NCBI GenBank assembly: GCA_016283355.1
Contig: JAEEMS010000005.1
Coordinates: 1 to 64,000 of the forward strand
Direction of reading: 5' to 3'
Origin: Elusimicrobiaceae bacterium
GTDB taxonomy: Bacteria > Elusimicrobiota > Elusimicrobia > Elusimicrobiales > Elusimicrobiaceae
DNA: 64,000 nucleotides
In this document: positions 1 through 64,000 of the stretch, piece by piece
How the letters are laid out: each line of letters opens with the position of its first letter
Position numbering within the stretch: the first letter of the stretch is position 1
The notes under the pieces: model-generated
What the model was told of the DNA's origin: nothing
The model's database searches: none
What the model saw: the letters and a program-made list of their open reading frames with translations, nothing else
Position numbers and translations under genes: made by a program

Positions 1-510
1 AAAGCCGTACTGGCACAACGGGTTGACAATCCCTATGTGGACGAAGAAATCAATCGATTGCGCAATATTTTTTCCGGATATACTTTTTATAGTAACAACG
101 AGTATAAACCATTTTTTGCGTGCATGCGTTGGTTGAAAAAGAAACACATGTTAGGCATTCTGTTTGACCAAAATGTAATTTCCGGAGAAATATGGCTTCC
201 TTTTATGGGGAGGATTTGTGCCTGGTCTCCCATTACCGCTCTATTGTCAATCAAAATGCAGGTGCCCGTTTTCCCGGTAAAAGTAACCCGTGACCACGCG
301 GGAATTTTAACTTGTGAAATTTTGGATCCGCTTACTCCCCCCACACAATACAGTATTGATAATGTGCGCCAATTTACTAAAATACTGGTAGGGTATTACG
401 AAGCATGGATGCGGGAAAATCCCGCCTCTTGGTTGTGGGCACACAATCGTTGGAAACGTGAAGAAGAAGGGAAGCGTTACCTGGCCGAACATCCCAAGGA
501 AACTGTATGA
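1..510 (+). CDS. lipid A (lysophospholipid) acyltransferase, LpxL/HtrB family, 5'-truncated by window edge
   Basis: The frame is open from base 1, so only the last 169 residues are visible and the start lies outside the window. The family transfers a secondary acyl chain onto Kdo-lipid A at the inner membrane. The visible part has the C-terminal LpxL hallmarks: an FDQN segment followed by a WLPFMG stretch (FAPDQ...PFFG in relatives), a PVFPVK strand, and the terminal PASWLWAHNRWK signature. The catalytic HX4D motif would be upstream of the window. The stop overlaps the gmhB start (ATGA), so the genes are translationally coupled in an LPS-core operon. The acyl-chain position acylated cannot be told. 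Confidence 0.85.
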   Translation, partial: KAVLAQRVDNPYVDEEINRLRNIFSGYTFYSNNEYKPFFACMRWLKKKHMLGILFDQNVISGEIWLPFMGRICAWSPITALLSIKMQVPVFPVKVTRDHAGILTCEILDPLTPPTQYSIDNVRQFTKILVGYYEAWMRENPASWLWAHNRWKREEEGKRYLAEHPKETV

Positions 511-1058
511 TTAAAGCCGTATTTTTAGACAGAGACGGAACAATAATTGAAGAAAAACCGGGCGTATATCTTTCCGATCCCGAAAAAGTCCGACTCTATA
601 AAAGTACACTCCCGGCCTTACGTTTATTAAAACAAAATGGGTTCAAATTGTTCCTCGTATCCAACCAATCCGGAATTGGCCGCGGTTATTTTACGGAAAA
701 AGAAGTCAACCGGGTGCATGCACGGCTAAAACAACTTTTACGCCCTGTTCGCTTGGAAGAAATTGTGTTTTGCCCGCACGCACCGGAAGATAACTGCTCC
801 TGCCGTAAACCTCACCCGCAAATGGGGAATTATTTAATTCAAAAGTATCATATTACACCCTCGGCCTCTTATATGATTGGGGATAAAAAAGCCGATGTTG
901 AATTTGGCCATGCGTTGGGATGTAAATCTATTTTGGTCACAACGGCCAACGGTAAAAAACATCTACAAAAATATCCACAATTGCAGCCGGAAAAAGTGGC
1001 CAACAATTTACTCAATGCAGCACGTTTTATCGTAAAAGATTCAGGGGAGAACGTATGA
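507..1058 (+). CDS. gmhB: D-glycero-beta-D-manno-heptose 1,7-bisphosphate 7-phosphatase
   Basis: HAD-superfamily phosphatase of 183 aa that removes the 7-phosphate of heptose-1,7-bisphosphate in ADP-heptose synthesis for the LPS inner core. The N-terminus carries the nucleophile motif DRDGT (residues 8-12). SNQSGIGRG is motif II. The zinc-loop cysteines are in CPHAPEDNCSCRKPHP (about residues 92-107), which separates GmhB from generic histidinol phosphatases. GDKKAD is the acidic motif III. The start overlaps the acyltransferase stop by 4 nt and the stop overlaps the next gene's ATG by 4 nt, so this is the middle of a tight operon with the heptose kinase two genes on. Length is normal. Confidence 0.92.
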   Translation: MIKAVFLDRDGTIIEEKPGVYLSDPEKVRLYKSTLPALRLLKQNGFKLFLVSNQSGIGRGYFTEKEVNRVHARLKQLLRPVRLEEIVFCPHAPEDNCSCRKPHPQMGNYLIQKYHITPSASYMIGDKKADVEFGHALGCKSILVTTANGKKHLQKYPQLQPEKVANNLLNAARFIVKDSGENV

Positions 1059-2206
1059 AAAAATTTTGTATCGTATGGGCAAGTTGTTTTCTACTGGTGG
1101 CAGGGTGTTGTTACTGCCAAAAAGAAACAGATGTTATGACAGAAATAATTTCCCAAACACAACCAGAAAATTCCCCGCTTGGTCAGGATCTTTCCGCTAG
1201 TAAAACACAAACAACGATACCCGAAATTTCTACCCCTGCCGTTGCCACAACCTCAGCACCATCTTTCGCCAAAGAAAAGGAATCGGTTGATACTACCGAT
1301 AAAAAAATTGTCCCTTCGCAAAAAACAGCTGCCTCCCCGGAAGAAACAACCTCTGTCTTTGACGTAGCCGCTGCCCAACAATTAATTGAGCAAAAACGGT
1401 CTGCTCAAACGCTTCAAACACCGCAAGCAGATAAAGCCGTATTTAAAAACGAAAATCTTATTTCCACCAACAACCGTTTACTCGGTCCGTTGGCCTATGA
1501 ACCTGTAGTGCAAACCCCAACGGTCGCCCCTTGGAGCCAGGAAGAATTAAAATACGGGGTTTATTATTCCTTTGTCAAAGCGGGAACGGCATACATTAAA
1601 AACCGCGGGCTTGTTACTTTGGGAGATAAACAAGCTTATTTAATTCAAACAACGGCATTCTCTGCTTCCGTTATAGATTCCGTTTTCAAAGTGAGGGATG
1701 TGAACTACTCATGGATAGATACGCGAAATTTTACTTCCTGGGGATATACTCAAAGTTTACGGGAAGGAAATTACGTACGTGACGAATGGGTGATATTTGA
1801 TGATGCGCACCACCGCTACTACGGGGAAGTAAAAAAGAAAAAAGAACCCCGGACCATCGCAGGGGAAATGACTATTCCCGTATTAGATGTGCTTTCTTCC
1901 CTTTATTATGTACGCGCACAAAAATTGGAAGTGGGAAAAGACATTATTTTTGATATCATTAACCGAGAAGAACAATATCCTTTGGTTGTAAAAGTAACCG
2001 GGAAAGAAACGGTTAAAACCGCCGCCGGGAAATTTAATTGCTTTGTAGTAGAGCCGCAATTTAGGGGCGAAGGAATCTTTGTAAGTAAAGGAAAAAGTTT
2101 AAAAGTATGGCTCACAGACGATAAATACAAAATGCCAATCAAAATGCAAACGGAAGTATTTATCGGCAGTGTGTCGGCCGAATTATTGGAGTATAAACGG
2201 AACTAG
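1055..2206 (+). CDS. DUF3108-type lipoprotein of unknown function
   Basis: 383 aa. The N-terminus is a lipoprotein signal with lipobox VAGC (Cys18), so the protein should be lipid-anchored. Residues ~25-150 are a Thr/Ser/Pro/Lys-rich low-complexity linker. The C-terminal ~230 residues match the DUF3108 pattern: YYSFVKAGTAYIK, a KVRDVNYSWID block, an EWVIFDDAHHRYY block and a late FNCFVVEP strand. DUF3108 proteins are beta-rich envelope proteins without an assigned reaction. The start overlaps gmhB (ATGA), and a GGGAGGA site 7 nt downstream serves the next gene. Its place between heptose genes suggests an envelope or LPS role, but that is context only. Confidence 0.75.
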   Translation: MKKFCIVWASCFLLVAGCCYCQKETDVMTEIISQTQPENSPLGQDLSASKTQTTIPEISTPAVATTSAPSFAKEKESVDTTDKKIVPSQKTAASPEETTSVFDVAAAQQLIEQKRSAQTLQTPQADKAVFKNENLISTNNRLLGPLAYEPVVQTPTVAPWSQEELKYGVYYSFVKAGTAYIKNRGLVTLGDKQAYLIQTTAFSASVIDSVFKVRDVNYSWIDTRNFTSWGYTQSLREGNYVRDEWVIFDDAHHRYYGEVKKKKEPRTIAGEMTIPVLDVLSSLYYVRAQKLEVGKDIIFDIINREEQYPLVVKVTGKETVKTAAGKFNCFVVEPQFRGEGIFVSKGKSLKVWLTDDKYKMPIKMQTEVFIGSVSAELLEYKRN

Positions 2207-2215
2207 GGAGGAATT

Positions 2216-3202
2216 ATGACAAACCAGGTAAAGCGTTTCAAAAGCATTTTAAAAAATTTTAATAATAAAAAAATTATCGTTATCGGGGATATTATGCTGG
2301 ACCATTTTATAAAAGGGGCCGTATCGCGCATCTCCCCGGAGGCCCCGGTACCTGTTGTAGCCGTCAATAAAGAATTCTATGTAGCCGGCGGTGCGGGGAA
2401 TGTGGCCGTCAATTTGGCCGCTTTGGGCGCTAAACCCGTGATGATTTCCGTAATCGGGCAAGACCTGGGCGGCGAAATGTTAAAAGATTATTTAAAAGAA
2501 CACGGTGCTATCACGGATACCATTTCTACGGATCCTTCCCGGCCGACCACGCAAAAAATTCGCGTGATGGCAGAACAACAGCAAATTGTCCGTTATGACC
2601 GTGAAAGCAAACATATTATCTCCCCCGCCATCGCACAAGAATGTATGCGCAATTTGGAACGGGAAATCAAAACGGCCAAAGGGGTTATTTTATCCGATTA
2701 CGGGAAAGGAATGCTCAGCGATCGCAACATCAAAGAAATCATTGAAAAATGCCGCAAACATAAAATCCCGGTATGTGTAGATCCGAAACTCGACAATTTC
2801 AAAAAATACAAAAACATTACCTGTATGACACCCAATACAAAAGAAGCGTGGGAAGGGGTGGGACAGACACCCAAACCGGGAGAGGAAGCCATTGAAAAAC
2901 TGGGACACAAAATTTTAAAAATGCTTAATGCTCAATCCATTTTGATTACCCGCAGCGCAGACGGAATGAGCTTGTTTGAAAAAGGAAAGAAAAAACCTAC
3001 TACCATTCGCGCTACGGCGAAAGAAGTGTACGATGTCACCGGTGCCGGCGATACGGTTATTTCCGTCTTTACCTTGGCACTCGCGGCAGGAGCTACGTTA
3101 CAGGAAGCGGCGGTATTGTCTAACTTTGCCGGCGGCATTGTGGTAGAAAAATCCGGTACCGCCACTACCACCCAACAAGAACTTTTAGGAGTACTAAAAT
3201 GA
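2216..3202 (+). CDS. D-glycero-beta-D-manno-heptose-7-phosphate kinase (HldE1/RfaE1 domain alone)
   Basis: 328-aa PfkB/ribokinase-fold sugar kinase that makes heptose-1,7-bisphosphate, the substrate of the gmhB product two genes upstream. Visible motifs are GDIMLDHFIKG at the N-terminus, the substrate-binding GGAGNVAVNLAALGA loop (~residues 59-73) and the catalytic DVTGAGDTV anion-hole motif (~residues 273-281). It has no C-terminal cytidylyltransferase domain, unlike fused E. coli HldE, so the adenylyltransferase must be encoded elsewhere. The ATG follows a strong GGGAGGA site. The stop overlaps the kdsB ATG (ATGA). Confidence 0.9.
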   Translation: MTNQVKRFKSILKNFNNKKIIVIGDIMLDHFIKGAVSRISPEAPVPVVAVNKEFYVAGGAGNVAVNLAALGAKPVMISVIGQDLGGEMLKDYLKEHGAITDTISTDPSRPTTQKIRVMAEQQQIVRYDRESKHIISPAIAQECMRNLEREIKTAKGVILSDYGKGMLSDRNIKEIIEKCRKHKIPVCVDPKLDNFKKYKNITCMTPNTKEAWEGVGQTPKPGEEAIEKLGHKILKMLNAQSILITRSADGMSLFEKGKKKPTTIRATAKEVYDVTGAGDTVISVFTLALAAGATLQEAAVLSNFAGGIVVEKSGTATTTQQELLGVLK

Positions 3203-3942
3203 ACGATGTTTTAATTGTAATCCCAGCCCGTTATGGTTCTTCCCGTTTACCGGGGAAAATGCTAAAAACAATTGCCGGGAAACCGGTTATTCAGCATGTT
3301 TACGAAGCATGTAAAAAGGCCAACGTGGGCGAAGTATTTATCGCAACGGAAAACCAAATTGTGGTGGATGCTGTAGCCAAATTCGGCGCAACAGCCGTAC
3401 TAACCAGTGAGAACTGCCAAAGCGGGACCGATCGTATTTTTGAAGTGGCAAAAAATCGCCCGGAACCTTTTATTATCAATGTGCAAGGGGATGAACCTTT
3501 CATCCTGCCTTCTACCGTGGCTGCTATTGCCACACTTCTGCGCAATGATTCCACTTGTGATATTGCCACCGCGGTAGCTCCCACACTGGACCCGAAAAAA
3601 ATAGATAATCCCAATTGTGTCAAAGCCGTTTTAGCCAAGGATGGAAGAGCCCTTTATTTTTCCCGCTCCCGTGTACCATTTAAACGGGAAATAACCCCGG
3701 AAAACGAAAATGTCCCCTATTGGCAACACAGCGGTATTTACGGATACCGTCGTGCATCCTTGGAAAGATTTGTCACATTACCCCCCAGCCCCCTGGAGCA
3801 ATTGGAAAAATTAGAGCAATTGCGGGCGCTTGAGGACGGAATGGCAATTAAATGCGTACAAATTAAAGGGGCCGGACCGGCTATCGATACAGCCGATGAT
3901 TTGCGCGCAGCCGAATTTTATTTTAAACAAATAAATGCCTGA
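3199..3942 (+). CDS. kdsB: 3-deoxy-manno-octulosonate cytidylyltransferase (CMP-Kdo synthetase)
   Basis: 247 aa, the normal length. The enzyme activates Kdo with CTP for lipid A assembly. It has the N-terminal nucleotide-binding PARYGSSRLPGK motif, NVQGDEPF in the middle and YFSRSRVPF after it, all diagnostic of KdsB; the C-terminal segment holds AIDTADDL. It is coupled to the heptose kinase by an ATGA overlap. The next gene, 40 nt on, makes its co-substrate CTP, so substrate supply and Kdo activation are transcribed together. Confidence 0.95.
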   Translation: MNDVLIVIPARYGSSRLPGKMLKTIAGKPVIQHVYEACKKANVGEVFIATENQIVVDAVAKFGATAVLTSENCQSGTDRIFEVAKNRPEPFIINVQGDEPFILPSTVAAIATLLRNDSTCDIATAVAPTLDPKKIDNPNCVKAVLAKDGRALYFSRSRVPFKREITPENENVPYWQHSGIYGYRRASLERFVTLPPSPLEQLEKLEQLRALEDGMAIKCVQIKGAGPAIDTADDLRAAEFYFKQINA

Positions 3943-3982
3943 TACCGGATTTCGGTTATTAGGTTTTTAAAAGGAGAAATAT

Positions 3983-5572
3983 ATGTCTAAATTTATTATT
4001 ATTACCGGCGGGGTAGTAAGCTCGCTGGGCAAAGGAATTTCCGGAGCCAGTATCGGCAAACTGTTGCAGCTCAACGGGTTGCGTGTCAATATGATTAAAT
4101 GCGACCCCTATATTAACGTGGATCCGGGAACGATGTCCCCTTATCAACACGGAGAAGTGTTTGTAACGACCGACGGAGCCGAAGCGGATTTGGACTTGGG
4201 GCACTACGAACGGTTCCTGGATGTTACCATGACGCGGGCCAACACCAATACGGCCGGCAGTATTTATCAAACCGTTATTGACAAAGAACGCCGCGGGGAA
4301 TATTTGGGCTCCACCGTACAGGTTATTCCCCACATTACCAACGAAATCAAAAAACGTTTTACAGCATTTGAAAACGAAGTGGACGTTTCCATTATCGAAA
4401 TCGGCGGTACAGTCGGTGATATTGAATCTTTACCGTTTTTGGAAGCAGCCCGCCAACTTTGTTTGGAAAAAGGACCCGACAATGTAATTTCCGTACACGT
4501 TACGCTGATTCCTTACATTGCCGTTGCGCAAGAACTTAAAACAAAACCGACGCAACACTCCGTCAACAAACTGCGCGAAGTGGGAATTGCGCCCAGCATG
4601 ATTATTTGCCGGACCGAAAAACCCATCAGTCAACATTTGAAAGAAAAAATATCACTCTTTTGCAGTGTGCCGGCCGAAGCCGTCATCGAATGTGCGGACG
4701 CAAAGTCCATTTATCACGTACCGGAAATGTTTTACAAACAAGGAGTGGATAAAAAAATCATCAAATTATTGGGCCTTCATCCCACGAAAGAAGTGGACCC
4801 GCAATGGTTCGAATTTTTTGATAAGGCCATGACGCCTTCCAAATCTGTGCGTATTGCAATTGCCGGGAAATATTCCGAATTGCAAGATGCATACAAATCC
4901 GTTAACGAGGCCTTACGCCATGCCGGCATGAACAATGATTGCAAAGTGGAGATTGTCTACATCAATACCGAAAAAGACAATGTGGAAGAAAAATTGGCTA
5001 ATGTGGACGGAGTTTTGATCCCAGGCGGCTTTGGGACACGCGGTATTGAAGGAAAAATCGATACCGTCAAATATGCCCGCGAAAACAAAAAACCGTTTTT
5101 AGGTATTTGTGTGGGAATGCAATGTGCCGTGATAGAAGCGGCACGCAACCTGTGTGGTCTGCACGGGGCCAATTCCACCGAATTTGACCCTACGACGAAG
5201 GACCCGGTAGTAGATTTAACCCCCCAACAGAAAAACGTTGTGTATAAAGGCGGAACAATGCGTCTTGGTAATTACACCGCAGATTTAAAAGAAGGGTCAT
5301 TGGCACGCCGTCTCTACGGAAAAGATCAAATTGTAGAACGTCACCGCCACCGCTACGAATTGAATCCCAATTACGTAAAACAATTGGCAGAGGCCGGTTT
5401 AAAAGTATCCGGTTGGCACGAAGGCGTACTCCCGGAAATTGTAGAACGGGAAGATCATCCTTACTTTATTGCGGGCCAATTCCACCCGGAATTTGGTTCC
5501 CGCCCCATGCGCCCTCATCCGTTGTTTGACGGGTTGATAAAAGCCAGTTTAAAGCAGAAAGAAAGCAACTAA
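3983..5572 (+). CDS. pyrG: CTP synthase
   Basis: 529 aa. It converts UTP to CTP with glutamine-derived ammonia. The N-terminal synthetase domain starts with the family signature FIIITGGVVSSLGKG (P-loop), followed by KCDPYINVDPGTMSPYQHGEV. The C-terminal class I glutamine amidotransferase domain has the PGGFGTRG loop, the nucleophile elbow GICVGMQ (Cys) and the His/Glu pair in FHPEFGSRP. The start follows an AAGGAGA site. pyrG following kdsB is seen in many diderms, since KdsB uses CTP. A perfect inverted repeat ends the operon. Confidence 0.97.
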   Translation: MSKFIIITGGVVSSLGKGISGASIGKLLQLNGLRVNMIKCDPYINVDPGTMSPYQHGEVFVTTDGAEADLDLGHYERFLDVTMTRANTNTAGSIYQTVIDKERRGEYLGSTVQVIPHITNEIKKRFTAFENEVDVSIIEIGGTVGDIESLPFLEAARQLCLEKGPDNVISVHVTLIPYIAVAQELKTKPTQHSVNKLREVGIAPSMIICRTEKPISQHLKEKISLFCSVPAEAVIECADAKSIYHVPEMFYKQGVDKKIIKLLGLHPTKEVDPQWFEFFDKAMTPSKSVRIAIAGKYSELQDAYKSVNEALRHAGMNNDCKVEIVYINTEKDNVEEKLANVDGVLIPGGFGTRGIEGKIDTVKYARENKKPFLGICVGMQCAVIEAARNLCGLHGANSTEFDPTTKDPVVDLTPQQKNVVYKGGTMRLGNYTADLKEGSLARRLYGKDQIVERHRHRYELNPNYVKQLAEAGLKVSGWHEGVLPEIVEREDHPYFIAGQFHPEFGSRPMRPHPLFDGLIKASLKQKESN

Positions 5573-5582
5573 AGCAACTTAA

Positions 5583-5624
5583 AAAATACAAAGGACCTAC
5601 AAAATTGTAGGTCCTTTGTATTTT
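5583..5624. terminator. bidirectional terminator between pyrG and pbpC
   Basis: Two perfect 20-nt arms (5583-5602 and 5605-5624) are separated by 2 nt. The A/T outer ends give a U-tract in both directions. It lies between convergent genes. Confidence 0.9.
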
Positions 5625-5634
5625 CAGAAAAACA

Positions 5635-7737
5635 CTAAGGTAAAACTTCAAAAGAAACTTGTTGAGTTTGTGCGTTACAGGAAACGGATAATTGGTATTT
5701 CCCAACGGAAAGTGGCCAGAAAAAGCGGCAAGCGGTTTGCGGTAATTTTTTGCCATTTAATTTCCAAACGCATTGGCTTGATGGACAAACGGCCTCTATT
5801 TTGAGTTGTTGGGAAGCCCGTATTACAGCAGGATCAATTTTATAAATATCCCCCTGCGTAGGCGACACAATACGCATTTGCCCCTCCGTATTTTGATGTT
5901 TGCCGTCACACACTTCAGGGACATACGCTGCATTGAAAACTTCTTCTCGGCGGTGCGTACATGTTTTGCCCGCCAAGAGCCCACTATCCGCGCACACACT
6001 GTGGCGCACCACATTAGAAGGTATTTCAAACGGAGCGGAAGGATATTTCTGTTGCATAAAAAGGGCAACTTCATGCAAAATAGGCCCGGCACCGGTAATA
6101 CCAGAAACCTTTTGCATGGAGGTAGCATTAAAATTGCCGGTCCACACACCGATTGTCCAACGGGAGGTATACCCTATGGCCCAATTATCTTTATAATCTT
6201 TGGAGGTACCCGTTTTGGCCGCAAATTCAAACGGTAACGATAACGGTGAATTCAATCCAAACGCCTCCGTACGGGCTTGATTATCCTTGAGAATATCCGT
6301 AATTAAATAAGCCGTTTGCGGACTCAACAAACGCACCGGATGCCCCGGCATGAATACAGCGGGTTGCTGCGCCAAACGTAACGGTTTCCACTCGCCCAAA
6401 CGAGCCAGCGAAGCATAAACATTGGTTAACTCCAACAAGCGCACTTCCCCGTTCCCCAGAGCCAATCCCAAACCATAAAAATCGGCATTTTTATTTAACG
6501 AAGAAAGGCCCGCCTTATGCAACCAGGCCAATAAATTTTCTACCCCTACTTTTTCGGTGGCTTTTACGGCCGGAATATTATAAGAGTTCCCCAACGCACT
6601 GCGAACGGAAACCCAACCGTGAAAAGAGTCATCGTAATTACGCGGCCGAAAACCGTCATCAAAAAAGGTATCTTTGTCCTCTATCAATGTAGAGGGCGTG
6701 AATTTCCCTGTTTCAAAGCCAAGCCCGTACACAAACGGTTTTAACGCGGAACCCGGTTGGCGCAACGCCCGCACCCCGTCCACCTGACCCTGATTTTTTT
6801 TGTCTCGGAAATCAGCCGACCCCACATATGACAAAATAGCGCCACTTAAATTATCAATAATCACTACGGCTGCGTTGGTAACGTTTTCTTGTGTTAAACG
6901 GTCAATTTGTGTTTTGACCGTTGTTTGGACAAAATTTTGCAATTCTTGGTCCAACGTCGTGTAAACAAAAGTTTCTTGTGCAGGCAGAAAAGGAAGCGCA
7001 AATGTCAAAAAGTGCGGAGCCGCAAACGGACGAGAGGATTTTTCCAACGTGATTTTTTCATTTAACGCAAGTTGATAAAGTTCCTCATCTATCATTCCCT
7101 CTTCTTGCATTCGCTTTAAAACATAATCGCGCCGTTGTAAAGCACGCGCAAAATGTTTGAGCGGATTGTAATAAGTAGGAGATTTAATCAGACCCACTAA
7201 AAAAGCGGCCTGCGACGGAGAAAGCATCCCCGAAGAACGGTTAAAGTAAAAACGGCTGGCGGCCTCCACCCCTTGGTTAAGATTGCCCAATTCCACCCGG
7301 TTAAAATATTGTTCCAAAATTTCTTCTTTGGTTTGTTGACGCTCGGTAAGCAACGCTTGCCCGGCTTCCGTTATCTTTCCCCATAGGTTTTTAGGACGGG
7401 GCTCCAAGGTACGTACCAGTTGTTGGGTAATGGTTGAAGCGCCCGATACAACACTGCCTTCTTTTGTATTTTGCCATAAGGCGCGCAAAACAGCTGCAGT
7501 GTCCACCCCACTGTGAGCGAAAAACCGTTTATCTTCCGCCGCCACCGCAGCCGCTATCAACCAGGGAGAAATTTCTTGTAACGGCACTTCAATGGCATGC
7601 GTTTTATTAGAGGATAATAACCCGCGCAACATTACACCGTGCCGGTCATAAAATTGGCGTGAGGGATGAAATGTTTTTTCTCCCCCCCACGCCAAAAACG
7701 AAGAACAAAGGATTACTCCCGTAAGCAGTATGCGCAT
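5635..7737 (-). CDS. pbpC: penicillin-binding protein 1C (glycosyltransferase/transpeptidase)
   Basis: 700 aa. It is an inner-membrane bifunctional peptidoglycan synthase of the PbpC subfamily. An N-terminal signal/anchor precedes the GT51 domain, with catalytic Glu68 in EDKRFFAHSG. The transpeptidase domain has S330-x-x-K333 (SALK), the S385YN triad and K508TGT. The last ~90 residues fit the PBP1C C-terminal domain and hold paired cysteines. The start overlaps the stop of the upstream alpha-2-macroglobulin gene (TAATG), so the two are co-translated. This pairing is widespread in diderms; the macroglobulin is thought to protect the periplasm while PbpC repairs the wall. All catalytic residues are present. 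Confidence 0.95.
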   Translation of the reverse strand: MRILLTGVILCSSFLAWGGEKTFHPSRQFYDRHGVMLRGLLSSNKTHAIEVPLQEISPWLIAAAVAAEDKRFFAHSGVDTAAVLRALWQNTKEGSVVSGASTITQQLVRTLEPRPKNLWGKITEAGQALLTERQQTKEEILEQYFNRVELGNLNQGVEAASRFYFNRSSGMLSPSQAAFLVGLIKSPTYYNPLKHFARALQRRDYVLKRMQEEGMIDEELYQLALNEKITLEKSSRPFAAPHFLTFALPFLPAQETFVYTTLDQELQNFVQTTVKTQIDRLTQENVTNAAVVIIDNLSGAILSYVGSADFRDKKNQGQVDGVRALRQPGSALKPFVYGLGFETGKFTPSTLIEDKDTFFDDGFRPRNYDDSFHGWVSVRSALGNSYNIPAVKATEKVGVENLLAWLHKAGLSSLNKNADFYGLGLALGNGEVRLLELTNVYASLARLGEWKPLRLAQQPAVFMPGHPVRLLSPQTAYLITDILKDNQARTEAFGLNSPLSLPFEFAAKTGTSKDYKDNWAIGYTSRWTIGVWTGNFNATSMQKVSGITGAGPILHEVALFMQQKYPSAPFEIPSNVVRHSVCADSGLLAGKTCTHRREEVFNAAYVPEVCDGKHQNTEGQMRIVSPTQGDIYKIDPAVIRASQQLKIEAVCPSSQCVWKLNGKKLPQTACRFFWPLSVGKYQLSVSCNAQTQQVSFEVLP

Positions 7738-10700
7738 TATTGTACAACCATTACGGACGTGGTGTTGCGGCCAAAAACTTCCGGTGAATACATCTGGCTA
7801 ACCCAAGCCGCCGGATATCCGAATTCTCCGCGGACACGTGCCGCTACCGTATATGAGAACGTATGCGTGCCGGACGGTAACGAATCAGCGAAGGCAACGA
7901 TACGGTCGTCATATTGCTCGGTATGATTGAAAACAGAAGGTTGAGAGGAATCCTCGGTCAAATGGTCTTCCGTAGCCAATCGGGTAGAAACCAATTCAAA
8001 CCCCGCCGGAATAAAATCTTCCAACGCCACAAATGAACGTGAGGCGGAGGTAGTCACGGAAAGGGTTACTTTATACCGTTCCCCTGCCACAATTTGCTGT
8101 ACGGGGCGATCATCCAAGGTGGTAAGCAAACGTGTCAGTTGAAAACCGCTTCCGGCAGAACGTTTGTAGGAAGAGGGTGTGTAAGTTTGCCCAAGCGTAT
8201 AATAAAGGGTTCCTGCCCCGTTTTTGGTAATATCCAAACGCGTTTTAGGTTGGGAGCCGTATACCGTTGCAAAAGAAATCCGGGCGGATACTTCCTTTGT
8301 ACTGCGCCCTTGAAAGGAATGGGTTAAAAGGGCTTTTTCTCCTTGTACAATCGCCCCCTCAAAATGCGGTTCCTGACTCTCTTGCTTTTGGTAGTACGAC
8401 AACAGAGAACGTAGCACAAGCGCGTTGGTGCTTGTGTTTTTCCAATGCCCTTGCGCGTTGAGTTGTGTTAACAACCATGCTACCATTTGCGGGGCCGCAT
8501 CAAAAGATTTATTGTACTGTAACAAACTATCCAGCACCAAGGCCGTCACACCCACATTATCCAAATGCAAATAAGGCATTGTCGTCGCAACATCCACAAA
8601 AACAGTTGAGGAGTCATACACCAGGTGATTCAGTAACTGTTGCACCAAAGATTCCTGCTGTTGTTGCGGACGGTGGATCAGTATCGCTGTTTTGAGCAAA
8701 TAAGCATTGGCTGCCGTAGGCAACGAGGTCCGGTTTGCATACAATGTGTTAAATGTTCCTTCAACATTCTCCCCATATAATGCCAACACATACGCAATAT
8801 AGGAACGAACCACTTGCGTTTCTTCGTTCTCATAAGAATAATTGCGTATGGTTTCTTTTTCAAAAGCTTGTTTCAAATAGGAAATCGCTTTTTTAAGCAC
8901 TTCCTGCGGAACTTGGTATCCTTGTTGTTTCGCCAACGCACTCACTTCTAAACCGTAAGCGGTAACATACGGATCCGGCAGTGCGTTTTTCCAATATGAA
9001 AGTCCGCCTGTGGGATATTGATAAAGAGAGAGGTGCCCCAACACTTCTTGCGCCTGGGCGCGATTGGCTTTGGCAGATCCAAGGCCAAAACTTTCCACTA
9101 TTTTCTCTCCCGCAACCGTCGGAACAATTTTAGAAAGTTGTTGTTCCAAACAATCGTACGGATACGTCATTAGATAGAAAATTGCCCCTTGGATATTTAA
9201 AAGAGCCGTGGAAGCAAGAGACAAGTGAACTTCATTCTTGGCGGTAGGATCCGAATTTTCCGGTTTGGCAATTACTTCCTGTTTACGGGAAGAAACTGAG
9301 CCGTATAGCGCCAGAGTTTGCTGTTTTTCCACTTCACTCACCGCTAATTCCTGTTTAACGCCATCTGTTTCTTGTGCACCTTTAATCGTAAAAATGACCG
9401 TTGCTTTACCGGCTTGTGTGGCCTGGCACGTCCACGTTACTTCTTGTGTGCTTCCTTGAGGCACCTGCACGGTCCGCTCGGATTCGCCTTGCAACATAAG
9501 GGCTCCGCCGGTTTGCGCCGTTACTGTGAAATTTCCTTTTTTATCTTCGTAATTATGCACAATAGCCCCACATTGGAATGTGTCCCCTTTGCGGGCAAAA
9601 CGCGGTAAATTGGGTTGCACCATAACCGGTTTTGTAACAGCAATGCGCGTTTGGGCTTGTCCAAATTCCTGCTCCCGAACCGCCACTGCCATGATGCGGA
9701 ATTTAGTTAAGTTATCCGGCAGTGTAAATGACACCGTGCCACGGCCTTTTTCATCTGTCAAAACATTCGCTTTAAAATAAGGCGTAAATTGGAAATTGGA
9801 ACGGATATCTGTTCCTCCCAAAGCGGAAGATGCACTGCCGCCGCCACCGCGATTTTGGCCTTTTTCACCGAAATTACGTTGCCCGATGATAAAAGCGCGG
9901 TTGTCCATTGTAAATACGCTAAGCGGGCGGGAACCGTAAAAATAAGTAAACAAATCGGGCGTTTGATAATTGGTTAAATCCAAAATTCCTTCGTCTACTG
10001 CCATGACCGTTACTTCAGCCGGCACCGCTTTCCCTTGTACCTTGGTAGAGAGAGAGAGCGTTACTTTTTCGCCCGGACGGTATTTGGCATTATTGGCCGT
10101 AATATTGGTTTCTATTTTTTTGCCGGCAGGAATGACATTCAAATTTACATAACCGGCCTTTGCTTGCGGTTTCCCCAGGTCCAATTTATCTGTGACGGCT
10201 TTATCGGTGCGTCCTTGCACCATTACTACGCCAACATACACATTAGGTAAATAATTTTCTTTAATTTTGACCGGAATATAAGATGCGCCCCCTTTCACTT
10301 GTGTTACCCAGGCATCTAAAATACCTTCCCGTTCCACCGTTACAAGTGCCGTGGCATTTTCATAACCCGCTTCTACTTGTATACGAGCCGTTTGCCCTAC
10401 CTTATATTCATTCTTATTTTGTTTTAAGGTTAATAAATCATCGTCCCGTTGGCGCCAATAGGTATCTTTTTCCCCATGCACATAGACACTTTCCCCTCCA
10501 ATCACACGGTGACCCATTTCATCTGAGGAAGATAAACGTACATAGTAATTTCCTCCTTCCGGCGGAATAAATGTTAAAACGCCACCTTTCTTACCCACTT
10601 GAAGCACTTGCGTAGGCAACGGGATGGTTTCTTTCTCGCTTACCCACTCCAAACGCCCGGCCAAACTGACCTTGCGAATACTGAACCATTGCTCTTTATA

Positions 10701-13298
10701 AATTTCCGCAACGACCGTAGCGGTTGTCGGTTTGCCTTCCGGCGTAACGGCCACAATATCCAGAGAAACCGGCTGTTTGGCTTCCGTCTTATCTTGGGAA
10801 ACTTTCGCTCCCAAATAAAAGCTGGCCGGATGAACGGTAACGGAAGTACGATTGAACAAATCTTGACGTGCAGGGGATTGTACGCTTACCTGCGCAAAAA
10901 CGGAAACAGGGTACGTTTCCCGAGGCATCCGGGAGGAAAAAGAAAAGGTTCCTTTGTTATCCAATTTCCCGGAAGATTCCCATAAAAGTTTTGTACCGTC
11001 TTCTACATTTTCCCGCACAAAATACGGAGAAAATGTATATTTTTCATACCCCTTCGGTGTAAAATAAAGCGGGGCCTGGCGCAACGTCCACTTAACGGGG
11101 GCATCTGCCAAAGGCACACCGAATTGATACTGTGCATTTACTAAAAAGGATCCTTCTTCTTCCGGTAAAAAATTTTCCGAAGTAGGACGTACGTTTAATT
11201 TAAATTGGGCCGCTTCCACGGTTTCCACTTGGATGGACACATAGGCACGGCTTTCTTCTAATTCCTTCCCATTAACGGAAGGAATAAACGTAAGATTCCA
11301 ATAACCGGTAAAGGCCGTCGCAGAGAGTTCGAAAGAAGTATCAAATGTGCCGTACTGTGCGGAAAGGGTAACTTTTTTCTTCACAACTTCTTCCCCGCGC
11401 GCATCCGAAACAACCAACTGCCCGTTAATCGTATGATCCGGCGTATGATACGCGCCATTTCCCAACGTACGCATAATTCCTTTTACGTATACCTTTTCAC
11501 CCGGGCGGTAAATTCCCCGGTCCGTAAATAAAAAGGAACGTTGGGCCGCGGAAGAAGGATTGTAGGTATAATCAATGTTAAAACGCCACAATTCCATTCC
11601 GTCATCCCACATATTGCTAACCACTCCGTCCCCGCCGGGGCTTGTCACAAAAGCATATAAGGACGGGCGGCCCCATTGCGGCATTTCCACTTCCAGCTTA
11701 TTCCATCCGGGAGCTTGTGCCAATCCTTTTTCGTCGGTTACACCGCTCCAAATAACTTTATTTTCCAAATTACGAAGCTCTACTGTCGATCCCGGTAACG
11801 GCAATCCGGTTTGCAAAGATGTAACCCACAATAAAATATTTTCTCCGGATGTTTTAAATGTAATACCTACATCTGTTATGTTGTCCGTAGAAGAAACCCA
11901 ACAAGGTTTATTTTCGCCACGTTTTATTTGCACCTGGCTAAAAATAATACTGTTTTGGGCGGTTGGTTTAAATTTAGCCAAATCCATAAATGTCTTTACA
12001 GTACGATCTTTTACGTCGGTAAAAGTATATTCTTCTGTAAAGGTAGGATCCGTTAACGGAACTTCTTTACAATATGATTTTTCTTGTTGGTCAAATGGGA
12101 TAAAATTATCTTTATTAAACCGGGCAGCCCGTACCGGAAGCGAAGCCACATTCATTAAATCGATAGGCAAAAAAGGCTTGAGATAACTTTCCAGCACACC
12201 TCGGCCGCCGGAAAAATCAACCGCCGGGCAATAACCGTCGTTGGTAAGGGTAAATGTTTGGTCCTGCGGTAAACTGTTTCCGTAAATATCCTGCATCCCC
12301 TTTTGGAGTGTAACCGTTACCGTTTGGTGTGGTTTTAACGCAATAAAAGAAAATGGCATACGGAAAAAAGCTTTCCCTGTTTTGGGCTCTACATACGATT
12401 CTCCCAAATAGTTTTCTTCCTCCTCGGAAAGATCTTTTTTGGCGGACGCCGGAAATACTTTGCTGGCACGATGAAATTCTTTTAGGCGCACAGGAGAGGA
12501 AAGATTAACGGAAGCATCAAACGGTAAGCAACCCGATATTTGGCTGGAGAGCACTTGCAAATCCGGATAGGTGTAAAAATCCGTAGAGAAAATTTCCGCC
12601 ATTCCCGCAGTACCGACGGAAGCGGGCAACCCTTTTTGTAACGAAAGCAAATAATGAGCCCCTTTCTGTAACACTTCTTTCGGCGTGATTACCGCTATTA
12701 AATCCAAATCTTCGTATGAAAAATTTTTTTTATGTTCCTCCGGGGTGGCCTTCCTGACTGAAACGGGGACATTTTTACCGTCGGCAGACAACGTCACATA
12801 GTTGACCATTTTTCCCGTATTAACCGGCATATTAAATAGTACATATAATGAAGGATTTAAACTAATCCAGTGTTCTTCTTCATAGGGAATCACGCGGCGC
12901 ACTTGCGGAACTTGCGTTGTAAAAGAAAAAGTGTAATCCTTCTCCAGTTTTTGCTTTGAAACGTTGGAAGCAAATCCTTTTTTTAGCGTCACATTAAAAT
13001 GGGTGGCTTGCGGCCAATTTTCCTTCGGTTCAAAAACCAATGTTTGTGTACCGCTATAGCGGCATGTGCCGGGTACTTGCGGAGAAAGTAAAAGCGGACA
13101 ATTTTGGGAAGAAAATTGTGTTTCCTCCCCCAATGCCACAACCGGTTGGTTGAAGTGAAGTTGAATACTTTGGCGCGTTTCCTCCGACAACTGACCTTTC
13201 GGAGAAGCGGATAACACCGCCAAGTGCTGTGCGTTGGCGGCCCCAGCACACAGTAACAAAGTAAATAAAAAGAAAATAAACCCATGATTTTTTCGCAT
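7737..13298 (-). CDS. bacterial alpha-2-macroglobulin (thioester protease trap)
   Basis: 1853 aa with a signal peptide (cleavage near ANA/Q). The order is N-terminal MG/Ig-like domains, the MG2 region (a VYVKGIMRTL stretch near 600), the A2M N-domain, then the thioester domain with intact Cys1383-Leu-Glu-Gln1386 inside PYDCLEQQ, a terpenoid-cyclase-like helical repeat and a C-terminal receptor-like MG domain. In ECAM-type proteins the thioester covalently traps attacking proteases in the periplasm. E. coli ECAM is a lipoprotein. Here the signal has a cysteine (LLLC) but no good lipobox, so a soluble periplasmic protein is more likely. A GGAGG site precedes the start, with an extended -10 promoter upstream. 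It is co-transcribed with pbpC. Confidence 0.95.
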   Translation of the reverse strand: MRKNHGFIFFLFTLLLCAGAANAQHLAVLSASPKGQLSEETRQSIQLHFNQPVVALGEETQFSSQNCPLLLSPQVPGTCRYSGTQTLVFEPKENWPQATHFNVTLKKGFASNVSKQKLEKDYTFSFTTQVPQVRRVIPYEEEHWISLNPSLYVLFNMPVNTGKMVNYVTLSADGKNVPVSVRKATPEEHKKNFSYEDLDLIAVITPKEVLQKGAHYLLSLQKGLPASVGTAGMAEIFSTDFYTYPDLQVLSSQISGCLPFDASVNLSSPVRLKEFHRASKVFPASAKKDLSEEEENYLGESYVEPKTGKAFFRMPFSFIALKPHQTVTVTLQKGMQDIYGNSLPQDQTFTLTNDGYCPAVDFSGGRGVLESYLKPFLPIDLMNVASLPVRAARFNKDNFIPFDQQEKSYCKEVPLTDPTFTEEYTFTDVKDRTVKTFMDLAKFKPTAQNSIIFSQVQIKRGENKPCWVSSTDNITDVGITFKTSGENILLWVTSLQTGLPLPGSTVELRNLENKVIWSGVTDEKGLAQAPGWNKLEVEMPQWGRPSLYAFVTSPGGDGVVSNMWDDGMELWRFNIDYTYNPSSAAQRSFLFTDRGIYRPGEKVYVKGIMRTLGNGAYHTPDHTINGQLVVSDARGEEVVKKKVTLSAQYGTFDTSFELSATAFTGYWNLTFIPSVNGKELEESRAYVSIQVETVEAAQFKLNVRPTSENFLPEEEGSFLVNAQYQFGVPLADAPVKWTLRQAPLYFTPKGYEKYTFSPYFVRENVEDGTKLLWESSGKLDNKGTFSFSSRMPRETYPVSVFAQVSVQSPARQDLFNRTSVTVHPASFYLGAKVSQDKTEAKQPVSLDIVAVTPEGKPTTATVVAEIYKEQWFSIRKVSLAGRLEWVSEKETIPLPTQVLQVGKKGGVLTFIPPEGGNYYVRLSSSDEMGHRVIGGESVYVHGEKDTYWRQRDDDLLTLKQNKNEYKVGQTARIQVEAGYENATALVTVEREGILDAWVTQVKGGASYIPVKIKENYLPNVYVGVVMVQGRTDKAVTDKLDLGKPQAKAGYVNLNVIPAGKKIETNITANNAKYRPGEKVTLSLSTKVQGKAVPAEVTVMAVDEGILDLTNYQTPDLFTYFYGSRPLSVFTMDNRAFIIGQRNFGEKGQNRGGGGSASSALGGTDIRSNFQFTPYFKANVLTDEKGRGTVSFTLPDNLTKFRIMAVAVREQEFGQAQTRIAVTKPVMVQPNLPRFARKGDTFQCGAIVHNYEDKKGNFTVTAQTGGALMLQGESERTVQVPQGSTQEVTWTCQATQAGKATVIFTIKGAQETDGVKQELAVSEVEKQQTLALYGSVSSRKQEVIAKPENSDPTAKNEVHLSLASTALLNIQGAIFYLMTYPYDCLEQQLSKIVPTVAGEKIVESFGLGSAKANRAQAQEVLGHLSLYQYPTGGLSYWKNALPDPYVTAYGLEVSALAKQQGYQVPQEVLKKAISYLKQAFEKETIRNYSYENEETQVVRSYIAYVLALYGENVEGTFNTLYANRTSLPTAANAYLLKTAILIHRPQQQQESLVQQLLNHLVYDSSTVFVDVATTMPYLHLDNVGVTALVLDSLLQYNKSFDAAPQMVAWLLTQLNAQGHWKNTSTNALVLRSLLSYYQKQESQEPHFEGAIVQGEKALLTHSFQGRSTKEVSARISFATVYGSQPKTRLDITKNGAGTLYYTLGQTYTPSSYKRSAGSGFQLTRLLTTLDDRPVQQIVAGERYKVTLSVTTSASRSFVALEDFIPAGFELVSTRLATEDHLTEDSSQPSVFNHTEQYDDRIVAFADSLPSGTHTFSYTVAARVRGEFGYPAAWVSQMYSPEVFGRNTTSVMVVQ

Positions 13299-13318
13299 AA
13301 TCCCTCCAAATTATATTT

Positions 13319-13327
13319 ATTGTACCA
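13319..13327 (-). promoter_or_regulatory. extended -10 promoter of the macroglobulin-pbpC operon
   Basis: On the minus strand it reads TGG-TACAAT (hexamer 13319-13324), about 20 nt before the start. A GGAGG site lies between. Confidence 0.6.
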
Positions 13328-13337
13328 TTTTATAATT

Positions 13338-13346
13338 TGCTAAAAT
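13338..13346 (+). promoter_or_regulatory. extended -10 promoter of the MATE gene
   Basis: TTTGC-TAAAAT (hexamer 13341-13346) is divergent from and adjacent to the macroglobulin promoter. Transcription would begin near 13353, giving a ~38-nt leader. Confidence 0.5.
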
Positions 13347-13390
13347 AGTTGTATAAATCTTCGAAGATAACAAAGATTACCGAGTCATTT

Positions 13391-14758
13391 ATGAGTACCG
13401 CTTTCGTAAAAAATCCGTTTAAAGACAAAAGTTTATCCGCCCTTTTGTTAAAATTCTCCGCACCCGCTGTAGCGGGCATGTTCGTGAACGCGTTATTTAA
13501 CATTATTTCCCGTGTTTATGTAGGGCAGGATATCGGAGCTCTTGGAATTGCGGCCATCACGGTCATGTTCCCTATCGGATTGCTATATATGGCATTCAGC
13601 GCATTAATCGGGATTGGCAGTAACGCGTTGTTTTCCATCCGTTTGGGCGAAAAACGAACCGAAGAAGCACAACTGATTTTAGGCAACGGTTTTATTTTGC
13701 TGGCCATTATGGCGGGCAGTGTCACTTTATTCAGTTATACGTTTTTAGAACCTTTACTGGAATTTTGCGGAGCGGATGCGGAAATTTTGCCGTTGGCCAA
13801 AACGTATGCACGCGTGGTATTCCCTGGATATTTCCTATTTGCGATCGGTGCGGGGATGAACCATTTTATCCGTTCTTCGGGCCGACCCAAAACCGCCATG
13901 GCCACGCAACTCATCGGGGCATTTATCAACTTAATTGCCGCGCCGCTGTTTATTTTTGGATTTAAATGGGGAATCAAAGGGGCCGGATTGGCGACGGTAT
14001 GCGGGCAGGTTATTTCGTTTTCTTGGGTGATTTACTGTTTGACGGGAGAACGCGGTATTTACCGTTTACAATGGAAGAATTTTAAACTTCGTTGGGCGAT
14101 TGCCAAAGAGGCCAGTGCTATCGGATTTTCCCAATGGGCTTTTTCTTTGGCATCGGGAGCACTCAATGTAATTTTAAACCATGCATTGTTAAAATACGGA
14201 GGAAACTTGGCAATTTCCGCCATGGGCATTGCGGTAAGCATCAATACCATTGTTACCATGCCACTGGGCGGAATTTCGCAGGGAGCGCAGCCGCTTATCG
14301 GCTATAACCATGGAGCACGCAAATTCAAAACAGCCATTCAAACGCTTAAAATGGCGTTGCGTTGGGGTATTCTCGTCACTACGGGAGGATTTATTATTTT
14401 GCAACTTTTCGCCCGCCCTATAGCCACTATTTTCAACACGAGTGATATGGCGCTTATTACTTTAACGGCCCGCGTCATCCGTATCTTTAATATTTTCTTA
14501 CCCATTATTCCGCTACAGATGATGACCACCAGTTTTTTCCAGGCTATCAATCAACCGTGGAAGGCCGCGTTTTTAAGCTTATCACGTCAAATTTTGTTAG
14601 TAATTCCGTTGGTGCTGATTTTACCGCTTTTCTGGGGGCTTAACGGTGTGTTTTTAGCCCCGGTATTTGCAGATTTAATTTCCACCACACTGGCAGCTAT
14701 TTTGCTCAGCCGGTTCTTCCACGCACACGGGCAAACGCTGTTCTTCAAAAAGAAATAA
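13391..14758 (+). CDS. MATE-family efflux transporter
   Basis: 455 aa with about 12 hydrophobic segments in two six-helix halves. These proteins export cationic drugs or metabolites in exchange for Na+ or H+. The N-terminal block (FSAPAVAGMFVNALFNIISR) and the internal MPLGGISQGAQPLIGYNHGA match the NorM/DinF-like bacterial branch with its GxxQGxQPxxGYNxG signature. An upstream in-frame TTG at 13349 lies before the predicted transcript start, so the ATG at 13391 is preferred. No clear Shine-Dalgarno is visible. The substrate is unknown. Confidence 0.88.
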   Translation: MSTAFVKNPFKDKSLSALLLKFSAPAVAGMFVNALFNIISRVYVGQDIGALGIAAITVMFPIGLLYMAFSALIGIGSNALFSIRLGEKRTEEAQLILGNGFILLAIMAGSVTLFSYTFLEPLLEFCGADAEILPLAKTYARVVFPGYFLFAIGAGMNHFIRSSGRPKTAMATQLIGAFINLIAAPLFIFGFKWGIKGAGLATVCGQVISFSWVIYCLTGERGIYRLQWKNFKLRWAIAKEASAIGFSQWAFSLASGALNVILNHALLKYGGNLAISAMGIAVSINTIVTMPLGGISQGAQPLIGYNHGARKFKTAIQTLKMALRWGILVTTGGFIILQLFARPIATIFNTSDMALITLTARVIRIFNIFLPIIPLQMMTTSFFQAINQPWKAAFLSLSRQILLVIPLVLILPLFWGLNGVFLAPVFADLISTTLAAILLSRFFHAHGQTLFFKKK

Positions 14759-14769
14759 ACAGATACACG

Positions 14770-16323
14770 TTATTTGGCAGCATCCGAAAGGTAGTGACAA
14801 CCGATACTGCGCTTATTTTGCAGTGCTGCATACGTGATGAGCAAAGCCGTACGCACGCCGTTGCGCAAATCCAACAATTCCTGACAAAGCGTAGTGCCTT
14901 TATAAAAAGCATCAATTTCATTGTGTAAATGACGCAGAATTTTTTCCGCACGGACCAAGTGCTTTTGGCTGCGGATTAACCCCACATAATTCCACATTGT
15001 GCTGCGCAACGTAGCAAGATCTTGCCGAATGAGAGCAATGTCCGGCGTATCCGAAGGAAGCACCCATTCTTTGGGCGTAGGAATATGAAAAGAGGTGTTT
15101 TTAATTTCCCGTGCATCTTCGTGTGCACACAAATAACCCATGGCCACCGCTTCCAATAACGAGGTACTGGCTAAACGGTTGGCTCCGTGGTAACCGGTAC
15201 AAGCCGTTTCCCCTATGGCATTGAGATGCAAAATATTGGTGCGCCCTTGCGGGGTAGCATAGATACCGCCGCAAAAATAGTGCGCGGCCGGCACAACCGG
15301 TACCGGCACACGGGTCATATCAAATCCGCCTTCCAAACATTTTTGATAGATGGCAGGGAAACGTTCTTGTGTTTCCTGTGCGGGATTGGATGTAATATCC
15401 AAATAAACGCAATCATGGGCGGTTTTGAGCCGTTCTTCTTCAATCGCACGGGCCACAATATCCCGTGGGGCTAAATCTTTAAGCGGGTGGTAATGTGCCA
15501 TAAATGCTTCCCCGTGGCAATTGCGCAAAACGGCCCCTTCTCCGCGCAATGCTTCGGACAAGAGAAACGTCTTACCTTTGGCAAATACCGTCGGGTGGAA
15601 TTGGACATATTCCATGTTCATTACCCGCGCCCCCACACGGTACGCCATGGCAATACCGTGGCCGTATGCATGGGCCGAATTGGTAGTATGTAAATAAATT
15701 TGCCCGACACCGCCGGTGGCTAAAATCGTTTTTTTGGCGGTTACCGCCGTTACTTCACCGGTGCGGTTGTCCAATACATACGCACCAAAAACAGTCAGCG
15801 GGTAATACCGGTCCATTAAATCTACGGAGCTGTGAGATAACGTTAACAAATCAATGGCGGAGGCATGTTCCCAAACGGTAATACGCGCATTTTTCTTAAC
15901 CGACTGTTGCAAGGCACTGAGCATGGCATGGCCGGTTGTATCTTTGGAGTAAATGATACGGTTTTTGCGGTGGGCACCTTCCCGCGTGAAACGGAGTTGG
16001 TTTTTTTCATCCCGGTCAAACGTAACAGCTACATCTTTTAGAAAAATTTCTTCAATCGCACGGAATCCTGCCCGGGAGATTTCTTCCACAGCACGTGTAT
16101 TGCACATGTGCGCCGTGGCCAACTTAACATCTTCCAACAAGTCCGCCATATTTACATGCGGCTCATATACGATGCCACCTTGGGCCAAATCGCTATTGGC
16201 TTCCTGCATTTCTCCGCAAGAAAGCAATATCGTATGAAGCCCTTGTTTAGCAGCTTCGTGCGCGTAGACACATCCTGCAATTCCCGCACCGATAACCAAA
16301 CAATCCGTAGTGATAATTTTCAT
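14770..16323 (-). CDS. nadB: L-aspartate oxidase
   Basis: 517 aa. This FAD enzyme oxidises aspartate to iminoaspartate for quinolinate synthesis; in anaerobes fumarate can be the acceptor. The N-terminal FAD fold has VIGAGIAGC, then SDLAQGG; further on are REGAHRKNRI, the ATGGVGQIY loop, QFHPT and a C-terminal helical domain. The ATG at 16323 begins right at the Rossmann strand. The longer frame to 16353 lies partly upstream of the promoter, so it was rejected. The -10 ends 6 nt before this ATG with no ribosome site, so the message is probably leaderless. Its partners nadA and nadC are ~42 kb away at 57.5-59.4 kb. Confidence 0.95.
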   Translation of the reverse strand: MKIITTDCLVIGAGIAGCVYAHEAAKQGLHTILLSCGEMQEANSDLAQGGIVYEPHVNMADLLEDVKLATAHMCNTRAVEEISRAGFRAIEEIFLKDVAVTFDRDEKNQLRFTREGAHRKNRIIYSKDTTGHAMLSALQQSVKKNARITVWEHASAIDLLTLSHSSVDLMDRYYPLTVFGAYVLDNRTGEVTAVTAKKTILATGGVGQIYLHTTNSAHAYGHGIAMAYRVGARVMNMEYVQFHPTVFAKGKTFLLSEALRGEGAVLRNCHGEAFMAHYHPLKDLAPRDIVARAIEEERLKTAHDCVYLDITSNPAQETQERFPAIYQKCLEGGFDMTRVPVPVVPAAHYFCGGIYATPQGRTNILHLNAIGETACTGYHGANRLASTSLLEAVAMGYLCAHEDAREIKNTSFHIPTPKEWVLPSDTPDIALIRQDLATLRSTMWNYVGLIRSQKHLVRAEKILRHLHNEIDAFYKGTTLCQELLDLRNGVRTALLITYAALQNKRSIGCHYLSDAAK

Positions 16324-16329
16324 AGTTAC

Positions 16330-16335
16330 ATTATA
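16330..16335 (-). promoter_or_regulatory. leaderless -10 of nadB
   Basis: TATAAT on the minus strand is followed by 6 nt and then the ATG of nadB. No Shine-Dalgarno fits between. Confidence 0.65.
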
Positions 16336-16371
16336 TAAAAGTAACACAAACAAAACACCGGTGTGAAATAA

Positions 16372-16398
16372 AAATGCCCCTGAAAAACAGGGGCATTT
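16372..16398 (-). terminator. terminator of the minus-strand prepilin gene
   Basis: An 11-bp stem (AAATGCCCCTG and complement) with a 5-nt A loop is followed on the minus strand by T-rich sequence. Confidence 0.8.
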
Positions 16399-16417
16399 AA
16401 GAAAGTATCTCTTTTAT

Positions 16418-17290
16418 CTACGGGCGAACCCATCTGTATACATTCGTATTAAGTCCCACGGGCGTCTCTGACTGCCTTGCGGCATCCGCATTGTGAGTAA
16501 ATCCCATTGTTGCGCACAGACGTTCCAATCCTACGCACGCGACCTTCTTTTGGAGTAAAAGATCGCTGTCAATCCACCTCAAGTCGTCGCCCGCGCAGGA
16601 ACTCAACCCGGTAGATCCGTCAAAGAAGGAAGGATACACATCTATTTCATAATCCCGATAAGAAAACGCACCGTCAGGTCCGGAACCTCTGGAAGATAAT
16701 TCGAAATAACCATCGTGATTCCATACGGGGATGCGGCCGCTTGTATCTTGAGTTCTCTTGTGACACCGGAGCTTCGTTTCTCCTCCGCGAAGAGCTGTAA
16801 CCGTGGTAATACAGGGTTTGCCAAAAAAGCCCGCGCGCTCAATAGATACCTCAAATTTACCAATTCGTTTGCAATGCTTGGCATATTCCTTTGCGGATTC
16901 TTTAATTTCCTTGATTTTGTCCTCAGGCATGAAAGTTTCCATTTCTTGTGAATTAAGACAAGCTTCAACAGTAGACATGTCATCCCCACCAGCTAATTGC
17001 GTGGTAACCGTACATTCCCCCATATCGGTAAAAGACAAGTCCAATTGGTCCATAGTAGGATAGATACGTTGCAGATAGGGCAGAGAAGGATTGTCGTAAT
17101 AAAAACGTTCCATGGCAGCAGCCACTTTTTCGGCCGTTTGCAACCCTTCCGTGAAACTAGCTTTTTCCGTACTCAAACGGAAAGAACCCGTCGCCATAAC
17201 TGCCAAAATGGCTAAGATAACGGCTACAGCCAACAACTCGGAAAGCGTAAATCCCCGATATTTCGAAAAATAAGATTTTATCTTTTTCAT
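16418..17290 (-). CDS. type IV pilin-like (prepilin N-terminal methylation) protein
   Basis: 290 aa. The short basic leader ends in G, then FTLSELLAVAVILAILAV with Glu at mature position +5. This is the classic class III signal cut and methylated by prepilin peptidase, followed by the hydrophobic assembly helix. The remaining ~240 residues are globular with at least eight cysteines and resemble no family I can name. No pilus assembly genes are nearby, so it relies on machinery encoded elsewhere. It is transcribed divergently from a second prepilin at 17415 from a mirror-image promoter. It could be a major pilin, minor pilin or pseudopilin. Confidence 0.85.
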   Translation of the reverse strand: MKKIKSYFSKYRGFTLSELLAVAVILAILAVMATGSFRLSTEKASFTEGLQTAEKVAAAMERFYYDNPSLPYLQRIYPTMDQLDLSFTDMGECTVTTQLAGGDDMSTVEACLNSQEMETFMPEDKIKEIKESAKEYAKHCKRIGKFEVSIERAGFFGKPCITTVTALRGGETKLRCHKRTQDTSGRIPVWNHDGYFELSSRGSGPDGAFSYRDYEIDVYPSFFDGSTGLSSCAGDDLRWIDSDLLLQKKVACVGLERLCATMGFTHNADAARQSETPVGLNTNVYRWVRP

Positions 17291-17321
17291 AGAATCCTCC
17301 CAATAATGGACCTTCTATACT

Positions 17322-17349
17322 ATTATAACGTTTTTACACGTTTTTTCAA
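17322..17349 (-). promoter_or_regulatory. sigma-70 promoter of the minus-strand prepilin
   Basis: TTGAAA (17344-17349) and TATAAT (17322-17327) read on the minus strand with a 16-nt spacer. A GGGAGGA site follows in the leader. Confidence 0.75.
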
Positions 17350-17371
17350 GCCCTTTTTGAGGGTTGAAAAA
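17341..17371. promoter_or_regulatory. dyad between divergent prepilin promoters (putative shared operator)
   Basis: TTTTTTCAAGCCCT is followed by a short spacer and then AGGGTTGAAAAAA, a ~13-bp inverted repeat with one extra G. Each arm contains the -35 hexamer of one of the two divergent prepilin genes, so one protein bound here would reach both promoters. Confidence 0.5.
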
Positions 17372-17392
17372 AATAAAAAAAACCGTTATACT
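17364..17392 (+). promoter_or_regulatory. sigma-70 promoter of the plus-strand prepilin
   Basis: TTGAAA (17364-17369), a 17-nt spacer, then TATACT (17387-17392). The transcript start would fall about 15 nt before the AGGGAG ribosome site. Confidence 0.75.
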
Positions 17393-17414
17393 TAAATGTA
17401 GCAGGGAGAAAACT

Positions 17415-17915
17415 ATGAATCAAAAAACAGGATTTACCTTAATAGAACTATTGGCTGTTGTAATGATTATTGCCATTTTAACCGCTGCGGCATTGCCACA
17501 ATACCGCCGCGCTATTCAGCGCACGCAAGCCACCGAGGCATTGACCAACTTGCGTACCATGTTCGATTCGGCTATGCGTTACCGCGCCGCCAATTCTGAA
17601 AATCCAACTACTGCCAAAGGATTGGACGTCAATTTCTTCGAAGCTCAGCATAATACGAACCTAGGGTATACGGATATTGGCTTTTTTCGATATAGATTTT
17701 CCGACGATGGTATAAAATCTTGCCTTTTAGAAGGGAATAGTGACAATACTTTTTGTATTAGTATGAATTATAAGAGTGTAACGAAGTATGGAAATGAATA
17801 TGGACCGGGTACGATTTTCTGCCAAAACCTAAGTGGATATGAAAAATTCAACTACGTATGTAACTATTTAGGAACAGAAGTAACGGGAAGCTCCGGCTTA
17901 TACGTTATTGAATAA
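17415..17915 (+). CDS. type IV pilin-like prepilin protein
   Basis: 166 aa. MNQKTG precedes FTLIELLAVVMIIAILTAAA with Glu +5, a textbook prepilin peptidase site and assembly helix. It continues LPQYRRAIQRTQATEALTNL, the alpha-1 pattern common in Elusimicrobia-type and Gram-negative pilins. The globular part has four cysteines. A longer frame from 17364 starts inside the promoter, so the ATG at 17415 with its AGGGAG site is right. The globular domain is A+T-richer than the N-terminal coding half, as expected for a diversifying surface protein. A terminator follows directly. Confidence 0.88.
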   Translation: MNQKTGFTLIELLAVVMIIAILTAAALPQYRRAIQRTQATEALTNLRTMFDSAMRYRAANSENPTTAKGLDVNFFEAQHNTNLGYTDIGFFRYRFSDDGIKSCLLEGNSDNTFCISMNYKSVTKYGNEYGPGTIFCQNLSGYEKFNYVCNYLGTEVTGSSGLYVIE

Positions 17916-17922
17916 GTAAATT

Positions 17923-17944
17923 ACCCCGGGTTTCTGCCCGGGGT
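17923..17944 (+). terminator. terminator of the plus-strand prepilin
   Basis: ACCCCGGG / CCCGGGGT stem with a 6-nt loop, followed by TTATTGT. Confidence 0.8.
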
Positions 17945-17973
17945 TTATTGTGTGTGAGCAGCAATTATAAAAA

Positions 17974-17992
17974 AGCCCCGATTTACCGGGGA
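17974..17992 (-). terminator. terminator of the ABC-F/helicase operon
   Basis: A CCCCG / CGGGG stem flanked by A and T runs. On the minus strand it is followed by CTTTTTTAT. Confidence 0.75.
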
Positions 17993-18029
17993 TTTTTTAT
18001 GAACAAAAAGACACCCCCTACATGCACAA

Positions 18030-19436
18030 CTAGCGGTGTTTTTTCTTATTGAAAAATTTAGCAAAATTCCTTTTTCCTGTTTTTTGGGGCGGCAAGGGAC
18101 GGGCTTTTTTTATTTGGCGCATGGAAAGCGAGCGTTCTTCGTTCAGCACGTGTGCGGCAGCCGTTGCTTTGCGATATGTTTGCGGCCGAGCGGGCAACGG
18201 TTTACCCTGCGGTAAGGCAACCTCCCCCTCCGATAAAAGTTCTTTGGCGCGCTTTGTGTAGGCAGACGGTTTATTTTTCTTTTTACGCACGGTACTTTCT
18301 TCCTGTGCTACAAATTTTGGTTCCGGCAGAGGTTCTATCGTTTTTTGAATCGTTTTGACGGGTGAAGAAAATTTAGCCACGCGGCAAATCTCTTCCCATT
18401 TTTCCGGTTCGGTCACAAAAGAAATCGCACTGCCCACCGCGCCGGCACGCCCCGTACGGCCTATGCGGTGGATATAATCTTCGGCACATTGGGGTAAATC
18501 GTAATTGATAACGTGTTCGATATGTGTTACATCTAACCCGCGGGCGGCTAAGTCCGTAGCGACCAATACACGCACCGTAGCATCTTTGAAAAATGCGAGC
18601 ACTTGACGACGGCGGTTTTGGCGTAGTTCGCCATGAAGGGCATTGGCTTTTTGACCGTAACGTTTCAGTTCTTTGGCCAATCGCTCGGCGCCGTGTTTTG
18701 TTTTGGTAAAAACCAATACGGATCCGCTGCGGGTATTTAATTCGTGCAGCAGTTGTGGGAGTTTTTCACGGATGTCTAAATAAACCACTTCTTGTAATAC
18801 TTGCGCACCGGCCACTACCGTTTCCCCCACTTTTACGCGCACGGGCGCAGTTAAAAACTCATGGGCCAACGTAATAATCTCTTTGGGTAACGTGGCAGAG
18901 AAGAGAAGCGTTTGACGTTTGGATACGAGTAACGCAACCACACGGCGCATATCCTCAATAAACCCCATATCGAGCATACGGTCGGTTTCGTCCAATACCA
19001 AAAAACGGGTGGCTGTTAAATTAACACTTCTGCGACCGATATGGTCAATCAAACGACCCGGTGTAGCAATAATAACACGCGGATGCTTGCGCAAATCGGC
19101 ATACTGCTTATGGATATTATCCCCGCCGATAATGAGCGCGGTTTGAAGCGGATGTTCTTCATCCAATAATTTTTCCAATTCTTCCCGCGTTTGCTCCGCA
19201 AGTTCGCGTGTGGGTGATAAAATGAGCGCATTTTCAGCCGGATTTTTAAGCAGATAAACAATCATCGGCAACAAAAACGCAAATGTTTTGCCGGTACCGG
19301 TTTGTGCGGTAGCCAGCACATCTTTCCCTTCCAACGCGGGCGGTATCGCACGTGCTTGTACGGGCGTGGGCGCAGTGATGAGCATACGCTTGAGTGCTTT
19401 TTGTAAAAAATCGGGGAGCGTTTCAAATATATTCAT
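18030..19436 (-). CDS. DEAD-box RNA helicase, RhlE-like
   Basis: 468 aa from the ATG at 19436, which gives the usual N-terminus with the F-x-x-LP Q-motif region. Motif I is ATAQTGTGKT, Ia SPTRELAEQ, Ib ATPGRL, II LDETD, III SATLP, and VI HRIGRTGR. Motif II reads DETD, not DEAD, a tolerated but uncommon change. The C-terminus is a short Lys/Arg-rich tail as in RhlE proteins that unwind rRNA or mRNA. It starts 2 nt after the stop of the upstream ABC-F gene, so the two ribosome-related ATPases share one transcript. Confidence 0.93.
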   Translation of the reverse strand: MNIFETLPDFLQKALKRMLITAPTPVQARAIPPALEGKDVLATAQTGTGKTFAFLLPMIVYLLKNPAENALILSPTRELAEQTREELEKLLDEEHPLQTALIIGGDNIHKQYADLRKHPRVIIATPGRLIDHIGRRSVNLTATRFLVLDETDRMLDMGFIEDMRRVVALLVSKRQTLLFSATLPKEIITLAHEFLTAPVRVKVGETVVAGAQVLQEVVYLDIREKLPQLLHELNTRSGSVLVFTKTKHGAERLAKELKRYGQKANALHGELRQNRRRQVLAFFKDATVRVLVATDLAARGLDVTHIEHVINYDLPQCAEDYIHRIGRTGRAGAVGSAISFVTEPEKWEEICRVAKFSSPVKTIQKTIEPLPEPKFVAQEESTVRKKKNKPSAYTKRAKELLSEGEVALPQGKPLPARPQTYRKATAAAHVLNEERSLSMRQIKKARPLPPQKTGKRNFAKFFNKKKHR

Positions 19437-19438
19437 AA

Positions 19439-21286
19439 TTATTCTGCCAATGCATTCTCCACTTGTTCGTTCAAGCTCATCCATTGATCTTCCGCTTTGG
19501 AAAGTTCGTCCGCTATCAAAGCCAGTTCAATACTGCTGGCTGAAGAATATTGTACCACTAATTCTTCTTCCAACGCTTTTTTACGTGCGGATAATTTCGT
19601 CATTTTTTCATCCAGGGCACGGATTTCCTTTTTTAAAGGCGCTACCCGCGCGCGCCGCTGGGCGGCTTCCCTGCGTTGGCGTTCTTTAGATGTTTCTTTA
19701 TCGCTGGCAAGATCGTTACGGTCGTTATTTTTTAACAATTGAGCTTTGTAATCTTCCAAGTCCCCGCTAAAGGTTTTACACGTGCCGTGGCGGACCATCC
19801 ACAACGTGTCGCACGTCAATTCAATGACGTGCAAATCGTGCGTAATAAGGACCACTGCGCCTTCGTAATTATTCAATGCTTCAATCAGTGCTTGGCGGGA
19901 TTCCAAATCCAAATGGTTGGTCGGCTCGTCTAAAATAAGTAGGTGCGGGGCATCTTTGGTAATGAGTGCTAACAGCAAGCGTGACTTCTCCCCCCCGGAG
20001 AGATTACCGATTAACGTGTCAGATTTTTCTTTGTTTAATCCAAACGCTCCCAGTTGGGCACGAATTTGCGTTTCGGTGGCTAAAGGCATTTTGGCGCTGA
20101 GCATTTCATAGGGGGTTTGTTCAACGTCTAATTCTTCCGTCTGATGTTGGGAAAAATAAGCCACTTTCATTTTTTTGGCCAAGGTCATTTTGCCGCTTAA
20201 CAAGAGAAGACGGTGGGATAAAATTTTGGCCAATGTGGATTTTCCGTTGCCGTTGGCCCCCAATAGCGCAATACGGTCATCGGGCTCGATGCGAAGGTCT
20301 AAATTTTCCAATACTGGTTTGTCGTCATAGCCGGCCACGCCGTTTTCCAGGGTAAGCAAAGAGTTATGCAACCGCTCCGGCGAAGGAAACACAAAATGCG
20401 CTTGCGGGTCTTTGGGAATTTGCGGTGCATCGCCTAATTTTTCAATCATTTTTAAACGGCTTTGCGCCTGCTTGGCTTTGGTTGCTTTGTAACGAAAACG
20501 ATCCACAAAACTTTGCAAATGCGCCACGGTACGTTCGTGTTTGGCAGCGGCCAATTTGGCTCCTTCAATAGCAAGGGCGCGGGTACGTTCGTACGTGTCA
20601 TAATTGCCGTTGTAAAGTTTTAATTGGCCTTCTTCTACGTGAATAATTTTATCGCAAACACGGTTTAAAATGTGGCGGTCGTGCGAAATGATAAAAATTG
20701 TTTTATCCGTACGGACAAGATAATTTTCCAGCCACATGGCTGTTTCCAAATCTAAATGGTTGGTCGGTTCGTCTAGTAATAAACAGTTAGACGGTGCGTA
20801 CAAGCAAGACGCTACATTGGCCCGCACTTGCCAACCGCCGGAAAATTCTTTGAGCGGACGGTTGAAATCCTCTTGCATGAAACCCAAACCGCTTAAAATG
20901 GCACTGGCCCGGGCCTGGGCACTATGTGCTCCCAATGTTTCCAAACGGTCAAAAATTTCTGCCATACGCTCGCCGGAAATTTGCGGATTTTCCAATTCCT
21001 TTTGTAATGCAGTTAGACGTTTATCGGCCGCCAATACATAATTTAGAAGTGTTTGCGACGGATCATCTATTTCCTGTGCTACGGAAGCAATTTGCGTGCC
21101 GCGGGATATCTCTATTTTCCCGCCGTCCGGTGAGAATTTACCTTCGATGAGTTTAAAAAGCGTACTTTTCCCGCACCCGTTGGGGCCTACCAGGCCCACT
21201 TTTTGCCCGTCTTGAATCATGACGGAAGTTTCTTCGAACAGGGTGCGCAATCCAAAATGAAAAGAAAGACGCTCAATATCTATCAT
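19439..21286 (-). CDS. ABC-F family ribosome-associated ATPase
   Basis: 615 aa with two ABC ATPase domains and no membrane domain. Walker A motifs are GPNGCGKST (~residue 35) and GANGNGKST (~residue 345). Signatures are LKEFSGGW and NLSGGEKSR, each followed by LLDEPTNHLDLE or LILDEPTNHLDLE. The linker between them is the basic P-site tRNA-interaction motif region, and a C-terminal coiled coil of about 70 residues is visible. The layout resembles the YheS/Uup branch. These proteins bind the ribosomal E site and ease translation problems. A TAAAAT hexamer ends 7 nt before the ATG and there is no Shine-Dalgarno, so a leaderless start is likely. Confidence 0.93.
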   Translation of the reverse strand: MIDIERLSFHFGLRTLFEETSVMIQDGQKVGLVGPNGCGKSTLFKLIEGKFSPDGGKIEISRGTQIASVAQEIDDPSQTLLNYVLAADKRLTALQKELENPQISGERMAEIFDRLETLGAHSAQARASAILSGLGFMQEDFNRPLKEFSGGWQVRANVASCLYAPSNCLLLDEPTNHLDLETAMWLENYLVRTDKTIFIISHDRHILNRVCDKIIHVEEGQLKLYNGNYDTYERTRALAIEGAKLAAAKHERTVAHLQSFVDRFRYKATKAKQAQSRLKMIEKLGDAPQIPKDPQAHFVFPSPERLHNSLLTLENGVAGYDDKPVLENLDLRIEPDDRIALLGANGNGKSTLAKILSHRLLLLSGKMTLAKKMKVAYFSQHQTEELDVEQTPYEMLSAKMPLATETQIRAQLGAFGLNKEKSDTLIGNLSGGEKSRLLLALITKDAPHLLILDEPTNHLDLESRQALIEALNNYEGAVVLITHDLHVIELTCDTLWMVRHGTCKTFSGDLEDYKAQLLKNNDRNDLASDKETSKERQRREAAQRRARVAPLKKEIRALDEKMTKLSARKKALEEELVVQYSSASSIELALIADELSKAEDQWMSLNEQVENALAE

Positions 21287-21293
21287 ATTTATT

Positions 21294-21299
21294 ATTTTA
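21294..21299 (-). promoter_or_regulatory. leaderless-type -10 of the ABC-F gene
   Basis: TAAAAT on the minus strand, 7 nt before the ATG at 21286. Confidence 0.5.
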
Positions 21300-21394
21300 C
21301 TAAATACAAAGCACTTTGTTTAGACGGTAAAACAGTATATTTTTTGCGATACTGCTTGTGATTCACACCGAAAATTTTGCGTTTGCGTGAAATT

Positions 21395-21403
21395 TGATAA
21401 AAT
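21395..21403 (+). promoter_or_regulatory. extended -10 of the FtsA-like gene
   Basis: TGA-TAAAAT (hexamer 21398-21403). The ATG follows after 9 nt without a ribosome site, so the leader would be at most ~3 nt. Confidence 0.5.
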
Positions 21404-21412
21404 AGTTAGGCA

Positions 21413-22567
21413 ATGAACCGTAATATCCTGGCACTTGATTTTTACGGCCACGGCATTACCGCTACCCTGGCCGTTATTGACGAAAAAACCGACACGTTGC
21501 GTATCCGCAAAATACAGCGCAAGACGTGTGCGGCATTTTTCGACGGATTTGTACGGGATATGTCGGCCGCTAAGCAAGCGCTGGCCCAATTGGTGGAAGA
21601 TATCGGCTCCTATGCCAGTAATCCCCCCACTGTAATTGTGGGGTTACACGGAAATTTTCTGTCGTATCAACACCGCACCGGGTTTACAACCGTTGCCTCC
21701 CGCGGAAAAATCATCCGGGAAACCGATATTGAGGAAGTGATCCACAATTCGATTCCTACCACGCTGGCCGAAACGCAAGAAGTGTTTGATATCTTGCCGC
21801 TTTCCTATGTAGTAGACGGCAATGTGGGCATTGAAGATCCCAACGGGATGAGTGGGTTTACATTGGAAGTGGAAACATTCCTTTCTGTGGCGCTTTCGTC
21901 CCATTTAAACAATCTAAATAATGTGTTATCCGCGTGCGAATGTGGGGATGCGCTGCTGTTGGCTACCTCGGTTGCTATCGGCGAAACAGTTTTACTCCCC
22001 AATGAGAAAAAAGGAAATTGCCTCATCCTCGACATCGGCGAAACCTCTTCTTCCGCTTTATTTTACCAACAGGGTTGTTTAATGGCAGGTTGGGAATTAA
22101 ATACCGGGCTGGATTTTTTGGTAAAACAAGCTGCTGATTTACTGCTAAACGACGAAGATACCACCCGCCAGGTACTGCTGACCAATCCCCCCGGCACGGA
22201 CAAGTATACAGACGGTTTGTGGGAAGATGCAGGGGAGATTCTTCTTTCCAAAATAAAAGCGGAACTTTTGCAATCGTTGCCGTTTGTACAGCATTATCCC
22301 ACACAGCTCATTTTATGCGGAACCGGGGCCAACGCGTTGTTGCTCAAATTGGCCAAAACGATTTTTGAAGTACGCAAAGCACGCATGGCCGTATTTGATG
22401 ATCTGATTGCCGATTGCGAAACGAACACCCCACAATATACCGGAGTGCTTGCCTTGGTTTTCCATGCATTGGAACGGGAACGCAACGAATTGGGCTCTTC
22501 CCAAACGCAAGAGGAAGGACTGTTTGATAAAGTGCTTTCCAAATTTGGGTTAGGCGGATTATTTTAG
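21413..22567 (+). CDS. FtsA-like actin-fold ATPase
   Basis: 384 aa. The pattern is that of the FtsA/PilM/MreB ASKHA group: an N-terminal phosphate-1 strand (NILALDFYGHGITATLAV), a phosphate-2 strand (NCLILDIGETSSSALF) and an adenosine motif (LILCGTGANALL). Residues ~85-160 fit an SHS2/1C subdomain, with the ETDIEEVIHNS and EVFDILPLSYVVDG segments typical of FtsA. It ends in LFDKVLSKFGLGGLF, an amphipathic helix like the membrane-targeting tail of FtsA. There is no ftsZ, ftsQ or pil operon nearby. FtsA or an FtsA paralogue is the best reading; PilM is the alternative. Confidence 0.6.
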   Translation: MNRNILALDFYGHGITATLAVIDEKTDTLRIRKIQRKTCAAFFDGFVRDMSAAKQALAQLVEDIGSYASNPPTVIVGLHGNFLSYQHRTGFTTVASRGKIIRETDIEEVIHNSIPTTLAETQEVFDILPLSYVVDGNVGIEDPNGMSGFTLEVETFLSVALSSHLNNLNNVLSACECGDALLLATSVAIGETVLLPNEKKGNCLILDIGETSSSALFYQQGCLMAGWELNTGLDFLVKQAADLLLNDEDTTRQVLLTNPPGTDKYTDGLWEDAGEILLSKIKAELLQSLPFVQHYPTQLILCGTGANALLLKLAKTIFEVRKARMAVFDDLIADCETNTPQYTGVLALVFHALERERNELGSSQTQEEGLFDKVLSKFGLGGLF

Positions 22568-22584
22568 AAAAGTGTGCAAAAAAG

Positions 22585-22604
22585 CCCCCGGAATCATCCG
22601 GGGG
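22585..22604. terminator. bidirectional terminator between the FtsA-like gene and typA
   Basis: An 8-bp CCCCCGGA / TCCGGGGG stem with a 4-nt loop; A-run before and T-run after. Confidence 0.85.
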
Positions 22605-22618
22605 TTTTTATTTATAAA

Positions 22619-24457
22619 TTATTCTTCCGCTTCTTCTTCGGCGCGTTCGGTACGCTTGCGCAAAAGGTGCGATAAGATTTTTTTACGTAGCCGCAACGAT
22701 TTGGGGGTTACTTCCACCAATTCGTCCGGCGCGATATATTCAACTGCTTGTTCCAAGCTCATTTCGCGCGGCGGCGTGAGCACGTAAGATTCATCACTGG
22801 CTTTGCTGCGCATATTGCTTAAATGTTTGGCTTTGCAGGGGTTTACCACCAAATCATTGGCGCGGGAATTTTGCCCGACAATTTGCCCCGCATATACTTT
22901 TTCGCCGGGACCTAAGAAAAGTTCCCCATTGTTTTCAAGTGCATAAAGCGCATAGGGCGTTGTTTCGCCGTCTTCTTTGGCAATCAGCACCCCGTTGTGG
23001 CGCAGATCAGCCAAATCGGCTTTGGGATAATACCCTTTAAAACTGTGGTGCATAATTCCCGTTCCGCGGGTATTAGTCAAAAATTCATTTTTAAAACCAA
23101 TGAGCGCACGAGACGGAATGAGATATTCCAAACGCAAGCGGTCTTCGCCTTCGCTTACCATATCTTCCATTTTGGCAGCACGCGTGCCGAGCATGGTAAA
23201 TACGGCGCCTTGGTATTCGGATTTGATATCCAAAATCAGGGATTCCATCGGTTCCAAAATTTGGCCGTTTTCTTCTTTGTAAATTACTTCCGGGGAAGAA
23301 ACCGCGAGTTCAAACCCTTCGCGGCGCATGCTCTCAATTAAAATGGTAAGGTGCAGTTCCCCGCGGCCGTACACTTTAAATTTACCTTCGCCCTCTAATT
23401 GTTCTACTTTGAGCCCCACGTTGGTTTGGGCTTCTTTTTCAAGACGGTTTTTGAGGTGACGGCTGGTGACAAATTTACCTTCGCGCCCGGAGAAAGGACT
23501 ATCGTTAACGAGGAAATCCATAGACATCGTGGGCGCATCAATCGTGAGCGGTGGTAACGGTTTCAGCGCATCGGGGCGGCAAATGGTGTCTCCCACGTCC
23601 ACGCCCTCTAATCCGGCAATGGAAACAATATCCCCCGCCGTGGCACTTTCTACTTCCACTTTGCCAAGCCCTAAAAACCGTTCAATTTTGGCAGCTTTGG
23701 CTTGCGTGGTGGACCCATCCGGGTGGATGAGGGCTACCGCTTGGCCTTTGGAAATATTGCCCGCCAAAATACGACCGATTCCCACGTGGCCTAAGAAATT
23801 GTTGTAGTCGAGCATGGTTACTTGCATTTGCAAGGGCGCATCCGGCAACGCTTCGGGTGCGGGAACGTGCGACAAAATCGTATCCAAAATAGGCGCAATA
23901 TCTTTGCCTTTTTCTTCCATTTTTAAACTGGCCCAACCGGCACGGCCGGAAGCGTAAATAATCGGGAAATCGAGTTGTTCATCCGTGGCACCCAATTCCA
24001 TAAAGAGGTTAAAAACTTCGTCCACTACCTCGCTGGGGCGGATGTGTTCGCGGTCCATTTTATTAATCACTACAATCGGGCGCAAGCCGAGGGCCAACGC
24101 TTTGCGCAACACGAAACGTGTTTGCGGCATGGGGCCTTCCACGGCGTCTACCATCAAAATAGCACCGTCCACCATTTTGAGAACACGCTCCACCTCACTG
24201 CCAAAATCGGCGTGGCCGGGCGTGTCTACAATGTTAATGGTGTGGTTTTTGTAGCCGATAGAAGTACACTTGGCTAAAATGGTAATACCGCGTTCGCGCT
24301 CCAAGGGGTTGGAATCTAAAACGGTATCTTGTGCTTCGTCTTCTTTTACTTTAAATTCTCCTGCAAATTTAAGCAGGGCATCTACTACAGTTGTTTTGCC
24401 GTGGTCAACGTGGGCGATAATGGCTACGTTGCGTACGTCTTGGCGGGTGTGTGTCAT
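22619..24457 (-). CDS. typA: ribosome-associated GTPase TypA/BipA
   Basis: 612 aa, the usual size. The GTPase domain has AHVDHGKTT (G1), a TILAK-type switch [10 protein letters not shown] (G3) and NKMDRE (G4). EF-Tu-like domain II, EF-G-like III and V, and the BipA C-terminal domain follow. The family helps 50S assembly and growth under cold or stress. The C-terminus is a charged RAEEEAEE tail. The start is backed by a GAGGAG site. It sits alone between two terminators. Confidence 0.97.
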
Positions 24458-24563
24458 ATACTCCTCATTTCATAAAATATCCCGCATAACGCGGGACGGT
24501 GTAAACTCGTCTTTTTTATATTTTAGTATTTTTTGAGCAAGTTTGCTTGAATTTCTATAGAAG

Positions 24564-24592
24564 AAAACGGCCCGCTAAAAACGGGCCGTTTT
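24564..24592 (-). terminator. terminator of the secreted 370-aa gene
   Basis: AAAACGGCCCG / CGGGCCGTTTT, an 11-bp stem just after the stop of the minus-strand gene ending at 24602. Confidence 0.85.
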
Positions 24593-24601
24593 AAATAAAA
24601 C

Positions 24602-25714
24602 TTAGTTTTCATCACTGGGCGGCATGTGCGACCGAACCGGAACGGGTCCCTTCGGATCACCTTCGAGCCAGTCATATTGATTTCCTCTCTTCTTCTTAGA
24701 AGTTTTTGGTAAAGGAGCATTCGGATCCGGATCGAGAACAACTTGACTAGGTTGTTGAGGTTGAGGTATTTCCATACCCGGAGCAGGAATATCAAGGTGT
24801 GACTCCGGATAGCCATCTCTGCCTATTCCAGTAATTTTAGAATTTTCCGGATCAGGAATTACAGGAGAAGAAGGCATATTTACATCGTTGGGTCCATGGG
24901 GGATAAACAATCCTTTGTACGGATCATATTCTTCTACTCTTTTCCGGACCGGTTGTTTCGGCGCTAACGGAGCATTCGGATCCCCATCCAGCATAACTGG
25001 TTGAGCCACTAACCGTTGCTGAACGCCCTCTTCGTATGCGGAAGCCGACTGGCTTGGATTTCCCTGAGCTCCGCCAGAAACAGAGGATTGAGAAACGCTC
25101 GGTTTTTCGCCGTTGTAGCGCATCCAAGTTACGTTCGCGATTCCCCCCTGCGCATTCCATTCCAATTGAGGAACCAAGATAGTTTGACGAGGTTCTCCTC
25201 CAGAGACGCTCTGCGTTACTTTTACAAATCCATATCCTTCTTGATGTTGAGTGGATTTATAAAGGACTTCTTCTGTGGCTTGTTCAGCTGTTGTAGCATA
25301 TCCCGGCAACGGATAACTCCCCATTTCCAGTTGCAGGGCTTCCGGCGTGGCAACAAATCCACCGTAAAAAGAAACGTCATCTTTTCCAATTTCCAGCAAT
25401 TCCTTCGCAAACATTTCCTGCAACGAATTGCTATCATAAACCGTTGAAATCACTAACATTTGGTCACGATTTAAAAATCCTTTCTTAAAATCAAGGGCCG
25501 ATAACTGCTTTATATGCAAACTTTCAACGGGTTTCACAGGGTTTTGAAATGCTTTCACTTGAGGTAATTCTCTCCAATAGTTTTGCGATGCCCGCCTTGC
25601 CGCCTGCTCTACTCCTCGTCCAATCTGGCCCACACCACGTTTGGTCTGGCTTACAGCAAAACCGGGAACCAATAACAACGCAACTGTTACGAATACACTT
25701 ATATTGCGAATCAT
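24602..25714 (-). CDS. secreted proline-rich protein of unknown function
   Basis: 370 aa. A signal peptide (VTVALLLVPGFAVSQ) is followed by a compact region to ~200, then a proline-rich half. I recognise no family. The second half holds a diverged duplication: MLDGDPNAPLAPK...EYDPYKG and VVLDPDPNAPLPK...YDWLEGDPKG. Both GTG (25717) and ATG (25714) are in frame. The AAGGAGG site is 5 nt from the ATG, which is preferred. A -35/-10 pair and the recurrent GGCC-TTTT element lie upstream, as for other secreted proteins here. A surface or periplasmic role is likely. Confidence 0.7.
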   Translation of the reverse strand: MIRNISVFVTVALLLVPGFAVSQTKRGVGQIGRGVEQAARRASQNYWRELPQVKAFQNPVKPVESLHIKQLSALDFKKGFLNRDQMLVISTVYDSNSLQEMFAKELLEIGKDDVSFYGGFVATPEALQLEMGSYPLPGYATTAEQATEEVLYKSTQHQEGYGFVKVTQSVSGGEPRQTILVPQLEWNAQGGIANVTWMRYNGEKPSVSQSSVSGGAQGNPSQSASAYEEGVQQRLVAQPVMLDGDPNAPLAPKQPVRKRVEEYDPYKGLFIPHGPNDVNMPSSPVIPDPENSKITGIGRDGYPESHLDIPAPGMEIPQPQQPSQVVLDPDPNAPLPKTSKKKRGNQYDWLEGDPKGPVPVRSHMPPSDEN

Positions 25715-25804
25715 CACACATCCTCCTTCATTTAGCGAAATAAAAAAGCCGTTCCTTCTCCCTTTACGAGAGATATATTGAACGGCATTTCTTGCTCCTC
25801 TTTC

Positions 25805-25833
25805 ATTGTTTCATAAAAAAATCATTTTGGCAA
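25805..25833 (-). promoter_or_regulatory. promoter of the secreted 370-aa gene
   Basis: Minus strand: TTGCCA (25828-25833), 17-nt spacer, AACAAT (25805-25810). The recurrent GGCC-TTTT element ends just upstream of the -35. Confidence 0.45.
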
Positions 25834-25839
25834 TAGGCA

Positions 25840-25868
25840 AAAAGGCCTATCTTACGGATAGGCCTTTT
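25840..25868 (-). terminator. terminator-like hairpin after the flavin reductase gene
   Basis: AAAAGGCCTAT / ATAGGCCTTTT, an 11-bp stem with a 7-nt loop. It is also part of the recurrent GGCC-TTTT element. Confidence 0.7.
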
Positions 25869-25876
25869 GGGTACCT
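25856..25876. repeat. recurrent GGCC-TTTT element, copy A
   Basis: The plus strand contains ATAGGCCTTTTGGGTACCT. This matches the copies near 32.3, 47.0 and 54.8 kb and lies upstream of the promoter of the secreted 370-aa gene. Confidence 0.4.
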
Positions 25877-25914
25877 GCTCAAATTTTAAATTTAATACAA
25901 AAGCGACAAATTTT

Positions 25915-26478
25915 TTATTTTGCCAATGGTTTGCCGCTCTTCCAAGCTTGACCGACTTTATCTCCTATTTTATAGTAGCCACCTTGGAATTGGTCAAACA
26001 CTAATGCTTGCAATAATGTGACTTCTACCATCCCTTTGGCGTTTAAAACAGAGGTATCGGCCTGCACATTAACAATTCTGCCTACGACACGAAAACCATC
26101 CGGTTGGATTTCGTTCACTTCGCATTCCAGCGTAAGTGGAAATTCTTCAATAATCGGTGCATCTACCCGCTTGCTTTTTACCGCGTGCAAACCGGAACGT
26201 TCAAATTTATCTTTTACATTGTTGCCCGATACTAAACCGAAATAATCAGCTTGCTCTACATGCGCAACATCGGCCACACTTAACGTAAAAGCACGGCGCG
26301 CTTTTAAATTGGCTACCGTTTTGTGGGATTCTTCCAAATTCAAGGCCACTTTATCGTGATCGCAAATGCCACCCCAGGCCATATTCATTACATCTACCGT
26401 GCCGTCTTCGTTATATGTAGCAATCATCAATACCGGCATGGGAAACAAAAACGGTTTTACACCTAGATCTTTCTTCAT
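25915..26478 (-). CDS. flavin reductase-like (FMN-binding split-barrel) protein
   Basis: 187 aa. It matches the flavin reductase-like/flavoredoxin family: PFLFPMPVLMIATYNEDGTVDVMNMAW at the N-terminus is the FMN-phosphate strand pair, followed by LNLEESHKTVANL and FTLSVADVAHVEQADYFGL. These proteins bind FMN and reduce flavins or act as small electron carriers in anaerobes. The partner is unknown. The gene is a single transcript with an extended -10 and a very strong GGGAGGGG ribosome site. It is bounded by terminators. Confidence 0.85.
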   Translation of the reverse strand: MKKDLGVKPFLFPMPVLMIATYNEDGTVDVMNMAWGGICDHDKVALNLEESHKTVANLKARRAFTLSVADVAHVEQADYFGLVSGNNVKDKFERSGLHAVKSKRVDAPIIEEFPLTLECEVNEIQPDGFRVVGRIVNVQADTSVLNAKGMVEVTLLQALVFDQFQGGYYKIGDKVGQAWKSGKPLAK

Positions 26479-26500
26479 ATCCCCTCCCTATGTTAGATAT

Positions 26501-26509
26501 ATTGTAGCA
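26501..26509 (-). promoter_or_regulatory. extended -10 promoter of the flavin reductase gene
   Basis: Minus strand TTGC-TACAAT (hexamer 26501-26506). The leader of ~16 nt carries GGGAGGGG. Confidence 0.6.
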
Positions 26510-26570
26510 AGTTTTTAAAACAGATTACACATTTTTAATCCTACAACCGATAAATTGGGCAGGCAACAAA

Positions 26571-26596
26571 AAACCCCGGAGAACTCCCCGGGGTTT
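26571..26596 (-). terminator. terminator of the GGGtGRT operon
   Basis: AAACCCCGG / CCGGGGTTT stem. The minus-strand downstream side has TTTTTTG. Confidence 0.8.
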
Positions 26597-26616
26597 ATAT
26601 AAGGAAATAAGAAGCG

Positions 26617-27615
26617 TTATTTTGTCGCTTCCGCTACCGCCACGGCTACCGCCACAGTGGCACCTACCATCGGGTTATTCCCCATACCGATTAAACCCAT
26701 CATTTCCACGTGGGCAGGCACAGAAGAAGAACCGGCAAATTGCGCATCACTATGCATACGGCCCATGGTGTCGGTCATACCGTAAGAGGCAGGACCGGCG
26801 GCCATATTGTCCGGGTGCAAGGTACGGCCCGTACCGCCACCGGAAGCAACGGAGAAATATTTCTTGCCGTTTTCCGTGGCCCATTTCTTATAGGTACCGG
26901 CTACCGGATGTTGGAAGCGGGTCGGATTCGTGGAGTTCCCGGTGATGGAAACATCTACCCCTTCGTGGCGCATAATGGCAACCCCTTCGTTCACGTCATC
27001 GGCACCGTAGCATTTCACTTTGGCGCGATCCCCGTTTGAAAAGGATTTTTCGCTCACGATTTTCAAATTCCCCGTTTTATAATCGTATTCGGTTTCTACG
27101 GAAGTAAAACCGTTAATACGGGAAATGATGTAAGCGGCGTCTTTACCCAAGCCGTTTAAGATGACACGCAACGGTTCTTTGCGCACTTTGTTGGCGGTGC
27201 GGGCAATACCGATGGCTCCTTCCGCCGCGGCAAAGCTTTCATGGCCTGCCAAAAAGCAGAAACATTTGGTTTCCTCGGAAAGGAGCATGGCGCCTAAATT
27301 CCCGTGGCCAAGACCTACGGCGCGTTGATCGGCTACCGAGCCGGGAATGCAGAAGCTTTGGAGCCCTACGCCTATTTTTTCAGCGGCTTGTGCGGCTGTT
27401 TTTACGCCGGATTTAATGGCAATCGCGGCACCTACAGTGTAGGCCCACACGGCGTTTTCAAAGGCGATGGGTTGGATGCCTTTTACAATACCTTCCACAT
27501 CAATGCCTTTTTTGGTGCAAATTTCTTTGGCTTCTTCCAAAGAACCAATGCCGTTTTCTTTCAAAACGGAATTAATTTTCTCAATTCTTCTTTCGTATCC
27601 TTCAAACGTTACCAT
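26617..27615 (-). CDS. GGGtGRT protein
   Basis: 332 aa. It carries the name-giving motif in VASGGGTGRTLHPDNM (~residues 243-260). The conserved ends are also present: SLEEAKEICTKKGIDVE at the start and GMGNNPMVGATVAVAVAVAEA at the end. The family is widespread in anaerobes and always unassigned. It is usually next to a NifU-like Fe-S scaffold protein, as here (15 nt downstream of it in one operon). A GAGGAG site precedes the ATG. The role is unknown; the pairing suggests metal-cluster handling. Confidence 0.88.
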   Translation of the reverse strand: MVTFEGYERRIEKINSVLKENGIGSLEEAKEICTKKGIDVEGIVKGIQPIAFENAVWAYTVGAAIAIKSGVKTAAQAAEKIGVGLQSFCIPGSVADQRAVGLGHGNLGAMLLSEETKCFCFLAGHESFAAAEGAIGIARTANKVRKEPLRVILNGLGKDAAYIISRINGFTSVETEYDYKTGNLKIVSEKSFSNGDRAKVKCYGADDVNEGVAIMRHEGVDVSITGNSTNPTRFQHPVAGTYKKWATENGKKYFSVASGGGTGRTLHPDNMAAGPASYGMTDTMGRMHSDAQFAGSSSVPAHVEMMGLIGMGNNPMVGATVAVAVAVAEATK

Positions 27616-27630
27616 ATATATCTCCTCGGG

Positions 27631-28332
27631 TTACTCTTTGCGCGGGTCAATTACTTTGACGGCTTCGTCAAAGCGCCCGTATTTGTTGATGTTCTTTTCG
27701 TAGGCATCTTTCGGATTTTCGCCTTTCTTAATAGCGTCCATCATTTTGCCCAAGTTGACAAATTGGTAACCAATGATTTCATTGTTTTTATCCAAACCGA
27801 TTTTCAGCACATACCCTTCGGCCATTTCCAAATAGCGCGGGCCTTTGGCTTCGGTTCCGTACATGGTGCCTACTTGGCTGCGGTGACCTTTACCCAGGTC
27901 TTCCATGCCGGCACCGATCGGCAAACCGTCATCGGAAAAAGCACTCTGTGTGCGGCCGTAAACAATTTGCAGGAAAAGTTCGCGCATAGCGGTGTTAATT
28001 GCGTCGCAAACGAGGTCAGAGTTCAAGGCCTCTAAAATGGTTTTACCGGGCAAGATTTCCGCGGCCATAGCAGCGGAGTGCGTCATACCGGAGCAACCTA
28101 ACGTTTCCACCAACGCTTCTTTGATGACACCGTTTTTTACGTTGAGCGTCAATTTACAAGCGCCCTGTTGAGGGGCACACCAGCCCACCCCGTGGGTAAG
28201 GCCGCTAATATCGGCAATTTGTTTGGCTTTGACCCATTTTCCTTCTTCGGGAATCGGGGCCGGTTGATGTTTGGCGCCTTTGCAGACAGCGCACATCTTT
28301 GCAACTTCAGGGGTGCATTTTTCGCAACTCAT
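27631..28332 (-). CDS. NifU-like iron-sulfur cluster scaffold protein
   Basis: 233 aa. The first 20 residues hold two CxxC pairs (CEKC and CAVC), a likely metal-binding knuckle. The NifU/IscU-type core has GVGWCAPQQGAC, then LGCSGMTHSAAMAAEILPG and LVCDAINTAM. It retains cysteines at the usual scaffold positions, but the third canonical ligand (near LGKGHRSQVG) appears to be missing. The C-terminal ~90 residues are specific to the GGGtGRT-linked form. The gene is first in the operon; an AGGAGA site and an extended -10 lie upstream. The client protein is unknown. Confidence 0.82.
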   Translation of the reverse strand: MSCEKCTPEVAKMCAVCKGAKHQPAPIPEEGKWVKAKQIADISGLTHGVGWCAPQQGACKLTLNVKNGVIKEALVETLGCSGMTHSAAMAAEILPGKTILEALNSDLVCDAINTAMRELFLQIVYGRTQSAFSDDGLPIGAGMEDLGKGHRSQVGTMYGTEAKGPRYLEMAEGYVLKIGLDKNNEIIGYQFVNLGKMMDAIKKGENPKDAYEKNINKYGRFDEAVKVIDPRKE

Positions 28333-28372
28333 GAAATGAATCTCCTATCTCAAAATAAAATCTTTCTTTGTT

Positions 28373-28381
28373 ATTTTAGCA
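28373..28381 (-). promoter_or_regulatory. extended -10 promoter of the NifU-like/GGGtGRT operon
   Basis: Minus strand TGC-TAAAAT (hexamer 28373-28378), giving a ~35-nt leader with AGGAGA. Confidence 0.6.
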
Positions 28382-28414
28382 TTTTTGAAGAGAATACGCG
28401 CGAGACCACCCTTT

Positions 28415-28423
28415 TGCTACAAT
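28415..28423 (+). promoter_or_regulatory. leaderless extended -10 of serC
   Basis: TTTTGC-TACAAT (hexamer 28418-28423) ends 6 nt before the ATG at 28430. Confidence 0.7.
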
Positions 28424-28429
28424 ATATAT

Positions 28430-29575
28430 ATGATTAAATTAGATTCCCATTATTTACCGTCTGTTACGTTTGCCTGCGGCCCCGCCCAGGGATTACCCTC
28501 CGTAAGAGAGAGGGCCCTTTATCAAACTCTTTTTGAACGCAGCCACCGAGCGCCCGATATGTCTTTTAACGGCTTATATAAAGAAGCCGAAAATAATTTG
28601 CGGACCCTGTTGAACGTGCCTTCGGATTATACGCTCTTATTCTTCCCGGGCGGAGCAACCGCCGCCATGGATGCGGTACTGTGGAGTTTGACAAAGTCAC
28701 ACGTGAGCGGGCTTAATATGGGCGCATTTAGCCGCCTGTGGTGCAGCCGCTTGGCTCCGCGCGTGCCGGGTATTCATACTGATTTTTTAGAGGTGGATTT
28801 AATCCCGCAAGCGTTGCCCAACACAGCGGCTGACCTGGTGATTTTGACCCCGAACGAAACCTCTACCGGAGTACAACTGCCGGATGATTATTTGCAAGAC
28901 GTATGGAACCGCCGGAGCAAAGATACGTTGGTAGCGTGGGATACAACTTCCTGTGCCGGAGGGCGCGCACTGCCGGCCGGGATATACGATATACAACTCT
29001 TTGGATTGCAAAAATGTTTTGCGGCCGGTGGCGGAACATGTGCGTTGATTTTAAGCCCCAAAGCGATTGCGCGGGCAAAGGAAATGGCCACCCGACGCAA
29101 TATTCCCTTTTTACTCGATCTGACAAACGCCGTTCCGTTTGCACAACAAAAACATCAAACGCTCAATACCCCCTCCACCATTAATATTTGGATGGCCAAC
29201 GAAGGGGCTAAATTTATGCTTTCGCACGGCGGAATGAAAGAAATGGAAAAATTGTGCCGTTTGCACACGGATCACTTGGTCACGTGGGCCCAACAGACCG
29301 ATTGGATTCGCCCGCTTATACAAAATGCGAAATACCGCTCTTTCACAACCCTTACGATGGAAATTATCCACCCGAAAATTCAAGATACACGCCTCAACGA
29401 AGCGTTGGCTGCCACGGGACTTAAAAATTTACAAGACGGATTAAAAAAATACCATACGGTAGAGAAAAATTCGTTGCGCATCGCGTGTTTCCCGTTTGCT
29501 GACACAAACGGCGTGGAAGAGTATAAAAAACTAACTGCCACGCTCGATGAAATAGCGCGGCAGTTAAAAGCATAA
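28430..29575 (+). CDS. serC: phosphoserine aminotransferase (class V PLP enzyme)
   Basis: 381 aa. It converts phosphohydroxypyruvate to phosphoserine using PLP. The N-terminal FACGPAQGLPSVRERA corresponds to the SerC F-x-x-GPA-x-LP signature. LFFPGGATAAMDAVLWSL is the cofactor-phosphate loop, and the Schiff-base lysine is in FGLQKCFAAGG. An R-I-x-CFPF pattern ends the C-terminal domain. Other class V enzymes are possible, but the N-terminal signature favours SerC. The upstream frame extends past the promoter, so the ATG at 28430 is the start; it lies 6 nt after the -10 and has no ribosome site. serA and serB are not nearby. Confidence 0.82.
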   Translation: MIKLDSHYLPSVTFACGPAQGLPSVRERALYQTLFERSHRAPDMSFNGLYKEAENNLRTLLNVPSDYTLLFFPGGATAAMDAVLWSLTKSHVSGLNMGAFSRLWCSRLAPRVPGIHTDFLEVDLIPQALPNTAADLVILTPNETSTGVQLPDDYLQDVWNRRSKDTLVAWDTTSCAGGRALPAGIYDIQLFGLQKCFAAGGGTCALILSPKAIARAKEMATRRNIPFLLDLTNAVPFAQQKHQTLNTPSTINIWMANEGAKFMLSHGGMKEMEKLCRLHTDHLVTWAQQTDWIRPLIQNAKYRSFTTLTMEIIHPKIQDTRLNEALAATGLKNLQDGLKKYHTVEKNSLRIACFPFADTNGVEEYKKLTATLDEIARQLKA

Positions 29576-29583
29576 AACGAATC

Positions 29584-30495
29584 TCACTGTTCGTCTTTTT
29601 GAATGTAGCCGAATTGCTCTAATTTGGACGTGTCGTTGCGCCAATTGGGCGACACCACGACATTGAGTTCCACACGGTATTTTTTACCCAAAAATTCTTC
29701 AATGCGCTTTTGGCTTTTTTCGCGCAATTTGGCAATCATACTGCCACCCTTACCGATGATAATGGGTTTTTGGCTATCGCGCTCCACATGGATGTTGGCA
29801 CGGATGAAATTTTTAGCCCCCAAATCTTCCGTAAATTTTTCAATTTCCACATATGTACTGTAGGGAATTTCTTTTTGATAGAGTTGAAAAAGTTGCTCAC
29901 GGATAAATTCGGCCGCGTAAAAACGTTCAAAACGGTCCGTCCATTGACCTTTTGGAAAGTAAGCCGGAGAAACAGGCAACGCTTGTGCTACCGTCTCTAA
30001 CAACATTGTCGTACCTTGTTTTTTAGCGGCAGAAATACGAAATGTTTTAGTGATTTTGAGCTCCGCTTCCACACGTGTTTGTAACGTATCCAACACCGCA
30101 TTATCCTTGACCAAATCAATTTTATTAAGGACGAGAAAAATAGGGCAAAATACATGCTTTAATTTTTCAATGAGTTGCGAATTCAAGGCGTTCTCCGCCG
30201 AGGCGTCCACCAAAAAAAGTACCACATCGGCTTCTTCGTTTACGGCCCGATTGACGCAATCTGCCATGGTTTGCTGCAGTTTGTATTGGGGTTTTAAAAA
30301 GCCGGGCGTATCTACAAAAACAATTTGGTAATTATTCCCTTCGCTGATGGCCAAGATATTTTGGCGCGTGGTTTGGGGCTTGTTTGTAACGGCCGATAAA
30401 AGCCCGCCGGCTAACGCATTTAGCAACGTTGATTTCCCTGCGTTAGGTAATCCTGCAAGTACCGCAAAACCGCTTTTAAATTTTTGTTCGTCCAT
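29584..30495 (-). CDS. era: GTPase Era
   Basis: 303 aa, typical length. The GTPase domain has GLPNAGKST (G1), TTRQN switch I, DTPGFLKP (G3) and LNKIDL (G4). The C-terminal KH domain has the GKGGSMIAKLR loop, which binds the 3' end of 16S rRNA during 30S assembly. The ATG lies 6 nt after a TACAAT hexamer with no Shine-Dalgarno, so translation is probably leaderless. It is divergent from the VanX-like gene, and their promoter elements are only ~23 nt apart. Confidence 0.96.
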   Translation of the reverse strand: MDEQKFKSGFAVLAGLPNAGKSTLLNALAGGLLSAVTNKPQTTRQNILAISEGNNYQIVFVDTPGFLKPQYKLQQTMADCVNRAVNEEADVVLFLVDASAENALNSQLIEKLKHVFCPIFLVLNKIDLVKDNAVLDTLQTRVEAELKITKTFRISAAKKQGTTMLLETVAQALPVSPAYFPKGQWTDRFERFYAAEFIREQLFQLYQKEIPYSTYVEIEKFTEDLGAKNFIRANIHVERDSQKPIIIGKGGSMIAKLREKSQKRIEEFLGKKYRVELNVVVSPNWRNDTSKLEQFGYIQKDEQ

Positions 30496-30501
30496 ATAGC
30501 T

Positions 30502-30507
30502 ATTGTA
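30502..30507 (-). promoter_or_regulatory. leaderless -10 of era
   Basis: TACAAT on the minus strand, 6 nt before the ATG at 30495. Confidence 0.65.
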
Positions 30508-30526
30508 CTTATTTTTGCTTGTAAAG

Positions 30527-30535
30527 TGTTATACT
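30527..30535 (+). promoter_or_regulatory. leaderless extended -10 of the VanX-like gene
   Basis: TGT-TATACT (hexamer 30530-30535), 6 nt before the ATG at 30542. Confidence 0.65.
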
Positions 30536-30541
30536 AAGAGT

Positions 30542-31159
30542 ATGAGAAAATGGCTACCCATCCTCCCGCTTTTGCTGGTGCTGTGTGCTACGGTTTACGC
30601 CCAAAGCGATTTAATAGACGTAGAAACGGTAGAAGATTTGCCAGTTTTTGTCCGGCTGCGTTATGCCACGGAAAATAATTTTACGGGGAAGAAAATCTAC
30701 AACGCCAATAAATGTTACCTGCGTAAAGAAGCCGTAGAAGGGCTCAAAAAAGCTGTAAAACTCGCAGCGCAGGAAGAAAAACCGTTTACGTTTTGCCTGT
30801 GGGATTGCTACCGGCCTCAAGATGCACAGAAAATATTGTGGAACGCTTTTCCCAATGCCAGCTATGTAGCTTCTCCCAGAAGAGGTTCGCGCCACAGCCG
30901 CGCGATGGCCGTTGATTTAACCCCGTGCGATTTTAACGGCACTCCTTTGGAAATGCCAACCGACTTTGACGATTTCACGCCACGCGCCCACATGGATTAT
31001 TATGAGTTGGATTTGCCGGATGCGATTTTACTGCGGCGTGAAAAACTAAAAGAAATTATGAAAGCTGCCGGATTTACTTACACACGCACCGAGTGGTGGC
31101 ATTTTGATAAGAAAGGATGGAAAAACAAACCGCTACTCAACATCCCGTTAGAAAAATGA
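30542..31159 (+). CDS. secreted D-Ala-D-Ala dipeptidase, VanX/DdpX family (M15D)
   Basis: 205 aa with a signal peptide (LPLLLVLCATVYA/Q), so it acts in the periplasm. The zinc site is complete: His118 and Asp125 in SRHSRAMAVD, and Glu184 with His187 in EWWHFD. The glycine usual after SRHxR is alanine here. The family cleaves D-Ala-D-Ala. With a signal peptide and no vanA/vanH neighbours, a wall-recycling or nutritional role (like DdpX) is more likely than glycopeptide resistance. The first possible start (30503) lies upstream of the promoter, so the ATG at 30542 is used. A terminator overlaps the stop codon. Confidence 0.85.
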   Translation: MRKWLPILPLLLVLCATVYAQSDLIDVETVEDLPVFVRLRYATENNFTGKKIYNANKCYLRKEAVEGLKKAVKLAAQEEKPFTFCLWDCYRPQDAQKILWNAFPNASYVASPRRGSRHSRAMAVDLTPCDFNGTPLEMPTDFDDFTPRAHMDYYELDLPDAILLRREKLKEIMKAAGFTYTRTEWWHFDKKGWKNKPLLNIPLEK

Positions 31160-31183
31160 AGCGCCCTTTTACAAGGGCGCTTC
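31158..31183 (+). terminator. terminator of the VanX-like gene
   Basis: GAAGCGCCCTT / AAGGGCGCTTC, an 11-bp stem with a 4-nt loop, overlapping the stop codon. The T-run after it is weak. Confidence 0.65.
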
Positions 31184-31205
31184 CCCAAAGTTCTCAGTCA
31201 AGTTT

Positions 31206-31610
31206 TTATCTTGTCTGCATACCTGTCCCTGGGTTTCCTCTACGACCGTTGCTGGCCAATTGTGCACTTGTGTACGAGCAGTGACATGCCCGTTTAATTT
31301 GATTGGACAACTGGTTCATATCCAGGTTGTTTCCTTTGGTATTTTTACCTTGTACAGGTTGAGCCTTTTTTTGGGAGGCCGTGTTTTGCGCATTCTTGGA
31401 GGATGCTTTCACATCCTTTACGGCAGCTTTTTTCACCTCTTGATTAGAGGCGGCAGTTTGTTTCGCATCCGCAGAAGACGTAGCATACTTCGCGTCTTGT
31501 GTGGCAGCTACTGATGGGTTAGTGCCATTTGCGTGAGAAGTGCTCTGTGCGAACACAGGCGCAACGCTTGCAAACACAACAGCTACTAAGAGTACTGCAA
31601 CTTGTTTCAT
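31206..31610 (-). CDS. small secreted Ala/Lys/Gln-rich protein of unknown function
   Basis: 134 aa. A clean signal peptide (VLLVAVVFASVAPVFA/Q) is followed by ~75 residues of low-complexity Ala/Ser/Lys/Thr/Gln sequence. The C-terminal segment is less biased: LDMNQLSNQIKRACHCSYTS with a CHC motif. The NQLxNQI stretch resembles the end of the neighbouring secreted gene at 31809 (QSLRNQIFRSAYN). An AGGAGA site 10 nt upstream supports the start. Probably periplasmic; function unknown. Confidence 0.6.
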   Translation of the reverse strand: MKQVAVLLVAVVFASVAPVFAQSTSHANGTNPSVAATQDAKYATSSADAKQTAASNQEVKKAAVKDVKASSKNAQNTASQKKAQPVQGKNTKGNNLDMNQLSNQIKRACHCSYTSAQLASNGRRGNPGTGMQTR

Positions 31611-31643
31611 TTCTCGTTTTTCTCCTTATGTTTACTTGACTTT

Positions 31644-31649
31644 ATTGTA
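31644..31649 (-). promoter_or_regulatory. -10 of the small secreted 134-aa gene
   Basis: Minus strand TACAAT about 34 nt before the ATG, with an AGGAGA site in between. The -35 is unclear. Confidence 0.4.
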
Positions 31650-31760
31650 CTACATTAAATTGCGCACTATCGTAAAGAATACATCTTTTTAAAAAAATAT
31701 ACAAGTATTTTTTTACAAGTTCTTTTCTATATTACTCCCATACATAGAAAATAAAAAACA

Positions 31761-31783
31761 AACCCCGGGTTTATGCCGGGGTT
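31761..31783 (-). terminator. terminator of the small secreted 146-aa gene
   Basis: AACCCCGG / CCGGGGTT stem with a 7-nt loop. The minus-strand downstream side is TGTTTTTTATTTT. Confidence 0.8.
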
Positions 31784-31808
31784 GGCATGAATACTTTTCA
31801 AGATTTTC

Positions 31809-32249
31809 TTATTTAATTGGAACGGCGTTATACGCACTGCGAAAAATTTGATTACGCAAAGATTGCATATTTGCCGGTTTGACATTTATTTGGCGCATCT
31901 GTTCACCGGCCGGATGGTAAGAAGGTTTGAACGTTTTCGTTTCTTTTTGATTATCCTTCCCATCTTTTTTAGCGGGAGCAACTTTTTTAGAATCCGGTTT
32001 GGGTTTCCCCTCGGACGGCTTAACAGGCGGCACGTAACCGGAACCGCTAGTCGTTTTGGCTTCTTTTCCGCTGGAAATCAAATCTTTACAAAGCGCTTGT
32101 GCCTTGTTCCACAACAGAGAAAGCCCCTCTAACGTAACACTCGTCTCACAACCTTGCCCACTGGTAGGGCCCGTTATGCAACCATCCGCAAAAGCGGGAA
32201 CGAAAGAAAACAATAACAACGCGGAAATTAATACAATCGTTTTTTTCAT
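31809..32249 (-). CDS. small secreted protein with Lys/Pro-rich linker, unknown function
   Basis: 146 aa from the ATG at 32249, which has an AGGAGA site 10 nt upstream; the frame to 32285 adds only non-signal residues. A signal peptide (LISALLLFSFVPAFA) is followed by two cysteines (CITG and CETS), a short helix and a Lys/Pro-rich linker. It ends MQSLRNQIFRSAYNAVPIK. No family is recognised. It has a -35/-10 promoter directly preceded by the GGCC-TTTT repeat element. Confidence 0.6.
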   Translation of the reverse strand: MKKTIVLISALLLFSFVPAFADGCITGPTSGQGCETSVTLEGLSLLWNKAQALCKDLISSGKEAKTTSGSGYVPPVKPSEGKPKPDSKKVAPAKKDGKDNQKETKTFKPSYHPAGEQMRQINVKPANMQSLRNQIFRSAYNAVPIK

Positions 32250-32289
32250 AAGCAGGTCTCCTGTTTGAGATATCTCTCCTACCACTCTA

Positions 32290-32319
32290 ATCTTAAAAAT
32301 TTACAGAAACTATTGACAA
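32290..32319 (-). promoter_or_regulatory. promoter of the secreted 146-aa gene
   Basis: Minus strand TTGTCA (32314-32319), 18-nt spacer, TAAGAT (32290-32295). The repeat element touches the -35. Confidence 0.5.
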
Positions 32320-32354
32320 GGGCCTTTGGACCTATTTTTTATCTAGGTCTTTAT
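32318..32354. repeat. recurrent GGCC-TTTT element, copy B
   Basis: The plus strand reads AAGGGCCTTTGGACCTAT, then a T-run and ATCTAGGTCTTTAT. It shares both halves with copy D at 54778. Confidence 0.55.
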
Positions 32355-32372
32355 CTCCCCATTATGGAGGAA

Positions 32373-33308
32373 TTAAATTTTTCCGCGATGCAAATTAACA
32401 AACGCAGCGGCCTCTATACCGGCTTTGGCACCGTTACCCGCCGCAATAATGGCCTGGCGAAAGTGCTTATCGGCACAATCTCCTGCCGCAAAAATTCCAT
32501 TCACTGTTGTATGGTTTTTTTCGTCCACCAGTACCAATCCGTTATCGGCCAGGGCTACCAAAGAATCTTTCAAAAAAGAAGTTTGCGGGTCTGCTCCGAT
32601 GGCCACGAATACCCCGCCGCACGGTATCACGGTTTCTTCGTTCGTTTGAACATTTTTTACTTTTAATCCTTCCACCATGTCTCTGCCTAACACTTGTACA
32701 GGTACACTGTTAAGCACCAGTTTTATTTTGGGGTTATTTTTTACCTGTTCTACCGTTATTTTATCGGCACGGAAAGCATCCCGGCGGTGCACCAAATTGA
32801 CTTCCGGACAAAATTGGGAAAGAAATAAAGCATCCTCAAAAGCAGTGTTACCGCCGCCAATTACACAGACCTTTTTCCCGCGCATAAAAAAGCCGTCGCA
32901 CGTAGCACAGGCCGAAATACCTTTCCCGCGCAGTTTTTCTTCTTCGGGCAATCCCAACCAACGCGCTTTAGACCCGGTGGCAATCACAATACTAAGAGCT
33001 TGGTATTGCTTTCCATCCGTGGTGGTAACAGTAAACGGTGTTTTATCCCCTTGGATACGGGCAATTTCGTCCGTGGTGAATTCCACACCCAACCGTTTGC
33101 ATTGCTTGTGCATATTGTCCATGAGTTCATAACCACCAATCGGATTTACAAAACCCGCATAATTTTCTATTTCGCTGGTTTGAAGCAATTGCCCCCCCGG
33201 TACTGCGCCACCTGCCACTAACGGTTTTACACCCGCCCGCGCGGCATAAATGGCGGCACTGCAACCGGCCGGGCCGGCACCGATAATCAACAAATCTGTC
33301 TTCGTCAT
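32373..33308 (-). CDS. trxB: thioredoxin-disulfide reductase
   Basis: 311 aa. It uses NADPH to reduce thioredoxin through FAD and a redox disulfide. The N-terminal FAD fold is LLIIGAGPAGCSAAIYAARAG cut short by GG motifs; the active site is Cys134-Ala-Thr-Cys137 (CATCDGFF). The NADPH loop is GGGNTAFEDA and the late FAD motif is FAAGDCADK. The start overlaps the maf stop (ATGA) with an AAGGAG site, so it is last in the MFS-orf-maf-trxB operon. Confidence 0.96.
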   Translation of the reverse strand: MTKTDLLIIGAGPAGCSAAIYAARAGVKPLVAGGAVPGGQLLQTSEIENYAGFVNPIGGYELMDNMHKQCKRLGVEFTTDEIARIQGDKTPFTVTTTDGKQYQALSIVIATGSKARWLGLPEEEKLRGKGISACATCDGFFMRGKKVCVIGGGNTAFEDALFLSQFCPEVNLVHRRDAFRADKITVEQVKNNPKIKLVLNSVPVQVLGRDMVEGLKVKNVQTNEETVIPCGGVFVAIGADPQTSFLKDSLVALADNGLVLVDEKNHTTVNGIFAAGDCADKHFRQAIIAAGNGAKAGIEAAAFVNLHRGKI

Positions 33309-33859
33309 TTCAAAAACTCCTTCATTAATTTCTCAAAAAATTCTACGGGAAATCCCACCACATTACTGCGGCTGCCTACAATCCGTTCGATAAAAGGGTC
33401 CTGTTCGTCTTGTACGGCGTAAGCACCGGCTTTATCCATGTGTTTACCGGCCAAATGCAATAGTTCCCTTTCCGATAATTTACGCGCCTTGCATTTGGAA
33501 ACGTCATACCCGTAAAATAATTTACGTGTATTCCACTGTATTAAACAAAGCCCGGTATAGACACTTTGCCAGGAACCGTTTAATTTGTGCAAAATGCGTT
33601 TGGCATCCGCTAAATTTTTCGGTTTTCCGATAATTTCCCCTTTGCAAAAAACAAGCGTGTCCGCACCGATTACAACGCCGTCCGGATATTTTTTTGCCAC
33701 ATCAAAAGCTTTTTCAAATGCCAATTCCGTTACCCGTAAGGAAGGGCGTTTTTTGGTGCTTTTTTCATCACATTGGGAAGGAATAATATCAAATTTCATT
33801 CCCATTTTTTTTAGAATTTCAATACGTCGGGGCGATTTAGAGGCCAAAATCAAATGCAT
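33305..33859 (-). CDS. maf: Maf-family nucleotide pyrophosphatase
   Basis: 184 aa from the ATG at 33859, which gives the invariant N-terminus LILASKSPRR. The conserved acidic motif GADTLV and a DKAGAYAVQD-type block are present. The family hydrolyses dTTP, UTP or modified nucleotides and was named for effects on septum formation. The longer frame to 33928 overlaps the upstream gene and adds nothing conserved. Its ATG is 2 nt from the stop of the small membrane protein gene. Confidence 0.93.
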   Translation of the reverse strand: MHLILASKSPRRIEILKKMGMKFDIIPSQCDEKSTKKRPSLRVTELAFEKAFDVAKKYPDGVVIGADTLVFCKGEIIGKPKNLADAKRILHKLNGSWQSVYTGLCLIQWNTRKLFYGYDVSKCKARKLSERELLHLAGKHMDKAGAYAVQDEQDPFIERIVGSRSNVVGFPVEFFEKLMKEFLK

Positions 33860-33860
33860 A

Positions 33861-34157
33861 TTAAATTTTCCAAGTAACTCGTTTAGACAGCCATGCGTTC
33901 CACAAAATAATACCGACGATACATCCAAACAACCACCCTACCAAAAAAATTAGTACTTGCAACAGTTCTATTTTTGAAGCAACATCTTCCATCATTAAAA
34001 AGCGTTCTTCCAGTGCACGGGTAGCAAAAAACCACATTAGTCCGCTCGACACAAAAGCAACGGTAAAAACGAAAAAACGTCCGATAAGCCCTTTGGGAAC
34101 ACCTAAGAAATTATACATTTCCTCACGCAATAATTTATTTTGAAGAATGTCTCTCAT
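33861..34157 (-). CDS. small two-helix membrane protein of unknown function
   Basis: 98 aa from the ATG at 34157, which has an AAGGAA site. Two hydrophobic segments (~residues 25-45 and ~66-90) flank a short acidic helix, so both ends are probably cytoplasmic. No family is recognised. It sits between an MFS transporter (67 nt upstream) and maf (1 nt downstream) and is likely co-transcribed. Confidence 0.6.
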   Translation of the reverse strand: MRDILQNKLLREEMYNFLGVPKGLIGRFFVFTVAFVSSGLMWFFATRALEERFLMMEDVASKIELLQVLIFLVGWLFGCIVGIILWNAWLSKRVTWKI

Positions 34158-34224
34158 CGTTTTTCCTTGCAATATGGGGTGCTTCCTTTATTAGGATTTT
34201 TTTTGAAAGCGGACATAAAAAACT

Positions 34225-35472
34225 CTAATTTAATGTTATTGTATCTTTTTTGATAGGAACCGGCACGTTTTGTTTGCCGTCTTCCGCGTCTGTCAGACGG
34301 TAGCGCATCCGCCAAAAACCATACCCCGCCAGTAACGCTATTGTCCCTACAATGATCCACGGGCCGGGCAAATAATGTGGGGCAATCGCATCACTGAGAA
34401 CGCCGGCCATAAAAAACCCGGCCGCGGAGCCAAAGTTGTAAAACACCATTAACATCCCCAAGTACCGCCCGCGTGTTTCCCGCGAGGCAATGTTGGAAAC
34501 GAGCGTTTGTTCTCCGGGCGAAACAATCAGTTCCCCCACCCCTGCCAAAAAGACGCCTAACGCAATGGGGCCGAAAGAGCCAAAAAAGCCGACTGACCCA
34601 AATCCTACCGCATAAAGTATACATCCCAAAAGCATGGCGGTAGAAAGACGAATTTTTTTCATCCACCGGGTAGCCCAGTATTGCAAAAACACAACCACCA
34701 GGCCGTTAATCGTGAAGAACCAACCGATAAAATACTCCGGCATATTCAAGTATTGCTTACAATGGACCGATAGCCCTACCACCAACTGGGAATTGACAGC
34801 CGTAATCATCACTACGTAAAGACAAATTTTAGCCAAACGCGTATCTTTTAATGATAAAAGCGTAGAAACAAAACTCGGTTTGCGTTTGCGACCGGGTTGC
34901 ACTTTACGGTCCCGTACCAACCGGGAAACATACAATATAGTAACAGCGTACAAAATGGCGGTAAAATAAAATGCTGTACTGTACGAATAACGCACTAAAA
35001 ATCCGCCCACCGCCGGCCCCAGTGCCCAACCGATATTCAACCCAATGCGGATGATGCCAAATGCTTCTACCCGGGTACGAGCCGTAGTATTATCCGTAAC
35101 CCATGCATTGGCCGCCGGACGGAAAAATGCGCCCAAAAAAGTGGTCAGAAAGTAACAGGTGAGCATCCAAGGCACATCCACTTGGAACGAAATACACAAC
35201 CCTAACGCAAACATGGCCACAATTTGGGAAAGAAGCCCCCACATCATCACATTCTTGCGGCCGAAAGTATCCGCTAACTCGCCGGAAATGGCACTGGAAA
35301 CACAGCGCGACAACCCCGCCAGAGCAATCATCAAACCGGCCAACGCCGACGACAAACTCCGCTGGGAAATTAAATAAATCGTAAAAAACGGCAAAGAAAG
35401 CCCATACCCAAACAGGAGCAATCCGTTGGCAACGGACACGACAATCATGCTGGCACGGGTATATTTATGCAT
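34225..35472 (-). CDS. MFS transporter
   Basis: 415 aa with about 12 transmembrane segments. The MFS loop 2-3 motif is visible as GELADTFGRKNVMMWG, and motif C-like AFGIIRIGLNIGWALGPAVGG lies in helix 5. It resembles the drug/sugar-exporter DHA1 group, but the substrate cannot be told. The ATG at 35472 is chosen because it lies 6 nt after a TACAAT hexamer; the longer frame (to 35628) covers the divergent promoter. The message is probably leaderless. It is first in the operon with the small membrane protein, maf and trxB. Confidence 0.85.
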   Translation of the reverse strand: MHKYTRASMIVVSVANGLLLFGYGLSLPFFTIYLISQRSLSSALAGLMIALAGLSRCVSSAISGELADTFGRKNVMMWGLLSQIVAMFALGLCISFQVDVPWMLTCYFLTTFLGAFFRPAANAWVTDNTTARTRVEAFGIIRIGLNIGWALGPAVGGFLVRYSYSTAFYFTAILYAVTILYVSRLVRDRKVQPGRKRKPSFVSTLLSLKDTRLAKICLYVVMITAVNSQLVVGLSVHCKQYLNMPEYFIGWFFTINGLVVVFLQYWATRWMKKIRLSTAMLLGCILYAVGFGSVGFFGSFGPIALGVFLAGVGELIVSPGEQTLVSNIASRETRGRYLGMLMVFYNFGSAAGFFMAGVLSDAIAPHYLPGPWIIVGTIALLAGYGFWRMRYRLTDAEDGKQNVPVPIKKDTITLN

Positions 35473-35478
35473 GTTTAT

Positions 35479-35484
35479 ATTGTA
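35479..35484 (-). promoter_or_regulatory. leaderless -10 of the MFS operon
   Basis: Minus strand TACAAT, 6 nt before the ATG at 35472. Confidence 0.65.
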
Positions 35485-35489
35485 GAAAA

Positions 35490-35519
35490 TTGGATAATTA
35501 AAGTAAATTTTGGTATAAT
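35490..35519 (+). promoter_or_regulatory. promoter of yggS
   Basis: TTGGAT (35490-35495), 18-nt spacer, TGG-TATAAT (hexamer 35514-35519). Confidence 0.75.
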
Positions 35520-35535
35520 ATGTCAAGAGGATTTT

Positions 35536-36252
35536 ATGCTTTCCAGGGAAGAAATACTGTTGGACAATTTGAAAGAAGTACAACTTTCCCTGCGAAATGC
35601 CTGCCAGCGGACCGGCAGAAATCCTCAAACGGTTACGTTGTTAGCTGTTACAAAATATGCGTGCGATGCGGATGTGCTAACCCTGCTGAAAACGGGACAA
35701 ATTACCGATATAGCAGAGTCACGGGTGCAACAAGCGTTGGCCCGATGGAAAGATAATCCGGCATTCCGAGACTTTCCCGCAGTGCGTAAGCATTTTATCG
35801 GGCATTTACAAAAGAATAAAGCGGCCAAAGCCGCCCAATTTTTTGATTTTATCGATGCACTGGACGATTTTGAAACCGCCCGAATTTTGGATGATCATGT
35901 GCCTGACGGAAAAATCGTGCGAGCGCTTGTACAAGTAAAACTGACGGACAAACAGACACAATCCGGTTTACCGTTGGAAAAAGCCCGAAAGTTAGTGGCC
36001 CAACTCAAACACGCATCGTTTGCAAAGTTGCGGGTGTGCGGATATATGGCCATCGCTCCGCAAATTAGTCCGGACCGTTTACGGCCGTTGTTCCGAAGCG
36101 TAAACGAGGCATTTGAAAAAGATTTTTCTTCCTCACAAGAGCGTTGGCTTTCGTTAGGCATGAGTGAGGATTTCACTGTAGCGGTGGAAGAAGGATCTAC
36201 ATTACCCAGGATAGGCAGCCGTTTATTTGCCAAGAATTTGGAGGAAGCATGA
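35536..36252 (+). CDS. yggS: YggS/PLPBP-family PLP homeostasis protein
   Basis: 238 aa, single-domain alanine-racemase fold. The PLP lysine is in LLAVTKYA. HFIGHLQKNK, LVQVKLT and the C-terminal LSLGMSEDFTVAVEEGSTLPRIGSRLF are family signatures. The usual phosphate-binding G-S/T pattern is intact. The family buffers free PLP and affects amino-acid pools; no catalysis is known. The ATG at 35536 follows an AAGAGGA site. The stop overlaps the yggU ATG (ATGA). Confidence 0.93.
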   Translation: MLSREEILLDNLKEVQLSLRNACQRTGRNPQTVTLLAVTKYACDADVLTLLKTGQITDIAESRVQQALARWKDNPAFRDFPAVRKHFIGHLQKNKAAKAAQFFDFIDALDDFETARILDDHVPDGKIVRALVQVKLTDKQTQSGLPLEKARKLVAQLKHASFAKLRVCGYMAIAPQISPDRLRPLFRSVNEAFEKDFSSSQERWLSLGMSEDFTVAVEEGSTLPRIGSRLFAKNLEEA

Positions 36253-36515
36253 TTATAAAAGTACGTTTAATCCCCGGCGCACAGCGCAACGAAGTCATCA
36301 GCCGTATCGGTAGTGTGCTGCGTGTAAAAATCCGCAATAAAAAAGTGGATGACGAACCGGCAAACGCCATTATGAAAACTTTCTTGGCAGATTTCTTTAA
36401 CGTGAAAGAAGAAAGTATTATTCTCGTAAAGGGCGCCAAGGGAAAAGAAAAAACCGTAGAAGTACGGGATAAAAGCGAAGAAGAACTTCGTAAAATTATG
36501 GACGCTATTCCGTAA
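36249..36515 (+). CDS. yggU: DUF167/YggU family protein
   Basis: 88 aa, the usual size. VRLIPGAQRNEVI and the later AIMKTFLADFFNVKEESIILVKGAKGKEKTVEV are the DUF167 core. The function is unknown, though it is commonly paired with yggS/yggT. It is coupled to yggS by ATGA and followed by a strong terminator. Confidence 0.9.
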   Translation: MIIKVRLIPGAQRNEVISRIGSVLRVKIRNKKVDDEPANAIMKTFLADFFNVKEESIILVKGAKGKEKTVEVRDKSEEELRKIMDAIP

Positions 36516-36533
36516 ATTTATTCAAACACAAAA

Positions 36534-36570
36534 AAATAATTCCCTCGCCACACAGCGCAGGGAATTATTT
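36534..36570. terminator. bidirectional terminator after yggU
   Basis: AAATAATTCCCT / AGGGAATTATTT, a 12-bp stem with a T-run after it and an A-run before. It serves yggU and the convergent small gene. Confidence 0.85.
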
Positions 36571-36649
36571 TTTTTCTAGTTTACGGGCTGCCCGGCTCCT
36601 TGTAACCGGCTGCGAATGAACATATCCAACTCCGTAATCAATACGGTTA

Positions 36650-36850
36650 TCAGTATTGATCCAAAGCAGCATAGTTCTCCGCAAACTCCATATAGAGATT
36701 CAACCCTTGTTCCAAAGCGGCTACAATAACTGCACCCTTAGCGCCGCTTAAAGCATGCCGTGGGCCAATGGCCGCTGCCAACATCCCCACCAAAAGTACT
36801 AGCACTCCTGCTACTGCCGCACCCTTCGCGGCTCTTTTTTTCCGTTTCAT
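36650..36850 (-). CDS. small single-helix membrane protein, unknown
   Basis: 66 aa from the ATG at 36850, which has a GGAGGG site. A basic start (MKRKKRAAKG) leads into one hydrophobic helix (AAVAGVLVLLVGMLAAAIG) and then a mildly acidic C-terminus (LYMEFAENYAALDQY). It is probably an inner-membrane protein. The 80 nt between the stop and the terminator remain open in another frame (see findings), so a frameshifted longer form is possible. No homologue is recognised. Confidence 0.5.
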   Translation of the reverse strand: MKRKKRAAKGAAVAGVLVLLVGMLAAAIGPRHALSGAKGAVIVAALEQGLNLYMEFAENYAALDQY

Positions 36851-37018
36851 ATTAGACCCTCCTTGCGGTACGAATATCACTTGGAAAAATTCTCACTCCC
36901 CAACTTTTCAGTGGCTCGTGAGCGACACATTGATAGTATAAAGGGATTTTTTAAAAAATCAAGGGTAAAATAAATACACGGATTGTGCCGTTACTCTTTT
37001 TTATCAAGATAAAACAAC

Positions 37019-37046
37019 ACAAGGCCCTTCAAAAGAAGGGCCTTGT
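37019..37046 (-). terminator. terminator of the GH3 gene
   Basis: ACAAGGCCCTTC / GAAGGGCCTTGT, a 12-bp stem with a 4-nt loop downstream of the minus-strand gene. Confidence 0.85.
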
Positions 37047-37061
37047 TGAAAAGGAACAACC

Positions 37062-38801
37062 TTATAAAATAGTAGCGCGCTTTATCTTTTCAAAAGGCAA
37101 AAAGGTGTTTTCGGGCAATGTAATGGGCAAAACACCTTGGGCCGCACGCGACCCTAATAAAATTTCCGCCGCCACAGTTGTTGTATCCGATGTAGGGCCG
37201 TAAAGGGCTACTACGGTTTTTGCTTGCGGATAGGAAGGAATTTCATAAGGATTTAATAAGGATACCAATGCAGCCGGTATCCGGCGCGATTGGGCTTGTT
37301 GAAGCAAAGCCACGGTTTTTTCAAATTGTTCCGGTTGTAAGGAAGACGTTGCCGAGGTTCCCACAATCACGGCCTCTGCCTTGTGCATACAGGAAGATAT
37401 GTTCTTATCCGCATCTGCCGAAGGCGTGCGCGGAGTTTGTACATATTTCACCTTTTTCCCCTGCTGTTTGAGTACATCGACAAAAGCATATACTTGATTT
37501 GAAAAAATACCGTCCGCAAACATGACCACGCATACATTGGAAGCGCTTTTCAAAGAGAGCGGAAAACTTTGCGTATCCCGCACAAGGGTTACCCCTTTTT
37601 CCGCTACCCGGCGGGAAGTGCGGGCAAATTCCGCTTCATCGGAGGTCGCATCGGATGGGTGGGCCAAAAGTTGCTTTAAATCCAACACACGTTGCACACT
37701 TTTGACCAGGGCATCCTTATCCACACGAGGGTGAGTTTGATACAAATCTTCTTCCACCCATGTAGCCGCTTGACCGGGGTATTGCGCAGATGCTTCAAAT
37801 TCGGTCGTTCCCCCCGTAAGGAGCAACACATCGTTCCCCGCGGCAAAGCCATCCAAAACGATATCTCTGATCGGTTTCCCGTTGGTACCGCCCATATCTA
37901 AACCGTCCGTCATCACCAATCCGTTGAAACCGATTTTATCACGCAAAATATTCTGAATAATTTTACGGGAAAAAATAGCGGAATTTTCTGCATCCACCTG
38001 CGGATAAACTACGTGATTGGTCATTACCCCCCATACCCCTTTTTCAATGGCAGGGATAAAGGAGGAAATATGGGTATCCCATAGTTCTTTTTCCGACAGA
38101 TTAGTTATCGGCTGGGAATAGTGGGAATCGGTCGCCGTATCGCCGTGACCGGGATAGTGTTTCACGCAGCCCGGAACTCCGTACGTTTGTAATCCCTCTA
38201 CCGCTGCCGCCGCATACCGACCCACTTGGGAAGCGTTATCGCCAAATGAACGCGTTTGGATAATGGGGTTAGCGGGATTGGAATTCACGTCCGCATCCGG
38301 CCCTAAGGCCATATTTCCCCCCACACGTTTAATTTCGGCGGCCTGTTGGGCATACATTTGGCTGATAAGCAACGGATCCTGCGTAGCGGCCAACAACATA
38401 TTTGACGGCATCTGTTTAAGCCCCATGAACATGGGAGAAGTGACCGTTCCCCCTTCGTAATCAAATCCAAGCAAAAGCGGAATTTGGCGGGGATTTTTGG
38501 AAGCCCACGTATTTAAATCACGAATAGTTTGTATCAGTTTTTTACGCTGTTTGGCCAAAAATTTGTCTTGGTTTTTACGCGTAATGACCGGATGCACCGT
38601 TAGTCCTTCGCTCGCTTTAACAAAAAAACCTGTAATTTCTCCTTTTTCAAGCGGTTCTTTAAAAACATGATGATGACCAATTACTACACGCGGCATAATC
38701 GTCTGGCCAACAAGCTCCCGGGTGGAAAGTTCGTTGGCGGCAGGTAACGCAAACGCGTAAACGCTTGCCAGCAACACAGTCAAAATAAGATATTTTTTCA
38801 T
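37062..38801 (-). CDS. secreted glycoside hydrolase family 3, beta-N-acetylhexosaminidase-like (NagZ type)
   Basis: 579 aa with a signal peptide (YLILTVLLASVYA). The GH3 TIM barrel has LLGFDYEGG near residue 115, the NagZ-specific acid/base loop KHYPGHGDTATDSH (~residues 207-220) and the nucleophile in VMTDGLDMGG. A GH3 C-terminal alpha/beta domain follows, unlike single-domain E. coli NagZ. It should remove beta-GlcNAc from muropeptides or other glycans in the periplasm. A TATAAT hexamer ends 6 nt before the ATG, so the start is probably leaderless. Confidence 0.87.
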   Translation of the reverse strand: MKKYLILTVLLASVYAFALPAANELSTRELVGQTIMPRVVIGHHHVFKEPLEKGEITGFFVKASEGLTVHPVITRKNQDKFLAKQRKKLIQTIRDLNTWASKNPRQIPLLLGFDYEGGTVTSPMFMGLKQMPSNMLLAATQDPLLISQMYAQQAAEIKRVGGNMALGPDADVNSNPANPIIQTRSFGDNASQVGRYAAAAVEGLQTYGVPGCVKHYPGHGDTATDSHYSQPITNLSEKELWDTHISSFIPAIEKGVWGVMTNHVVYPQVDAENSAIFSRKIIQNILRDKIGFNGLVMTDGLDMGGTNGKPIRDIVLDGFAAGNDVLLLTGGTTEFEASAQYPGQAATWVEEDLYQTHPRVDKDALVKSVQRVLDLKQLLAHPSDATSDEAEFARTSRRVAEKGVTLVRDTQSFPLSLKSASNVCVVMFADGIFSNQVYAFVDVLKQQGKKVKYVQTPRTPSADADKNISSCMHKAEAVIVGTSATSSLQPEQFEKTVALLQQAQSRRIPAALVSLLNPYEIPSYPQAKTVVALYGPTSDTTTVAAEILLGSRAAQGVLPITLPENTFLPFEKIKRATIL

Positions 38802-38807
38802 ATTCTT

Positions 38808-38816
38808 ATTATATCA
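38808..38816 (-). promoter_or_regulatory. leaderless extended -10 of the GH3 gene
   Basis: Minus strand TGA-TATAAT (hexamer 38808-38813), 6 nt before the ATG at 38801. Confidence 0.7.
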
Positions 38817-38847
38817 AAACGGATATCTTTTGCAGAAAATTTCCATA

Positions 38848-38877
38848 AATATCCCCGGGAATAAGCCCGGGGATATT
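38848..38877 (-). terminator. terminator of the DUF374 acyltransferase gene
   Basis: AATATCCCCGGG / CCCGGGGATATT, a 12-bp stem with a 6-nt loop. Confidence 0.85.
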
Positions 38878-38894
38878 GGCAAATACAGAAATTT

Positions 38895-39575
38895 TTATCC
38901 TTGGACGGTATCAAAATGCTTTTTATTGATGTACAGTTCACTTTGGTCGCTGGCCCAATTGAGCTGTTCTTGTAATTCTTTGGCGGCACGGTCAAAATCT
39001 TCCTCCGATTTGACCCATATTGTTTTTCCGTAGGTAAAGGCCACTTTTCCAAAGGGAAGAGGAACGCGCATTTTATCCCAAGATCCCACTTTAATTTTGT
39101 GGGAAAGCGCACAACCAACCGGCAAAATCGGAAAACCTGTTTTCTTGGCTAAAAACAAAATCCCCGGTTGAACGGTATAAATAGGACCGCGCGGCCCATC
39201 CGGAGTGAGCAACGGACGGTATCCCTCACGCGTGGCTTGCAACAGTTTAATCAATGCTTTGGCTCCGCCGCGAGTGGAAGAACCGCGCACCGCAAGCATG
39301 CCGAACTTCGGCAAACAACGGGCAATGTATTCTCCATCGGAAGATTGGCTGATAAGCGCCGCCACTTTTTGTTTACGGTAGGGATATAATAGGAAGAGCT
39401 GTTGGTTGTGCCAAATTGCATAGATAAAGCCATCGGATCCTTCTTCAAGTGCTTTGGCTTCATCGGTTTTAAACCAGTAAACACGGGTAGTCCACCCCAA
39501 AAAAAGAGTGTACCAATACGCCAACGTGGACCCGATAACATGTTTAAAACCAAATTTAGCAGGTTGTTTTGCCAT
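38895..39575 (-). CDS. lysophospholipid acyltransferase family protein (DUF374)
   Basis: 226 aa from the ATG at 39575, which overlaps the upstream stop (TAATG). Family marks are AIWHNQQLFLLYPY (the H-x-x-x-x-D/Q acyltransferase-like block), ISQSSDGEYIAR, the RGSSTRGGAKAL loop and LTPDGPRGP. DUF374 proteins are LPLAT-type acyltransferases in lipid A or glycolipid assembly, often near kdtA. An N-terminal hydrophobic stretch suggests membrane attachment. It is the second gene of a two-gene operon. Confidence 0.85.
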   Translation of the reverse strand: MAKQPAKFGFKHVIGSTLAYWYTLFLGWTTRVYWFKTDEAKALEEGSDGFIYAIWHNQQLFLLYPYRKQKVAALISQSSDGEYIARCLPKFGMLAVRGSSTRGGAKALIKLLQATREGYRPLLTPDGPRGPIYTVQPGILFLAKKTGFPILPVGCALSHKIKVGSWDKMRVPLPFGKVAFTYGKTIWVKSEEDFDRAAKELQEQLNWASDQSELYINKKHFDTVQG

Positions 39576-40213
39576 TATTTTTTCCCTTTGCGTTTTGCTT
39601 TTTGCCACGGCACCAAAAATACAGTCGTAAAACGGGGTGCTAAAATGCCCTGTTGTGTTAAAGTGACATCTATTTTGTCCGCATGAATTTTTTCCAAAAT
39701 GAGCGGAAGTGATTTGTCGGCCAGTGTCTTATCCAGCAGCACCGCTTCGCGCAACATTTTGGGAGCCCCCGCCGTAGAAAAAGAAGGCAAATAGACAAAT
39801 TGTAAATCTAGTGCTTCACATTCCTCTTTTTGAGCTTGCTCTTTGACCAAATCTGTTACAAAGAGGATGGCTGTTTTTAAAAACTCCAACATTACCGTCA
39901 TTGCCGCAATCTTTTTATCTTCATTCGGCAAGCTTTCCAAAAAAGGTTCCAACTGATCCCCCAGCGTTACCGCACAAGCGGAAAACATTTCTTTGTGTAA
40001 TACGCTTTGATCGTCCAGTTCCCAATGGGCATCTTGGTTAAATTCATATACTACCCCGGGATCCAAACGCTTGAAAATATCAGTAATAAATGCACTTACT
40101 TCCGGCTGGCTTTGAAATCCGGCCCGACGCAAGAGAGGCAGTTCGCGCATGAGGCGGTTTAAAATTTCGCGTGAACGGGAGGTAATTTTAAAACGTTTGA
40201 TTTTACGCATCAT
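39575..40213 (-). CDS. conserved-looking cytoplasmic protein, unknown function
   Basis: 212 aa, no signal or membrane segment. It begins with a strongly basic stretch (RKIKRFKITSRSREILNRL) and has three helical blocks, then a C-terminal TLTQQGILAPRFTTVFLVP. No known family. The start may be the ATG at 40213 or 40210; no convincing ribosome site is seen. It is translationally coupled to the DUF374 acyltransferase, so an envelope-lipid role is a guess from context. Confidence 0.6.
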   Translation of the reverse strand: MMRKIKRFKITSRSREILNRLMRELPLLRRAGFQSQPEVSAFITDIFKRLDPGVVYEFNQDAHWELDDQSVLHKEMFSACAVTLGDQLEPFLESLPNEDKKIAAMTVMLEFLKTAILFVTDLVKEQAQKEECEALDLQFVYLPSFSTAGAPKMLREAVLLDKTLADKSLPLILEKIHADKIDVTLTQQGILAPRFTTVFLVPWQKAKRKGKK

Positions 40214-40287
40214 TTTGTAAAAATTCCTACATTCATTTCAATGTTCTTATTAACGAACAAAAACACTCAAATCAATTTAGAGAAAAT

Positions 40288-40320
40288 TGCAAGGAGATGG
40301 AAGGGTTCCATCTCCTTGCA
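40288..40320 (-). terminator. terminator of the yajC-secDF operon
   Basis: A perfect 14-bp stem (TGCAAGGAGATGGA and complement) with a 5-nt loop, followed on the minus strand by ATTTTCTC. Confidence 0.85.
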
Positions 40321-40327
40321 TAAGAAA

Positions 40328-41335
40328 CTAGCGATGGTTTCTGCGTTGGCGTTTGCGTACAACGGGCCGTTGGTTGTTTCTTTCATTTCCAACGGAGGTT
40401 GCCGTTTCCGCCTGTTTGCGGGCTGCCGGTTTTGAAGCGGTATTGCCGCCGTCATGATATTCGCCATGGCTCCAGGTATATACCAACGGAGTGGTCAGTG
40501 CGATGGTGCTGTACACGCCGGATACACAACCGATAAGCATAGCAAACGCAAAGGAATTGATTACTTCCCCACCGAAGAAATACAACACGAACAAAGCAAA
40601 CAATACTGTGAGCGTGGTGATGATTGTTCGGGATAACGTTTCGTTAATGGAGAGGTTGATGAGTTCTCCAAAAGAAATTTTGGGATGTAACCGTACGTTT
40701 TCACGCATACGGTCGAAAATAACAATCGTGTCGTTAATAGAGAACCCGGCTACCGTCAGGAACGCCGCTACGACTACGAGGTCAATTTCGCGTTGCGTAA
40801 TGGAAAACGCTACCGCCATTAAGAACAAATCGTGGAAAAGGGCCACAACACCCGACAACCCCCACAAAATGTTATTGAAGCGGAACGCTACGTAGATAAT
40901 GATGAACACCATGGACAGCAAGATAGACCACAAGGCACGTTCTGTCATGTTGGCACCGACAGCCGGCCCTACGGAGTTGGTTTGCAGTACCGTATAAGGT
41001 ACATTCAAGGTGTTTAAGGCATTTTCAATGCGTTGTTGCACTACGCCCACTTCTTCCGAAGTGCTTTTTTCACTGATAGCAAACGAATTATCACCAAACG
41101 ATTGTAATTCGGAATTTGCACCCGTGACGGTAAGTGCGTTACGAACTTGCCCCATATCTACCGGTTGTTCAAATTTTACCTGCACCATGGTGCCGCCGGT
41201 AAAATCAATACCCATGTTAAACCCTCTGGTAAAGAAACAAATGATTCCCACTACCAGCAACAAGGCAAACAATGTATAGTAAACTTTACGGTATTTTAGG
41301 AAATCAATATTGGTTTTAGGCAATAATCTCATCAT
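40328..41335 (-). CDS. secF: protein translocase subunit SecF
   Basis: 335 aa. It has the SecF pattern: one N-terminal helix, FTGGTMVQVKF, a periplasmic domain, then five helices with GFSINDTIVIFDRMREN and the SINETLSRTIITT motif. It works with SecD to use the proton gradient for late steps of Sec export. The C-terminal ~50 residues form an unusual polar and finally Arg-rich tail (KRQRRNHR). The stop of secD overlaps the start; an AAGGAG site 8 nt upstream picks the first of two adjacent ATGs. Confidence 0.95.
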   Translation of the reverse strand: MMRLLPKTNIDFLKYRKVYYTLFALLLVVGIICFFTRGFNMGIDFTGGTMVQVKFEQPVDMGQVRNALTVTGANSELQSFGDNSFAISEKSTSEEVGVVQQRIENALNTLNVPYTVLQTNSVGPAVGANMTERALWSILLSMVFIIIYVAFRFNNILWGLSGVVALFHDLFLMAVAFSITQREIDLVVVAAFLTVAGFSINDTIVIFDRMRENVRLHPKISFGELINLSINETLSRTIITTLTVLFALFVLYFFGGEVINSFAFAMLIGCVSGVYSTIALTTPLVYTWSHGEYHDGGNTASKPAARKQAETATSVGNERNNQRPVVRKRQRRNHR

Positions 41336-42747
41336 AAGCTGATCTCCTTGGTGTTAGAGGTTAAAATTAACTCGTAGATGGCACGTGTGACAAATACGGC
41401 CGTGAACAAGCTGACCCCCAGACCGATAATAAGCGTAACAGCAAACCCTTTGACGGGCCCTGTACCGAATTGTAACAAACAGGCCCCCACAATCATTGTG
41501 GTAATGTTAGAGTCAAAAATAGCGCTCCACGCTTTATCATACCCTAAGTTAATAATCTCGTAGACAGGTTTGCCCAAGAGTTTTTCTTCGCGCATACGTT
41601 CAATAATCAGAACGTTGGCGTCGATTGCCATGGCCAAGGATAAGATCATACCTGCGATACCCGGCAACGTCAACGTAGCGGAGAAGTAGCTCATAATCGC
41701 TACGGTGAACACAAAGTTAAGTACCAGTGCCACATCTGCAATTACGCCGGCCGCTTTGTAATAGATGGCCATGAATAACAAGATAAGCACCAAGGCAATG
41801 GCCGAGGCGGAAAGACCCGATTTAATCGAATCTTCACCCAACGTCGGGCCGATTGTTTTCTTTTCGATTACGCGCACAGGTGCAGGCAACGCACCGGCTT
41901 TGAGTACAATCGCCAACGAGCGGGCTTCTTCCGGTGTGAAGCTGCCGGAAATGCGACCTTGTTGCGTAATACGAGAATTAACAACCGGTGCGGATTGAAT
42001 GGTATTGTCCAGGACAATGGCTAAGTTTTTACCAATGTTGGCCCCGGTCAATTGACCGAATTTTTTACCGCCTTCCGGTTTGAAGGTAAAAGAAACTTCC
42101 GGGAATCCGTTTTCGCCCATCATTACAACACGCGCCGTATCCAGGTCTGCCCCGGTTACGGTAGCTTCGGCGGTTACTAAGGAGTATCCTCCGTCTTTGG
42201 TGCGTAAAATTTGGTAGCCGGCCGGAACGAGCTTTGCAATGGAAGGAAGTAAATTTCCTTCATCATCGAAAGGTTTTTCACTGGCTTCTAACGCTTCAAT
42301 GGCCGCTTGAGCTTGTGTAGTATCGTTTTTCACGATACGGAATTCGAGCATAGCCGTTTTGCCAATCAGCTCTTCTGCGCGTTGCGGGTTGGAAACACCG
42401 GGCAACTGCACCATAATCCACTTATCCCCTTGGCGGGTGATTTGTGTTTCGGCCAAACCGTATTGGTCAATACGGTTGCGGATAATTTCTACCGCACGTT
42501 GCATGGCTTCGTTCAAAGGTTCGCTGGTGTTAAGTTTGGAAACATCCAACTCCAAAAGTAAGCTGGAACCTCCGCGCAGATCCAAACCTAAGTTAAGCAT
42601 GCGTTTGGGGCGTTCACCGAGCGTATCAAGTTGTTCACGTTCGGCTAGCGGCTTGGAATACCATCTGTAGTTAGGGTAAATCAAGTACAAAGACCCCAAC
42701 AAAATGGCGATAATCAGCCCCCATTTTACGGCTAATTTATTTGACAT
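41332..42747 (-). CDS. secD: protein translocase subunit SecD
   Basis: 471 aa. It has the N-terminal helix, LGLDLRGGSSLLLE, the P1 periplasmic domain (VQLPGVSNPQRAEELIGKTA) and the C-terminal six-helix region with AMAIDANVLIIERMREE. It is shorter than E. coli SecD (615 aa) but the normal size for many phyla. It starts directly after the yajC stop and overlaps secF, so yajC-secD-secF form one operon. Confidence 0.96.
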   Translation of the reverse strand: MSNKLAVKWGLIIAILLGSLYLIYPNYRWYSKPLAEREQLDTLGERPKRMLNLGLDLRGGSSLLLELDVSKLNTSEPLNEAMQRAVEIIRNRIDQYGLAETQITRQGDKWIMVQLPGVSNPQRAEELIGKTAMLEFRIVKNDTTQAQAAIEALEASEKPFDDEGNLLPSIAKLVPAGYQILRTKDGGYSLVTAEATVTGADLDTARVVMMGENGFPEVSFTFKPEGGKKFGQLTGANIGKNLAIVLDNTIQSAPVVNSRITQQGRISGSFTPEEARSLAIVLKAGALPAPVRVIEKKTIGPTLGEDSIKSGLSASAIALVLILLFMAIYYKAAGVIADVALVLNFVFTVAIMSYFSATLTLPGIAGMILSLAMAIDANVLIIERMREEKLLGKPVYEIINLGYDKAWSAIFDSNITTMIVGACLLQFGTGPVKGFAVTLIIGLGVSLFTAVFVTRAIYELILTSNTKEISL

Positions 42748-43059
42748 TTACTTTGCGCCTCCTTCATTTTGCGCTGTTAATTTTTCAGATCCAAAACCAA
42801 CAATCGCAGTTTTCAAAACGGTTAATTTCATATTTTCGGCTACTTTTACTTCGATGGCATTGTCTTTAAACCCAGCCACAGTGCCGACAATCCCGCTAGC
42901 CAAAACAACGCTGTCGCCTTTTTGCAATGCGTTGACTTTGGTCATGCGTTCTTGCTCTTGTTTTTTCTGACTGCGTGCAGGCAGCCAAATCATCACAATC
43001 ATAAAAGCCAGGAATATCCACCAAATAAAGGAAATCCCGCCTTGTGCAGCAGTTTGCAT
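42748..43059 (-). CDS. yajC: preprotein translocase accessory subunit YajC
   Basis: 103 aa. One N-terminal helix (FIWWIFLAFMIVMIWLPA), then RSQKKQEQERMTKVNALQKG and VVLASGIVGTVAGF, the YajC core. It joins SecDF at the membrane. The ATG at 43059 is preferred to 43065 because AGGAG is 6-7 nt away. A TGT-TATAAT promoter lies ~35 nt upstream. Confidence 0.95.
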   Translation of the reverse strand: MQTAAQGGISFIWWIFLAFMIVMIWLPARSQKKQEQERMTKVNALQKGDSVVLASGIVGTVAGFKDNAIEVKVAENMKLTVLKTAIVGFGSEKLTAQNEGGAK

Positions 43060-43093
43060 AAGCATCTCCTATTACGAAAATTGAATACACATT

Positions 43094-43102
43094 ATTATAA
43101 CA
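43094..43102 (-). promoter_or_regulatory. extended -10 promoter of the yajC-secDF operon
   Basis: Minus strand TGT-TATAAT (hexamer 43094-43099). Confidence 0.65.
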
Positions 43103-43191
43103 TATTTAAGACGGTTCGGTTTGTCGGTATTTGAGGGTTGTTTTGGATGGTGTGAGGAAAGTTCACACTGTCAAACAAACGGATTGTTTTT

Positions 43192-44904
43192 TTATTTCGG
43201 TTGGTAGAAGGTACGGATGAGTTCCAAAACGGGTTTGTCTTGTACGCGGCGGGAGCGCAACGGAATAATCGCATTTCCTTCTTCGGTAGTAACAACTACA
43301 TAATCTTCTTTCACGTCAAATATACTGCGCCGGGCTTGCAAATCAAACAAGCTGTGCCCGAACATCCCGCGCGGAATTTCTAAATTTAGCAAATCCAATA
43401 GGGTGGGAGCAATGTCCAATTGGCTGGCCAACGCATTATCCGTTAACGGGGATGTTATTTTACTTTTCGTTACGATGATAAAAGGCAAATTATCAAATTC
43501 CGCGCGGAAAGGTTTAAACAGCGCATTGGTCGGCGTGTTAGAATAAGATGGATGATCGGGCATCACAAGCACCAATGTTTGTTCATCCCATAATCCCTTT
43601 TCTGCCAACATGTCCAAAAATCGTTGCACATCTTGCCCGAAGCGACCGAATGCACGCGGCAAGGTTGGTGTTTTATAAAATTTATGGTCCGTTTCCCGAT
43701 ATGTTTCACCCAAATAATCCAAACGCCCCAACGGCACGTGTGTATCTACGGTAAGCAGTGTAAGAAAAACGGGGGTATCTTTCTTTTCCGCCAAAAACTC
43801 TACGGCATAATCAAAAAGTTTGCGGTCCATAAGCCCCCACCAATTCAGGTATTTTTTATAATCATCCCGTTTTTGAAAATAGGTAGCTCCGATTACATCT
43901 TTGAACCCGGCCTGATGAAACAAAATATGTTCATCCATATAGGTTTCATTCGCGCCGCGCAAAAAAGCCGTGTGGTATCCGTGCTTATTTAATTCTTTTA
44001 CCAACGAAATAGGATACTGATTTTCAAACGACAACTGCGCGTACGGATGAGAAGTAAAAATAACGGTTAAACCGTAAAGGGTGGAAAGTGTAACGTGACG
44101 CAAAGAGGCGGAAGGGTTGTTTTCATACAAGCGGTCCAATTCCCGGGAAGCATCTGCCGGGATTTGCGAATTAAAGTGGTGTAGGTATTTATTGGATAAA
44201 GATTCGGATGCAATTAAAATAACACGTTTGTAATTTTTACCGACCGGAGTGGGTTGTGCGGAAAATACATTATAGTGCGGGGCAAGTGCGGGCAATTCTT
44301 GCGTGAAAACAGGCGTCGGTTTTTGGGCGAGCATGGCACGCCCGGTATATATAATGGAAGGAGGGAGCAAATACGCGTGATAAAAAGGTAATAAATAAGA
44401 AATTCCCCAAAGCAAGAATAATCCGCTTGCGCACCACGCAATCCGTTTGAGTGCCGTTTTGCGCGAAGCGGGTACAAAAAATTTCCATAGGACTGTTCCG
44501 CAAAAAAGAAGAAGCAAAGCAAAACATAACAGCACGCGCGGATCGGTTAAAAAGCCGTAATCCCCCCCCTGCAACGTGTCTACATATTTCGCCCCGAAAC
44601 GTTCCTTAAAATACCATAACAAAACGACGTCTGCAATCACGGTCCAATAATAGAAAAAAGCAACGACCGTCAAAACAGGTTTATTTTTAAGTCCGCACAG
44701 TTGCACAAGGGATAAACAAATCCCTAAAAATAAAAATTCGCACGTCCATTTTAGAACGGATAGCCATACGCAGTTACTAACGGTAAAAATGTTTAGTTGG
44801 GAAAGCCCGAACCATCCGAGCAATACGGCCGGGAAGGAAAAAATCAGCAAAAGTTTCCAATCGTTCCGGAAAGACGTTATTAAACTATCGCGCAATTTCT
44901 GCAT
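43192..44904 (-). CDS. membrane sulfatase-fold transferase, LtaS/phosphoethanolamine-transferase type
   Basis: 570 aa. About five N-terminal transmembrane segments fill ~200 residues, followed by an extracytoplasmic sulfatase domain. Its alkaline-phosphatase-fold marks are LIASESLSNKYL (metal/nucleophile block), TVDTHVPLG and VMPDHPSYSN. The family moves phosphoglycerol or phosphoethanolamine onto envelope glycolipids, glycans or lipid A. In a diderm with LPS genes, lipid A or oligosaccharide decoration is the likely use. The donor is unknown. A TATAAT hexamer ends 6 nt before the ATG, so the start is probably leaderless. Confidence 0.8.
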   Translation of the reverse strand: MQKLRDSLITSFRNDWKLLLIFSFPAVLLGWFGLSQLNIFTVSNCVWLSVLKWTCEFLFLGICLSLVQLCGLKNKPVLTVVAFFYYWTVIADVVLLWYFKERFGAKYVDTLQGGDYGFLTDPRVLLCFALLLLFCGTVLWKFFVPASRKTALKRIAWCASGLFLLWGISYLLPFYHAYLLPPSIIYTGRAMLAQKPTPVFTQELPALAPHYNVFSAQPTPVGKNYKRVILIASESLSNKYLHHFNSQIPADASRELDRLYENNPSASLRHVTLSTLYGLTVIFTSHPYAQLSFENQYPISLVKELNKHGYHTAFLRGANETYMDEHILFHQAGFKDVIGATYFQKRDDYKKYLNWWGLMDRKLFDYAVEFLAEKKDTPVFLTLLTVDTHVPLGRLDYLGETYRETDHKFYKTPTLPRAFGRFGQDVQRFLDMLAEKGLWDEQTLVLVMPDHPSYSNTPTNALFKPFRAEFDNLPFIIVTKSKITSPLTDNALASQLDIAPTLLDLLNLEIPRGMFGHSLFDLQARRSIFDVKEDYVVVTTEEGNAIIPLRSRRVQDKPVLELIRTFYQPK

Positions 44905-44910
44905 ATTATT

Positions 44911-44916
44911 ATTATA
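44911..44916 (-). promoter_or_regulatory. leaderless -10 of the sulfatase-type transferase gene
   Basis: Minus strand TATAAT, 6 nt before the ATG at 44904. Confidence 0.65.
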
Positions 44917-44971
44917 GTTTTTTTGAACCGTAACGGTATCGTCCTTTCCACCTTGTACAACCTATATTTAG

Positions 44972-44977
44972 TATAAT
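44972..44977 (+). promoter_or_regulatory. -10 of thrS
   Basis: TATAAT gives a leader of about 65-70 nt. The -35 is unclear. Confidence 0.5.
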
Positions 44978-45006
44978 TTATATATCTTAAAAAAGGACCT
45001 TTGACT

Positions 45007-45033
45007 GTTGGCCCGGTCGTTGTGGCCGGCAAC
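45007..45033 (+). promoter_or_regulatory. possible leader hairpin upstream of thrS
   Basis: TTGGCCCGG and CCGGCAA can pair (CCGG/CCGG plus TTG/CAA). The loop TCGTTGTGG contains CGU, a threonine-anticodon triplet. It recalls the tRNA-like operator of E. coli thrS, but the stem is short. Confidence 0.25.
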
Positions 45034-45050
45034 GTCATAGCGCAACTAAA

Positions 45051-46802
45051 ATGGAAAATCAAGACCTACAAACAAAACGCCACTCTGCCGCCCATGTTAT
45101 GGCGCAAGCGGTGCAGCAGTTATTCCCCGGTACGAAACTCGGTATCGGCCCGGCTATCGACAATGGCTTCTATTATGACTTTGATTGCCCTCATGTCTTC
45201 ACTCCCGAAGATTTGAAGACAATTGAAACCAAAATGAAAGAAATCATCAAAGCCAAGCAACCTTTCGAACGCAAAGAAATGAGCAAGGCCGAAGCGAAAG
45301 CATTTTTTGAAAAACGCGGCGAAACATACAAGCTGGAATTATTGGAAGAATTGGAAGACGGCACCATTACCGTATATGTAAACGGAGAGTATGCCGATTT
45401 GTGCCGCGGCCCACACGTAGAACACACGGGCAAAGTAAACAGTTTTAAACTTACCACTATTGCCGGCGCGTATTGGAAAGGGGACGAAAAAAACCCGATG
45501 CTCCAACGTATTTACGGTTTGTGTTTTGACAACAAGGACGAATTAAACGCCTATGTCAAACAACAAGAGGAAGCCGCCAAGCGTGACCACCGCAAACTCG
45601 GCCCGGAACTGGACCTTTTCAGCATTAACGATCATATCGGTCCCGGTCTTATTTTGATGCATCCCAAAGGCGGGATGTTGCGTAAGATTTTGGAAGATTG
45701 GATTAAAGAGCAAAACCTTAAACGCGGTTATGATTTGGTAGTCAGCCCGCACATTGCCCGCTATCATCTCTTTGAGATTAGCGGTCATGCCGGGTTTTAT
45801 TCGGACAGCATGTTCCACCCTATGGAAATCGACGAAGAAAAATACCAAATTAAGCCGATGAACTGTCCCTTCCACGTAGAGATCTACAAAACTCATTTGC
45901 GCAGCTACCGCGATTTGCCGTTGCGTTTTAGCGAGTTGGGTACAGTGTACCGCTATGAACGTTCCGGTGCTTTACACGGGCTACTGCGTGTGCGCGGTTT
46001 TACGCAAGATGATGCCCATATTTTCTGTACACCCGAACAAGTGGAAAGCGAAGTGAAACAAGCTTTTGAATATGCCATGCATATTTTTAAGACGTTTGGT
46101 TTTGAAAAATATGCGGTGGAGCTTTCCACGCGCGACCCCGAACATCCGGAACATTTTACCGGCGACGTAGTCGATTGGGAACGGGCGGAAAATGCGCTTA
46201 AAAAAGTACTCAACGAAAATAACATCCCCTACACCACTCATGCCGGGGAAGCCGCTTTCTACGGGCCTAAAATCGATATCAAAGTGATGGACGCCATCGG
46301 CCGTTTGTGGCAATTGTCCACCATTCAATTTGATTTCAATTTGCCTTCGCGGTTTGATTTGGAATTTGTGGCGCCCGAAGGCCGCAAACGCCCGATTATG
46401 GTACACCGCGCGATGTTTGGCAGTATCGAACGGTTTACCGGGGTACTCATTGAACACTATGCGGGTTGGTTCCCGCTTTGGTTGGCACCGGTACAGATGA
46501 AACTTTTGACGCTCACGGATGACCAAATTCCGTTTGCCAAAGAAGTAGCCGCCAAAATGCGCGAAGCAGGTTTACGTGTAGAAGTGGATAGCCGCCCGGA
46601 AAAATTGGGCTTAAAAATCCGCGAAGCACACATGCAACGTATTCCCTATACGGGAATTATCGGCAAGAACGAAGCTGCCAACGGCACGCTTACCGTACGC
46701 TTTAGAGACGGCACCAACACACAACCGTTAAAAGTAGAAGATGCCATTAAACAGATGCAAGAAGAAGTTCGCACCTTCAGCTTAAAAAACTTGCTAAAGT
46801 AA
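45051..46802 (+). CDS. thrS: threonyl-tRNA synthetase lacking the TGS domain
   Basis: 583 aa. The protein begins directly at the editing domain: HSAAHVMAQA (HxxxH) near residue 11 and DLCRGPHV supply its zinc-site residues. The class II core has zinc ligands in MNCP, AHIF and MVHRAMFGS, with RYERSGALHGLLRVRGFTQ cut as motif 2. The C-terminal anticodon-binding domain is complete. The ~60-residue TGS domain of most bacterial ThrS is absent; no coding for it exists upstream, since the frame is closed at 44988-44990. No Shine-Dalgarno is seen before the ATG. A terminator follows. Confidence 0.95.
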   Translation: MENQDLQTKRHSAAHVMAQAVQQLFPGTKLGIGPAIDNGFYYDFDCPHVFTPEDLKTIETKMKEIIKAKQPFERKEMSKAEAKAFFEKRGETYKLELLEELEDGTITVYVNGEYADLCRGPHVEHTGKVNSFKLTTIAGAYWKGDEKNPMLQRIYGLCFDNKDELNAYVKQQEEAAKRDHRKLGPELDLFSINDHIGPGLILMHPKGGMLRKILEDWIKEQNLKRGYDLVVSPHIARYHLFEISGHAGFYSDSMFHPMEIDEEKYQIKPMNCPFHVEIYKTHLRSYRDLPLRFSELGTVYRYERSGALHGLLRVRGFTQDDAHIFCTPEQVESEVKQAFEYAMHIFKTFGFEKYAVELSTRDPEHPEHFTGDVVDWERAENALKKVLNENNIPYTTHAGEAAFYGPKIDIKVMDAIGRLWQLSTIQFDFNLPSRFDLEFVAPEGRKRPIMVHRAMFGSIERFTGVLIEHYAGWFPLWLAPVQMKLLTLTDDQIPFAKEVAAKMREAGLRVEVDSRPEKLGLKIREAHMQRIPYTGIIGKNEAANGTLTVRFRDGTNTQPLKVEDAIKQMQEEVRTFSLKNLLK

Positions 46803-46820
46803 AACAGTTTAGCTTACACA

Positions 46821-46844
46821 ACCCCGGCAATACGTTGCCGGGGT
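46821..46844 (+). terminator. terminator of thrS
   Basis: ACCCCGGCAA / TTGCCGGGGT, a 10-bp stem with a 4-nt loop, followed by seven T. Confidence 0.95.
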
Positions 46845-46860
46845 TTTTTTATCAAAAGGA

Positions 46861-46892
46861 CCCCCAAAAATAGGTCCAAAAGACCCTAGGGG
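46861..46892. repeat. recurrent GGCC-TTTT element, copy C1
   Basis: AAAAATAGGTCCAAAAG then ACCCTAGG. Its reverse complement shares GGACCTATTTTT with copy B. A partial copy (TGTCCAAGGACCCTGG) follows at ~46897. The rest of 46893-47026 is A+T-rich and holds no gene I can support. Confidence 0.45.
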
Positions 46893-47025
46893 ATATGTCC
46901 AAGGACCCTGGTATTTACGTATATGGGGGATTAGCATAAATGTAGTAGGATAAGAATACAGAAAGAATATATAAAAAAGGGTTGTTGTTGATTGGTTTAT
47001 TAGTGCCACAAAGGACCTACGCATT

Positions 47026-47047
47026 GCATGGGCCTTTTGACCCATGG
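47026..47047. repeat. recurrent GGCC-TTTT element, copy C2
   Basis: GCATGGGCCTTTTGACCC then ATGG: a CATGGG/CCCATG dyad that ends where the promoter -35 region of the trypsin-like gene begins. It is nearly identical to copy D at 54778. Confidence 0.5.
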
Positions 47048-47073
47048 AATTTTTTTTATTTTGTATATATACT
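47045..47073 (+). promoter_or_regulatory. promoter of the trypsin-like protease gene
   Basis: Weak TGGAAT (47045-47050), 17-nt spacer, TATACT (47068-47073). A GAGGTGG ribosome site follows. Confidence 0.45.
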
Positions 47074-47102
47074 GTTAGCATGGAAACTAATTGAGGTGGA
47101 TG

Positions 47103-48212
47103 ATGACTAAAAAAGTATTTGCCCTATTGATGCTGTCGGTGTTTGTACTTACAGCTTATGCACAAGAAGATGCGGACGAATGGATGATGGTTAATTTGCA
47201 ATCCGGTCAAGAAACAGAGGTATCCGTTAGCGATGATTGTACCGATGAATGCGAACTGCCTGCTTTGTTACCAATCGAAGAAGAAATGGAAAATATTGAT
47301 ATAGAGGAAGAAATCCGTTTCATCGATTTTGATATAGAAGATACACTCTATGATGAGCAAAACCTCGTTCCAACAAGAATCGTGGGAGAAGATTCCCGAG
47401 AAGATATTACCGAGCGTGCACAAGGAGTTGCCAAGGCCGCAGTTGTTTTAGCAATAGCATTTCCCGTTAAAGGCAGCGGATTTTGTTCGGGAGTGATGGT
47501 AGGGCCACGGTTAGTGCTCACGGCAGCCCACTGTTTGTTTAGTCCTGAAAGGAAAGGGGAAGAAGCCAAAAAAGTATTGGTCGTAGCGAATGGGGTAAAG
47601 GGAAAACCGCGTGCAGCTGCCCTGGATAGATGGATTCCTAAAAGATTTGTGGTCAAAAAGGGGAAAAACCGTTTCATAGTAGACGGACGTCATGACGTTG
47701 CTCTTTTGGTGTTGGATAAGCCACTGGGAAATATAACAGGCATTGCGGGGTTAAAAGTATTGCCGGAAGGGCAGTACGATAATCTGCCTGTGACAGCATT
47801 TGGGAGAGGAGCAGATAAAGATTGGCACAGCTTATGGAAATCTGTTGGGAAGGTGGGGATAGTTCATGACGAGTTTTTGTTTACCAATCTTCCGGTGCTT
47901 GCGGGAAATAGCGGAAGCCCTGCAATCAATTCCTCCGAGCAGGTGATAGGCCTGTTCACGAGCGACCAACATCCACTGACAATACAAGGTATACTTAGAT
48001 ATCCAATCCCTGCCCTTGGAGTTATGGTAAAACTTAGAGATAAGTGGCGCGGAATAGATGACTATCCAAATATTATTCTAAAACTCAGGCCTTCTCTGAT
48101 CAATGTCATTCAAGAAGCTAACCGAATGGTGAATCAATGGGAACAGCGTACAGCTTCTCAATCCCAATTGTCCGATAAAAAGAAGAAACAAAATAAAACG
48201 CGTTCTATTTAG
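47103..48212 (+). CDS. secreted trypsin-like serine protease (S1 family)
   Basis: 369 aa. A signal peptide (VFALLMLSVFVLTAYA/Q) is followed by ~90 acidic residues that may be a propeptide. The chymotrypsin-fold catalytic triad is complete: His in LTAAHC, Asp in HDVALLVLD, Ser in GNSGSPAI. The C-terminal ~50 residues are polar and Lys-rich. It resembles V8/glutamyl-endopeptidase-like bacterial S1 proteases; the specificity is unknown. Two adjacent ATGs (47100, 47103) follow GAGGTGG, and 47103 fits the spacing better. AGA codons are noticeably more frequent than in its neighbours. Confidence 0.85.
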   Translation: MTKKVFALLMLSVFVLTAYAQEDADEWMMVNLQSGQETEVSVSDDCTDECELPALLPIEEEMENIDIEEEIRFIDFDIEDTLYDEQNLVPTRIVGEDSREDITERAQGVAKAAVVLAIAFPVKGSGFCSGVMVGPRLVLTAAHCLFSPERKGEEAKKVLVVANGVKGKPRAAALDRWIPKRFVVKKGKNRFIVDGRHDVALLVLDKPLGNITGIAGLKVLPEGQYDNLPVTAFGRGADKDWHSLWKSVGKVGIVHDEFLFTNLPVLAGNSGSPAINSSEQVIGLFTSDQHPLTIQGILRYPIPALGVMVKLRDKWRGIDDYPNIILKLRPSLINVIQEANRMVNQWEQRTASQSQLSDKKKKQNKTRSI

Positions 48213-48232
48213 TAGCGGCATTTACAAAATAA

Positions 48233-48260
48233 AAGCGCCCCGTTTTAGCGGGGCGCTTTG
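48233..48260. terminator. bidirectional terminator between the protease gene and lon
   Basis: AAAGCGCCCCG / CGGGGCGCTTT, an 11-bp stem with a 6-nt loop, between convergent genes. Confidence 0.9.
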
Positions 48261-48270
48261 CAGAATAACT

Positions 48271-50778
48271 TTATTTGCGACGCGATGTTTTTTTACGTTG
48301 TTTGGCAACTGTTTTTTTAGCTGCCTTTTTAACCGCTTTCTTAGCCGGTTTTTTAGCTATTTTTTTGGAGGGTTTTTTAACAACGGCTTTTTTGGACCGC
48401 GTCGTTTTTTTGGAAGCATGTTTATTTAATTTTGCTTCAAATTCTTTCCATCCTTCGAGTGCCAACGGCAACACTTCATCCATGTGTTTTACCGGAATCA
48501 ACGTCAGTTCTTTGCGCACACGCTCCGGAATTTCGGAAACATCCTTGGCGTTGGTATGCGGGTAAAGAATCGTTTTAACCCCTTCGCGGTAGGCGGCTAA
48601 AAATTTTTCTTTAATTCCCCCCACCGGCAACACACGGCCCGTAATAGTTACTTCGCCGGTCATGGCCAAGTGCTTTTTAACGGGAATACCCGTCAGCAAA
48701 CTGGTCAACGCCGTGGTAATCACACTACCCGCTGAAGGACCGTCTTTCGGTACAGCACCTTCCGGAAAGTGTACGTGGAAATCGGTCTTGTCAAAATCCG
48801 TTCCTTTCCCGTAACCGCGGCTGCGTGCATACGTAAGCGCGGCACGGACAGATTCCTTCATCACGTTGCCCAACATACCGGTTAAGATAAGCGCACCTTT
48901 GCCGGGCAATTTGCTGGCTTCAATGGAAAGCGTTTCGCCCCCCACACTGGTCCACGCTAAGCCGGTGGCAATCCCCACGCCGTTTTCTTCCGTGGCAAAA
49001 TTGGCATATTTGGGAACGCCTAAAAAGTCACCCAGATTTTCTTTGGTAACGGTTACTTTCTTGGCCCCTTCTACCAACTTCTTAGCGGCTTTGCGGCAAA
49101 TGGAACCGATTTCTCGGTCCAAATTGCGTACGCCGGCTTCGCGCACATAATCGCGCATGAGTTTGGCAACTGCATCGTGGGAAACCGTCAACGCGCCTTC
49201 TTTAATGCCATGCATTTTCATTTGCTTGGGCAAGAGGTATTTATCCACGATGTCGTGTTTCTCGTACTCTGTGTAACCGTCAAAATCAATAATTTCCAGA
49301 CGGTCGCGCAAGGTGGAAGGAATACCGGCCAGGGAGTTGGCTGTTGTGATAAACATCACTTTGGAGACATCAAACGGTACATCCAAAAAATGGTCCGTAA
49401 ATTCTTTGTTTTGTTCCGGGTCCAACAATTCCAACAATGCTGCGGCCGGATCACCGCGCCAATCGGATCCCATTTTGTCGATTTCGTCCAACAAGAAAAC
49501 AGGATTGGAAGATTTGGCCTTGCTTAACCCTTGAATAATCCGCCCCGGCATAGAACCGATATACGTACGGCGGTGACCGCGGATTTCGCTTTCATCCCGC
49601 ACGCCGCCCAAACTCATCCGCACAAATTTGCGCCCGATTGCACGTGCAATGGATTTGGCCAAAGACGTTTTCCCCACGCCGGGGGCTCCGGCAAAACAGA
49701 GAATCGGCCCGCGTAGCGAGTGCGTAAGTTTGCTAACGGCTAAATATTCCAACACACGCTCTTTGGGTTTTTCCAAACCGAAATGGTCTTCATCTAATAT
49801 TTCACGCGCTTTTTTGAGATCAAGCACATCTTGCGTGGTAATGTTCCACGGCATGTTGAGCAGCCAATCCAAATACGTACGCGAAACGGTTGCTTCCGGC
49901 GAGAAAGGTTGCATTTTTGCCAAGCGGTCTATTTCTTTTTTTGCTTCTTCGGCGGCGTGTTTGGGCAAGCCGTTTTTCTTAATCTTGGCACGCATCGCAT
50001 CCAATTCTTTCTGAAAGTCATCCTTTTGGCTCAGTTCTTTTTGAATGGCCTTCATCTGTTCGTTCAAATAATATTCTTTTTGGTTTTTTTCAATTTGCGC
50101 ACGCACCTGATTGTGAATTTTATTTTCCAACTTGATAATTTCTGCCTCGGATGCGATGAGTTTCAAGATTTTTTCCAAGCGGTCTTTGATATCCACCGCT
50201 TCCAAAATTTCTTGGCGTTGGGCCGTCTTTACCATCATGTTGGAGGCAATGGTGTCTGCCAAGCGGGAACCGTCGCTGATTTGCCGCAAGAACGAAACGC
50301 CTTCCACAGCCATGCGGTGTGACGCACGGGCGTATTGATCAAACGCATCGAGCACTTTGCGCATGAGCGCTTGCACAACCGGGGAATCATCTTCCGTTTC
50401 TTCGATATATTCCACTTGCGCAAACCACGCTTGGCCCGCGGCCGGATTTCCTTCCAGTTTGAGCACGCGCGCACGGGCAAGCCCTTGCAAGAAAACTTTT
50501 AACGAGCCGTCCGGCATTTTTAAATTTTGCGTAATGCGTGCAATTACACCAAAATGATAAATATCATCGGCTTTTGGATCATCTTGGTCAGCTTCTTTTT
50601 GAGAAACGGCTAAAATATATTTTTCCGGCGTGTTTAACGCCAATTCCACCGCCGCAACGGATTTGGAACGATCCACCGACAGCGGCAAATTCATCCCCGG
50701 GAACATTACCACATCCCGTATGGCTACCGCCGGAACAACCGTAGGCAAGGAAAGTGTCATTTTCTTAATTTCTTCCAT
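48271..50778 (-). CDS. lon: ATP-dependent protease Lon with a lysine-rich C-terminal tail
   Basis: 835 aa. The N-terminal LAN domain begins [15 protein letters not shown], a coiled coil follows, and the AAA+ module has [10 protein letters not shown] and LLDEIDKMG. The C-terminal protease domain has the Ser682 motif PKDGPSAG with the downstream GGIKEK lysine region. The last 50 residues (786-835) are 21 Lys and 4 Arg in K-K-A/P-A-K-K repeats, like histone H1 or bacterial H1-like proteins. This is unusual for Lon and could strengthen its DNA binding. A GGGGGA site precedes the start. A CIRCE operator covers the -35 region of its promoter, implying HrcA heat-shock control. Confidence 0.96.
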
Positions 50779-50834
50779 AAATCCCCCTGTAAAAAGAGAA
50801 AATCTGAGTTAAACCCTGTTGAATGATATATAGT

Positions 50835-50863
50835 ATTGTAACAAATTATCTTAAAATTAGCAA
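50835..50863 (-). promoter_or_regulatory. promoter of lon
   Basis: Minus strand TTGCTA (50858-50863), 17-nt spacer ending in TGT, TACAAT (50835-50840). Confidence 0.65.
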
Positions 50864-50883
50864 GCTTTTAAAATGAGTGCTAA
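50857..50883. promoter_or_regulatory. CIRCE element (HrcA operator) at lon
   Basis: TTAGCAAGC, 9-nt spacer, GAGTGCTAA. The consensus is TTAGCACTC-N9-GAGTGCTAA, so the right arm is perfect and the left arm differs at two bases, with the exact 9-nt spacing. It overlaps the -35 of lon, an ideal position for repression; ackA runs the other way. Confidence 0.8.
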
Positions 50884-50919
50884 TTTACCTATTGACTTTA
50901 TTTAATCTTCCCTCAAATT

Positions 50920-50928
50920 TGCTACAAT
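50920..50928 (+). promoter_or_regulatory. extended -10 promoter of ackA
   Basis: TTTGC-TACAAT (hexamer 50923-50928). A TTGACT lies upstream at 50892 but 25 nt away, too far for a normal spacer. Confidence 0.6.
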
Positions 50929-50961
50929 AGAAGTAACTTTAACAATTATAAGGAAGTATAC

Positions 50962-52326
50962 ATGATTATTTTATTTTTAAACTGTGGAAGTTCTTCTGTT
51001 AAATACAGCGTTTACGACTGGGATCAAAAGAAAAGTTTGTGCGCCGGGACAGTGGAACGTATCGGAATTGAGGGATCTCAAATTACGCACGACCGCCCCG
51101 GCAAAGCATCCGTGGAAATTCACAAACCGTTAGCCAACCACAAAGATGCTATCAATTTAGTTATCGAAACGTTAACACATCCGCAACACGGTGTTATTGA
51201 AAATATCAATGTCATCAGCGCTGTGGGCCACCGTATCGTGCATGGCGGGAAATTTGCCAAATCCGTTATTGTGGATGACAGCGTAGTGGAAGAATTACGT
51301 AATATTGCCGACTTGGCACCGCTTCACAATCCTGCCCACATCATGGGAATTGAAGCCGCCCGTGCCTTATTGCCCAACGTTACCCACGTGTGTGTAATGG
51401 ATACCGCTTTTCACCAAACGATGCCGGCTTCCTCTTATATGTATGCTATTCCACGCAAGTGGTACACCGATTACCGCATCCGCCGTTACGGTTTTCACGG
51501 ATCTTCCGTTTTGTATACGTCTCGCCGGGCCGCTGTACTTATGGACCGGGAAGTGGACGAAATTAACACCATTGTCTGCCATATCGGGGCCGGTGCTAGT
51601 GTGACGGCTGTAAAAAATGGGCAGTGCATCGATACCAGCATGGGACTCACACCGTTAGAAGGGCTCGTAATGGGATCCCGCTCGGGCGATATTGACCCGT
51701 CGGTCTGTTTTCACATGATGCACAAACTCAATATGCCGCCGGAAGAAATGTATACCATTTTGAACAAAAAAAGCGGGATGTATGCCCTTACCGGGGACCG
51801 TTATTCCGATCAACGCGACGTGCGCAAAGGCCTCGAAGAAGGAGATGAACTGTGCAAATTAGCCGTAGACGTGCAAGCCCACCGTATCCGCAAATATATC
51901 GGGGCTTACATGTTGGAATTGGGCCGTTTGGATTGCATCGTGTTTACCGCCGGTATCGGCGAACGCGCACCGGATGTACGCGCCCGCGTACTCAAAGGCC
52001 TTGAAAATTTTGGAATTATTTTGGACGAAGAACGTAACAGTGCCGCCAACACCAACAAAGCCGAATGCCGTATTTCGGCCGATAATTCCCGCGTACAGGT
52101 GTTCGTCATCCCGACGGATGAAGAAATTGTAGGTGTGCAGGATATCGTGGCACTACTGGCCGGCACGTATGATGTGTATACGAAGTTCAGGTATATCTTC
52201 CAGGAAAAGGACTACCGCAACAAACTGCGCGATGATGCGTTTATAGAAGATGTAAAAAAACATCCGGAGTTTTTGAAAGCGGCCGTCAATTTACCGGAAG
52301 CTTTGAAAGCAAAAGTGAAGAAATGA
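50962..52326 (+). CDS. ackA: acetate kinase with C-terminal extension
   Basis: 454 aa. It makes ATP from acetyl phosphate, a sign of fermentative energy metabolism. FLNCGSSSVKYSVYD, the phosphate-binding RRYGFHGSS and CHIGAGASV loops, TPLEGLVMGSRSGDIDP, and the C-terminal FTAGIGE and EEIVG motifs are all present. Typical enzymes are ~400 aa; here ~50 extra residues (from about TYDVYTKF on, charged and helical) follow the normal end. A phosphate acetyltransferase gene is not adjacent. An AAGGAAG site precedes the ATG. Confidence 0.95.
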   Translation: MIILFLNCGSSSVKYSVYDWDQKKSLCAGTVERIGIEGSQITHDRPGKASVEIHKPLANHKDAINLVIETLTHPQHGVIENINVISAVGHRIVHGGKFAKSVIVDDSVVEELRNIADLAPLHNPAHIMGIEAARALLPNVTHVCVMDTAFHQTMPASSYMYAIPRKWYTDYRIRRYGFHGSSVLYTSRRAAVLMDREVDEINTIVCHIGAGASVTAVKNGQCIDTSMGLTPLEGLVMGSRSGDIDPSVCFHMMHKLNMPPEEMYTILNKKSGMYALTGDRYSDQRDVRKGLEEGDELCKLAVDVQAHRIRKYIGAYMLELGRLDCIVFTAGIGERAPDVRARVLKGLENFGIILDEERNSAANTNKAECRISADNSRVQVFVIPTDEEIVGVQDIVALLAGTYDVYTKFRYIFQEKDYRNKLRDDAFIEDVKKHPEFLKAAVNLPEALKAKVKK

Positions 52327-52334
52327 TTTGTGTG

Positions 52335-52359
52335 CGCCCGTTTGTATTTCAAGCGGGCG
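52335..52359 (+). terminator. terminator of ackA
   Basis: CGCCCGTTTG / CAAGCGGGCG, a 10-bp stem with one G-T pair, followed by TTTTTAT. Confidence 0.8.
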
Positions 52360-52389
52360 TTTTTATAACAAGAATAACGGGAGACAACT

Positions 52390-53007
52390 ATGTTATTACC
52401 GAAACAAGATAAATTCTTTGATTTGTTTGACAAACAGGCGGAGAACATTGCCAAAGCAGCAGAACTATACCACCAGTTGGTGGAAAAGGCAGATTTTTCG
52501 CCGGAGAAAGTGCGCCGCATGCATGAAATGGAGCACTACGGGGATGAATTAACCCATACCACTATTAATACACTTAACGAAACGTTTATCACGCCCTTTG
52601 ACCGAGAAGATATTTTGGCACTGGCCAACCGCTTGGATGATATTATGGACAACATCTACCTGCTTACCAAACGTTTTCACCTCTACCGTATTTCCAAACC
52701 GACCGATTTTAGCAAACGCTTGGCATCTGTCATCGAACAAACAGCCGTAGCGTTGCAACACACGTTGGCTGCATTTCGCAATAAAAAACACATGAAGGAA
52801 ACACAAGATTATTGTGTGGAAATCAACCGTTTGGAAAACGAAGGGGACGTCATTAAAGATGAAGCCATCTCCTATTTGTTTGACAACGAAAAAGACCCTA
52901 TCCACGTGTTAAAATGCAAAGAATTGTACGAAATTGCCGAAACAACAACGGATTTCTGCGAACACGTAGCAAATTTAGTGGAATCTATCTTGGTAAAGAA
53001 TAACTAA
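52390..53007 (+). CDS. DUF47 family (PhoU-like) phosphate transport regulator
   Basis: 205 aa, all helical. It begins LPKQDKFFDLFDKQAENI, has the MHEMEHYGDELTH metal-type helix, DREDILALANRLDDIMDNIY, and the second repeat's EINRLENEGD. These are DUF47 (PhoU-like) hallmarks. The family pairs with PiT permeases and is thought to control phosphate uptake. The next gene, 1 nt on, is that permease. A GGGAGA site precedes the ATG. Confidence 0.92.
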   Translation: MLLPKQDKFFDLFDKQAENIAKAAELYHQLVEKADFSPEKVRRMHEMEHYGDELTHTTINTLNETFITPFDREDILALANRLDDIMDNIYLLTKRFHLYRISKPTDFSKRLASVIEQTAVALQHTLAAFRNKKHMKETQDYCVEINRLENEGDVIKDEAISYLFDNEKDPIHVLKCKELYEIAETTTDFCEHVANLVESILVKNN

Positions 53008-53008
53008 T

Positions 53009-54058
53009 ATGCTGTGGATATTATTCTTAATCGTCTTAGCGTTGTTTTTTGATTATTTAAACGGGTTTCATGATGCGGCCAACTCCGTATCTACCGTTAT
53101 CTCCACGCGCGTGCTGTCCCCCAAATTAGCCGTTGCCTGGGCTGCGTTTTTTAACTTCATCGCGTTTTTAATTTTCAAAACGAGCGTCGCACAAACCATC
53201 GGCGCCGGCATTGTGGACATTAACGTAGTGGATGCCAACTTGGTATTTGGCGCGTTGGTAGGCGCGTGCGGATGGAACTTGATTACGTGGTGGTTTGGGT
53301 TACCGTCCAGTTCTTCACACGCGTTAATCGGCGGACTCATAGGGGCCGGGCTTGTAAAAGGCGGATTTAATGCATTGGTGGCCGGCGGTATTTTTAAGAC
53401 GGTACTTTTCATTTTTGTTTCCCCTCTTTTAGGGTTCTTTTTGAGCTCCCTTTTAGGCGTGATAGTGTTTAACATTTGTAACTTTTTCCGTCCGTCAAAA
53501 GTAGATAGTTTCTTCCGCAAGGCACAGTTGTTCTCGGCAGCGTCTTACTCTTTGGGATACGGTGGAAACGACGCGCAAAAAACAATGGGTATTATCAGCA
53601 TGCTCCTTTTGGGCGGCATGGCAAGTACCGACGTTGGACCGATTCGCGATTTTCTTTTGACGCACGAAGAAATGCACGCCATTGCACAGGGGCAATTTGT
53701 GGTACCTTTGTCCGTGGTGCTGTTGTGTCAGGCCTCTATTGCACTGGGTACACTTTCGGGCGGTTGGAGAATTGTAAAAACGATGGGACAAAAAATTACG
53801 CGCTTGCGCCCCGTGGATGGGTTTTGCGCGGAAGGTTCTTCTGCCATTACGCTTTTCTTTGCTTCCATGCTGGGGATTCCCGTTAGCACCACGCACACGA
53901 TTACCGGGGCTATCGTAGGGATTGGCTCGTTACGCCGTTTATCGGGCGTGCATTGGGCCGTAGCCAACCGCATTGTGTGGGCGTGGTTTATTACCATTCC
54001 CGCCGCAGCGCTTATCTCGGCCGTTTCGTATTGGCTGAAAGTGTCTATCTTTGGTTAA
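53009..54058 (+). CDS. inorganic phosphate transporter, PiT family
   Basis: 349 aa with about 10 transmembrane segments. DYLNGFHDAANSVSTVIST and the second repeat's GIPVSTTHTITGAIVGIG are the paired PiT signatures; YGGNDAQKTMGII is the central one. It is a low-affinity H+- or Na+-driven phosphate importer. It forms an operon with the DUF47 gene and ends at a terminator. Confidence 0.95.
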   Translation: MLWILFLIVLALFFDYLNGFHDAANSVSTVISTRVLSPKLAVAWAAFFNFIAFLIFKTSVAQTIGAGIVDINVVDANLVFGALVGACGWNLITWWFGLPSSSSHALIGGLIGAGLVKGGFNALVAGGIFKTVLFIFVSPLLGFFLSSLLGVIVFNICNFFRPSKVDSFFRKAQLFSAASYSLGYGGNDAQKTMGIISMLLLGGMASTDVGPIRDFLLTHEEMHAIAQGQFVVPLSVVLLCQASIALGTLSGGWRIVKTMGQKITRLRPVDGFCAEGSSAITLFFASMLGIPVSTTHTITGAIVGIGSLRRLSGVHWAVANRIVWAWFITIPAAALISAVSYWLKVSIFG

Positions 54059-54084
54059 AACGACACAAATATTTTAAATAAAAA

Positions 54085-54109
54085 AACGCCCCGCACAAAG
54101 CGGGGCGTT
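54085..54109. terminator. bidirectional terminator between the phosphate transporter and clpP
   Basis: AACGCCCCG / CGGGGCGTT stem with a 7-nt loop, between convergent genes. Confidence 0.85.
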
Positions 54110-54128
54110 ATTATATTAGAGATACACC

Positions 54129-54716
54129 TTATTTTTTTAGTTCCAATACTTCATCAATTAATCCGTAATCTTTAGCTTCTTGCGCAGACATATAATAGTT
54201 GCGTTCGCTGTCGTGGCGGATTTTTTCTTTGTCCTGCCCCGTGTGGTGAGCTAAAATATCCAAGAGGTGTTCTTTGTTTTTATGCAATTCTTGCGCTTCA
54301 ATTTCAATGTCCGTCACTTGGCCGGAAATCCCCCCGCCCCAAATCAGCGGTTGGTGAATCATGATGCGTGCATGCGGCAAGGCATAGCGTTTGCCTTTGG
54401 AACCGGCAGCCAACAAAACGGCCCCAAAACTCATGGCCTGGCCCATACATATAGTAGTAATAGGCGCTTTGATAAATTGCATGGTGTCGTAAATGGCCAA
54501 TCCCGCTGTTACCATACCGCCGGGAGAGTTAATATAAAGGTTGATTTCCCGGGTGGGGTCATCCGCATCCAAATACAAAAGTTGCGCGATAATCATATTG
54601 GCGCTGGCGGTATCTACTTCGCCTTCGCGGCCGCCCACAAAGATAATGCGGTCTTTGAGCAGGCGGGAAAAAATATCGTAACCAACATTTTTTTCAATAA
54701 TAGTAGGTATAATCAT
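54129..54716 (-). CDS. clpP: ATP-dependent Clp protease proteolytic subunit
   Basis: 195 aa from the ATG at 54716, which gives the familiar MIIPTIIEK start. The catalytic triad is Ser96 ([14 protein letters not shown]), His121 (MIHQP) and Asp169 (HDSERN). The frame upstream to 54731 runs into the promoter, so it was rejected. TACAAT ends 6 nt before the ATG with no ribosome site, so the start is probably leaderless. Neither clpX nor tig is next to it. Confidence 0.96.
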
Positions 54717-54722
54717 ACCTAT

Positions 54723-54728
54723 ATTGTA
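54723..54728 (-). promoter_or_regulatory. leaderless -10 of clpP
   Basis: Minus strand TACAAT, 6 nt before the ATG at 54716. Confidence 0.65.
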
Positions 54729-54777
54729 CACAAAAATTATCCATTTCGGCGTAAATTTCCAAAAGGTCCCGGAAAAA

Positions 54778-54814
54778 GCATAGGCCTTTTGGCCCCTTTC
54801 ATCTAGGTCTAAAT
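54778..54814. repeat. recurrent GGCC-TTTT element, copy D
   Basis: GCATAGGCCTTTTGGCCCC, then TTTC and ATCTAGGTCTAAAT. With CCAAAAGGTC at 54759-54768 it can form a 10-bp hairpin. It lies just upstream of the promoter of the secreted gene at 54881. Confidence 0.55.
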
Positions 54815-54818
54815 ACCC

Positions 54819-54848
54819 TTGTGCATTACGTTCAATATAGTTTATAGT
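54819..54848 (+). promoter_or_regulatory. promoter of the secreted gene pair at 54.9-56.2 kb
   Basis: TTGTGC (54819-54824), 18-nt spacer, TATAGT (54843-54848). Confidence 0.5.
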
Positions 54849-54880
54849 ATGGGTGTAGTCACTAAAAAAAGGAGTGTTAT

Positions 54881-55417
54881 ATGAAAAAACTAATCGCTTT
54901 ACTCGCCGTACTCGGAATCCTTTCTCTTAACGTAATGGCCCTTCCTGTGCCCAGTTCCGTTTCCCAAGCTGCGTCCAATCAAAATAGTGCCGGAGACTCT
55001 TTGAAAGCGCAACAAACAACGTTAGCTTTACAGATAGCCATCACCGCTTTTGATTCTCACATACAAACGAATTCTTTGAGTCCTAATGAAAATGAAATAG
55101 TCAAATTGCTTGAAAGTGAAGCACTATGGCAGGAAATTGAAGATATCGGAGAATTTTCTGCTAATGAAATGGCAAAACTAGAAAATTTAAACACAACTTC
55201 CGAAGAAGAGCTGGAAAGAATTGGCCAGGAACTCAACAATTCGTTCCTAGAAAAACTCCGTGGGAGCCAATCTTTATCCAACGTTACCGACCGGCTTTTG
55301 AACAATCAAACACAATATTCTCGTGACTCTTTAGATCCTGATTTTGCATTGTCTATGACCTATGTCTGGCTTGCACAAATGTATATGGAAGCTATGTTGG
55401 AAGAAGCAGCAGATTAA
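54881..55417 (+). CDS. secreted helical protein of unknown function
   Basis: 178 aa. A signal peptide ([17 protein letters not shown]) is followed by an acidic, helix-forming protein rich in Glu, Asn, Leu and Ser, with no cysteines. No family is recognised. An AAGGAG site supports the start. It is co-directional with the next secreted gene (20-nt gap), so they are probably one operon. The upstream promoter is preceded by the recurrent GGCC-TTTT element. Confidence 0.65.
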
Positions 55418-55437
55418 TAATACCCCAGGGAATGATT

Positions 55438-56151
55438 ATGAAAAAAATTATCAATTTATCTTTTTTACTTTTGATAGGTTTGACAGCCGGTAGTGCCTAT
55501 GCACAACAGCTAGAAATGCGCGCAACCGTTACCCCCCAAAAACAACTGGAACGGATGGAACTGCCCAACCGCAGTTTGGAAGATTTGAAACCGTTAATGT
55601 TCCATTTAGATATGTTTTTGGAAACGGGTGTGCAAACCGGTAAATGGACACAACAATACACCCGAGAAGACGCTTTCTTGGCCTACGTAGCCGCCATGGA
55701 AATAGAGGAAACCCCGGATCCGGAAAGCTTATACCAAGGGGAAGAATTTTTACAGGAAATGAATTCTCTCTATCCGCAAAACGCTCCCTATCCGTTCCCG
55801 AAACAGTGGACGTCCGCTTTAGTGACGCATATGATGAATCAATTACCTTATGCCAAGCACCGTGCCGATGCCGCTAAGAAAGAATTTGCCGAAAAATCCT
55901 CGAAAGATCCATTACACCACTACGCACGTGTCTTTTTGAACACAGCCATTGAAACGGGCCATTTGCCTGCATCCATTGAAACCAAAACGGTGAAAGCTGC
56001 GTTTCAAAAAGCACGTACCGAAGAAATGGATTTCCGAGAAGAAGATTTAGAAGAAGCCGAAGAATTGTTACAAGAAATTCGCAATTCTCATCAATTCCCG
56101 TTGGAATTCACACCGGTTTTTGTAGCAAAAGTGTTAAATGTCCTGCGTTAA
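55438..56151 (+). CDS. secreted protein with two diverged repeats, unknown function
   Basis: 237 aa from the ATG at 55438, 6 nt after AGGGA; the ATG at 55432 is too close. A signal peptide (FLLLIGLTAGSAYA/Q) leads to two ~75-residue units. Unit 1 (~50-135) has FLETGVQTGKW, EEFLQEMNSLYP and a TSALVTHMMNQL end. Unit 2 (~160-237) has FLNTAIETGHLP, EELLQEIRNSHQ and a TPVFVAKVLNVL end. This looks like an internal duplication of an all-helical domain. It is downstream of another secreted unknown in the same operon and is closed by a GC-rich terminator. Confidence 0.65.
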   Translation: MKKIINLSFLLLIGLTAGSAYAQQLEMRATVTPQKQLERMELPNRSLEDLKPLMFHLDMFLETGVQTGKWTQQYTREDAFLAYVAAMEIEETPDPESLYQGEEFLQEMNSLYPQNAPYPFPKQWTSALVTHMMNQLPYAKHRADAAKKEFAEKSSKDPLHHYARVFLNTAIETGHLPASIETKTVKAAFQKARTEEMDFREEDLEEAEELLQEIRNSHQFPLEFTPVFVAKVLNVLR

Positions 56152-56181
56152 CGCCGCAGGGGATTCTCCTTGTAACACGCC

Positions 56182-56212
56182 CCCGCCCCTACTCCTTGGG
56201 GGGCGGGTTTTT
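56182..56212 (+). terminator. terminator of the secreted gene pair
   Basis: CCCGCCCC / GGGGCGGG stem with a 10-nt loop, followed by TTTTTG. Confidence 0.85.
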
Positions 56213-56224
56213 GTTTGCACAAAA

Positions 56225-56250
56225 AAACTCCGGCCCAATGACCGGAGTTT
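56225..56250 (-). terminator. terminator of the nadA-nadC-aminotransferase operon
   Basis: AAACTCCGG / CCGGAGTTT stem. On the minus strand it is followed by TTTTTTTG. Confidence 0.85.
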
Positions 56251-56268
56251 TTATTTACATTCATTAAA

Positions 56269-57474
56269 TTACAGATTTTCCCCAATGGTCTGCGCCAAAC
56301 GCTTAATACCTTCCACCATTTGCTCAGGGGAGGGATAAGAGAAATTTAAACGCATATCATTGAACACATCCAAGTGCGGATAAAAATCTACCCCGGCCAC
56401 AAACGCTACTTTATTCTCAATGGCCTTAGGGAGCAGCTCCGTGGCATTTAAATGTTTTGGCAGCGTCAGCCACAAGAAAAGCCCTCCTTCCGGACGGGTC
56501 CACGTAACACCCTCAGGCATATAACGCGATAAGGTTTGTAGCATTAAATCACGTTTTTTACGGTAAGAACTTACGATATCTTGTACATGACTCTTGAGCA
56601 AACCGCGGCGCAAATATTCCGCCGTAACCAACTGCAAGAACGGGGATGTACACAAATCCATGGCTTGTTTCAAAATAACATATTTGGCAATTACTTCTTT
56701 TGGGCCGACGATAAAACCCAAACGGAACCCCGGCACAAACACTTTGGAAAACGTGAACATCGTCATTACATTGCCCTGATTTTTGTCCAATTCCAAAAAT
56801 GTACGCGGTGCTTTGCCTTCAAAACGCACTTGGCGGTACGGAGAATCTTCCAGTATAAAAGTACCGTATTTTTTAGCCAATGATAAAATTTGTACCCGGC
56901 GTTCTTCGGGAATCGTTGTCCCGGTCGGATTTTGGAAATCCGGCACCAAATAGATAAATTTACAAGGACGGCCTTGTGCTTTCAGTGCGTCTAATTTTTT
57001 TTCTAAACTTTGCGGAATAATGCCGTTTTCATCACTTTCTGCCCCAATAATGTCCGCCCCGGCCACTTGAAATGCCTGTAAGGCACCCAAATACGTAGGG
57101 CTGGCCGTGATAATCGCGTCCCCTGTATTGACAAACATCCGCGCGGACATATCGAGCGCCTGTTGAGAAGCGGAAACAATTAAAATTTGGTCCGGTGTAA
57201 CGGAAATATGTTCCGTTTCTTGCAGCAGTTGAACTAATTCTGTTTTTAAAGCCATTTGCCCTTCCGTTGTGCCGTATTGAAGGGCCTCCTTGGGCGTACG
57301 GCTCATAACATCCTGCAAAATATCCGCCACTTCTGTGGACGGAAATAACTCCGGTGCGGGTAATCCCCCCGCAAATGAAATAATGTCCGGGCGCGCAATT
57401 ACTTTGAGCAACTCTCGGATAGCGGATGCTTTGGAACGGCTTACTACTTGCGAAAACAACGTATTATAATTCAT
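56269..57474 (-). CDS. PLP-dependent aminotransferase, class I (2-aminoadipate/MocR-like group)
   Basis: 401 aa. ISFAGGLPAPELFP is the start typical of the LysN/ARO8-like group. The PLP lysine lies in FTFSKVFVPGFRLGF; YLVPDFQNPTGTTIPEERR precedes it, and NFSYPSPEQMVEGIKRL ends the chain. Members act on 2-aminoadipate, branched or aromatic amino acids, so the substrate cannot be assigned. It starts 24 nt after nadC, with a GAAGAG site and its own possible TACAAT inside the nadC end. Confidence 0.85.
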   Translation of the reverse strand: MNYNTLFSQVVSRSKASAIRELLKVIARPDIISFAGGLPAPELFPSTEVADILQDVMSRTPKEALQYGTTEGQMALKTELVQLLQETEHISVTPDQILIVSASQQALDMSARMFVNTGDAIITASPTYLGALQAFQVAGADIIGAESDENGIIPQSLEKKLDALKAQGRPCKFIYLVPDFQNPTGTTIPEERRVQILSLAKKYGTFILEDSPYRQVRFEGKAPRTFLELDKNQGNVMTMFTFSKVFVPGFRLGFIVGPKEVIAKYVILKQAMDLCTSPFLQLVTAEYLRRGLLKSHVQDIVSSYRKKRDLMLQTLSRYMPEGVTWTRPEGGLFLWLTLPKHLNATELLPKAIENKVAFVAGVDFYPHLDVFNDMRLNFSYPSPEQMVEGIKRLAQTIGENL

Positions 57475-57498
57475 GCTGAAAATCTCTTCAAAGAAATA

Positions 57499-58329
57499 CT
57501 ACTTATATTGTACTATTTTTAAACTCAAATCTTTTGCCGGCACCGAGTGCGTAAGCGCCCCCATGGAAATAACATCCGGTTTAGCTTTACAGTATTCTTC
57601 CAAATTATTTTTATTAACTCCGCCAGAAACTTCAATCAAGGCGCGGCCGTTAATTTCTTTTTTGCACGAAATAATTTGTGCGGGTGTCATATTATCAAGC
57701 ATAATAATATCGGCCCCGGCGGCAAGTGCTTCTTTTACCTCTTCTAAATTGGTGGTTTCGACTTCGATTTTGGGCGTATGACCGATCACGGATTTTATTT
57801 TTTCTACGGCTTTGGTAATGGAACCGGCCGCCGCAATGTGATTGTCTTTAATCATTACGCTATCCGCCAAGCTGATACGGTGATTGCGCGCGCCGCCCAC
57901 ACGAACCGCATATTTTTCCAATCTTCGCAACCCCGGTTGTGTTTTGCGGGTGTCTACAATCATTACGCCGTATTTTTTCCCAACGGCAGCATATTCACGC
58001 GCGGCCGTGGCAATACCACTCAAACGCTGCATAAAATTAAGTGCCGTGCGTTCGGCTTTCAAAATGGATAAGGCCGTTCCGGAGATTTCTACTACTTTTT
58101 CCCCTTTCTTGATGAGTTCCCCATCTTTTTTTAACGCGTTGAAAATTAATTTATCATCAACGGCTAAAAATACTTGCCGTGCGGTATCCATTCCGCAAAG
58201 AACCAAATTTTCTTTGGCGACGATGACGGCCTTGGCCTGTGTAGCGTCGCTAAAAATAGTATCGGAGGTAATATCCCCCAAGCTTAAATCTTCCAGAAGT
58301 GCTAATTCTACAATTTTATCTATGATCAT
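57499..58329 (-). CDS. nadC: quinolinate phosphoribosyltransferase (carboxylating)
   Basis: 276 aa. It joins quinolinate and PRPP to give nicotinate mononucleotide. ALLEDLSLGDITSD at the start, RTALNFMQRLSGIATAA, VDTRKTQPGLRRLEKYAVRVGG cut by the RK-R phosphate site, IMLDNMTP and EVSGGVN are family motifs. The start overlaps the nadA stop (ATGA), the standard arrangement. Confidence 0.95.
   Translation of the reverse strand: MIIDKIVELALLEDLSLGDITSDTIFSDATQAKAVIVAKENLVLCGMDTARQVFLAVDDKLIFNALKKDGELIKKGEKVVEISGTALSILKAERTALNFMQRLSGIATAAREYAAVGKKYGVMIVDTRKTQPGLRRLEKYAVRVGGARNHRISLADSVMIKDNHIAAAGSITKAVEKIKSVIGHTPKIEVETTNLEEVKEALAAGADIIMLDNMTPAQIISCKKEINGRALIEVSGGVNKNNLEEYCKAKPDVISMGALTHSVPAKDLSLKIVQYK
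57507..57512 (-). promoter_or_regulatory. possible internal -10 for the aminotransferase gene
   Basis: Minus strand TACAAT lies within the last codons of nadC, ~32 nt before the aminotransferase ATG. Confidence 0.3.
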
Positions 58330-59372
58330 TTTGTTAACTCGAACATTTTATGAATTGATTTTTGGGCAGCATCTGCTACCGATTGCGTTACTTCCACAAC
58401 TTGGTCCGGGCGCGGTTCAACCAACGCTTGCAACGTGTTGATTAAACTGTTTTTCTTCATATAACTGCACACGCCAAAGGGCCAAACAAATTCTTTATCC
58501 GGGTATTGTGCCTCCAACCGGTTGACCAAACCAAACTCCGTCAACATACCAAAACACGTATCGGTAGAGGAGGATACGTATTTCATCATTCCGCCGGTGC
58601 TTCCTACGTAATCGCACAACGCGCAAACGTCACTGTCGCACTCGGGATGTGCCACCACTTTAATACCAGGATGTTGCCGGCGTAACATTTCCACATGTTC
58701 GGGCCGGTATTTATCATGCACACAACAAGAACCGCCGGATGAAATGATTTTTTTAGGAGTGCCGCGGCGCGACAATTCATCTTCAATATTTTTAGCCATC
58801 AACAAATCCGGCACAAAGATCAGTTCTTTCCCGGGCATTTTTTGGGCAATATCAAACACATTCCCCGATGTAACGCACACATCACACGCGGCTTTTACTT
58901 CCGCCGAACTGTTGATGTAACAAAGTGCGGAAACCCCCGGATGTTGGGACCGCAGTTTTTTCACATCTTCCCCCGTCATGGAGTCGGCCAACGAGCAACC
59001 TGCCTTTCCCGCCGGGATTAACACTTTTTTGGAAGGGTTTAAAATTTTGGCTGTTTCCGCCATAAACCATACACCGGCAAACACAATGACCGAAGCCGAA
59101 GATTGTTTGGCTTGCTGCGCTAATTGAAAGGAATCCCCGCTGAAATCCGCTACGCCGTACACTAAATCCGGCGTGGTGTATGAGTGTGCCAGTACCACAG
59201 CATTTTGTTCTCTTTTGAAACGATTGATAGCCAATGTATAAGGAGCCGCCGCAATACAATCTTGCAAGGACCACTTTTCACTTTTGGTTTTGGAAACATG
59301 ACAAAGAAGCCCATACAGGCGATGGGCTTCTTTTAAAACGAGAGCTTCCTTTTCATCCGTTGTGGTCAACAT
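58326..59372 (-). CDS. nadA: quinolinate synthase
   Basis: 348 aa. This [4Fe-4S] enzyme condenses iminoaspartate with dihydroxyacetone phosphate. VVLAHSYTTPDLVYG is the first HxY repeat; AGCSLADSM, the SGGSCCVHDK region and HPECDSDV carry cluster and substrate residues; TGGMMKYV follows. Its partner nadB lies far away at 14.8 kb. The ATG is 2 nt from the stop of the upstream lipoprotein gene, with no ribosome site of its own, so translation is probably coupled. Confidence 0.95.
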   Translation of the reverse strand: MLTTTDEKEALVLKEAHRLYGLLCHVSKTKSEKWSLQDCIAAAPYTLAINRFKREQNAVVLAHSYTTPDLVYGVADFSGDSFQLAQQAKQSSASVIVFAGVWFMAETAKILNPSKKVLIPAGKAGCSLADSMTGEDVKKLRSQHPGVSALCYINSSAEVKAACDVCVTSGNVFDIAQKMPGKELIFVPDLLMAKNIEDELSRRGTPKKIISSGGSCCVHDKYRPEHVEMLRRQHPGIKVVAHPECDSDVCALCDYVGSTGGMMKYVSSSTDTCFGMLTEFGLVNRLEAQYPDKEFVWPFGVCSYMKKNSLINTLQALVEPRPDQVVEVTQSVADAAQKSIHKMFELTK

Positions 59373-59374
59373 AA

Positions 59375-59893
59375 CTAGAAGGAAGTGGTAGTAGTGGTGG
59401 CACCGCTGGTCGTTGACGTGGCAGAGGCACCGCCGCTAGACGTAGTGGAAGAAGACACCACTTTGCCGTCTTTGTAAACGGTTTTGACGGTCGTTTTGCT
59501 GCTGACGGGAACCGTCGGGTTCGGGCCGTCCACTTCGTACACGTTGACGGTATTGACCACCTTTTTGGCACGGGTAGATTTCAAAGCCGTTGCCGTATCT
59601 ACTTTGCGGGCAGCCGCTTTGATTTGCCCCATGCTTTGCAATTGCGCTGCCGGCGGGAGATAGGCATCTCCGCAAGCTTGCAGTTCGTAAGCGCACAAAG
59701 AATCATAATCCGAATCGGGTGCTAAAAAGTTATCAAACTCTTGATCAATAATTTGGTATTTTCCGCCGTAACCATCTGCCGTTACGTAGCCGTCATTATA
59801 CCCATCCGTATAAACGTATCGATCTCCGCGGGTATTGTTGGAACAGGCACACAACGCTACTGCAGCTACCAGCATACACAACCACTTTTTCAT
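59375..59893 (-). CDS. putative lipoprotein, Tyr/Gly-rich with Ser/Thr-rich tail
   Basis: 172 aa. A lipoprotein-like signal ends LCAC (Cys17). A Tyr/Gly/Asp-rich stretch (YVYTDGYNDGYVTADGYGG) follows, then a middle domain with CAYELQACGD. The tail is almost only Ser, Thr, Gly and Ala. No family is known. An AAAGGAG site supports the start. Its position in front of nadA looks like a shared transcript and does not imply an NAD role. Confidence 0.6.
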   Translation of the reverse strand: MKKWLCMLVAAVALCACSNNTRGDRYVYTDGYNDGYVTADGYGGKYQIIDQEFDNFLAPDSDYDSLCAYELQACGDAYLPPAAQLQSMGQIKAAARKVDTATALKSTRAKKVVNTVNVYEVDGPNPTVPVSSKTTVKTVYKDGKVVSSSTTSSGGASATSTTSGATTTTTSF

Positions 59894-60007
59894 ATTCTTT
59901 CTCCTTTGTTAAGAAAAAATCCTCTTACTAAGATTATATATCATATTTTAAAATTTTGGGGATTTTTTTCATGCACGGGATCCTCTCCTTAAGGATTTCT
60001 CCATTTT

Positions 60008-60016
60008 TGGTATAAT
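60008..60016 (+). promoter_or_regulatory. extended -10 promoter of the AGCS gene
   Basis: TTTTTGG-TATAAT (hexamer 60011-60016). A GGGAGGA site lies in the ~17-nt leader. Confidence 0.65.
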
Positions 60017-60043
60017 AGAAAAGTTCTAGGGAGGATTTGTTAT

Positions 60044-61558
60044 ATGCAACTGATTAGTAGTTTATGGATTCACGTACAAGCGTTTTTTACACACCCCTCT
60101 TTACAAGGTTTATACGACGTTGTAAACGCGTTTAACAATTTAGTTTGGGGCCCACCGATGATTATTTTGTTGTTTACGTTGGGGCTCTATTTTACCTGCA
60201 AACTTAATTTCATTCAAAAATATATCTGGCCGTCCATCAAACTCTCCGTCCATAAAACAGAAGCCGAAGGGATGGTAAGCAGTTTTGGTTCGTTGGCGGT
60301 AATGATTGGGGCTACCGTAGGCACCGGTTGTATCATCGGGGTAACTACCGCTATCGCCGAAGGCGGACCCGGGGCGCTGTTTTGGATGGCCATGGCCGGA
60401 ATTGTCAATTTTGCAATCAAATACGCGGAATGTATGGCGGCTTTTAAATACCGCGTTCAATTGCCCGACGGCGAATACGTAGGCGGACCGATGTACTTTT
60501 TGTCTAACATCTTAAAGATGAAAAGAATGGGCCTTATTTTTGCTATCGGCACTTTGCTGACCGGATTAACCGCCGGCAGTGCTTTGCAATCTAACTCTAT
60601 TGCGGACGCGCTGCGGGAAGGGTACAATCTCAATCCGTGGTACGCCGGATTTTTTATTGCGTGTGCCACGGCCGCTGTCATTATGGGTGGCGTAAAACGT
60701 ATTGCGAATTACTCGCAATGGTTGGTGCCGATTATGGGCGGGTTATATCTTCTGGTAACTTTCGCCGTAATAGGAATGAATTTTTCTAAAATTCCAAGCG
60801 CCGTGTGGATTATTTTTCGCTCGGCGTTTACCGGCAAGGCCGCGATAGGCGGGGCTATCGGTGTGGGATGTGTGGGAATCATTCAAGCCATGTTGCCGGG
60901 ACTCACAGCCGGTATCACACGGGCCGTTTTGACAACGGAAGCCGGTTTGGGCAGTGCCTCCATAGCAGCGGCGGCCGCCCGTACACGCAGTGCCACGCAA
61001 ATGGCGTTGGTATCGGCCTCCTCGGTTTTTTGGACCATTTTTATTTGTTGTCTTACCGGGATTGTTATTGTACTGGCCGGGGATTACACCAATCCCAACG
61101 TCTATGCGGCCAATTTGTGCAACAGCGCATTTAAAACCGTCCCGTATATCGGAACGCCTATTTTGGCGTTTTCCCTTGTCATTTTTTCCTTTACCACTAT
61201 TATCGGCTGGGGATATTATACGGAAAAATCACTCCAATTTTTGTGTAAGGGGTCAAATGTGTTGGTACGACCGATACGCGTATTATTTGTTCTTCTTACG
61301 TTTGTCGGCGCGTGGATTGGCACCAGTTTTTCCTGGCACCCTTTTATTGCAGATTCTTTACTGCGTACGGCACAAGCCAACCTTTCCACCCGGTTCATGT
61401 GGGCATTAGCGATTATGACCATGACCATGATGACCTTGCCCAATATTTGGGCGTTGTGGTGTTTGCGTAAAGTAATTTGGAAAACGACACGCCGCTATTT
61501 GCCGGGCGTTGTGGAAAGAGCCGTTGCCAAATTAAATAAATCTTCCGCCGAACGCTAG
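60044..61558 (+). CDS. sodium:alanine (AGCS family) symporter
   Basis: 504 aa with about 11 transmembrane segments. AGCS marks are GATVGTGCIIGVTTAIAEGGPGA in part, the FAIKYAECMAAFKYR block, GGVKRIANYSQWLVP and the LTTEAGLGSASIAAAAAR segment. The family imports alanine or glycine with Na+. The start follows GGGAGGA. It is a single-gene unit ended by a perfect terminator. Confidence 0.93.
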   Translation: MQLISSLWIHVQAFFTHPSLQGLYDVVNAFNNLVWGPPMIILLFTLGLYFTCKLNFIQKYIWPSIKLSVHKTEAEGMVSSFGSLAVMIGATVGTGCIIGVTTAIAEGGPGALFWMAMAGIVNFAIKYAECMAAFKYRVQLPDGEYVGGPMYFLSNILKMKRMGLIFAIGTLLTGLTAGSALQSNSIADALREGYNLNPWYAGFFIACATAAVIMGGVKRIANYSQWLVPIMGGLYLLVTFAVIGMNFSKIPSAVWIIFRSAFTGKAAIGGAIGVGCVGIIQAMLPGLTAGITRAVLTTEAGLGSASIAAAAARTRSATQMALVSASSVFWTIFICCLTGIVIVLAGDYTNPNVYAANLCNSAFKTVPYIGTPILAFSLVIFSFTTIIGWGYYTEKSLQFLCKGSNVLVRPIRVLFVLLTFVGAWIGTSFSWHPFIADSLLRTAQANLSTRFMWALAIMTMTMMTLPNIWALWCLRKVIWKTTRRYLPGVVERAVAKLNKSSAER

Positions 61559-61584
61559 GGAATAGGTGTTTTCTCTTGAAATGC

Positions 61585-61610
61585 AAAAGACCTACAGATG
61601 TAGGTCTTTT
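61585..61610. terminator. bidirectional terminator between the AGCS gene and cinA
   Basis: AAAAGACCTACA / TGTAGGTCTTTT, a perfect 12-bp stem with a 2-nt loop. Confidence 0.9.
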
Positions 61611-61634
61611 GTTATGTTGATAGGTGTACGGAAT

Positions 61635-62864
61635 TTATTTTTCTATCAAGGCGATTAAATCTACCAACGCTTGCACACTGGCACGGCCGATGTTGCGCTC
61701 ACGCGTGTGGGCAAACCAATATTTTTTGGCGTGTACACCGTCCGGCCCGGCCACACCAATCCACACCGTACCGACCGGTTTTTCGGAACTGCCACCGTCC
61801 GGTCCGGCAATGCCGGTGGTGGAAACCGCATACTCGGCCCCCGTCAACTTACGTACTCCTTGCGCCATCTGGCAAGCGACTACTTCACTTACCGCGCCGT
61901 ATTTTTCCAAATCTTCTTTTTGCACACCCAATGCAGTTATTTTTACTTCGTTGGCGTAGGCCACCACCCCGCCTAAAAAATAGGCAGAAGAACCGGCTAC
62001 CGACGTAATCAAATGTGCAATATTCCCCCCGCTGCAACTTTCTGCACACGCAATAGTACGCCCAGCGCGGCGCAAACGAAGGGCAATGTTTTCTTCGTTT
62101 TGTTCCGATTCATTTTCCAAAAAAGAAAATTCGTGCAATTCTTTTTTTAATTTTTCAAAATATTCTCTCAACGGAGCCGTTGCACTTGTACACGTCAACC
62201 GCAAGCGCACAAACCCCGGCGAAGGCAAATACGCCAGCGCCAATCCTTCGGGCAAAGTATCCTCAAATTTTTCCAACCGTTGGGCAATATCGGATTCAGG
62301 CACTTGGTAAACGGTCAACATTTTATAACGTACGTTTAACTGCGTAAATTTTTGTTTGATACGCGGTAAAACTTCTTGTGCAAAAATTGTTTCCATCTCA
62401 AAGGGCACACCCGGTAAAGAGACGAGGACTTTCCCGTCTTTTTCGAACCACATGCCGCACGCCGTTCCTTTGGCATTGTGTAGCGGCGTACAAGCGGCCG
62501 GCAATAAAACTTGAGAAGCATTATACGGGTTGTTCAACCGCTCGGGTTGCGCAGCCAACAATTTCCGCAACCAAACGGCAGCTTGTTCGTTTTTGACTAA
62601 TGTTGTGTGAAAATAATCGGCCAATGCTTGCTTTGTAATATCGTCTTTTGTTGGGCCTAATCCGCCGGTTACAAGCACCAAATCCGACGTGACCCACAAC
62701 TCCTCAATGGCTTGCACAATCGCGCTGTGCGCATCCGATACCGAGCGCATTTCAATAGTTTGTGCGCCCAAACGGGCCAATTCCCGCGCCAAATAACGGG
62801 AGTTTGTATCTAAAATTTGCCCAAGTAAAATTTCATCGCCGATTGTTAAAATACTTGTTTTCAT
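61635..62864 (-). CDS. cinA: CinA: competence/damage-inducible protein, NMN amidohydrolase
   Basis: 409 aa. The N-terminal MoaB-like COG1058 domain begins ILTIGDEILLGQILDTNS and has VTGGLGPTKDD. The C-terminal PncC domain has CAESCSGGNIAHLIT and GIAGPDGGSSEKPVGTVWIG. The combined protein deamidates NMN in pyridine nucleotide recycling. TGC-TACAAT ends 6 nt before the ATG and there is no ribosome site, so the start is probably leaderless. Confidence 0.95.
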   Translation of the reverse strand: MKTSILTIGDEILLGQILDTNSRYLARELARLGAQTIEMRSVSDAHSAIVQAIEELWVTSDLVLVTGGLGPTKDDITKQALADYFHTTLVKNEQAAVWLRKLLAAQPERLNNPYNASQVLLPAACTPLHNAKGTACGMWFEKDGKVLVSLPGVPFEMETIFAQEVLPRIKQKFTQLNVRYKMLTVYQVPESDIAQRLEKFEDTLPEGLALAYLPSPGFVRLRLTCTSATAPLREYFEKLKKELHEFSFLENESEQNEENIALRLRRAGRTIACAESCSGGNIAHLITSVAGSSAYFLGGVVAYANEVKITALGVQKEDLEKYGAVSEVVACQMAQGVRKLTGAEYAVSTTGIAGPDGGSSEKPVGTVWIGVAGPDGVHAKKYWFAHTRERNIGRASVQALVDLIALIEK

Positions 62865-62870
62865 AAAATT

Positions 62871-62879
62871 ATTGTAGCA
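62871..62879 (-). promoter_or_regulatory. leaderless extended -10 of cinA
   Basis: Minus strand TGC-TACAAT (hexamer 62871-62876), 6 nt before the ATG at 62864. Confidence 0.7.
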
Positions 62880-62920
62880 CTTTTGGACCCAGTACGAAAT
62901 TTTATCCCCACTAGCTATGT

Positions 62921-62950
62921 TTGGACAGTGGGGTGGTAGTTTGGTATAAT
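62921..62950 (+). promoter_or_regulatory. promoter of tRNA-Arg
   Basis: TTGGAC (62921-62926), 18-nt spacer, TGG-TATAAT (hexamer 62945-62950). The predicted start is ~20 nt before the tRNA. Confidence 0.75.
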
Positions 62951-62976
62951 AAGAATAGGAATTTACGACGATTTCC

Positions 62977-63048
62977 GCGCCCGTAGTTCAATGGATAGAG
63001 CGTCAGCCTCCGAAGCTGGAAATGTGGGTTCGACTCCCGCCGGGCGCA
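62977..63048 (+). tRNA. tRNA-Arg (anticodon CCG)
   Basis: 72 nt cloverleaf. The acceptor stem GCGCCCG pairs with CGGGCGC; the D arm has AGTTCAATGGATAGAGC; the anticodon stem TCAGC/GCTGG encloses the loop CTCCGAA with anticodon CCG for CGG codons; the T arm has GGGTTCGACTCCC. The discriminator is A, and CCA is not encoded. Confidence 0.95.
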
Positions 63049-63095
63049 TTTTTCTTCCTAAAAAACATTCCTTCGTTGTTGCTCATTCGGTCGCA
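63033..63095. repeat. direct repeat 1 (tRNA-Arg 3' end plus flank, att-like)
   Basis: It starts inside the T arm (ACTCCCGCCGGGCGC) and runs past the tRNA through CTTCCTAAAAAACATT and CTTCGTTGTTGCTCA. It is repeated 210 bp downstream. Confidence 0.7.
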
Positions 63096-63242
63096 TACCT
63101 CCGCGCTAACGCGCGCGCGTTTCGACAGTATTACTCCCTCTTTCGCGCCTAGAAGAAATGCTTTTTATTTTGAAAAAGGAGTCCTCCTACACCGTGAAGC
63201 CCGGCCCAGAGGAAAATCTTGTCAGAAATTTTACCGTAGGGA

Positions 63243-63304
63243 ACTCCCGCCGGGCGCCCTCTCTTCCTAAAAAACATTTCTTCGTTGTTGCTCACTCGGC
63301 TGCG
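63243..63304. repeat. direct repeat 2 (copy of tRNA-Arg 3' end plus flank)
   Basis: An identical 15-nt tRNA end is followed by the same CTTCCTAAAAAACATT and TTCGTTGTTGCTCA flank, with a few substitutions and one deletion. The 147 bp between the copies (63096-63242) hold an alternating CG-rich stretch and no gene I can support. Confidence 0.7.
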
Positions 63305-63311
63305 TTTTTAC

Positions 63312-63317
63312 TAGAAT
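63312..63317 (+). promoter_or_regulatory. possible leaderless -10 of the small membrane protein gene
   Basis: TAGAAT, 7 nt before the ATG at 63325. No ribosome site is visible. Confidence 0.35.
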
Positions 63318-63324
63318 ATAAACC

Positions 63325-63564
63325 ATGAAAATATATCAATCATTCCGTATAAAATTCCTCGTCTTTTTTCTTTTTTTCGCAGGGACGGTCTGCGTTATTT
63401 CTTTTCTTTTGAACCTGGCTTCTTTCCCTGCTTGTTTGCGCGCCCTCTTAATGGCCTTTATGTGTTTTAGTATTTCCTATTATTATTGGAAAAGAGGAAA
63501 AGAACCGCTTTGCGAAACTACTATGGAAGGGATTCGCGCCGGGAAAATTTTGATTTTGTGGTAA
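63325..63564 (+). CDS. small membrane protein, unknown
   Basis: 79 aa. Two hydrophobic segments (~residues 10-33 and ~36-54) are separated by a short ACLR turn. A charged end (YYYWKRGKEPLCETTMEGIRAG) follows. No family is recognised. It lies just beyond the duplicated tRNA end, so it may belong to accessory DNA. There is no Shine-Dalgarno; a TAGAAT hexamer sits 7 nt before the ATG. Confidence 0.45.
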   Translation: MKIYQSFRIKFLVFFLFFAGTVCVISFLLNLASFPACLRALLMAFMCFSISYYYWKRGKEPLCETTMEGIRAGKILILW

Positions 63565-63590
63565 GATATAGAAAAGGCCATTTGTTATCG

Positions 63591-63599
63591 TGGTATAAT
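63591..63599 (+). promoter_or_regulatory. extended -10-like motif before the short ORF ending at 63789
   Basis: TGG-TATAAT (hexamer 63594-63599), then AATAAAGGA, which resembles a ribosome site. Confidence 0.4.
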
Positions 63600-63615
63600 A
63601 ATAAAGGATTCTGCC

Positions 63616-63789
63616 ATTCTCTTTGTCATAAAAGAAGAAGCCCAAAAAAAATATCCGGAAATCTCTGCTGGAAAAATTCATTTTATGTGTGCACAAACAG
63701 GCCTTATCGGGACTTTTGAGATACCCAAAAAACAACGAGAATTGCTTATCAAAGAGATAAAATTATTTGTACCGGTGGAAGAAAAGTAA
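63616..63789 (+). CDS. short ORF without a standard start codon (gene or fragment)
   Basis: 57 codons from ATT at 63616 to the TAA at 63787-63789, reading ILFVIKEEAQKKYPEISAGK and onward to LLIKEIKLFVPVEEK. The composition looks protein-like. The frame has no ATG, GTG or TTG before an internal Met at ~63683. An AAAGGA 7-8 nt before the ATT and a TGG-TATAAT further upstream would suit a rare ATT start. A decayed gene fragment is the alternative. Function unknown. Confidence 0.3.
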   Translation: MLFVIKEEAQKKYPEISAGKIHFMCAQTGLIGTFEIPKKQRELLIKEIKLFVPVEEK

Positions 63790-63848
63790 TCATTTTTCTT
63801 CTTAAATGCCTTTGTACTTTATTACAATTTCACCCGTGCATCCGACCG

Positions 63849-63880
63849 ATGGCTTTGACCCAGTTGGCGGCTGGGCCATT
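63849..63880 (+). terminator. possible terminator after the short ORF
   Basis: A GACCCAG / CTGGGCC stem (one G-U-type mismatch) with a 7-nt loop, followed by ATTTTATA. Confidence 0.35.
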
Positions 63881-64000
63881 TTATAAACGCAGGTATTCTA
63901 AGAAGGAAACGAAAACATCCGAAGCGGACAAATCCCATGAGGATAAGATTTCTATCACAAACTTCTTCACCGAGATAGCGTTAGCAAGGGAAGAGGGCTG
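63881..64000 (-). CDS. C-terminal end of a possible minus-strand gene, cut by window edge
   Basis: From base 64000 the minus-strand frame is open for 39 codons to a TAA at 63881-63883. It includes ISVKKFVIEILSSWDLSAS and ends FLEYLRL. The balanced hydrophobic/acidic pattern looks like real protein, but it is too short to name. One competing open frame exists on the same strand. Confidence 0.3.
   Translation of the reverse strand, partial: QPSSLANAISVKKFVIEILSSWDLSASDVFVSFLEYLRL

What the first reader, a model, noticed from the sequence alone, without database searches (positions are those of the whole stretch)
16323..62876. A set of genes with -10 hexamer exactly 6 nt before ATG: widespread leaderless transcripts
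Nine genes have a TAnAAT/TATACT-type hexamer, exactly 6 nt, then ATG, with no Shine-Dalgarno: nadB (16330), serC (28418), era (30502), the VanX-like gene (30530), MFS (35479), GH3 (38808), sulfatase-type transferase (44911), clpP (54723), cinA (62871). The ABC-F gene (7 nt), the small ORF at 63325 (7 nt) and the FtsA-like gene (9 nt) are close. Since transcription normally begins ~6-7 nt after the -10, these mRNAs would start at or next to the AUG. Other genes in the window (lon, yajC, flavin reductase, yggS, NifU-like) have the same kind of -10 but a leader with GGAGG-type sites, so two start modes coexist. The constant spacing is not expected by chance. Leaderless genes of this TANNNT-N6-ATG type are known from Deinococcus and Actinobacteria.
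Basis: partly seen in the sequence, partly recalled or inferred. Interest (0 to 1): 0.8.

Follow-up and report, generated by a model that had tools for sequence, protein, structure and literature searches.

The report
Leaderless genes in a gut Elusimicrobium relative
About one gene in ten of this uncultured gut bacterium has its promoter set so that the messenger RNA should begin right at the start codon with no ribosome-binding leader, a known way of making proteins, found here in a lineage for which my paper searches turned up no report of it.

Summary
All nine genes have a TANAAT/TATACT box, exactly 6 nt, then ATG, and no Shine-Dalgarno (SD) site. The window belongs to a 1.40-Mb Elusimicrobiaceae MAG. 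In 357 kb sampled outside the window, TANAAT lies 6 nt before ATG 20 times; 1000 dinucleotide shuffles give mean 1.8, maximum 7. GTG and TTG show no such peak. Of 370 ORFs with a usable ATG, 50 have the box at 6-8 nt; an SD precedes that ATG in 1 of 50, whereas 193 of the other 320 have an SD at one of their first three ATGs.

era keeps the arrangement in 35 of 35 same-genus genomes read; cinA is leaderless in 16 and SD-led in 15 of 33, seven of the latter keeping the box with an SD leader between it and the ATG. Excess over 14-nt spacing (p<0.001) occurs in 28 of 30 own-genus genomes and 0 of 78 of other classes; the own genome just misses (p=0.00102). I read this as leaderless transcription beside ordinary SD initiation: a known kind, without a report for Elusimicrobiota in my searches. 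No transcript data were available.

The parts
16330..16335 (-). -10 box TATAAT, 6 nt before the ATG at 16323 of a nadB-like gene (14770-16323)
   Evidence: L-aspartate oxidase models best, below cut-off; Pfam
28418..28423 (+). -10 box TACAAT, 6 nt before the ATG at 28430 of a serC-like gene (28430-29575)
   Evidence: phosphoserine transaminase models best but below cut-off
30502..30507 (-). -10 box TACAAT, 6 nt before the ATG at 30495 of era (29584-30495); box at 6-7 nt in 35 of 35 same-genus genomes read
30530..30535 (+). -10 box TATACT, 6 nt before the ATG at 30542 of a D-Ala-D-Ala dipeptidase gene (30542-31159), divergent from era with 46 bp between the two ATGs
35479..35484 (-). -10 box TACAAT, 6 nt before the ATG at 35472 of an MFS transporter gene (34225-35472)
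38808..38813 (-). -10 box TATAAT, 6 nt before the ATG at 38801 of a glycoside hydrolase 3 gene (37062-38801)
44911..44916 (-). -10 box TATAAT, 6 nt before the ATG at 44904 of a sulfatase-family gene (43192-44904)
54723..54728 (-). -10 box TACAAT, 6 nt before the ATG at 54716 of clpP (54129-54716); the three nearest named relatives have an SD leader instead
62871..62876 (-). -10 box TACAAT (TGC before it), 6 nt before the ATG at 62864 of cinA (61635-62864)
21294..21299 (-). -10 box TAAAAT, 7 nt before the ATG at 21286 of an ABC-F gene (19439-21286)
63312..63317 (+). TAGAAT, 7 nt before the ATG at 63325 of a short ORF (79 aa)
   Evidence: too short for the ORF sets used in the counts
21398..21403 (+).
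26501..26506 (-). Contrast: TACAAT of a leadered gene (ATG 26478), 22 nt upstream, with GGGAGG between box and ATG

Best explanation
These are sigma-70-type promoters, some of the extended TGn-TANAAT kind, with a weak -35, whose transcription start coincides with the A of the ATG (or lies 1-2 nt before it), so the mRNA has no leader. The ribosome then recognises the 5'-terminal AUG itself, as known for leaderless mRNAs, while most other genes of the same cell use leaders with an SD site read by an intact anti-SD. About a tenth of the genes, more often than not with a divergent upstream neighbour, work this way. Shown: box, spacing, statistics, SD absence, ATG restriction, conservation, taxonomic spread. 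Inferred: the actual 5' end and ribosome recruitment.
For: Spacing peak at 6-8 nt in the sample outside the window, 38 against shuffle mean 5.2 and maximum 13 of 1000; before ATG only. In sigma-70 promoters the base 7 nt after the box is commonly +1 (recalled; PMC3160421, passages, uses the same logic). SD at the ATG in 1 of 50 candidates; SD at any of the first three ATGs in 6 of 50 against 193 of 320 others, Fisher p=9e-11; divergent upstream neighbour in 28 of 50 against 73 of 320, co-directional neighbour within 30 nt in 5 of 50 against 147 of 320. era box at 6-7 nt in 35 of 35 same-genus genomes read (31 at 6, 4 at 7), although sequence beyond about -25 differs. cinA: same protein start, TGCTA(C/G)AAT kept, and an SD present where a leader lies between them (7 genomes, d=17-31). 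Own genus 28 of 30 genomes enriched at d=6 over d=14, p<0.001; own genome 125 against 80, p=0.00102. 16S 3' ends keep CCTCCTTT in 6 of 6 found (15 genomes searched). In none of the nine genes has either of the next two downstream in-frame starts an SD 4-mer, and four (era, GH3, sulfatase, cinA) have no upstream in-frame ATG/GTG/TTG/CTG before a stop.
Against: No transcript data. The T before ATG (26 of 30 at d=6) is only modestly commoner than in SD-led genes (41 of 50 against 117 of 193, p=0.005), so it is weak support for a start at A. TANNNT as such is not enriched genome-wide. TGn precedes the box in 19 of 50. About 8 of the 50 are expected by chance (background about 2.7 per position). 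MFS has one upstream CTG with an SD 4-mer. The own genome misses the p<0.001 line in the d=6 against d=14 count. Several genomes of the same family and order show no significant excess.
Confidence: 0.9

Rival explanations
1. The hexamers are a by-product of AT-rich sequence before genes; there is no functional spacing.
For: TANAAT is common in AT-rich DNA; loose TANNNT shows no genome-wide excess.
Against: Dinucleotide shuffles of the same upstream regions never reach the observed count in 1000 trials; no peak at 0-5 nt, none before GTG/TTG; era box kept in 35 of 35 genomes read.
Confidence: 0.02
2. The boxes are real promoters, but translation starts elsewhere (a downstream in-frame start with a leader, or an upstream start from another promoter).
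For: Five of the nine have upstream in-frame start-like codons, and MFS an SD-like 4-mer before a CTG. Start misassignment is reported in leaderless genomes (PMC12340547, passages).
Against: NadB, Era, ClpP and CinA match family models from residues 1-7 on; N-termini of Era and CinA orthologs begin at this ATG; no SD before the next two downstream starts in any of the nine.
Confidence: 0.04
3. The transcripts have a leader in part of the molecules: a second, upstream promoter or read-through gives a non-SD leader, and the leaderless form is one of two.
For: 5 of 50 lie within 30 nt of a co-directional gene and 16 more behind a co-directional gene further off, so read-through is possible for some.
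Against: 28 of 50 have a divergent neighbour; era and the dipeptidase gene have 46 bp between their ATGs, leaving little room for a second promoter.
Confidence: 0.15

Closest known systems
TA-led / leaderless genes of bacteria (Zheng et al. 2011, PMC3160421; abstract, section 7 and passages seen)
   Same: -10-like box about 12 bp before the start codon, no SD, coexistence with SD-led genes, change of mode between orthologs of related genomes (there measured in bulk), TG before the box in some low-GC genomes.
   Different: The word Elusimicrob- does not occur there; the 207 positive of 953 genomes include 'one unclassified'. Here the box is TANAAT with a sharp mode at 6 nt, and the change is seen gene by gene as a leader between a kept box and a kept ATG.
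-10-motif adjacent to ORFs in Deinococcus-Thermus (PMC12340547, passages seen)
   Same: -10 region placed so that leaderless mRNA results, active without a -35 and enhanced by one, spacing requirement; shown there by experiment.
   Different: About 30% of ORFs there on average; about 10% here. Motif TANNNT there, TANAAT here.
Leaderless transcriptome of Mycobacterium tuberculosis (PMC3898074, search listing only)
   Same: Leaderless transcripts as a large class in a bacterium.
   Different: Mapped experimentally there; unrelated phylum.
GeneMarkS-2 survey of representative genomes (as cited in the StartLink paper PMC9581028, passages seen; the original is not held)
   Different: The word Elusimicrob- does not occur in the StartLink paper.

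Membership tests
Bacterial leaderless (TA-led) genes | -10-type box at a fixed short distance before the start codon, beyond chance | tested here: met
Bacterial leaderless (TA-led) genes | no SD site at that start codon | tested here: met
   1 of 50 with an SD 4-mer; internal in-frame ATGs 77 of 1425
Bacterial leaderless (TA-led) genes | start codon AUG | tested here: met
   peak before ATG only
Bacterial leaderless (TA-led) genes | position at the head of a transcription unit | tested here: met
   as a tendency: divergent neighbour 28 of 50 against 73 of 320; 5 of 50 within 30 nt of a co-directional gene
Bacterial leaderless (TA-led) genes | arrangement conserved in orthologs | tested here: met
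   within the genus for era (35 of 35) and in part for cinA (16 of 33); not for clpP in its three nearest named relatives; not for era in the sister family f2 (0 of 24)
Bacterial leaderless (TA-led) genes | primary transcript 5' end at the start codon | not testable with these tools
   no RNA data at hand
Canonical SD-led initiation (for the other genes) | intact anti-SD in 16S rRNA and SD upstream of genes | tested here: met
   CCTCCTTT in 6 of 6 16S genes found in 15 other genomes; the window's own MAG lacks 16S; SD in 193 of 320

The most novel reading that the evidence does not exclude
Within one genus of uncultured gut Elusimicrobiaceae, individual genes flip between leaderless and SD-led translation by gain or loss of an 11-25-nt leader between a kept promoter box and a kept start codon, while other genes (era) are held leaderless throughout; and the whole mode is confined to some families of one class of the phylum. 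That would make the lineage a natural experiment on what selects for leaderless translation.
Probability: 0.55. Interest if true: 0.55.

Novelty: new member of a known kind. Interest (0 to 1): 0.45.

Why it matters
Leaderless expression in bacteria is mostly discussed for Actinobacteria and Deinococcus-Thermus. Its presence in about a tenth of the genes of a small-genome gut lineage affects gene-start annotation in these MAGs, and the gene-by-gene switching with promoter box and protein start held fixed gives matched pairs on which the cause and effect of losing a leader can be tested.

Tried and rejected
The loose TANNNT pattern was tried first and gave no genome-wide excess; the signal is in TANAAT. 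The 'pattern read backwards' control was set aside as too lenient: it is exceeded also in other classes (12334 against 7800, summed by me over the 78 genomes from the table), so I used the same pattern at 14-nt spacing; only this one other spacing was counted genome-wide. Named genomes reached through ClpP loci (36 searched, 1 not held) were counted only against the backward control and are not used for conclusions. ORF-based profiles in relatives were informative for two comparators of other classes (d=6: G115 1, G107 0) but thin in two high-GC genomes with genome-wide excess (G166 d=6: 1, d=7: 3; G043: 0 in 67 kb), where the simple ORF caller is also poor; G141 (same class, no excess over d=14) had 10 at d=6-8 against about 3 expected, p=0.001. 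A first guess that the genome was a Patescibacterium led to two paper searches and was dropped. An S1-protein peculiarity was looked for: 31 of 31 genomes have a match to rpsA, none over the equivalog cut-off, but the same search passed it in only 2 of 14 control genomes; not pursued. The own 16S is missing from the MAG. Dropped rows: 36 of 406 ORFs without a qualifying ATG (50 + 320 kept); era in 2 of 37 same-genus genomes (G013, G026) with no ortholog-grade match; cinA absent in 4 of 37; cinA of G019 left out of the tree count and G005, G023, G032 not in the tree.

Full report
Where it is. The window is contig 11, bases 1-64000, of a 1,400,007-base, 29-contig genome, 96% complete. Its ClpP is 91-94% identical to those of three MAGs labelled Elusimicrobiaceae or Elusimicrobiales, two of them from ruminant colon, so the organism is taken to be an Elusimicrobiaceae gut bacterium (Elusimicrobiota).

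The observation. Each of the nine named genes has TANAAT or TATACT, then exactly 6 nt, then ATG, without an SD 4-mer. Gene names are mostly borne out: Era and a ClpP subfamily model pass NCBIfam cut-offs, CinA passes the cinA subfamily model, the VanX-like gene just meets the D-Ala-D-Ala dipeptidase model (176 bits, cut-off 176), the ABC-F gene passes an ABC-F model; NadB, SerC, MFS, GH3 and sulfatase genes have sub-threshold NCBIfam matches of those kinds and Pfam domains over the gathering score. Nearby leadered genes look as described: the gene with ATG at 26478 has TGCTACAAT 22 nt upstream and GGGAGG between. For lon the nearest such box within 80 nt is 56 nt upstream.

More than chance. 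I sampled 20 further stretches (357 kb, 350 ORFs). TANAAT before the first two in-frame ATGs of each ORF is found 20, 8 and 10 times at distances 6, 7 and 8, against a mean of 2.06 at background distances. Over 1000 dinucleotide-preserving shuffles the count at 6 nt averages 1.78 and never exceeds 7; the window alone gives 8 against mean 0.32, maximum 3. No peak appears before GTG (575 sites) or TTG (696 sites). The wider pattern TANNNT-N6-ATG is not enriched over its backward reading (656 against 733), so the box is a proper TANAAT.

What distinguishes these genes. Of 406 ORFs in sample plus window, 370 have a qualifying ATG; 50 have the box at 6-8 nt (30, 9 and 11). About 8 of the 50 are expected by chance, leaving about a tenth of the genes. 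An SD 4-mer stands before that ATG in 1 of 50; among the other 320, 193 have one before one of their first three ATGs (6 of 50 by that same measure; Fisher p=9e-11); internal ATGs give 77 of 1425. A divergent upstream neighbour is found in 28 of 50 against 73 of 320, and a co-directional one within 30 nt in 5 of 50 against 147 of 320. The d=6 promoters show T-rich -16/-15, G at -14 in half, C at -13 in 57%, TA(T/C)AAT, A at -6 and T at -1 (26 of 30), with only a faint -35; but T at -1 is also common in SD-led genes (117 of 193), so that point is weak. In SD-led genes -10-like boxes are commonest 15-45 nt upstream (56 in those six 5-nt bins) and rare at 10-14 nt (2); the emptiness at 6-8 nt is by construction, as genes with a box there were put in the other class.

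Orthologs. For era, starts were read in 35 of 37 same-genus genomes (own included; the other two, G013 and G026, have no ortholog-grade match): 35 of 35 have the box at 6 or 7 nt (31 and 4; one is TACAGT), with Era identity to the window's down to 62% and sequence beyond about -25 not conserved. For cinA, 33 of 37 have a match; 16 are leaderless, 15 SD-led and 2 unclear. Eight of the SD-led form one clade without a box nearer than 35 nt; the other seven keep a TGCTA(C/G)AAT box, now 17-31 nt from the ATG, with the SD in the added stretch. On a tree of Era plus CinA for 30 of these genomes (29 with a mode) the mode needs at least 3 changes (at least 2 forced by well-supported branches; shuffled mean 10.3); the direction of change is not known. 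clpP is leaderless in the window, but the three nearest named relatives have SD leaders, two with a TATAAT further up; three more distant ones (L032, L033, L035) have SD leaders too, and L034 again has TACAAT, 6 nt, ATG. In the sister family f2 none of 24 era starts shows the arrangement, and in 15 of the 20 read first the conserved end of another reading frame (LWxNP...stop) runs up to or near the start, so era sits in an operon there.

Spread. TANAAT-N6-ATG was compared with TANAAT-N14-ATG in 149 genomes drawn evenly from the phylum. Excess at p<0.001: own genus 28 of 30 (the two that miss are the own genome, 125 against 80, p=0.00102, and G149, p=0.007); other genera of the family 5 of 13; sister family f2 8 of 14; families f7 6 of 7 and f8 1 of 1 of the same class; families f3, f4, f5, f6, f9 of the class 0 of 6; other classes 0 of 78 (summed ratio 0.87). 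Groups are anonymous codes; only one alternative spacing was used; the two other-class genomes sampled are AT-rich (GC 0.30 and 0.34), which raises background, but no ratio there exceeds 1.32. ORF profiles agree for these two (G115 1, G107 0 at d=6).

Mechanism. The best reading is ordinary sigma-70 transcription starting at the A of the ATG, and translation by recognition of the 5'-terminal AUG, next to SD initiation with an intact anti-SD (CCTCCTTT in 6 of 6 16S 3' ends found among 15 other genomes of the phylum). Steps shown are the sequence ones; the RNA end and ribosome binding are inferred.

Known or new. Leaderless genes of this design are known from many bacteria (PMC3160421; PMC12340547; 21.6% of bacterial species in the survey cited by PMC9581028; passages seen). 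Searches for leaderless with Elusimicrobi, leaderless with Elusimicrobiota and Elusimicrobium with transcription start site listed three papers in all; in the passages of PMC10783764 the two classes appear only in a table of anti-SD types, and the other two concern a mycobacterial chaperone and sigma-54 by title (not read). The library misses most subscription papers, and the supplement of PMC12340547 with its domain-wide survey was not open to me, so an earlier listing cannot be excluded. I therefore call it a new member of a known kind, with the gene-by-gene switching as its most useful feature.

Noticed in passing
window 30495-30542: era and the D-Ala-D-Ala dipeptidase gene are divergent with only 46 bp between their ATGs, both with a box at 6 nt: two back-to-back promoters of this kind in a minimal space.
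   Followed up: partly
window 7737-13298 (-): A 1853-aa ORF with -10-like boxes at 11, 20 and 28 nt and an SD (TTGGAGGG) before its ATG; not identified.
   Followed up: no
G000:C11:124134-125120 and relatives: The best S1-protein match covers only about the first 350 of 516 positions of the rpsA model (open frames about 400 aa), below the equivalog cut-off in 31 of 31 genomes.
   Followed up: no
window 62977-63048 (+): tRNA-Arg (CCG) lies just upstream of the leaderless cinA, on the opposite strand.
   Followed up: no
L034 upstream of position 3001: clpP of a more distant genome has TACAAT, 6 nt, ATG, while the window's nearer relatives have SD leaders.
   Followed up: partly
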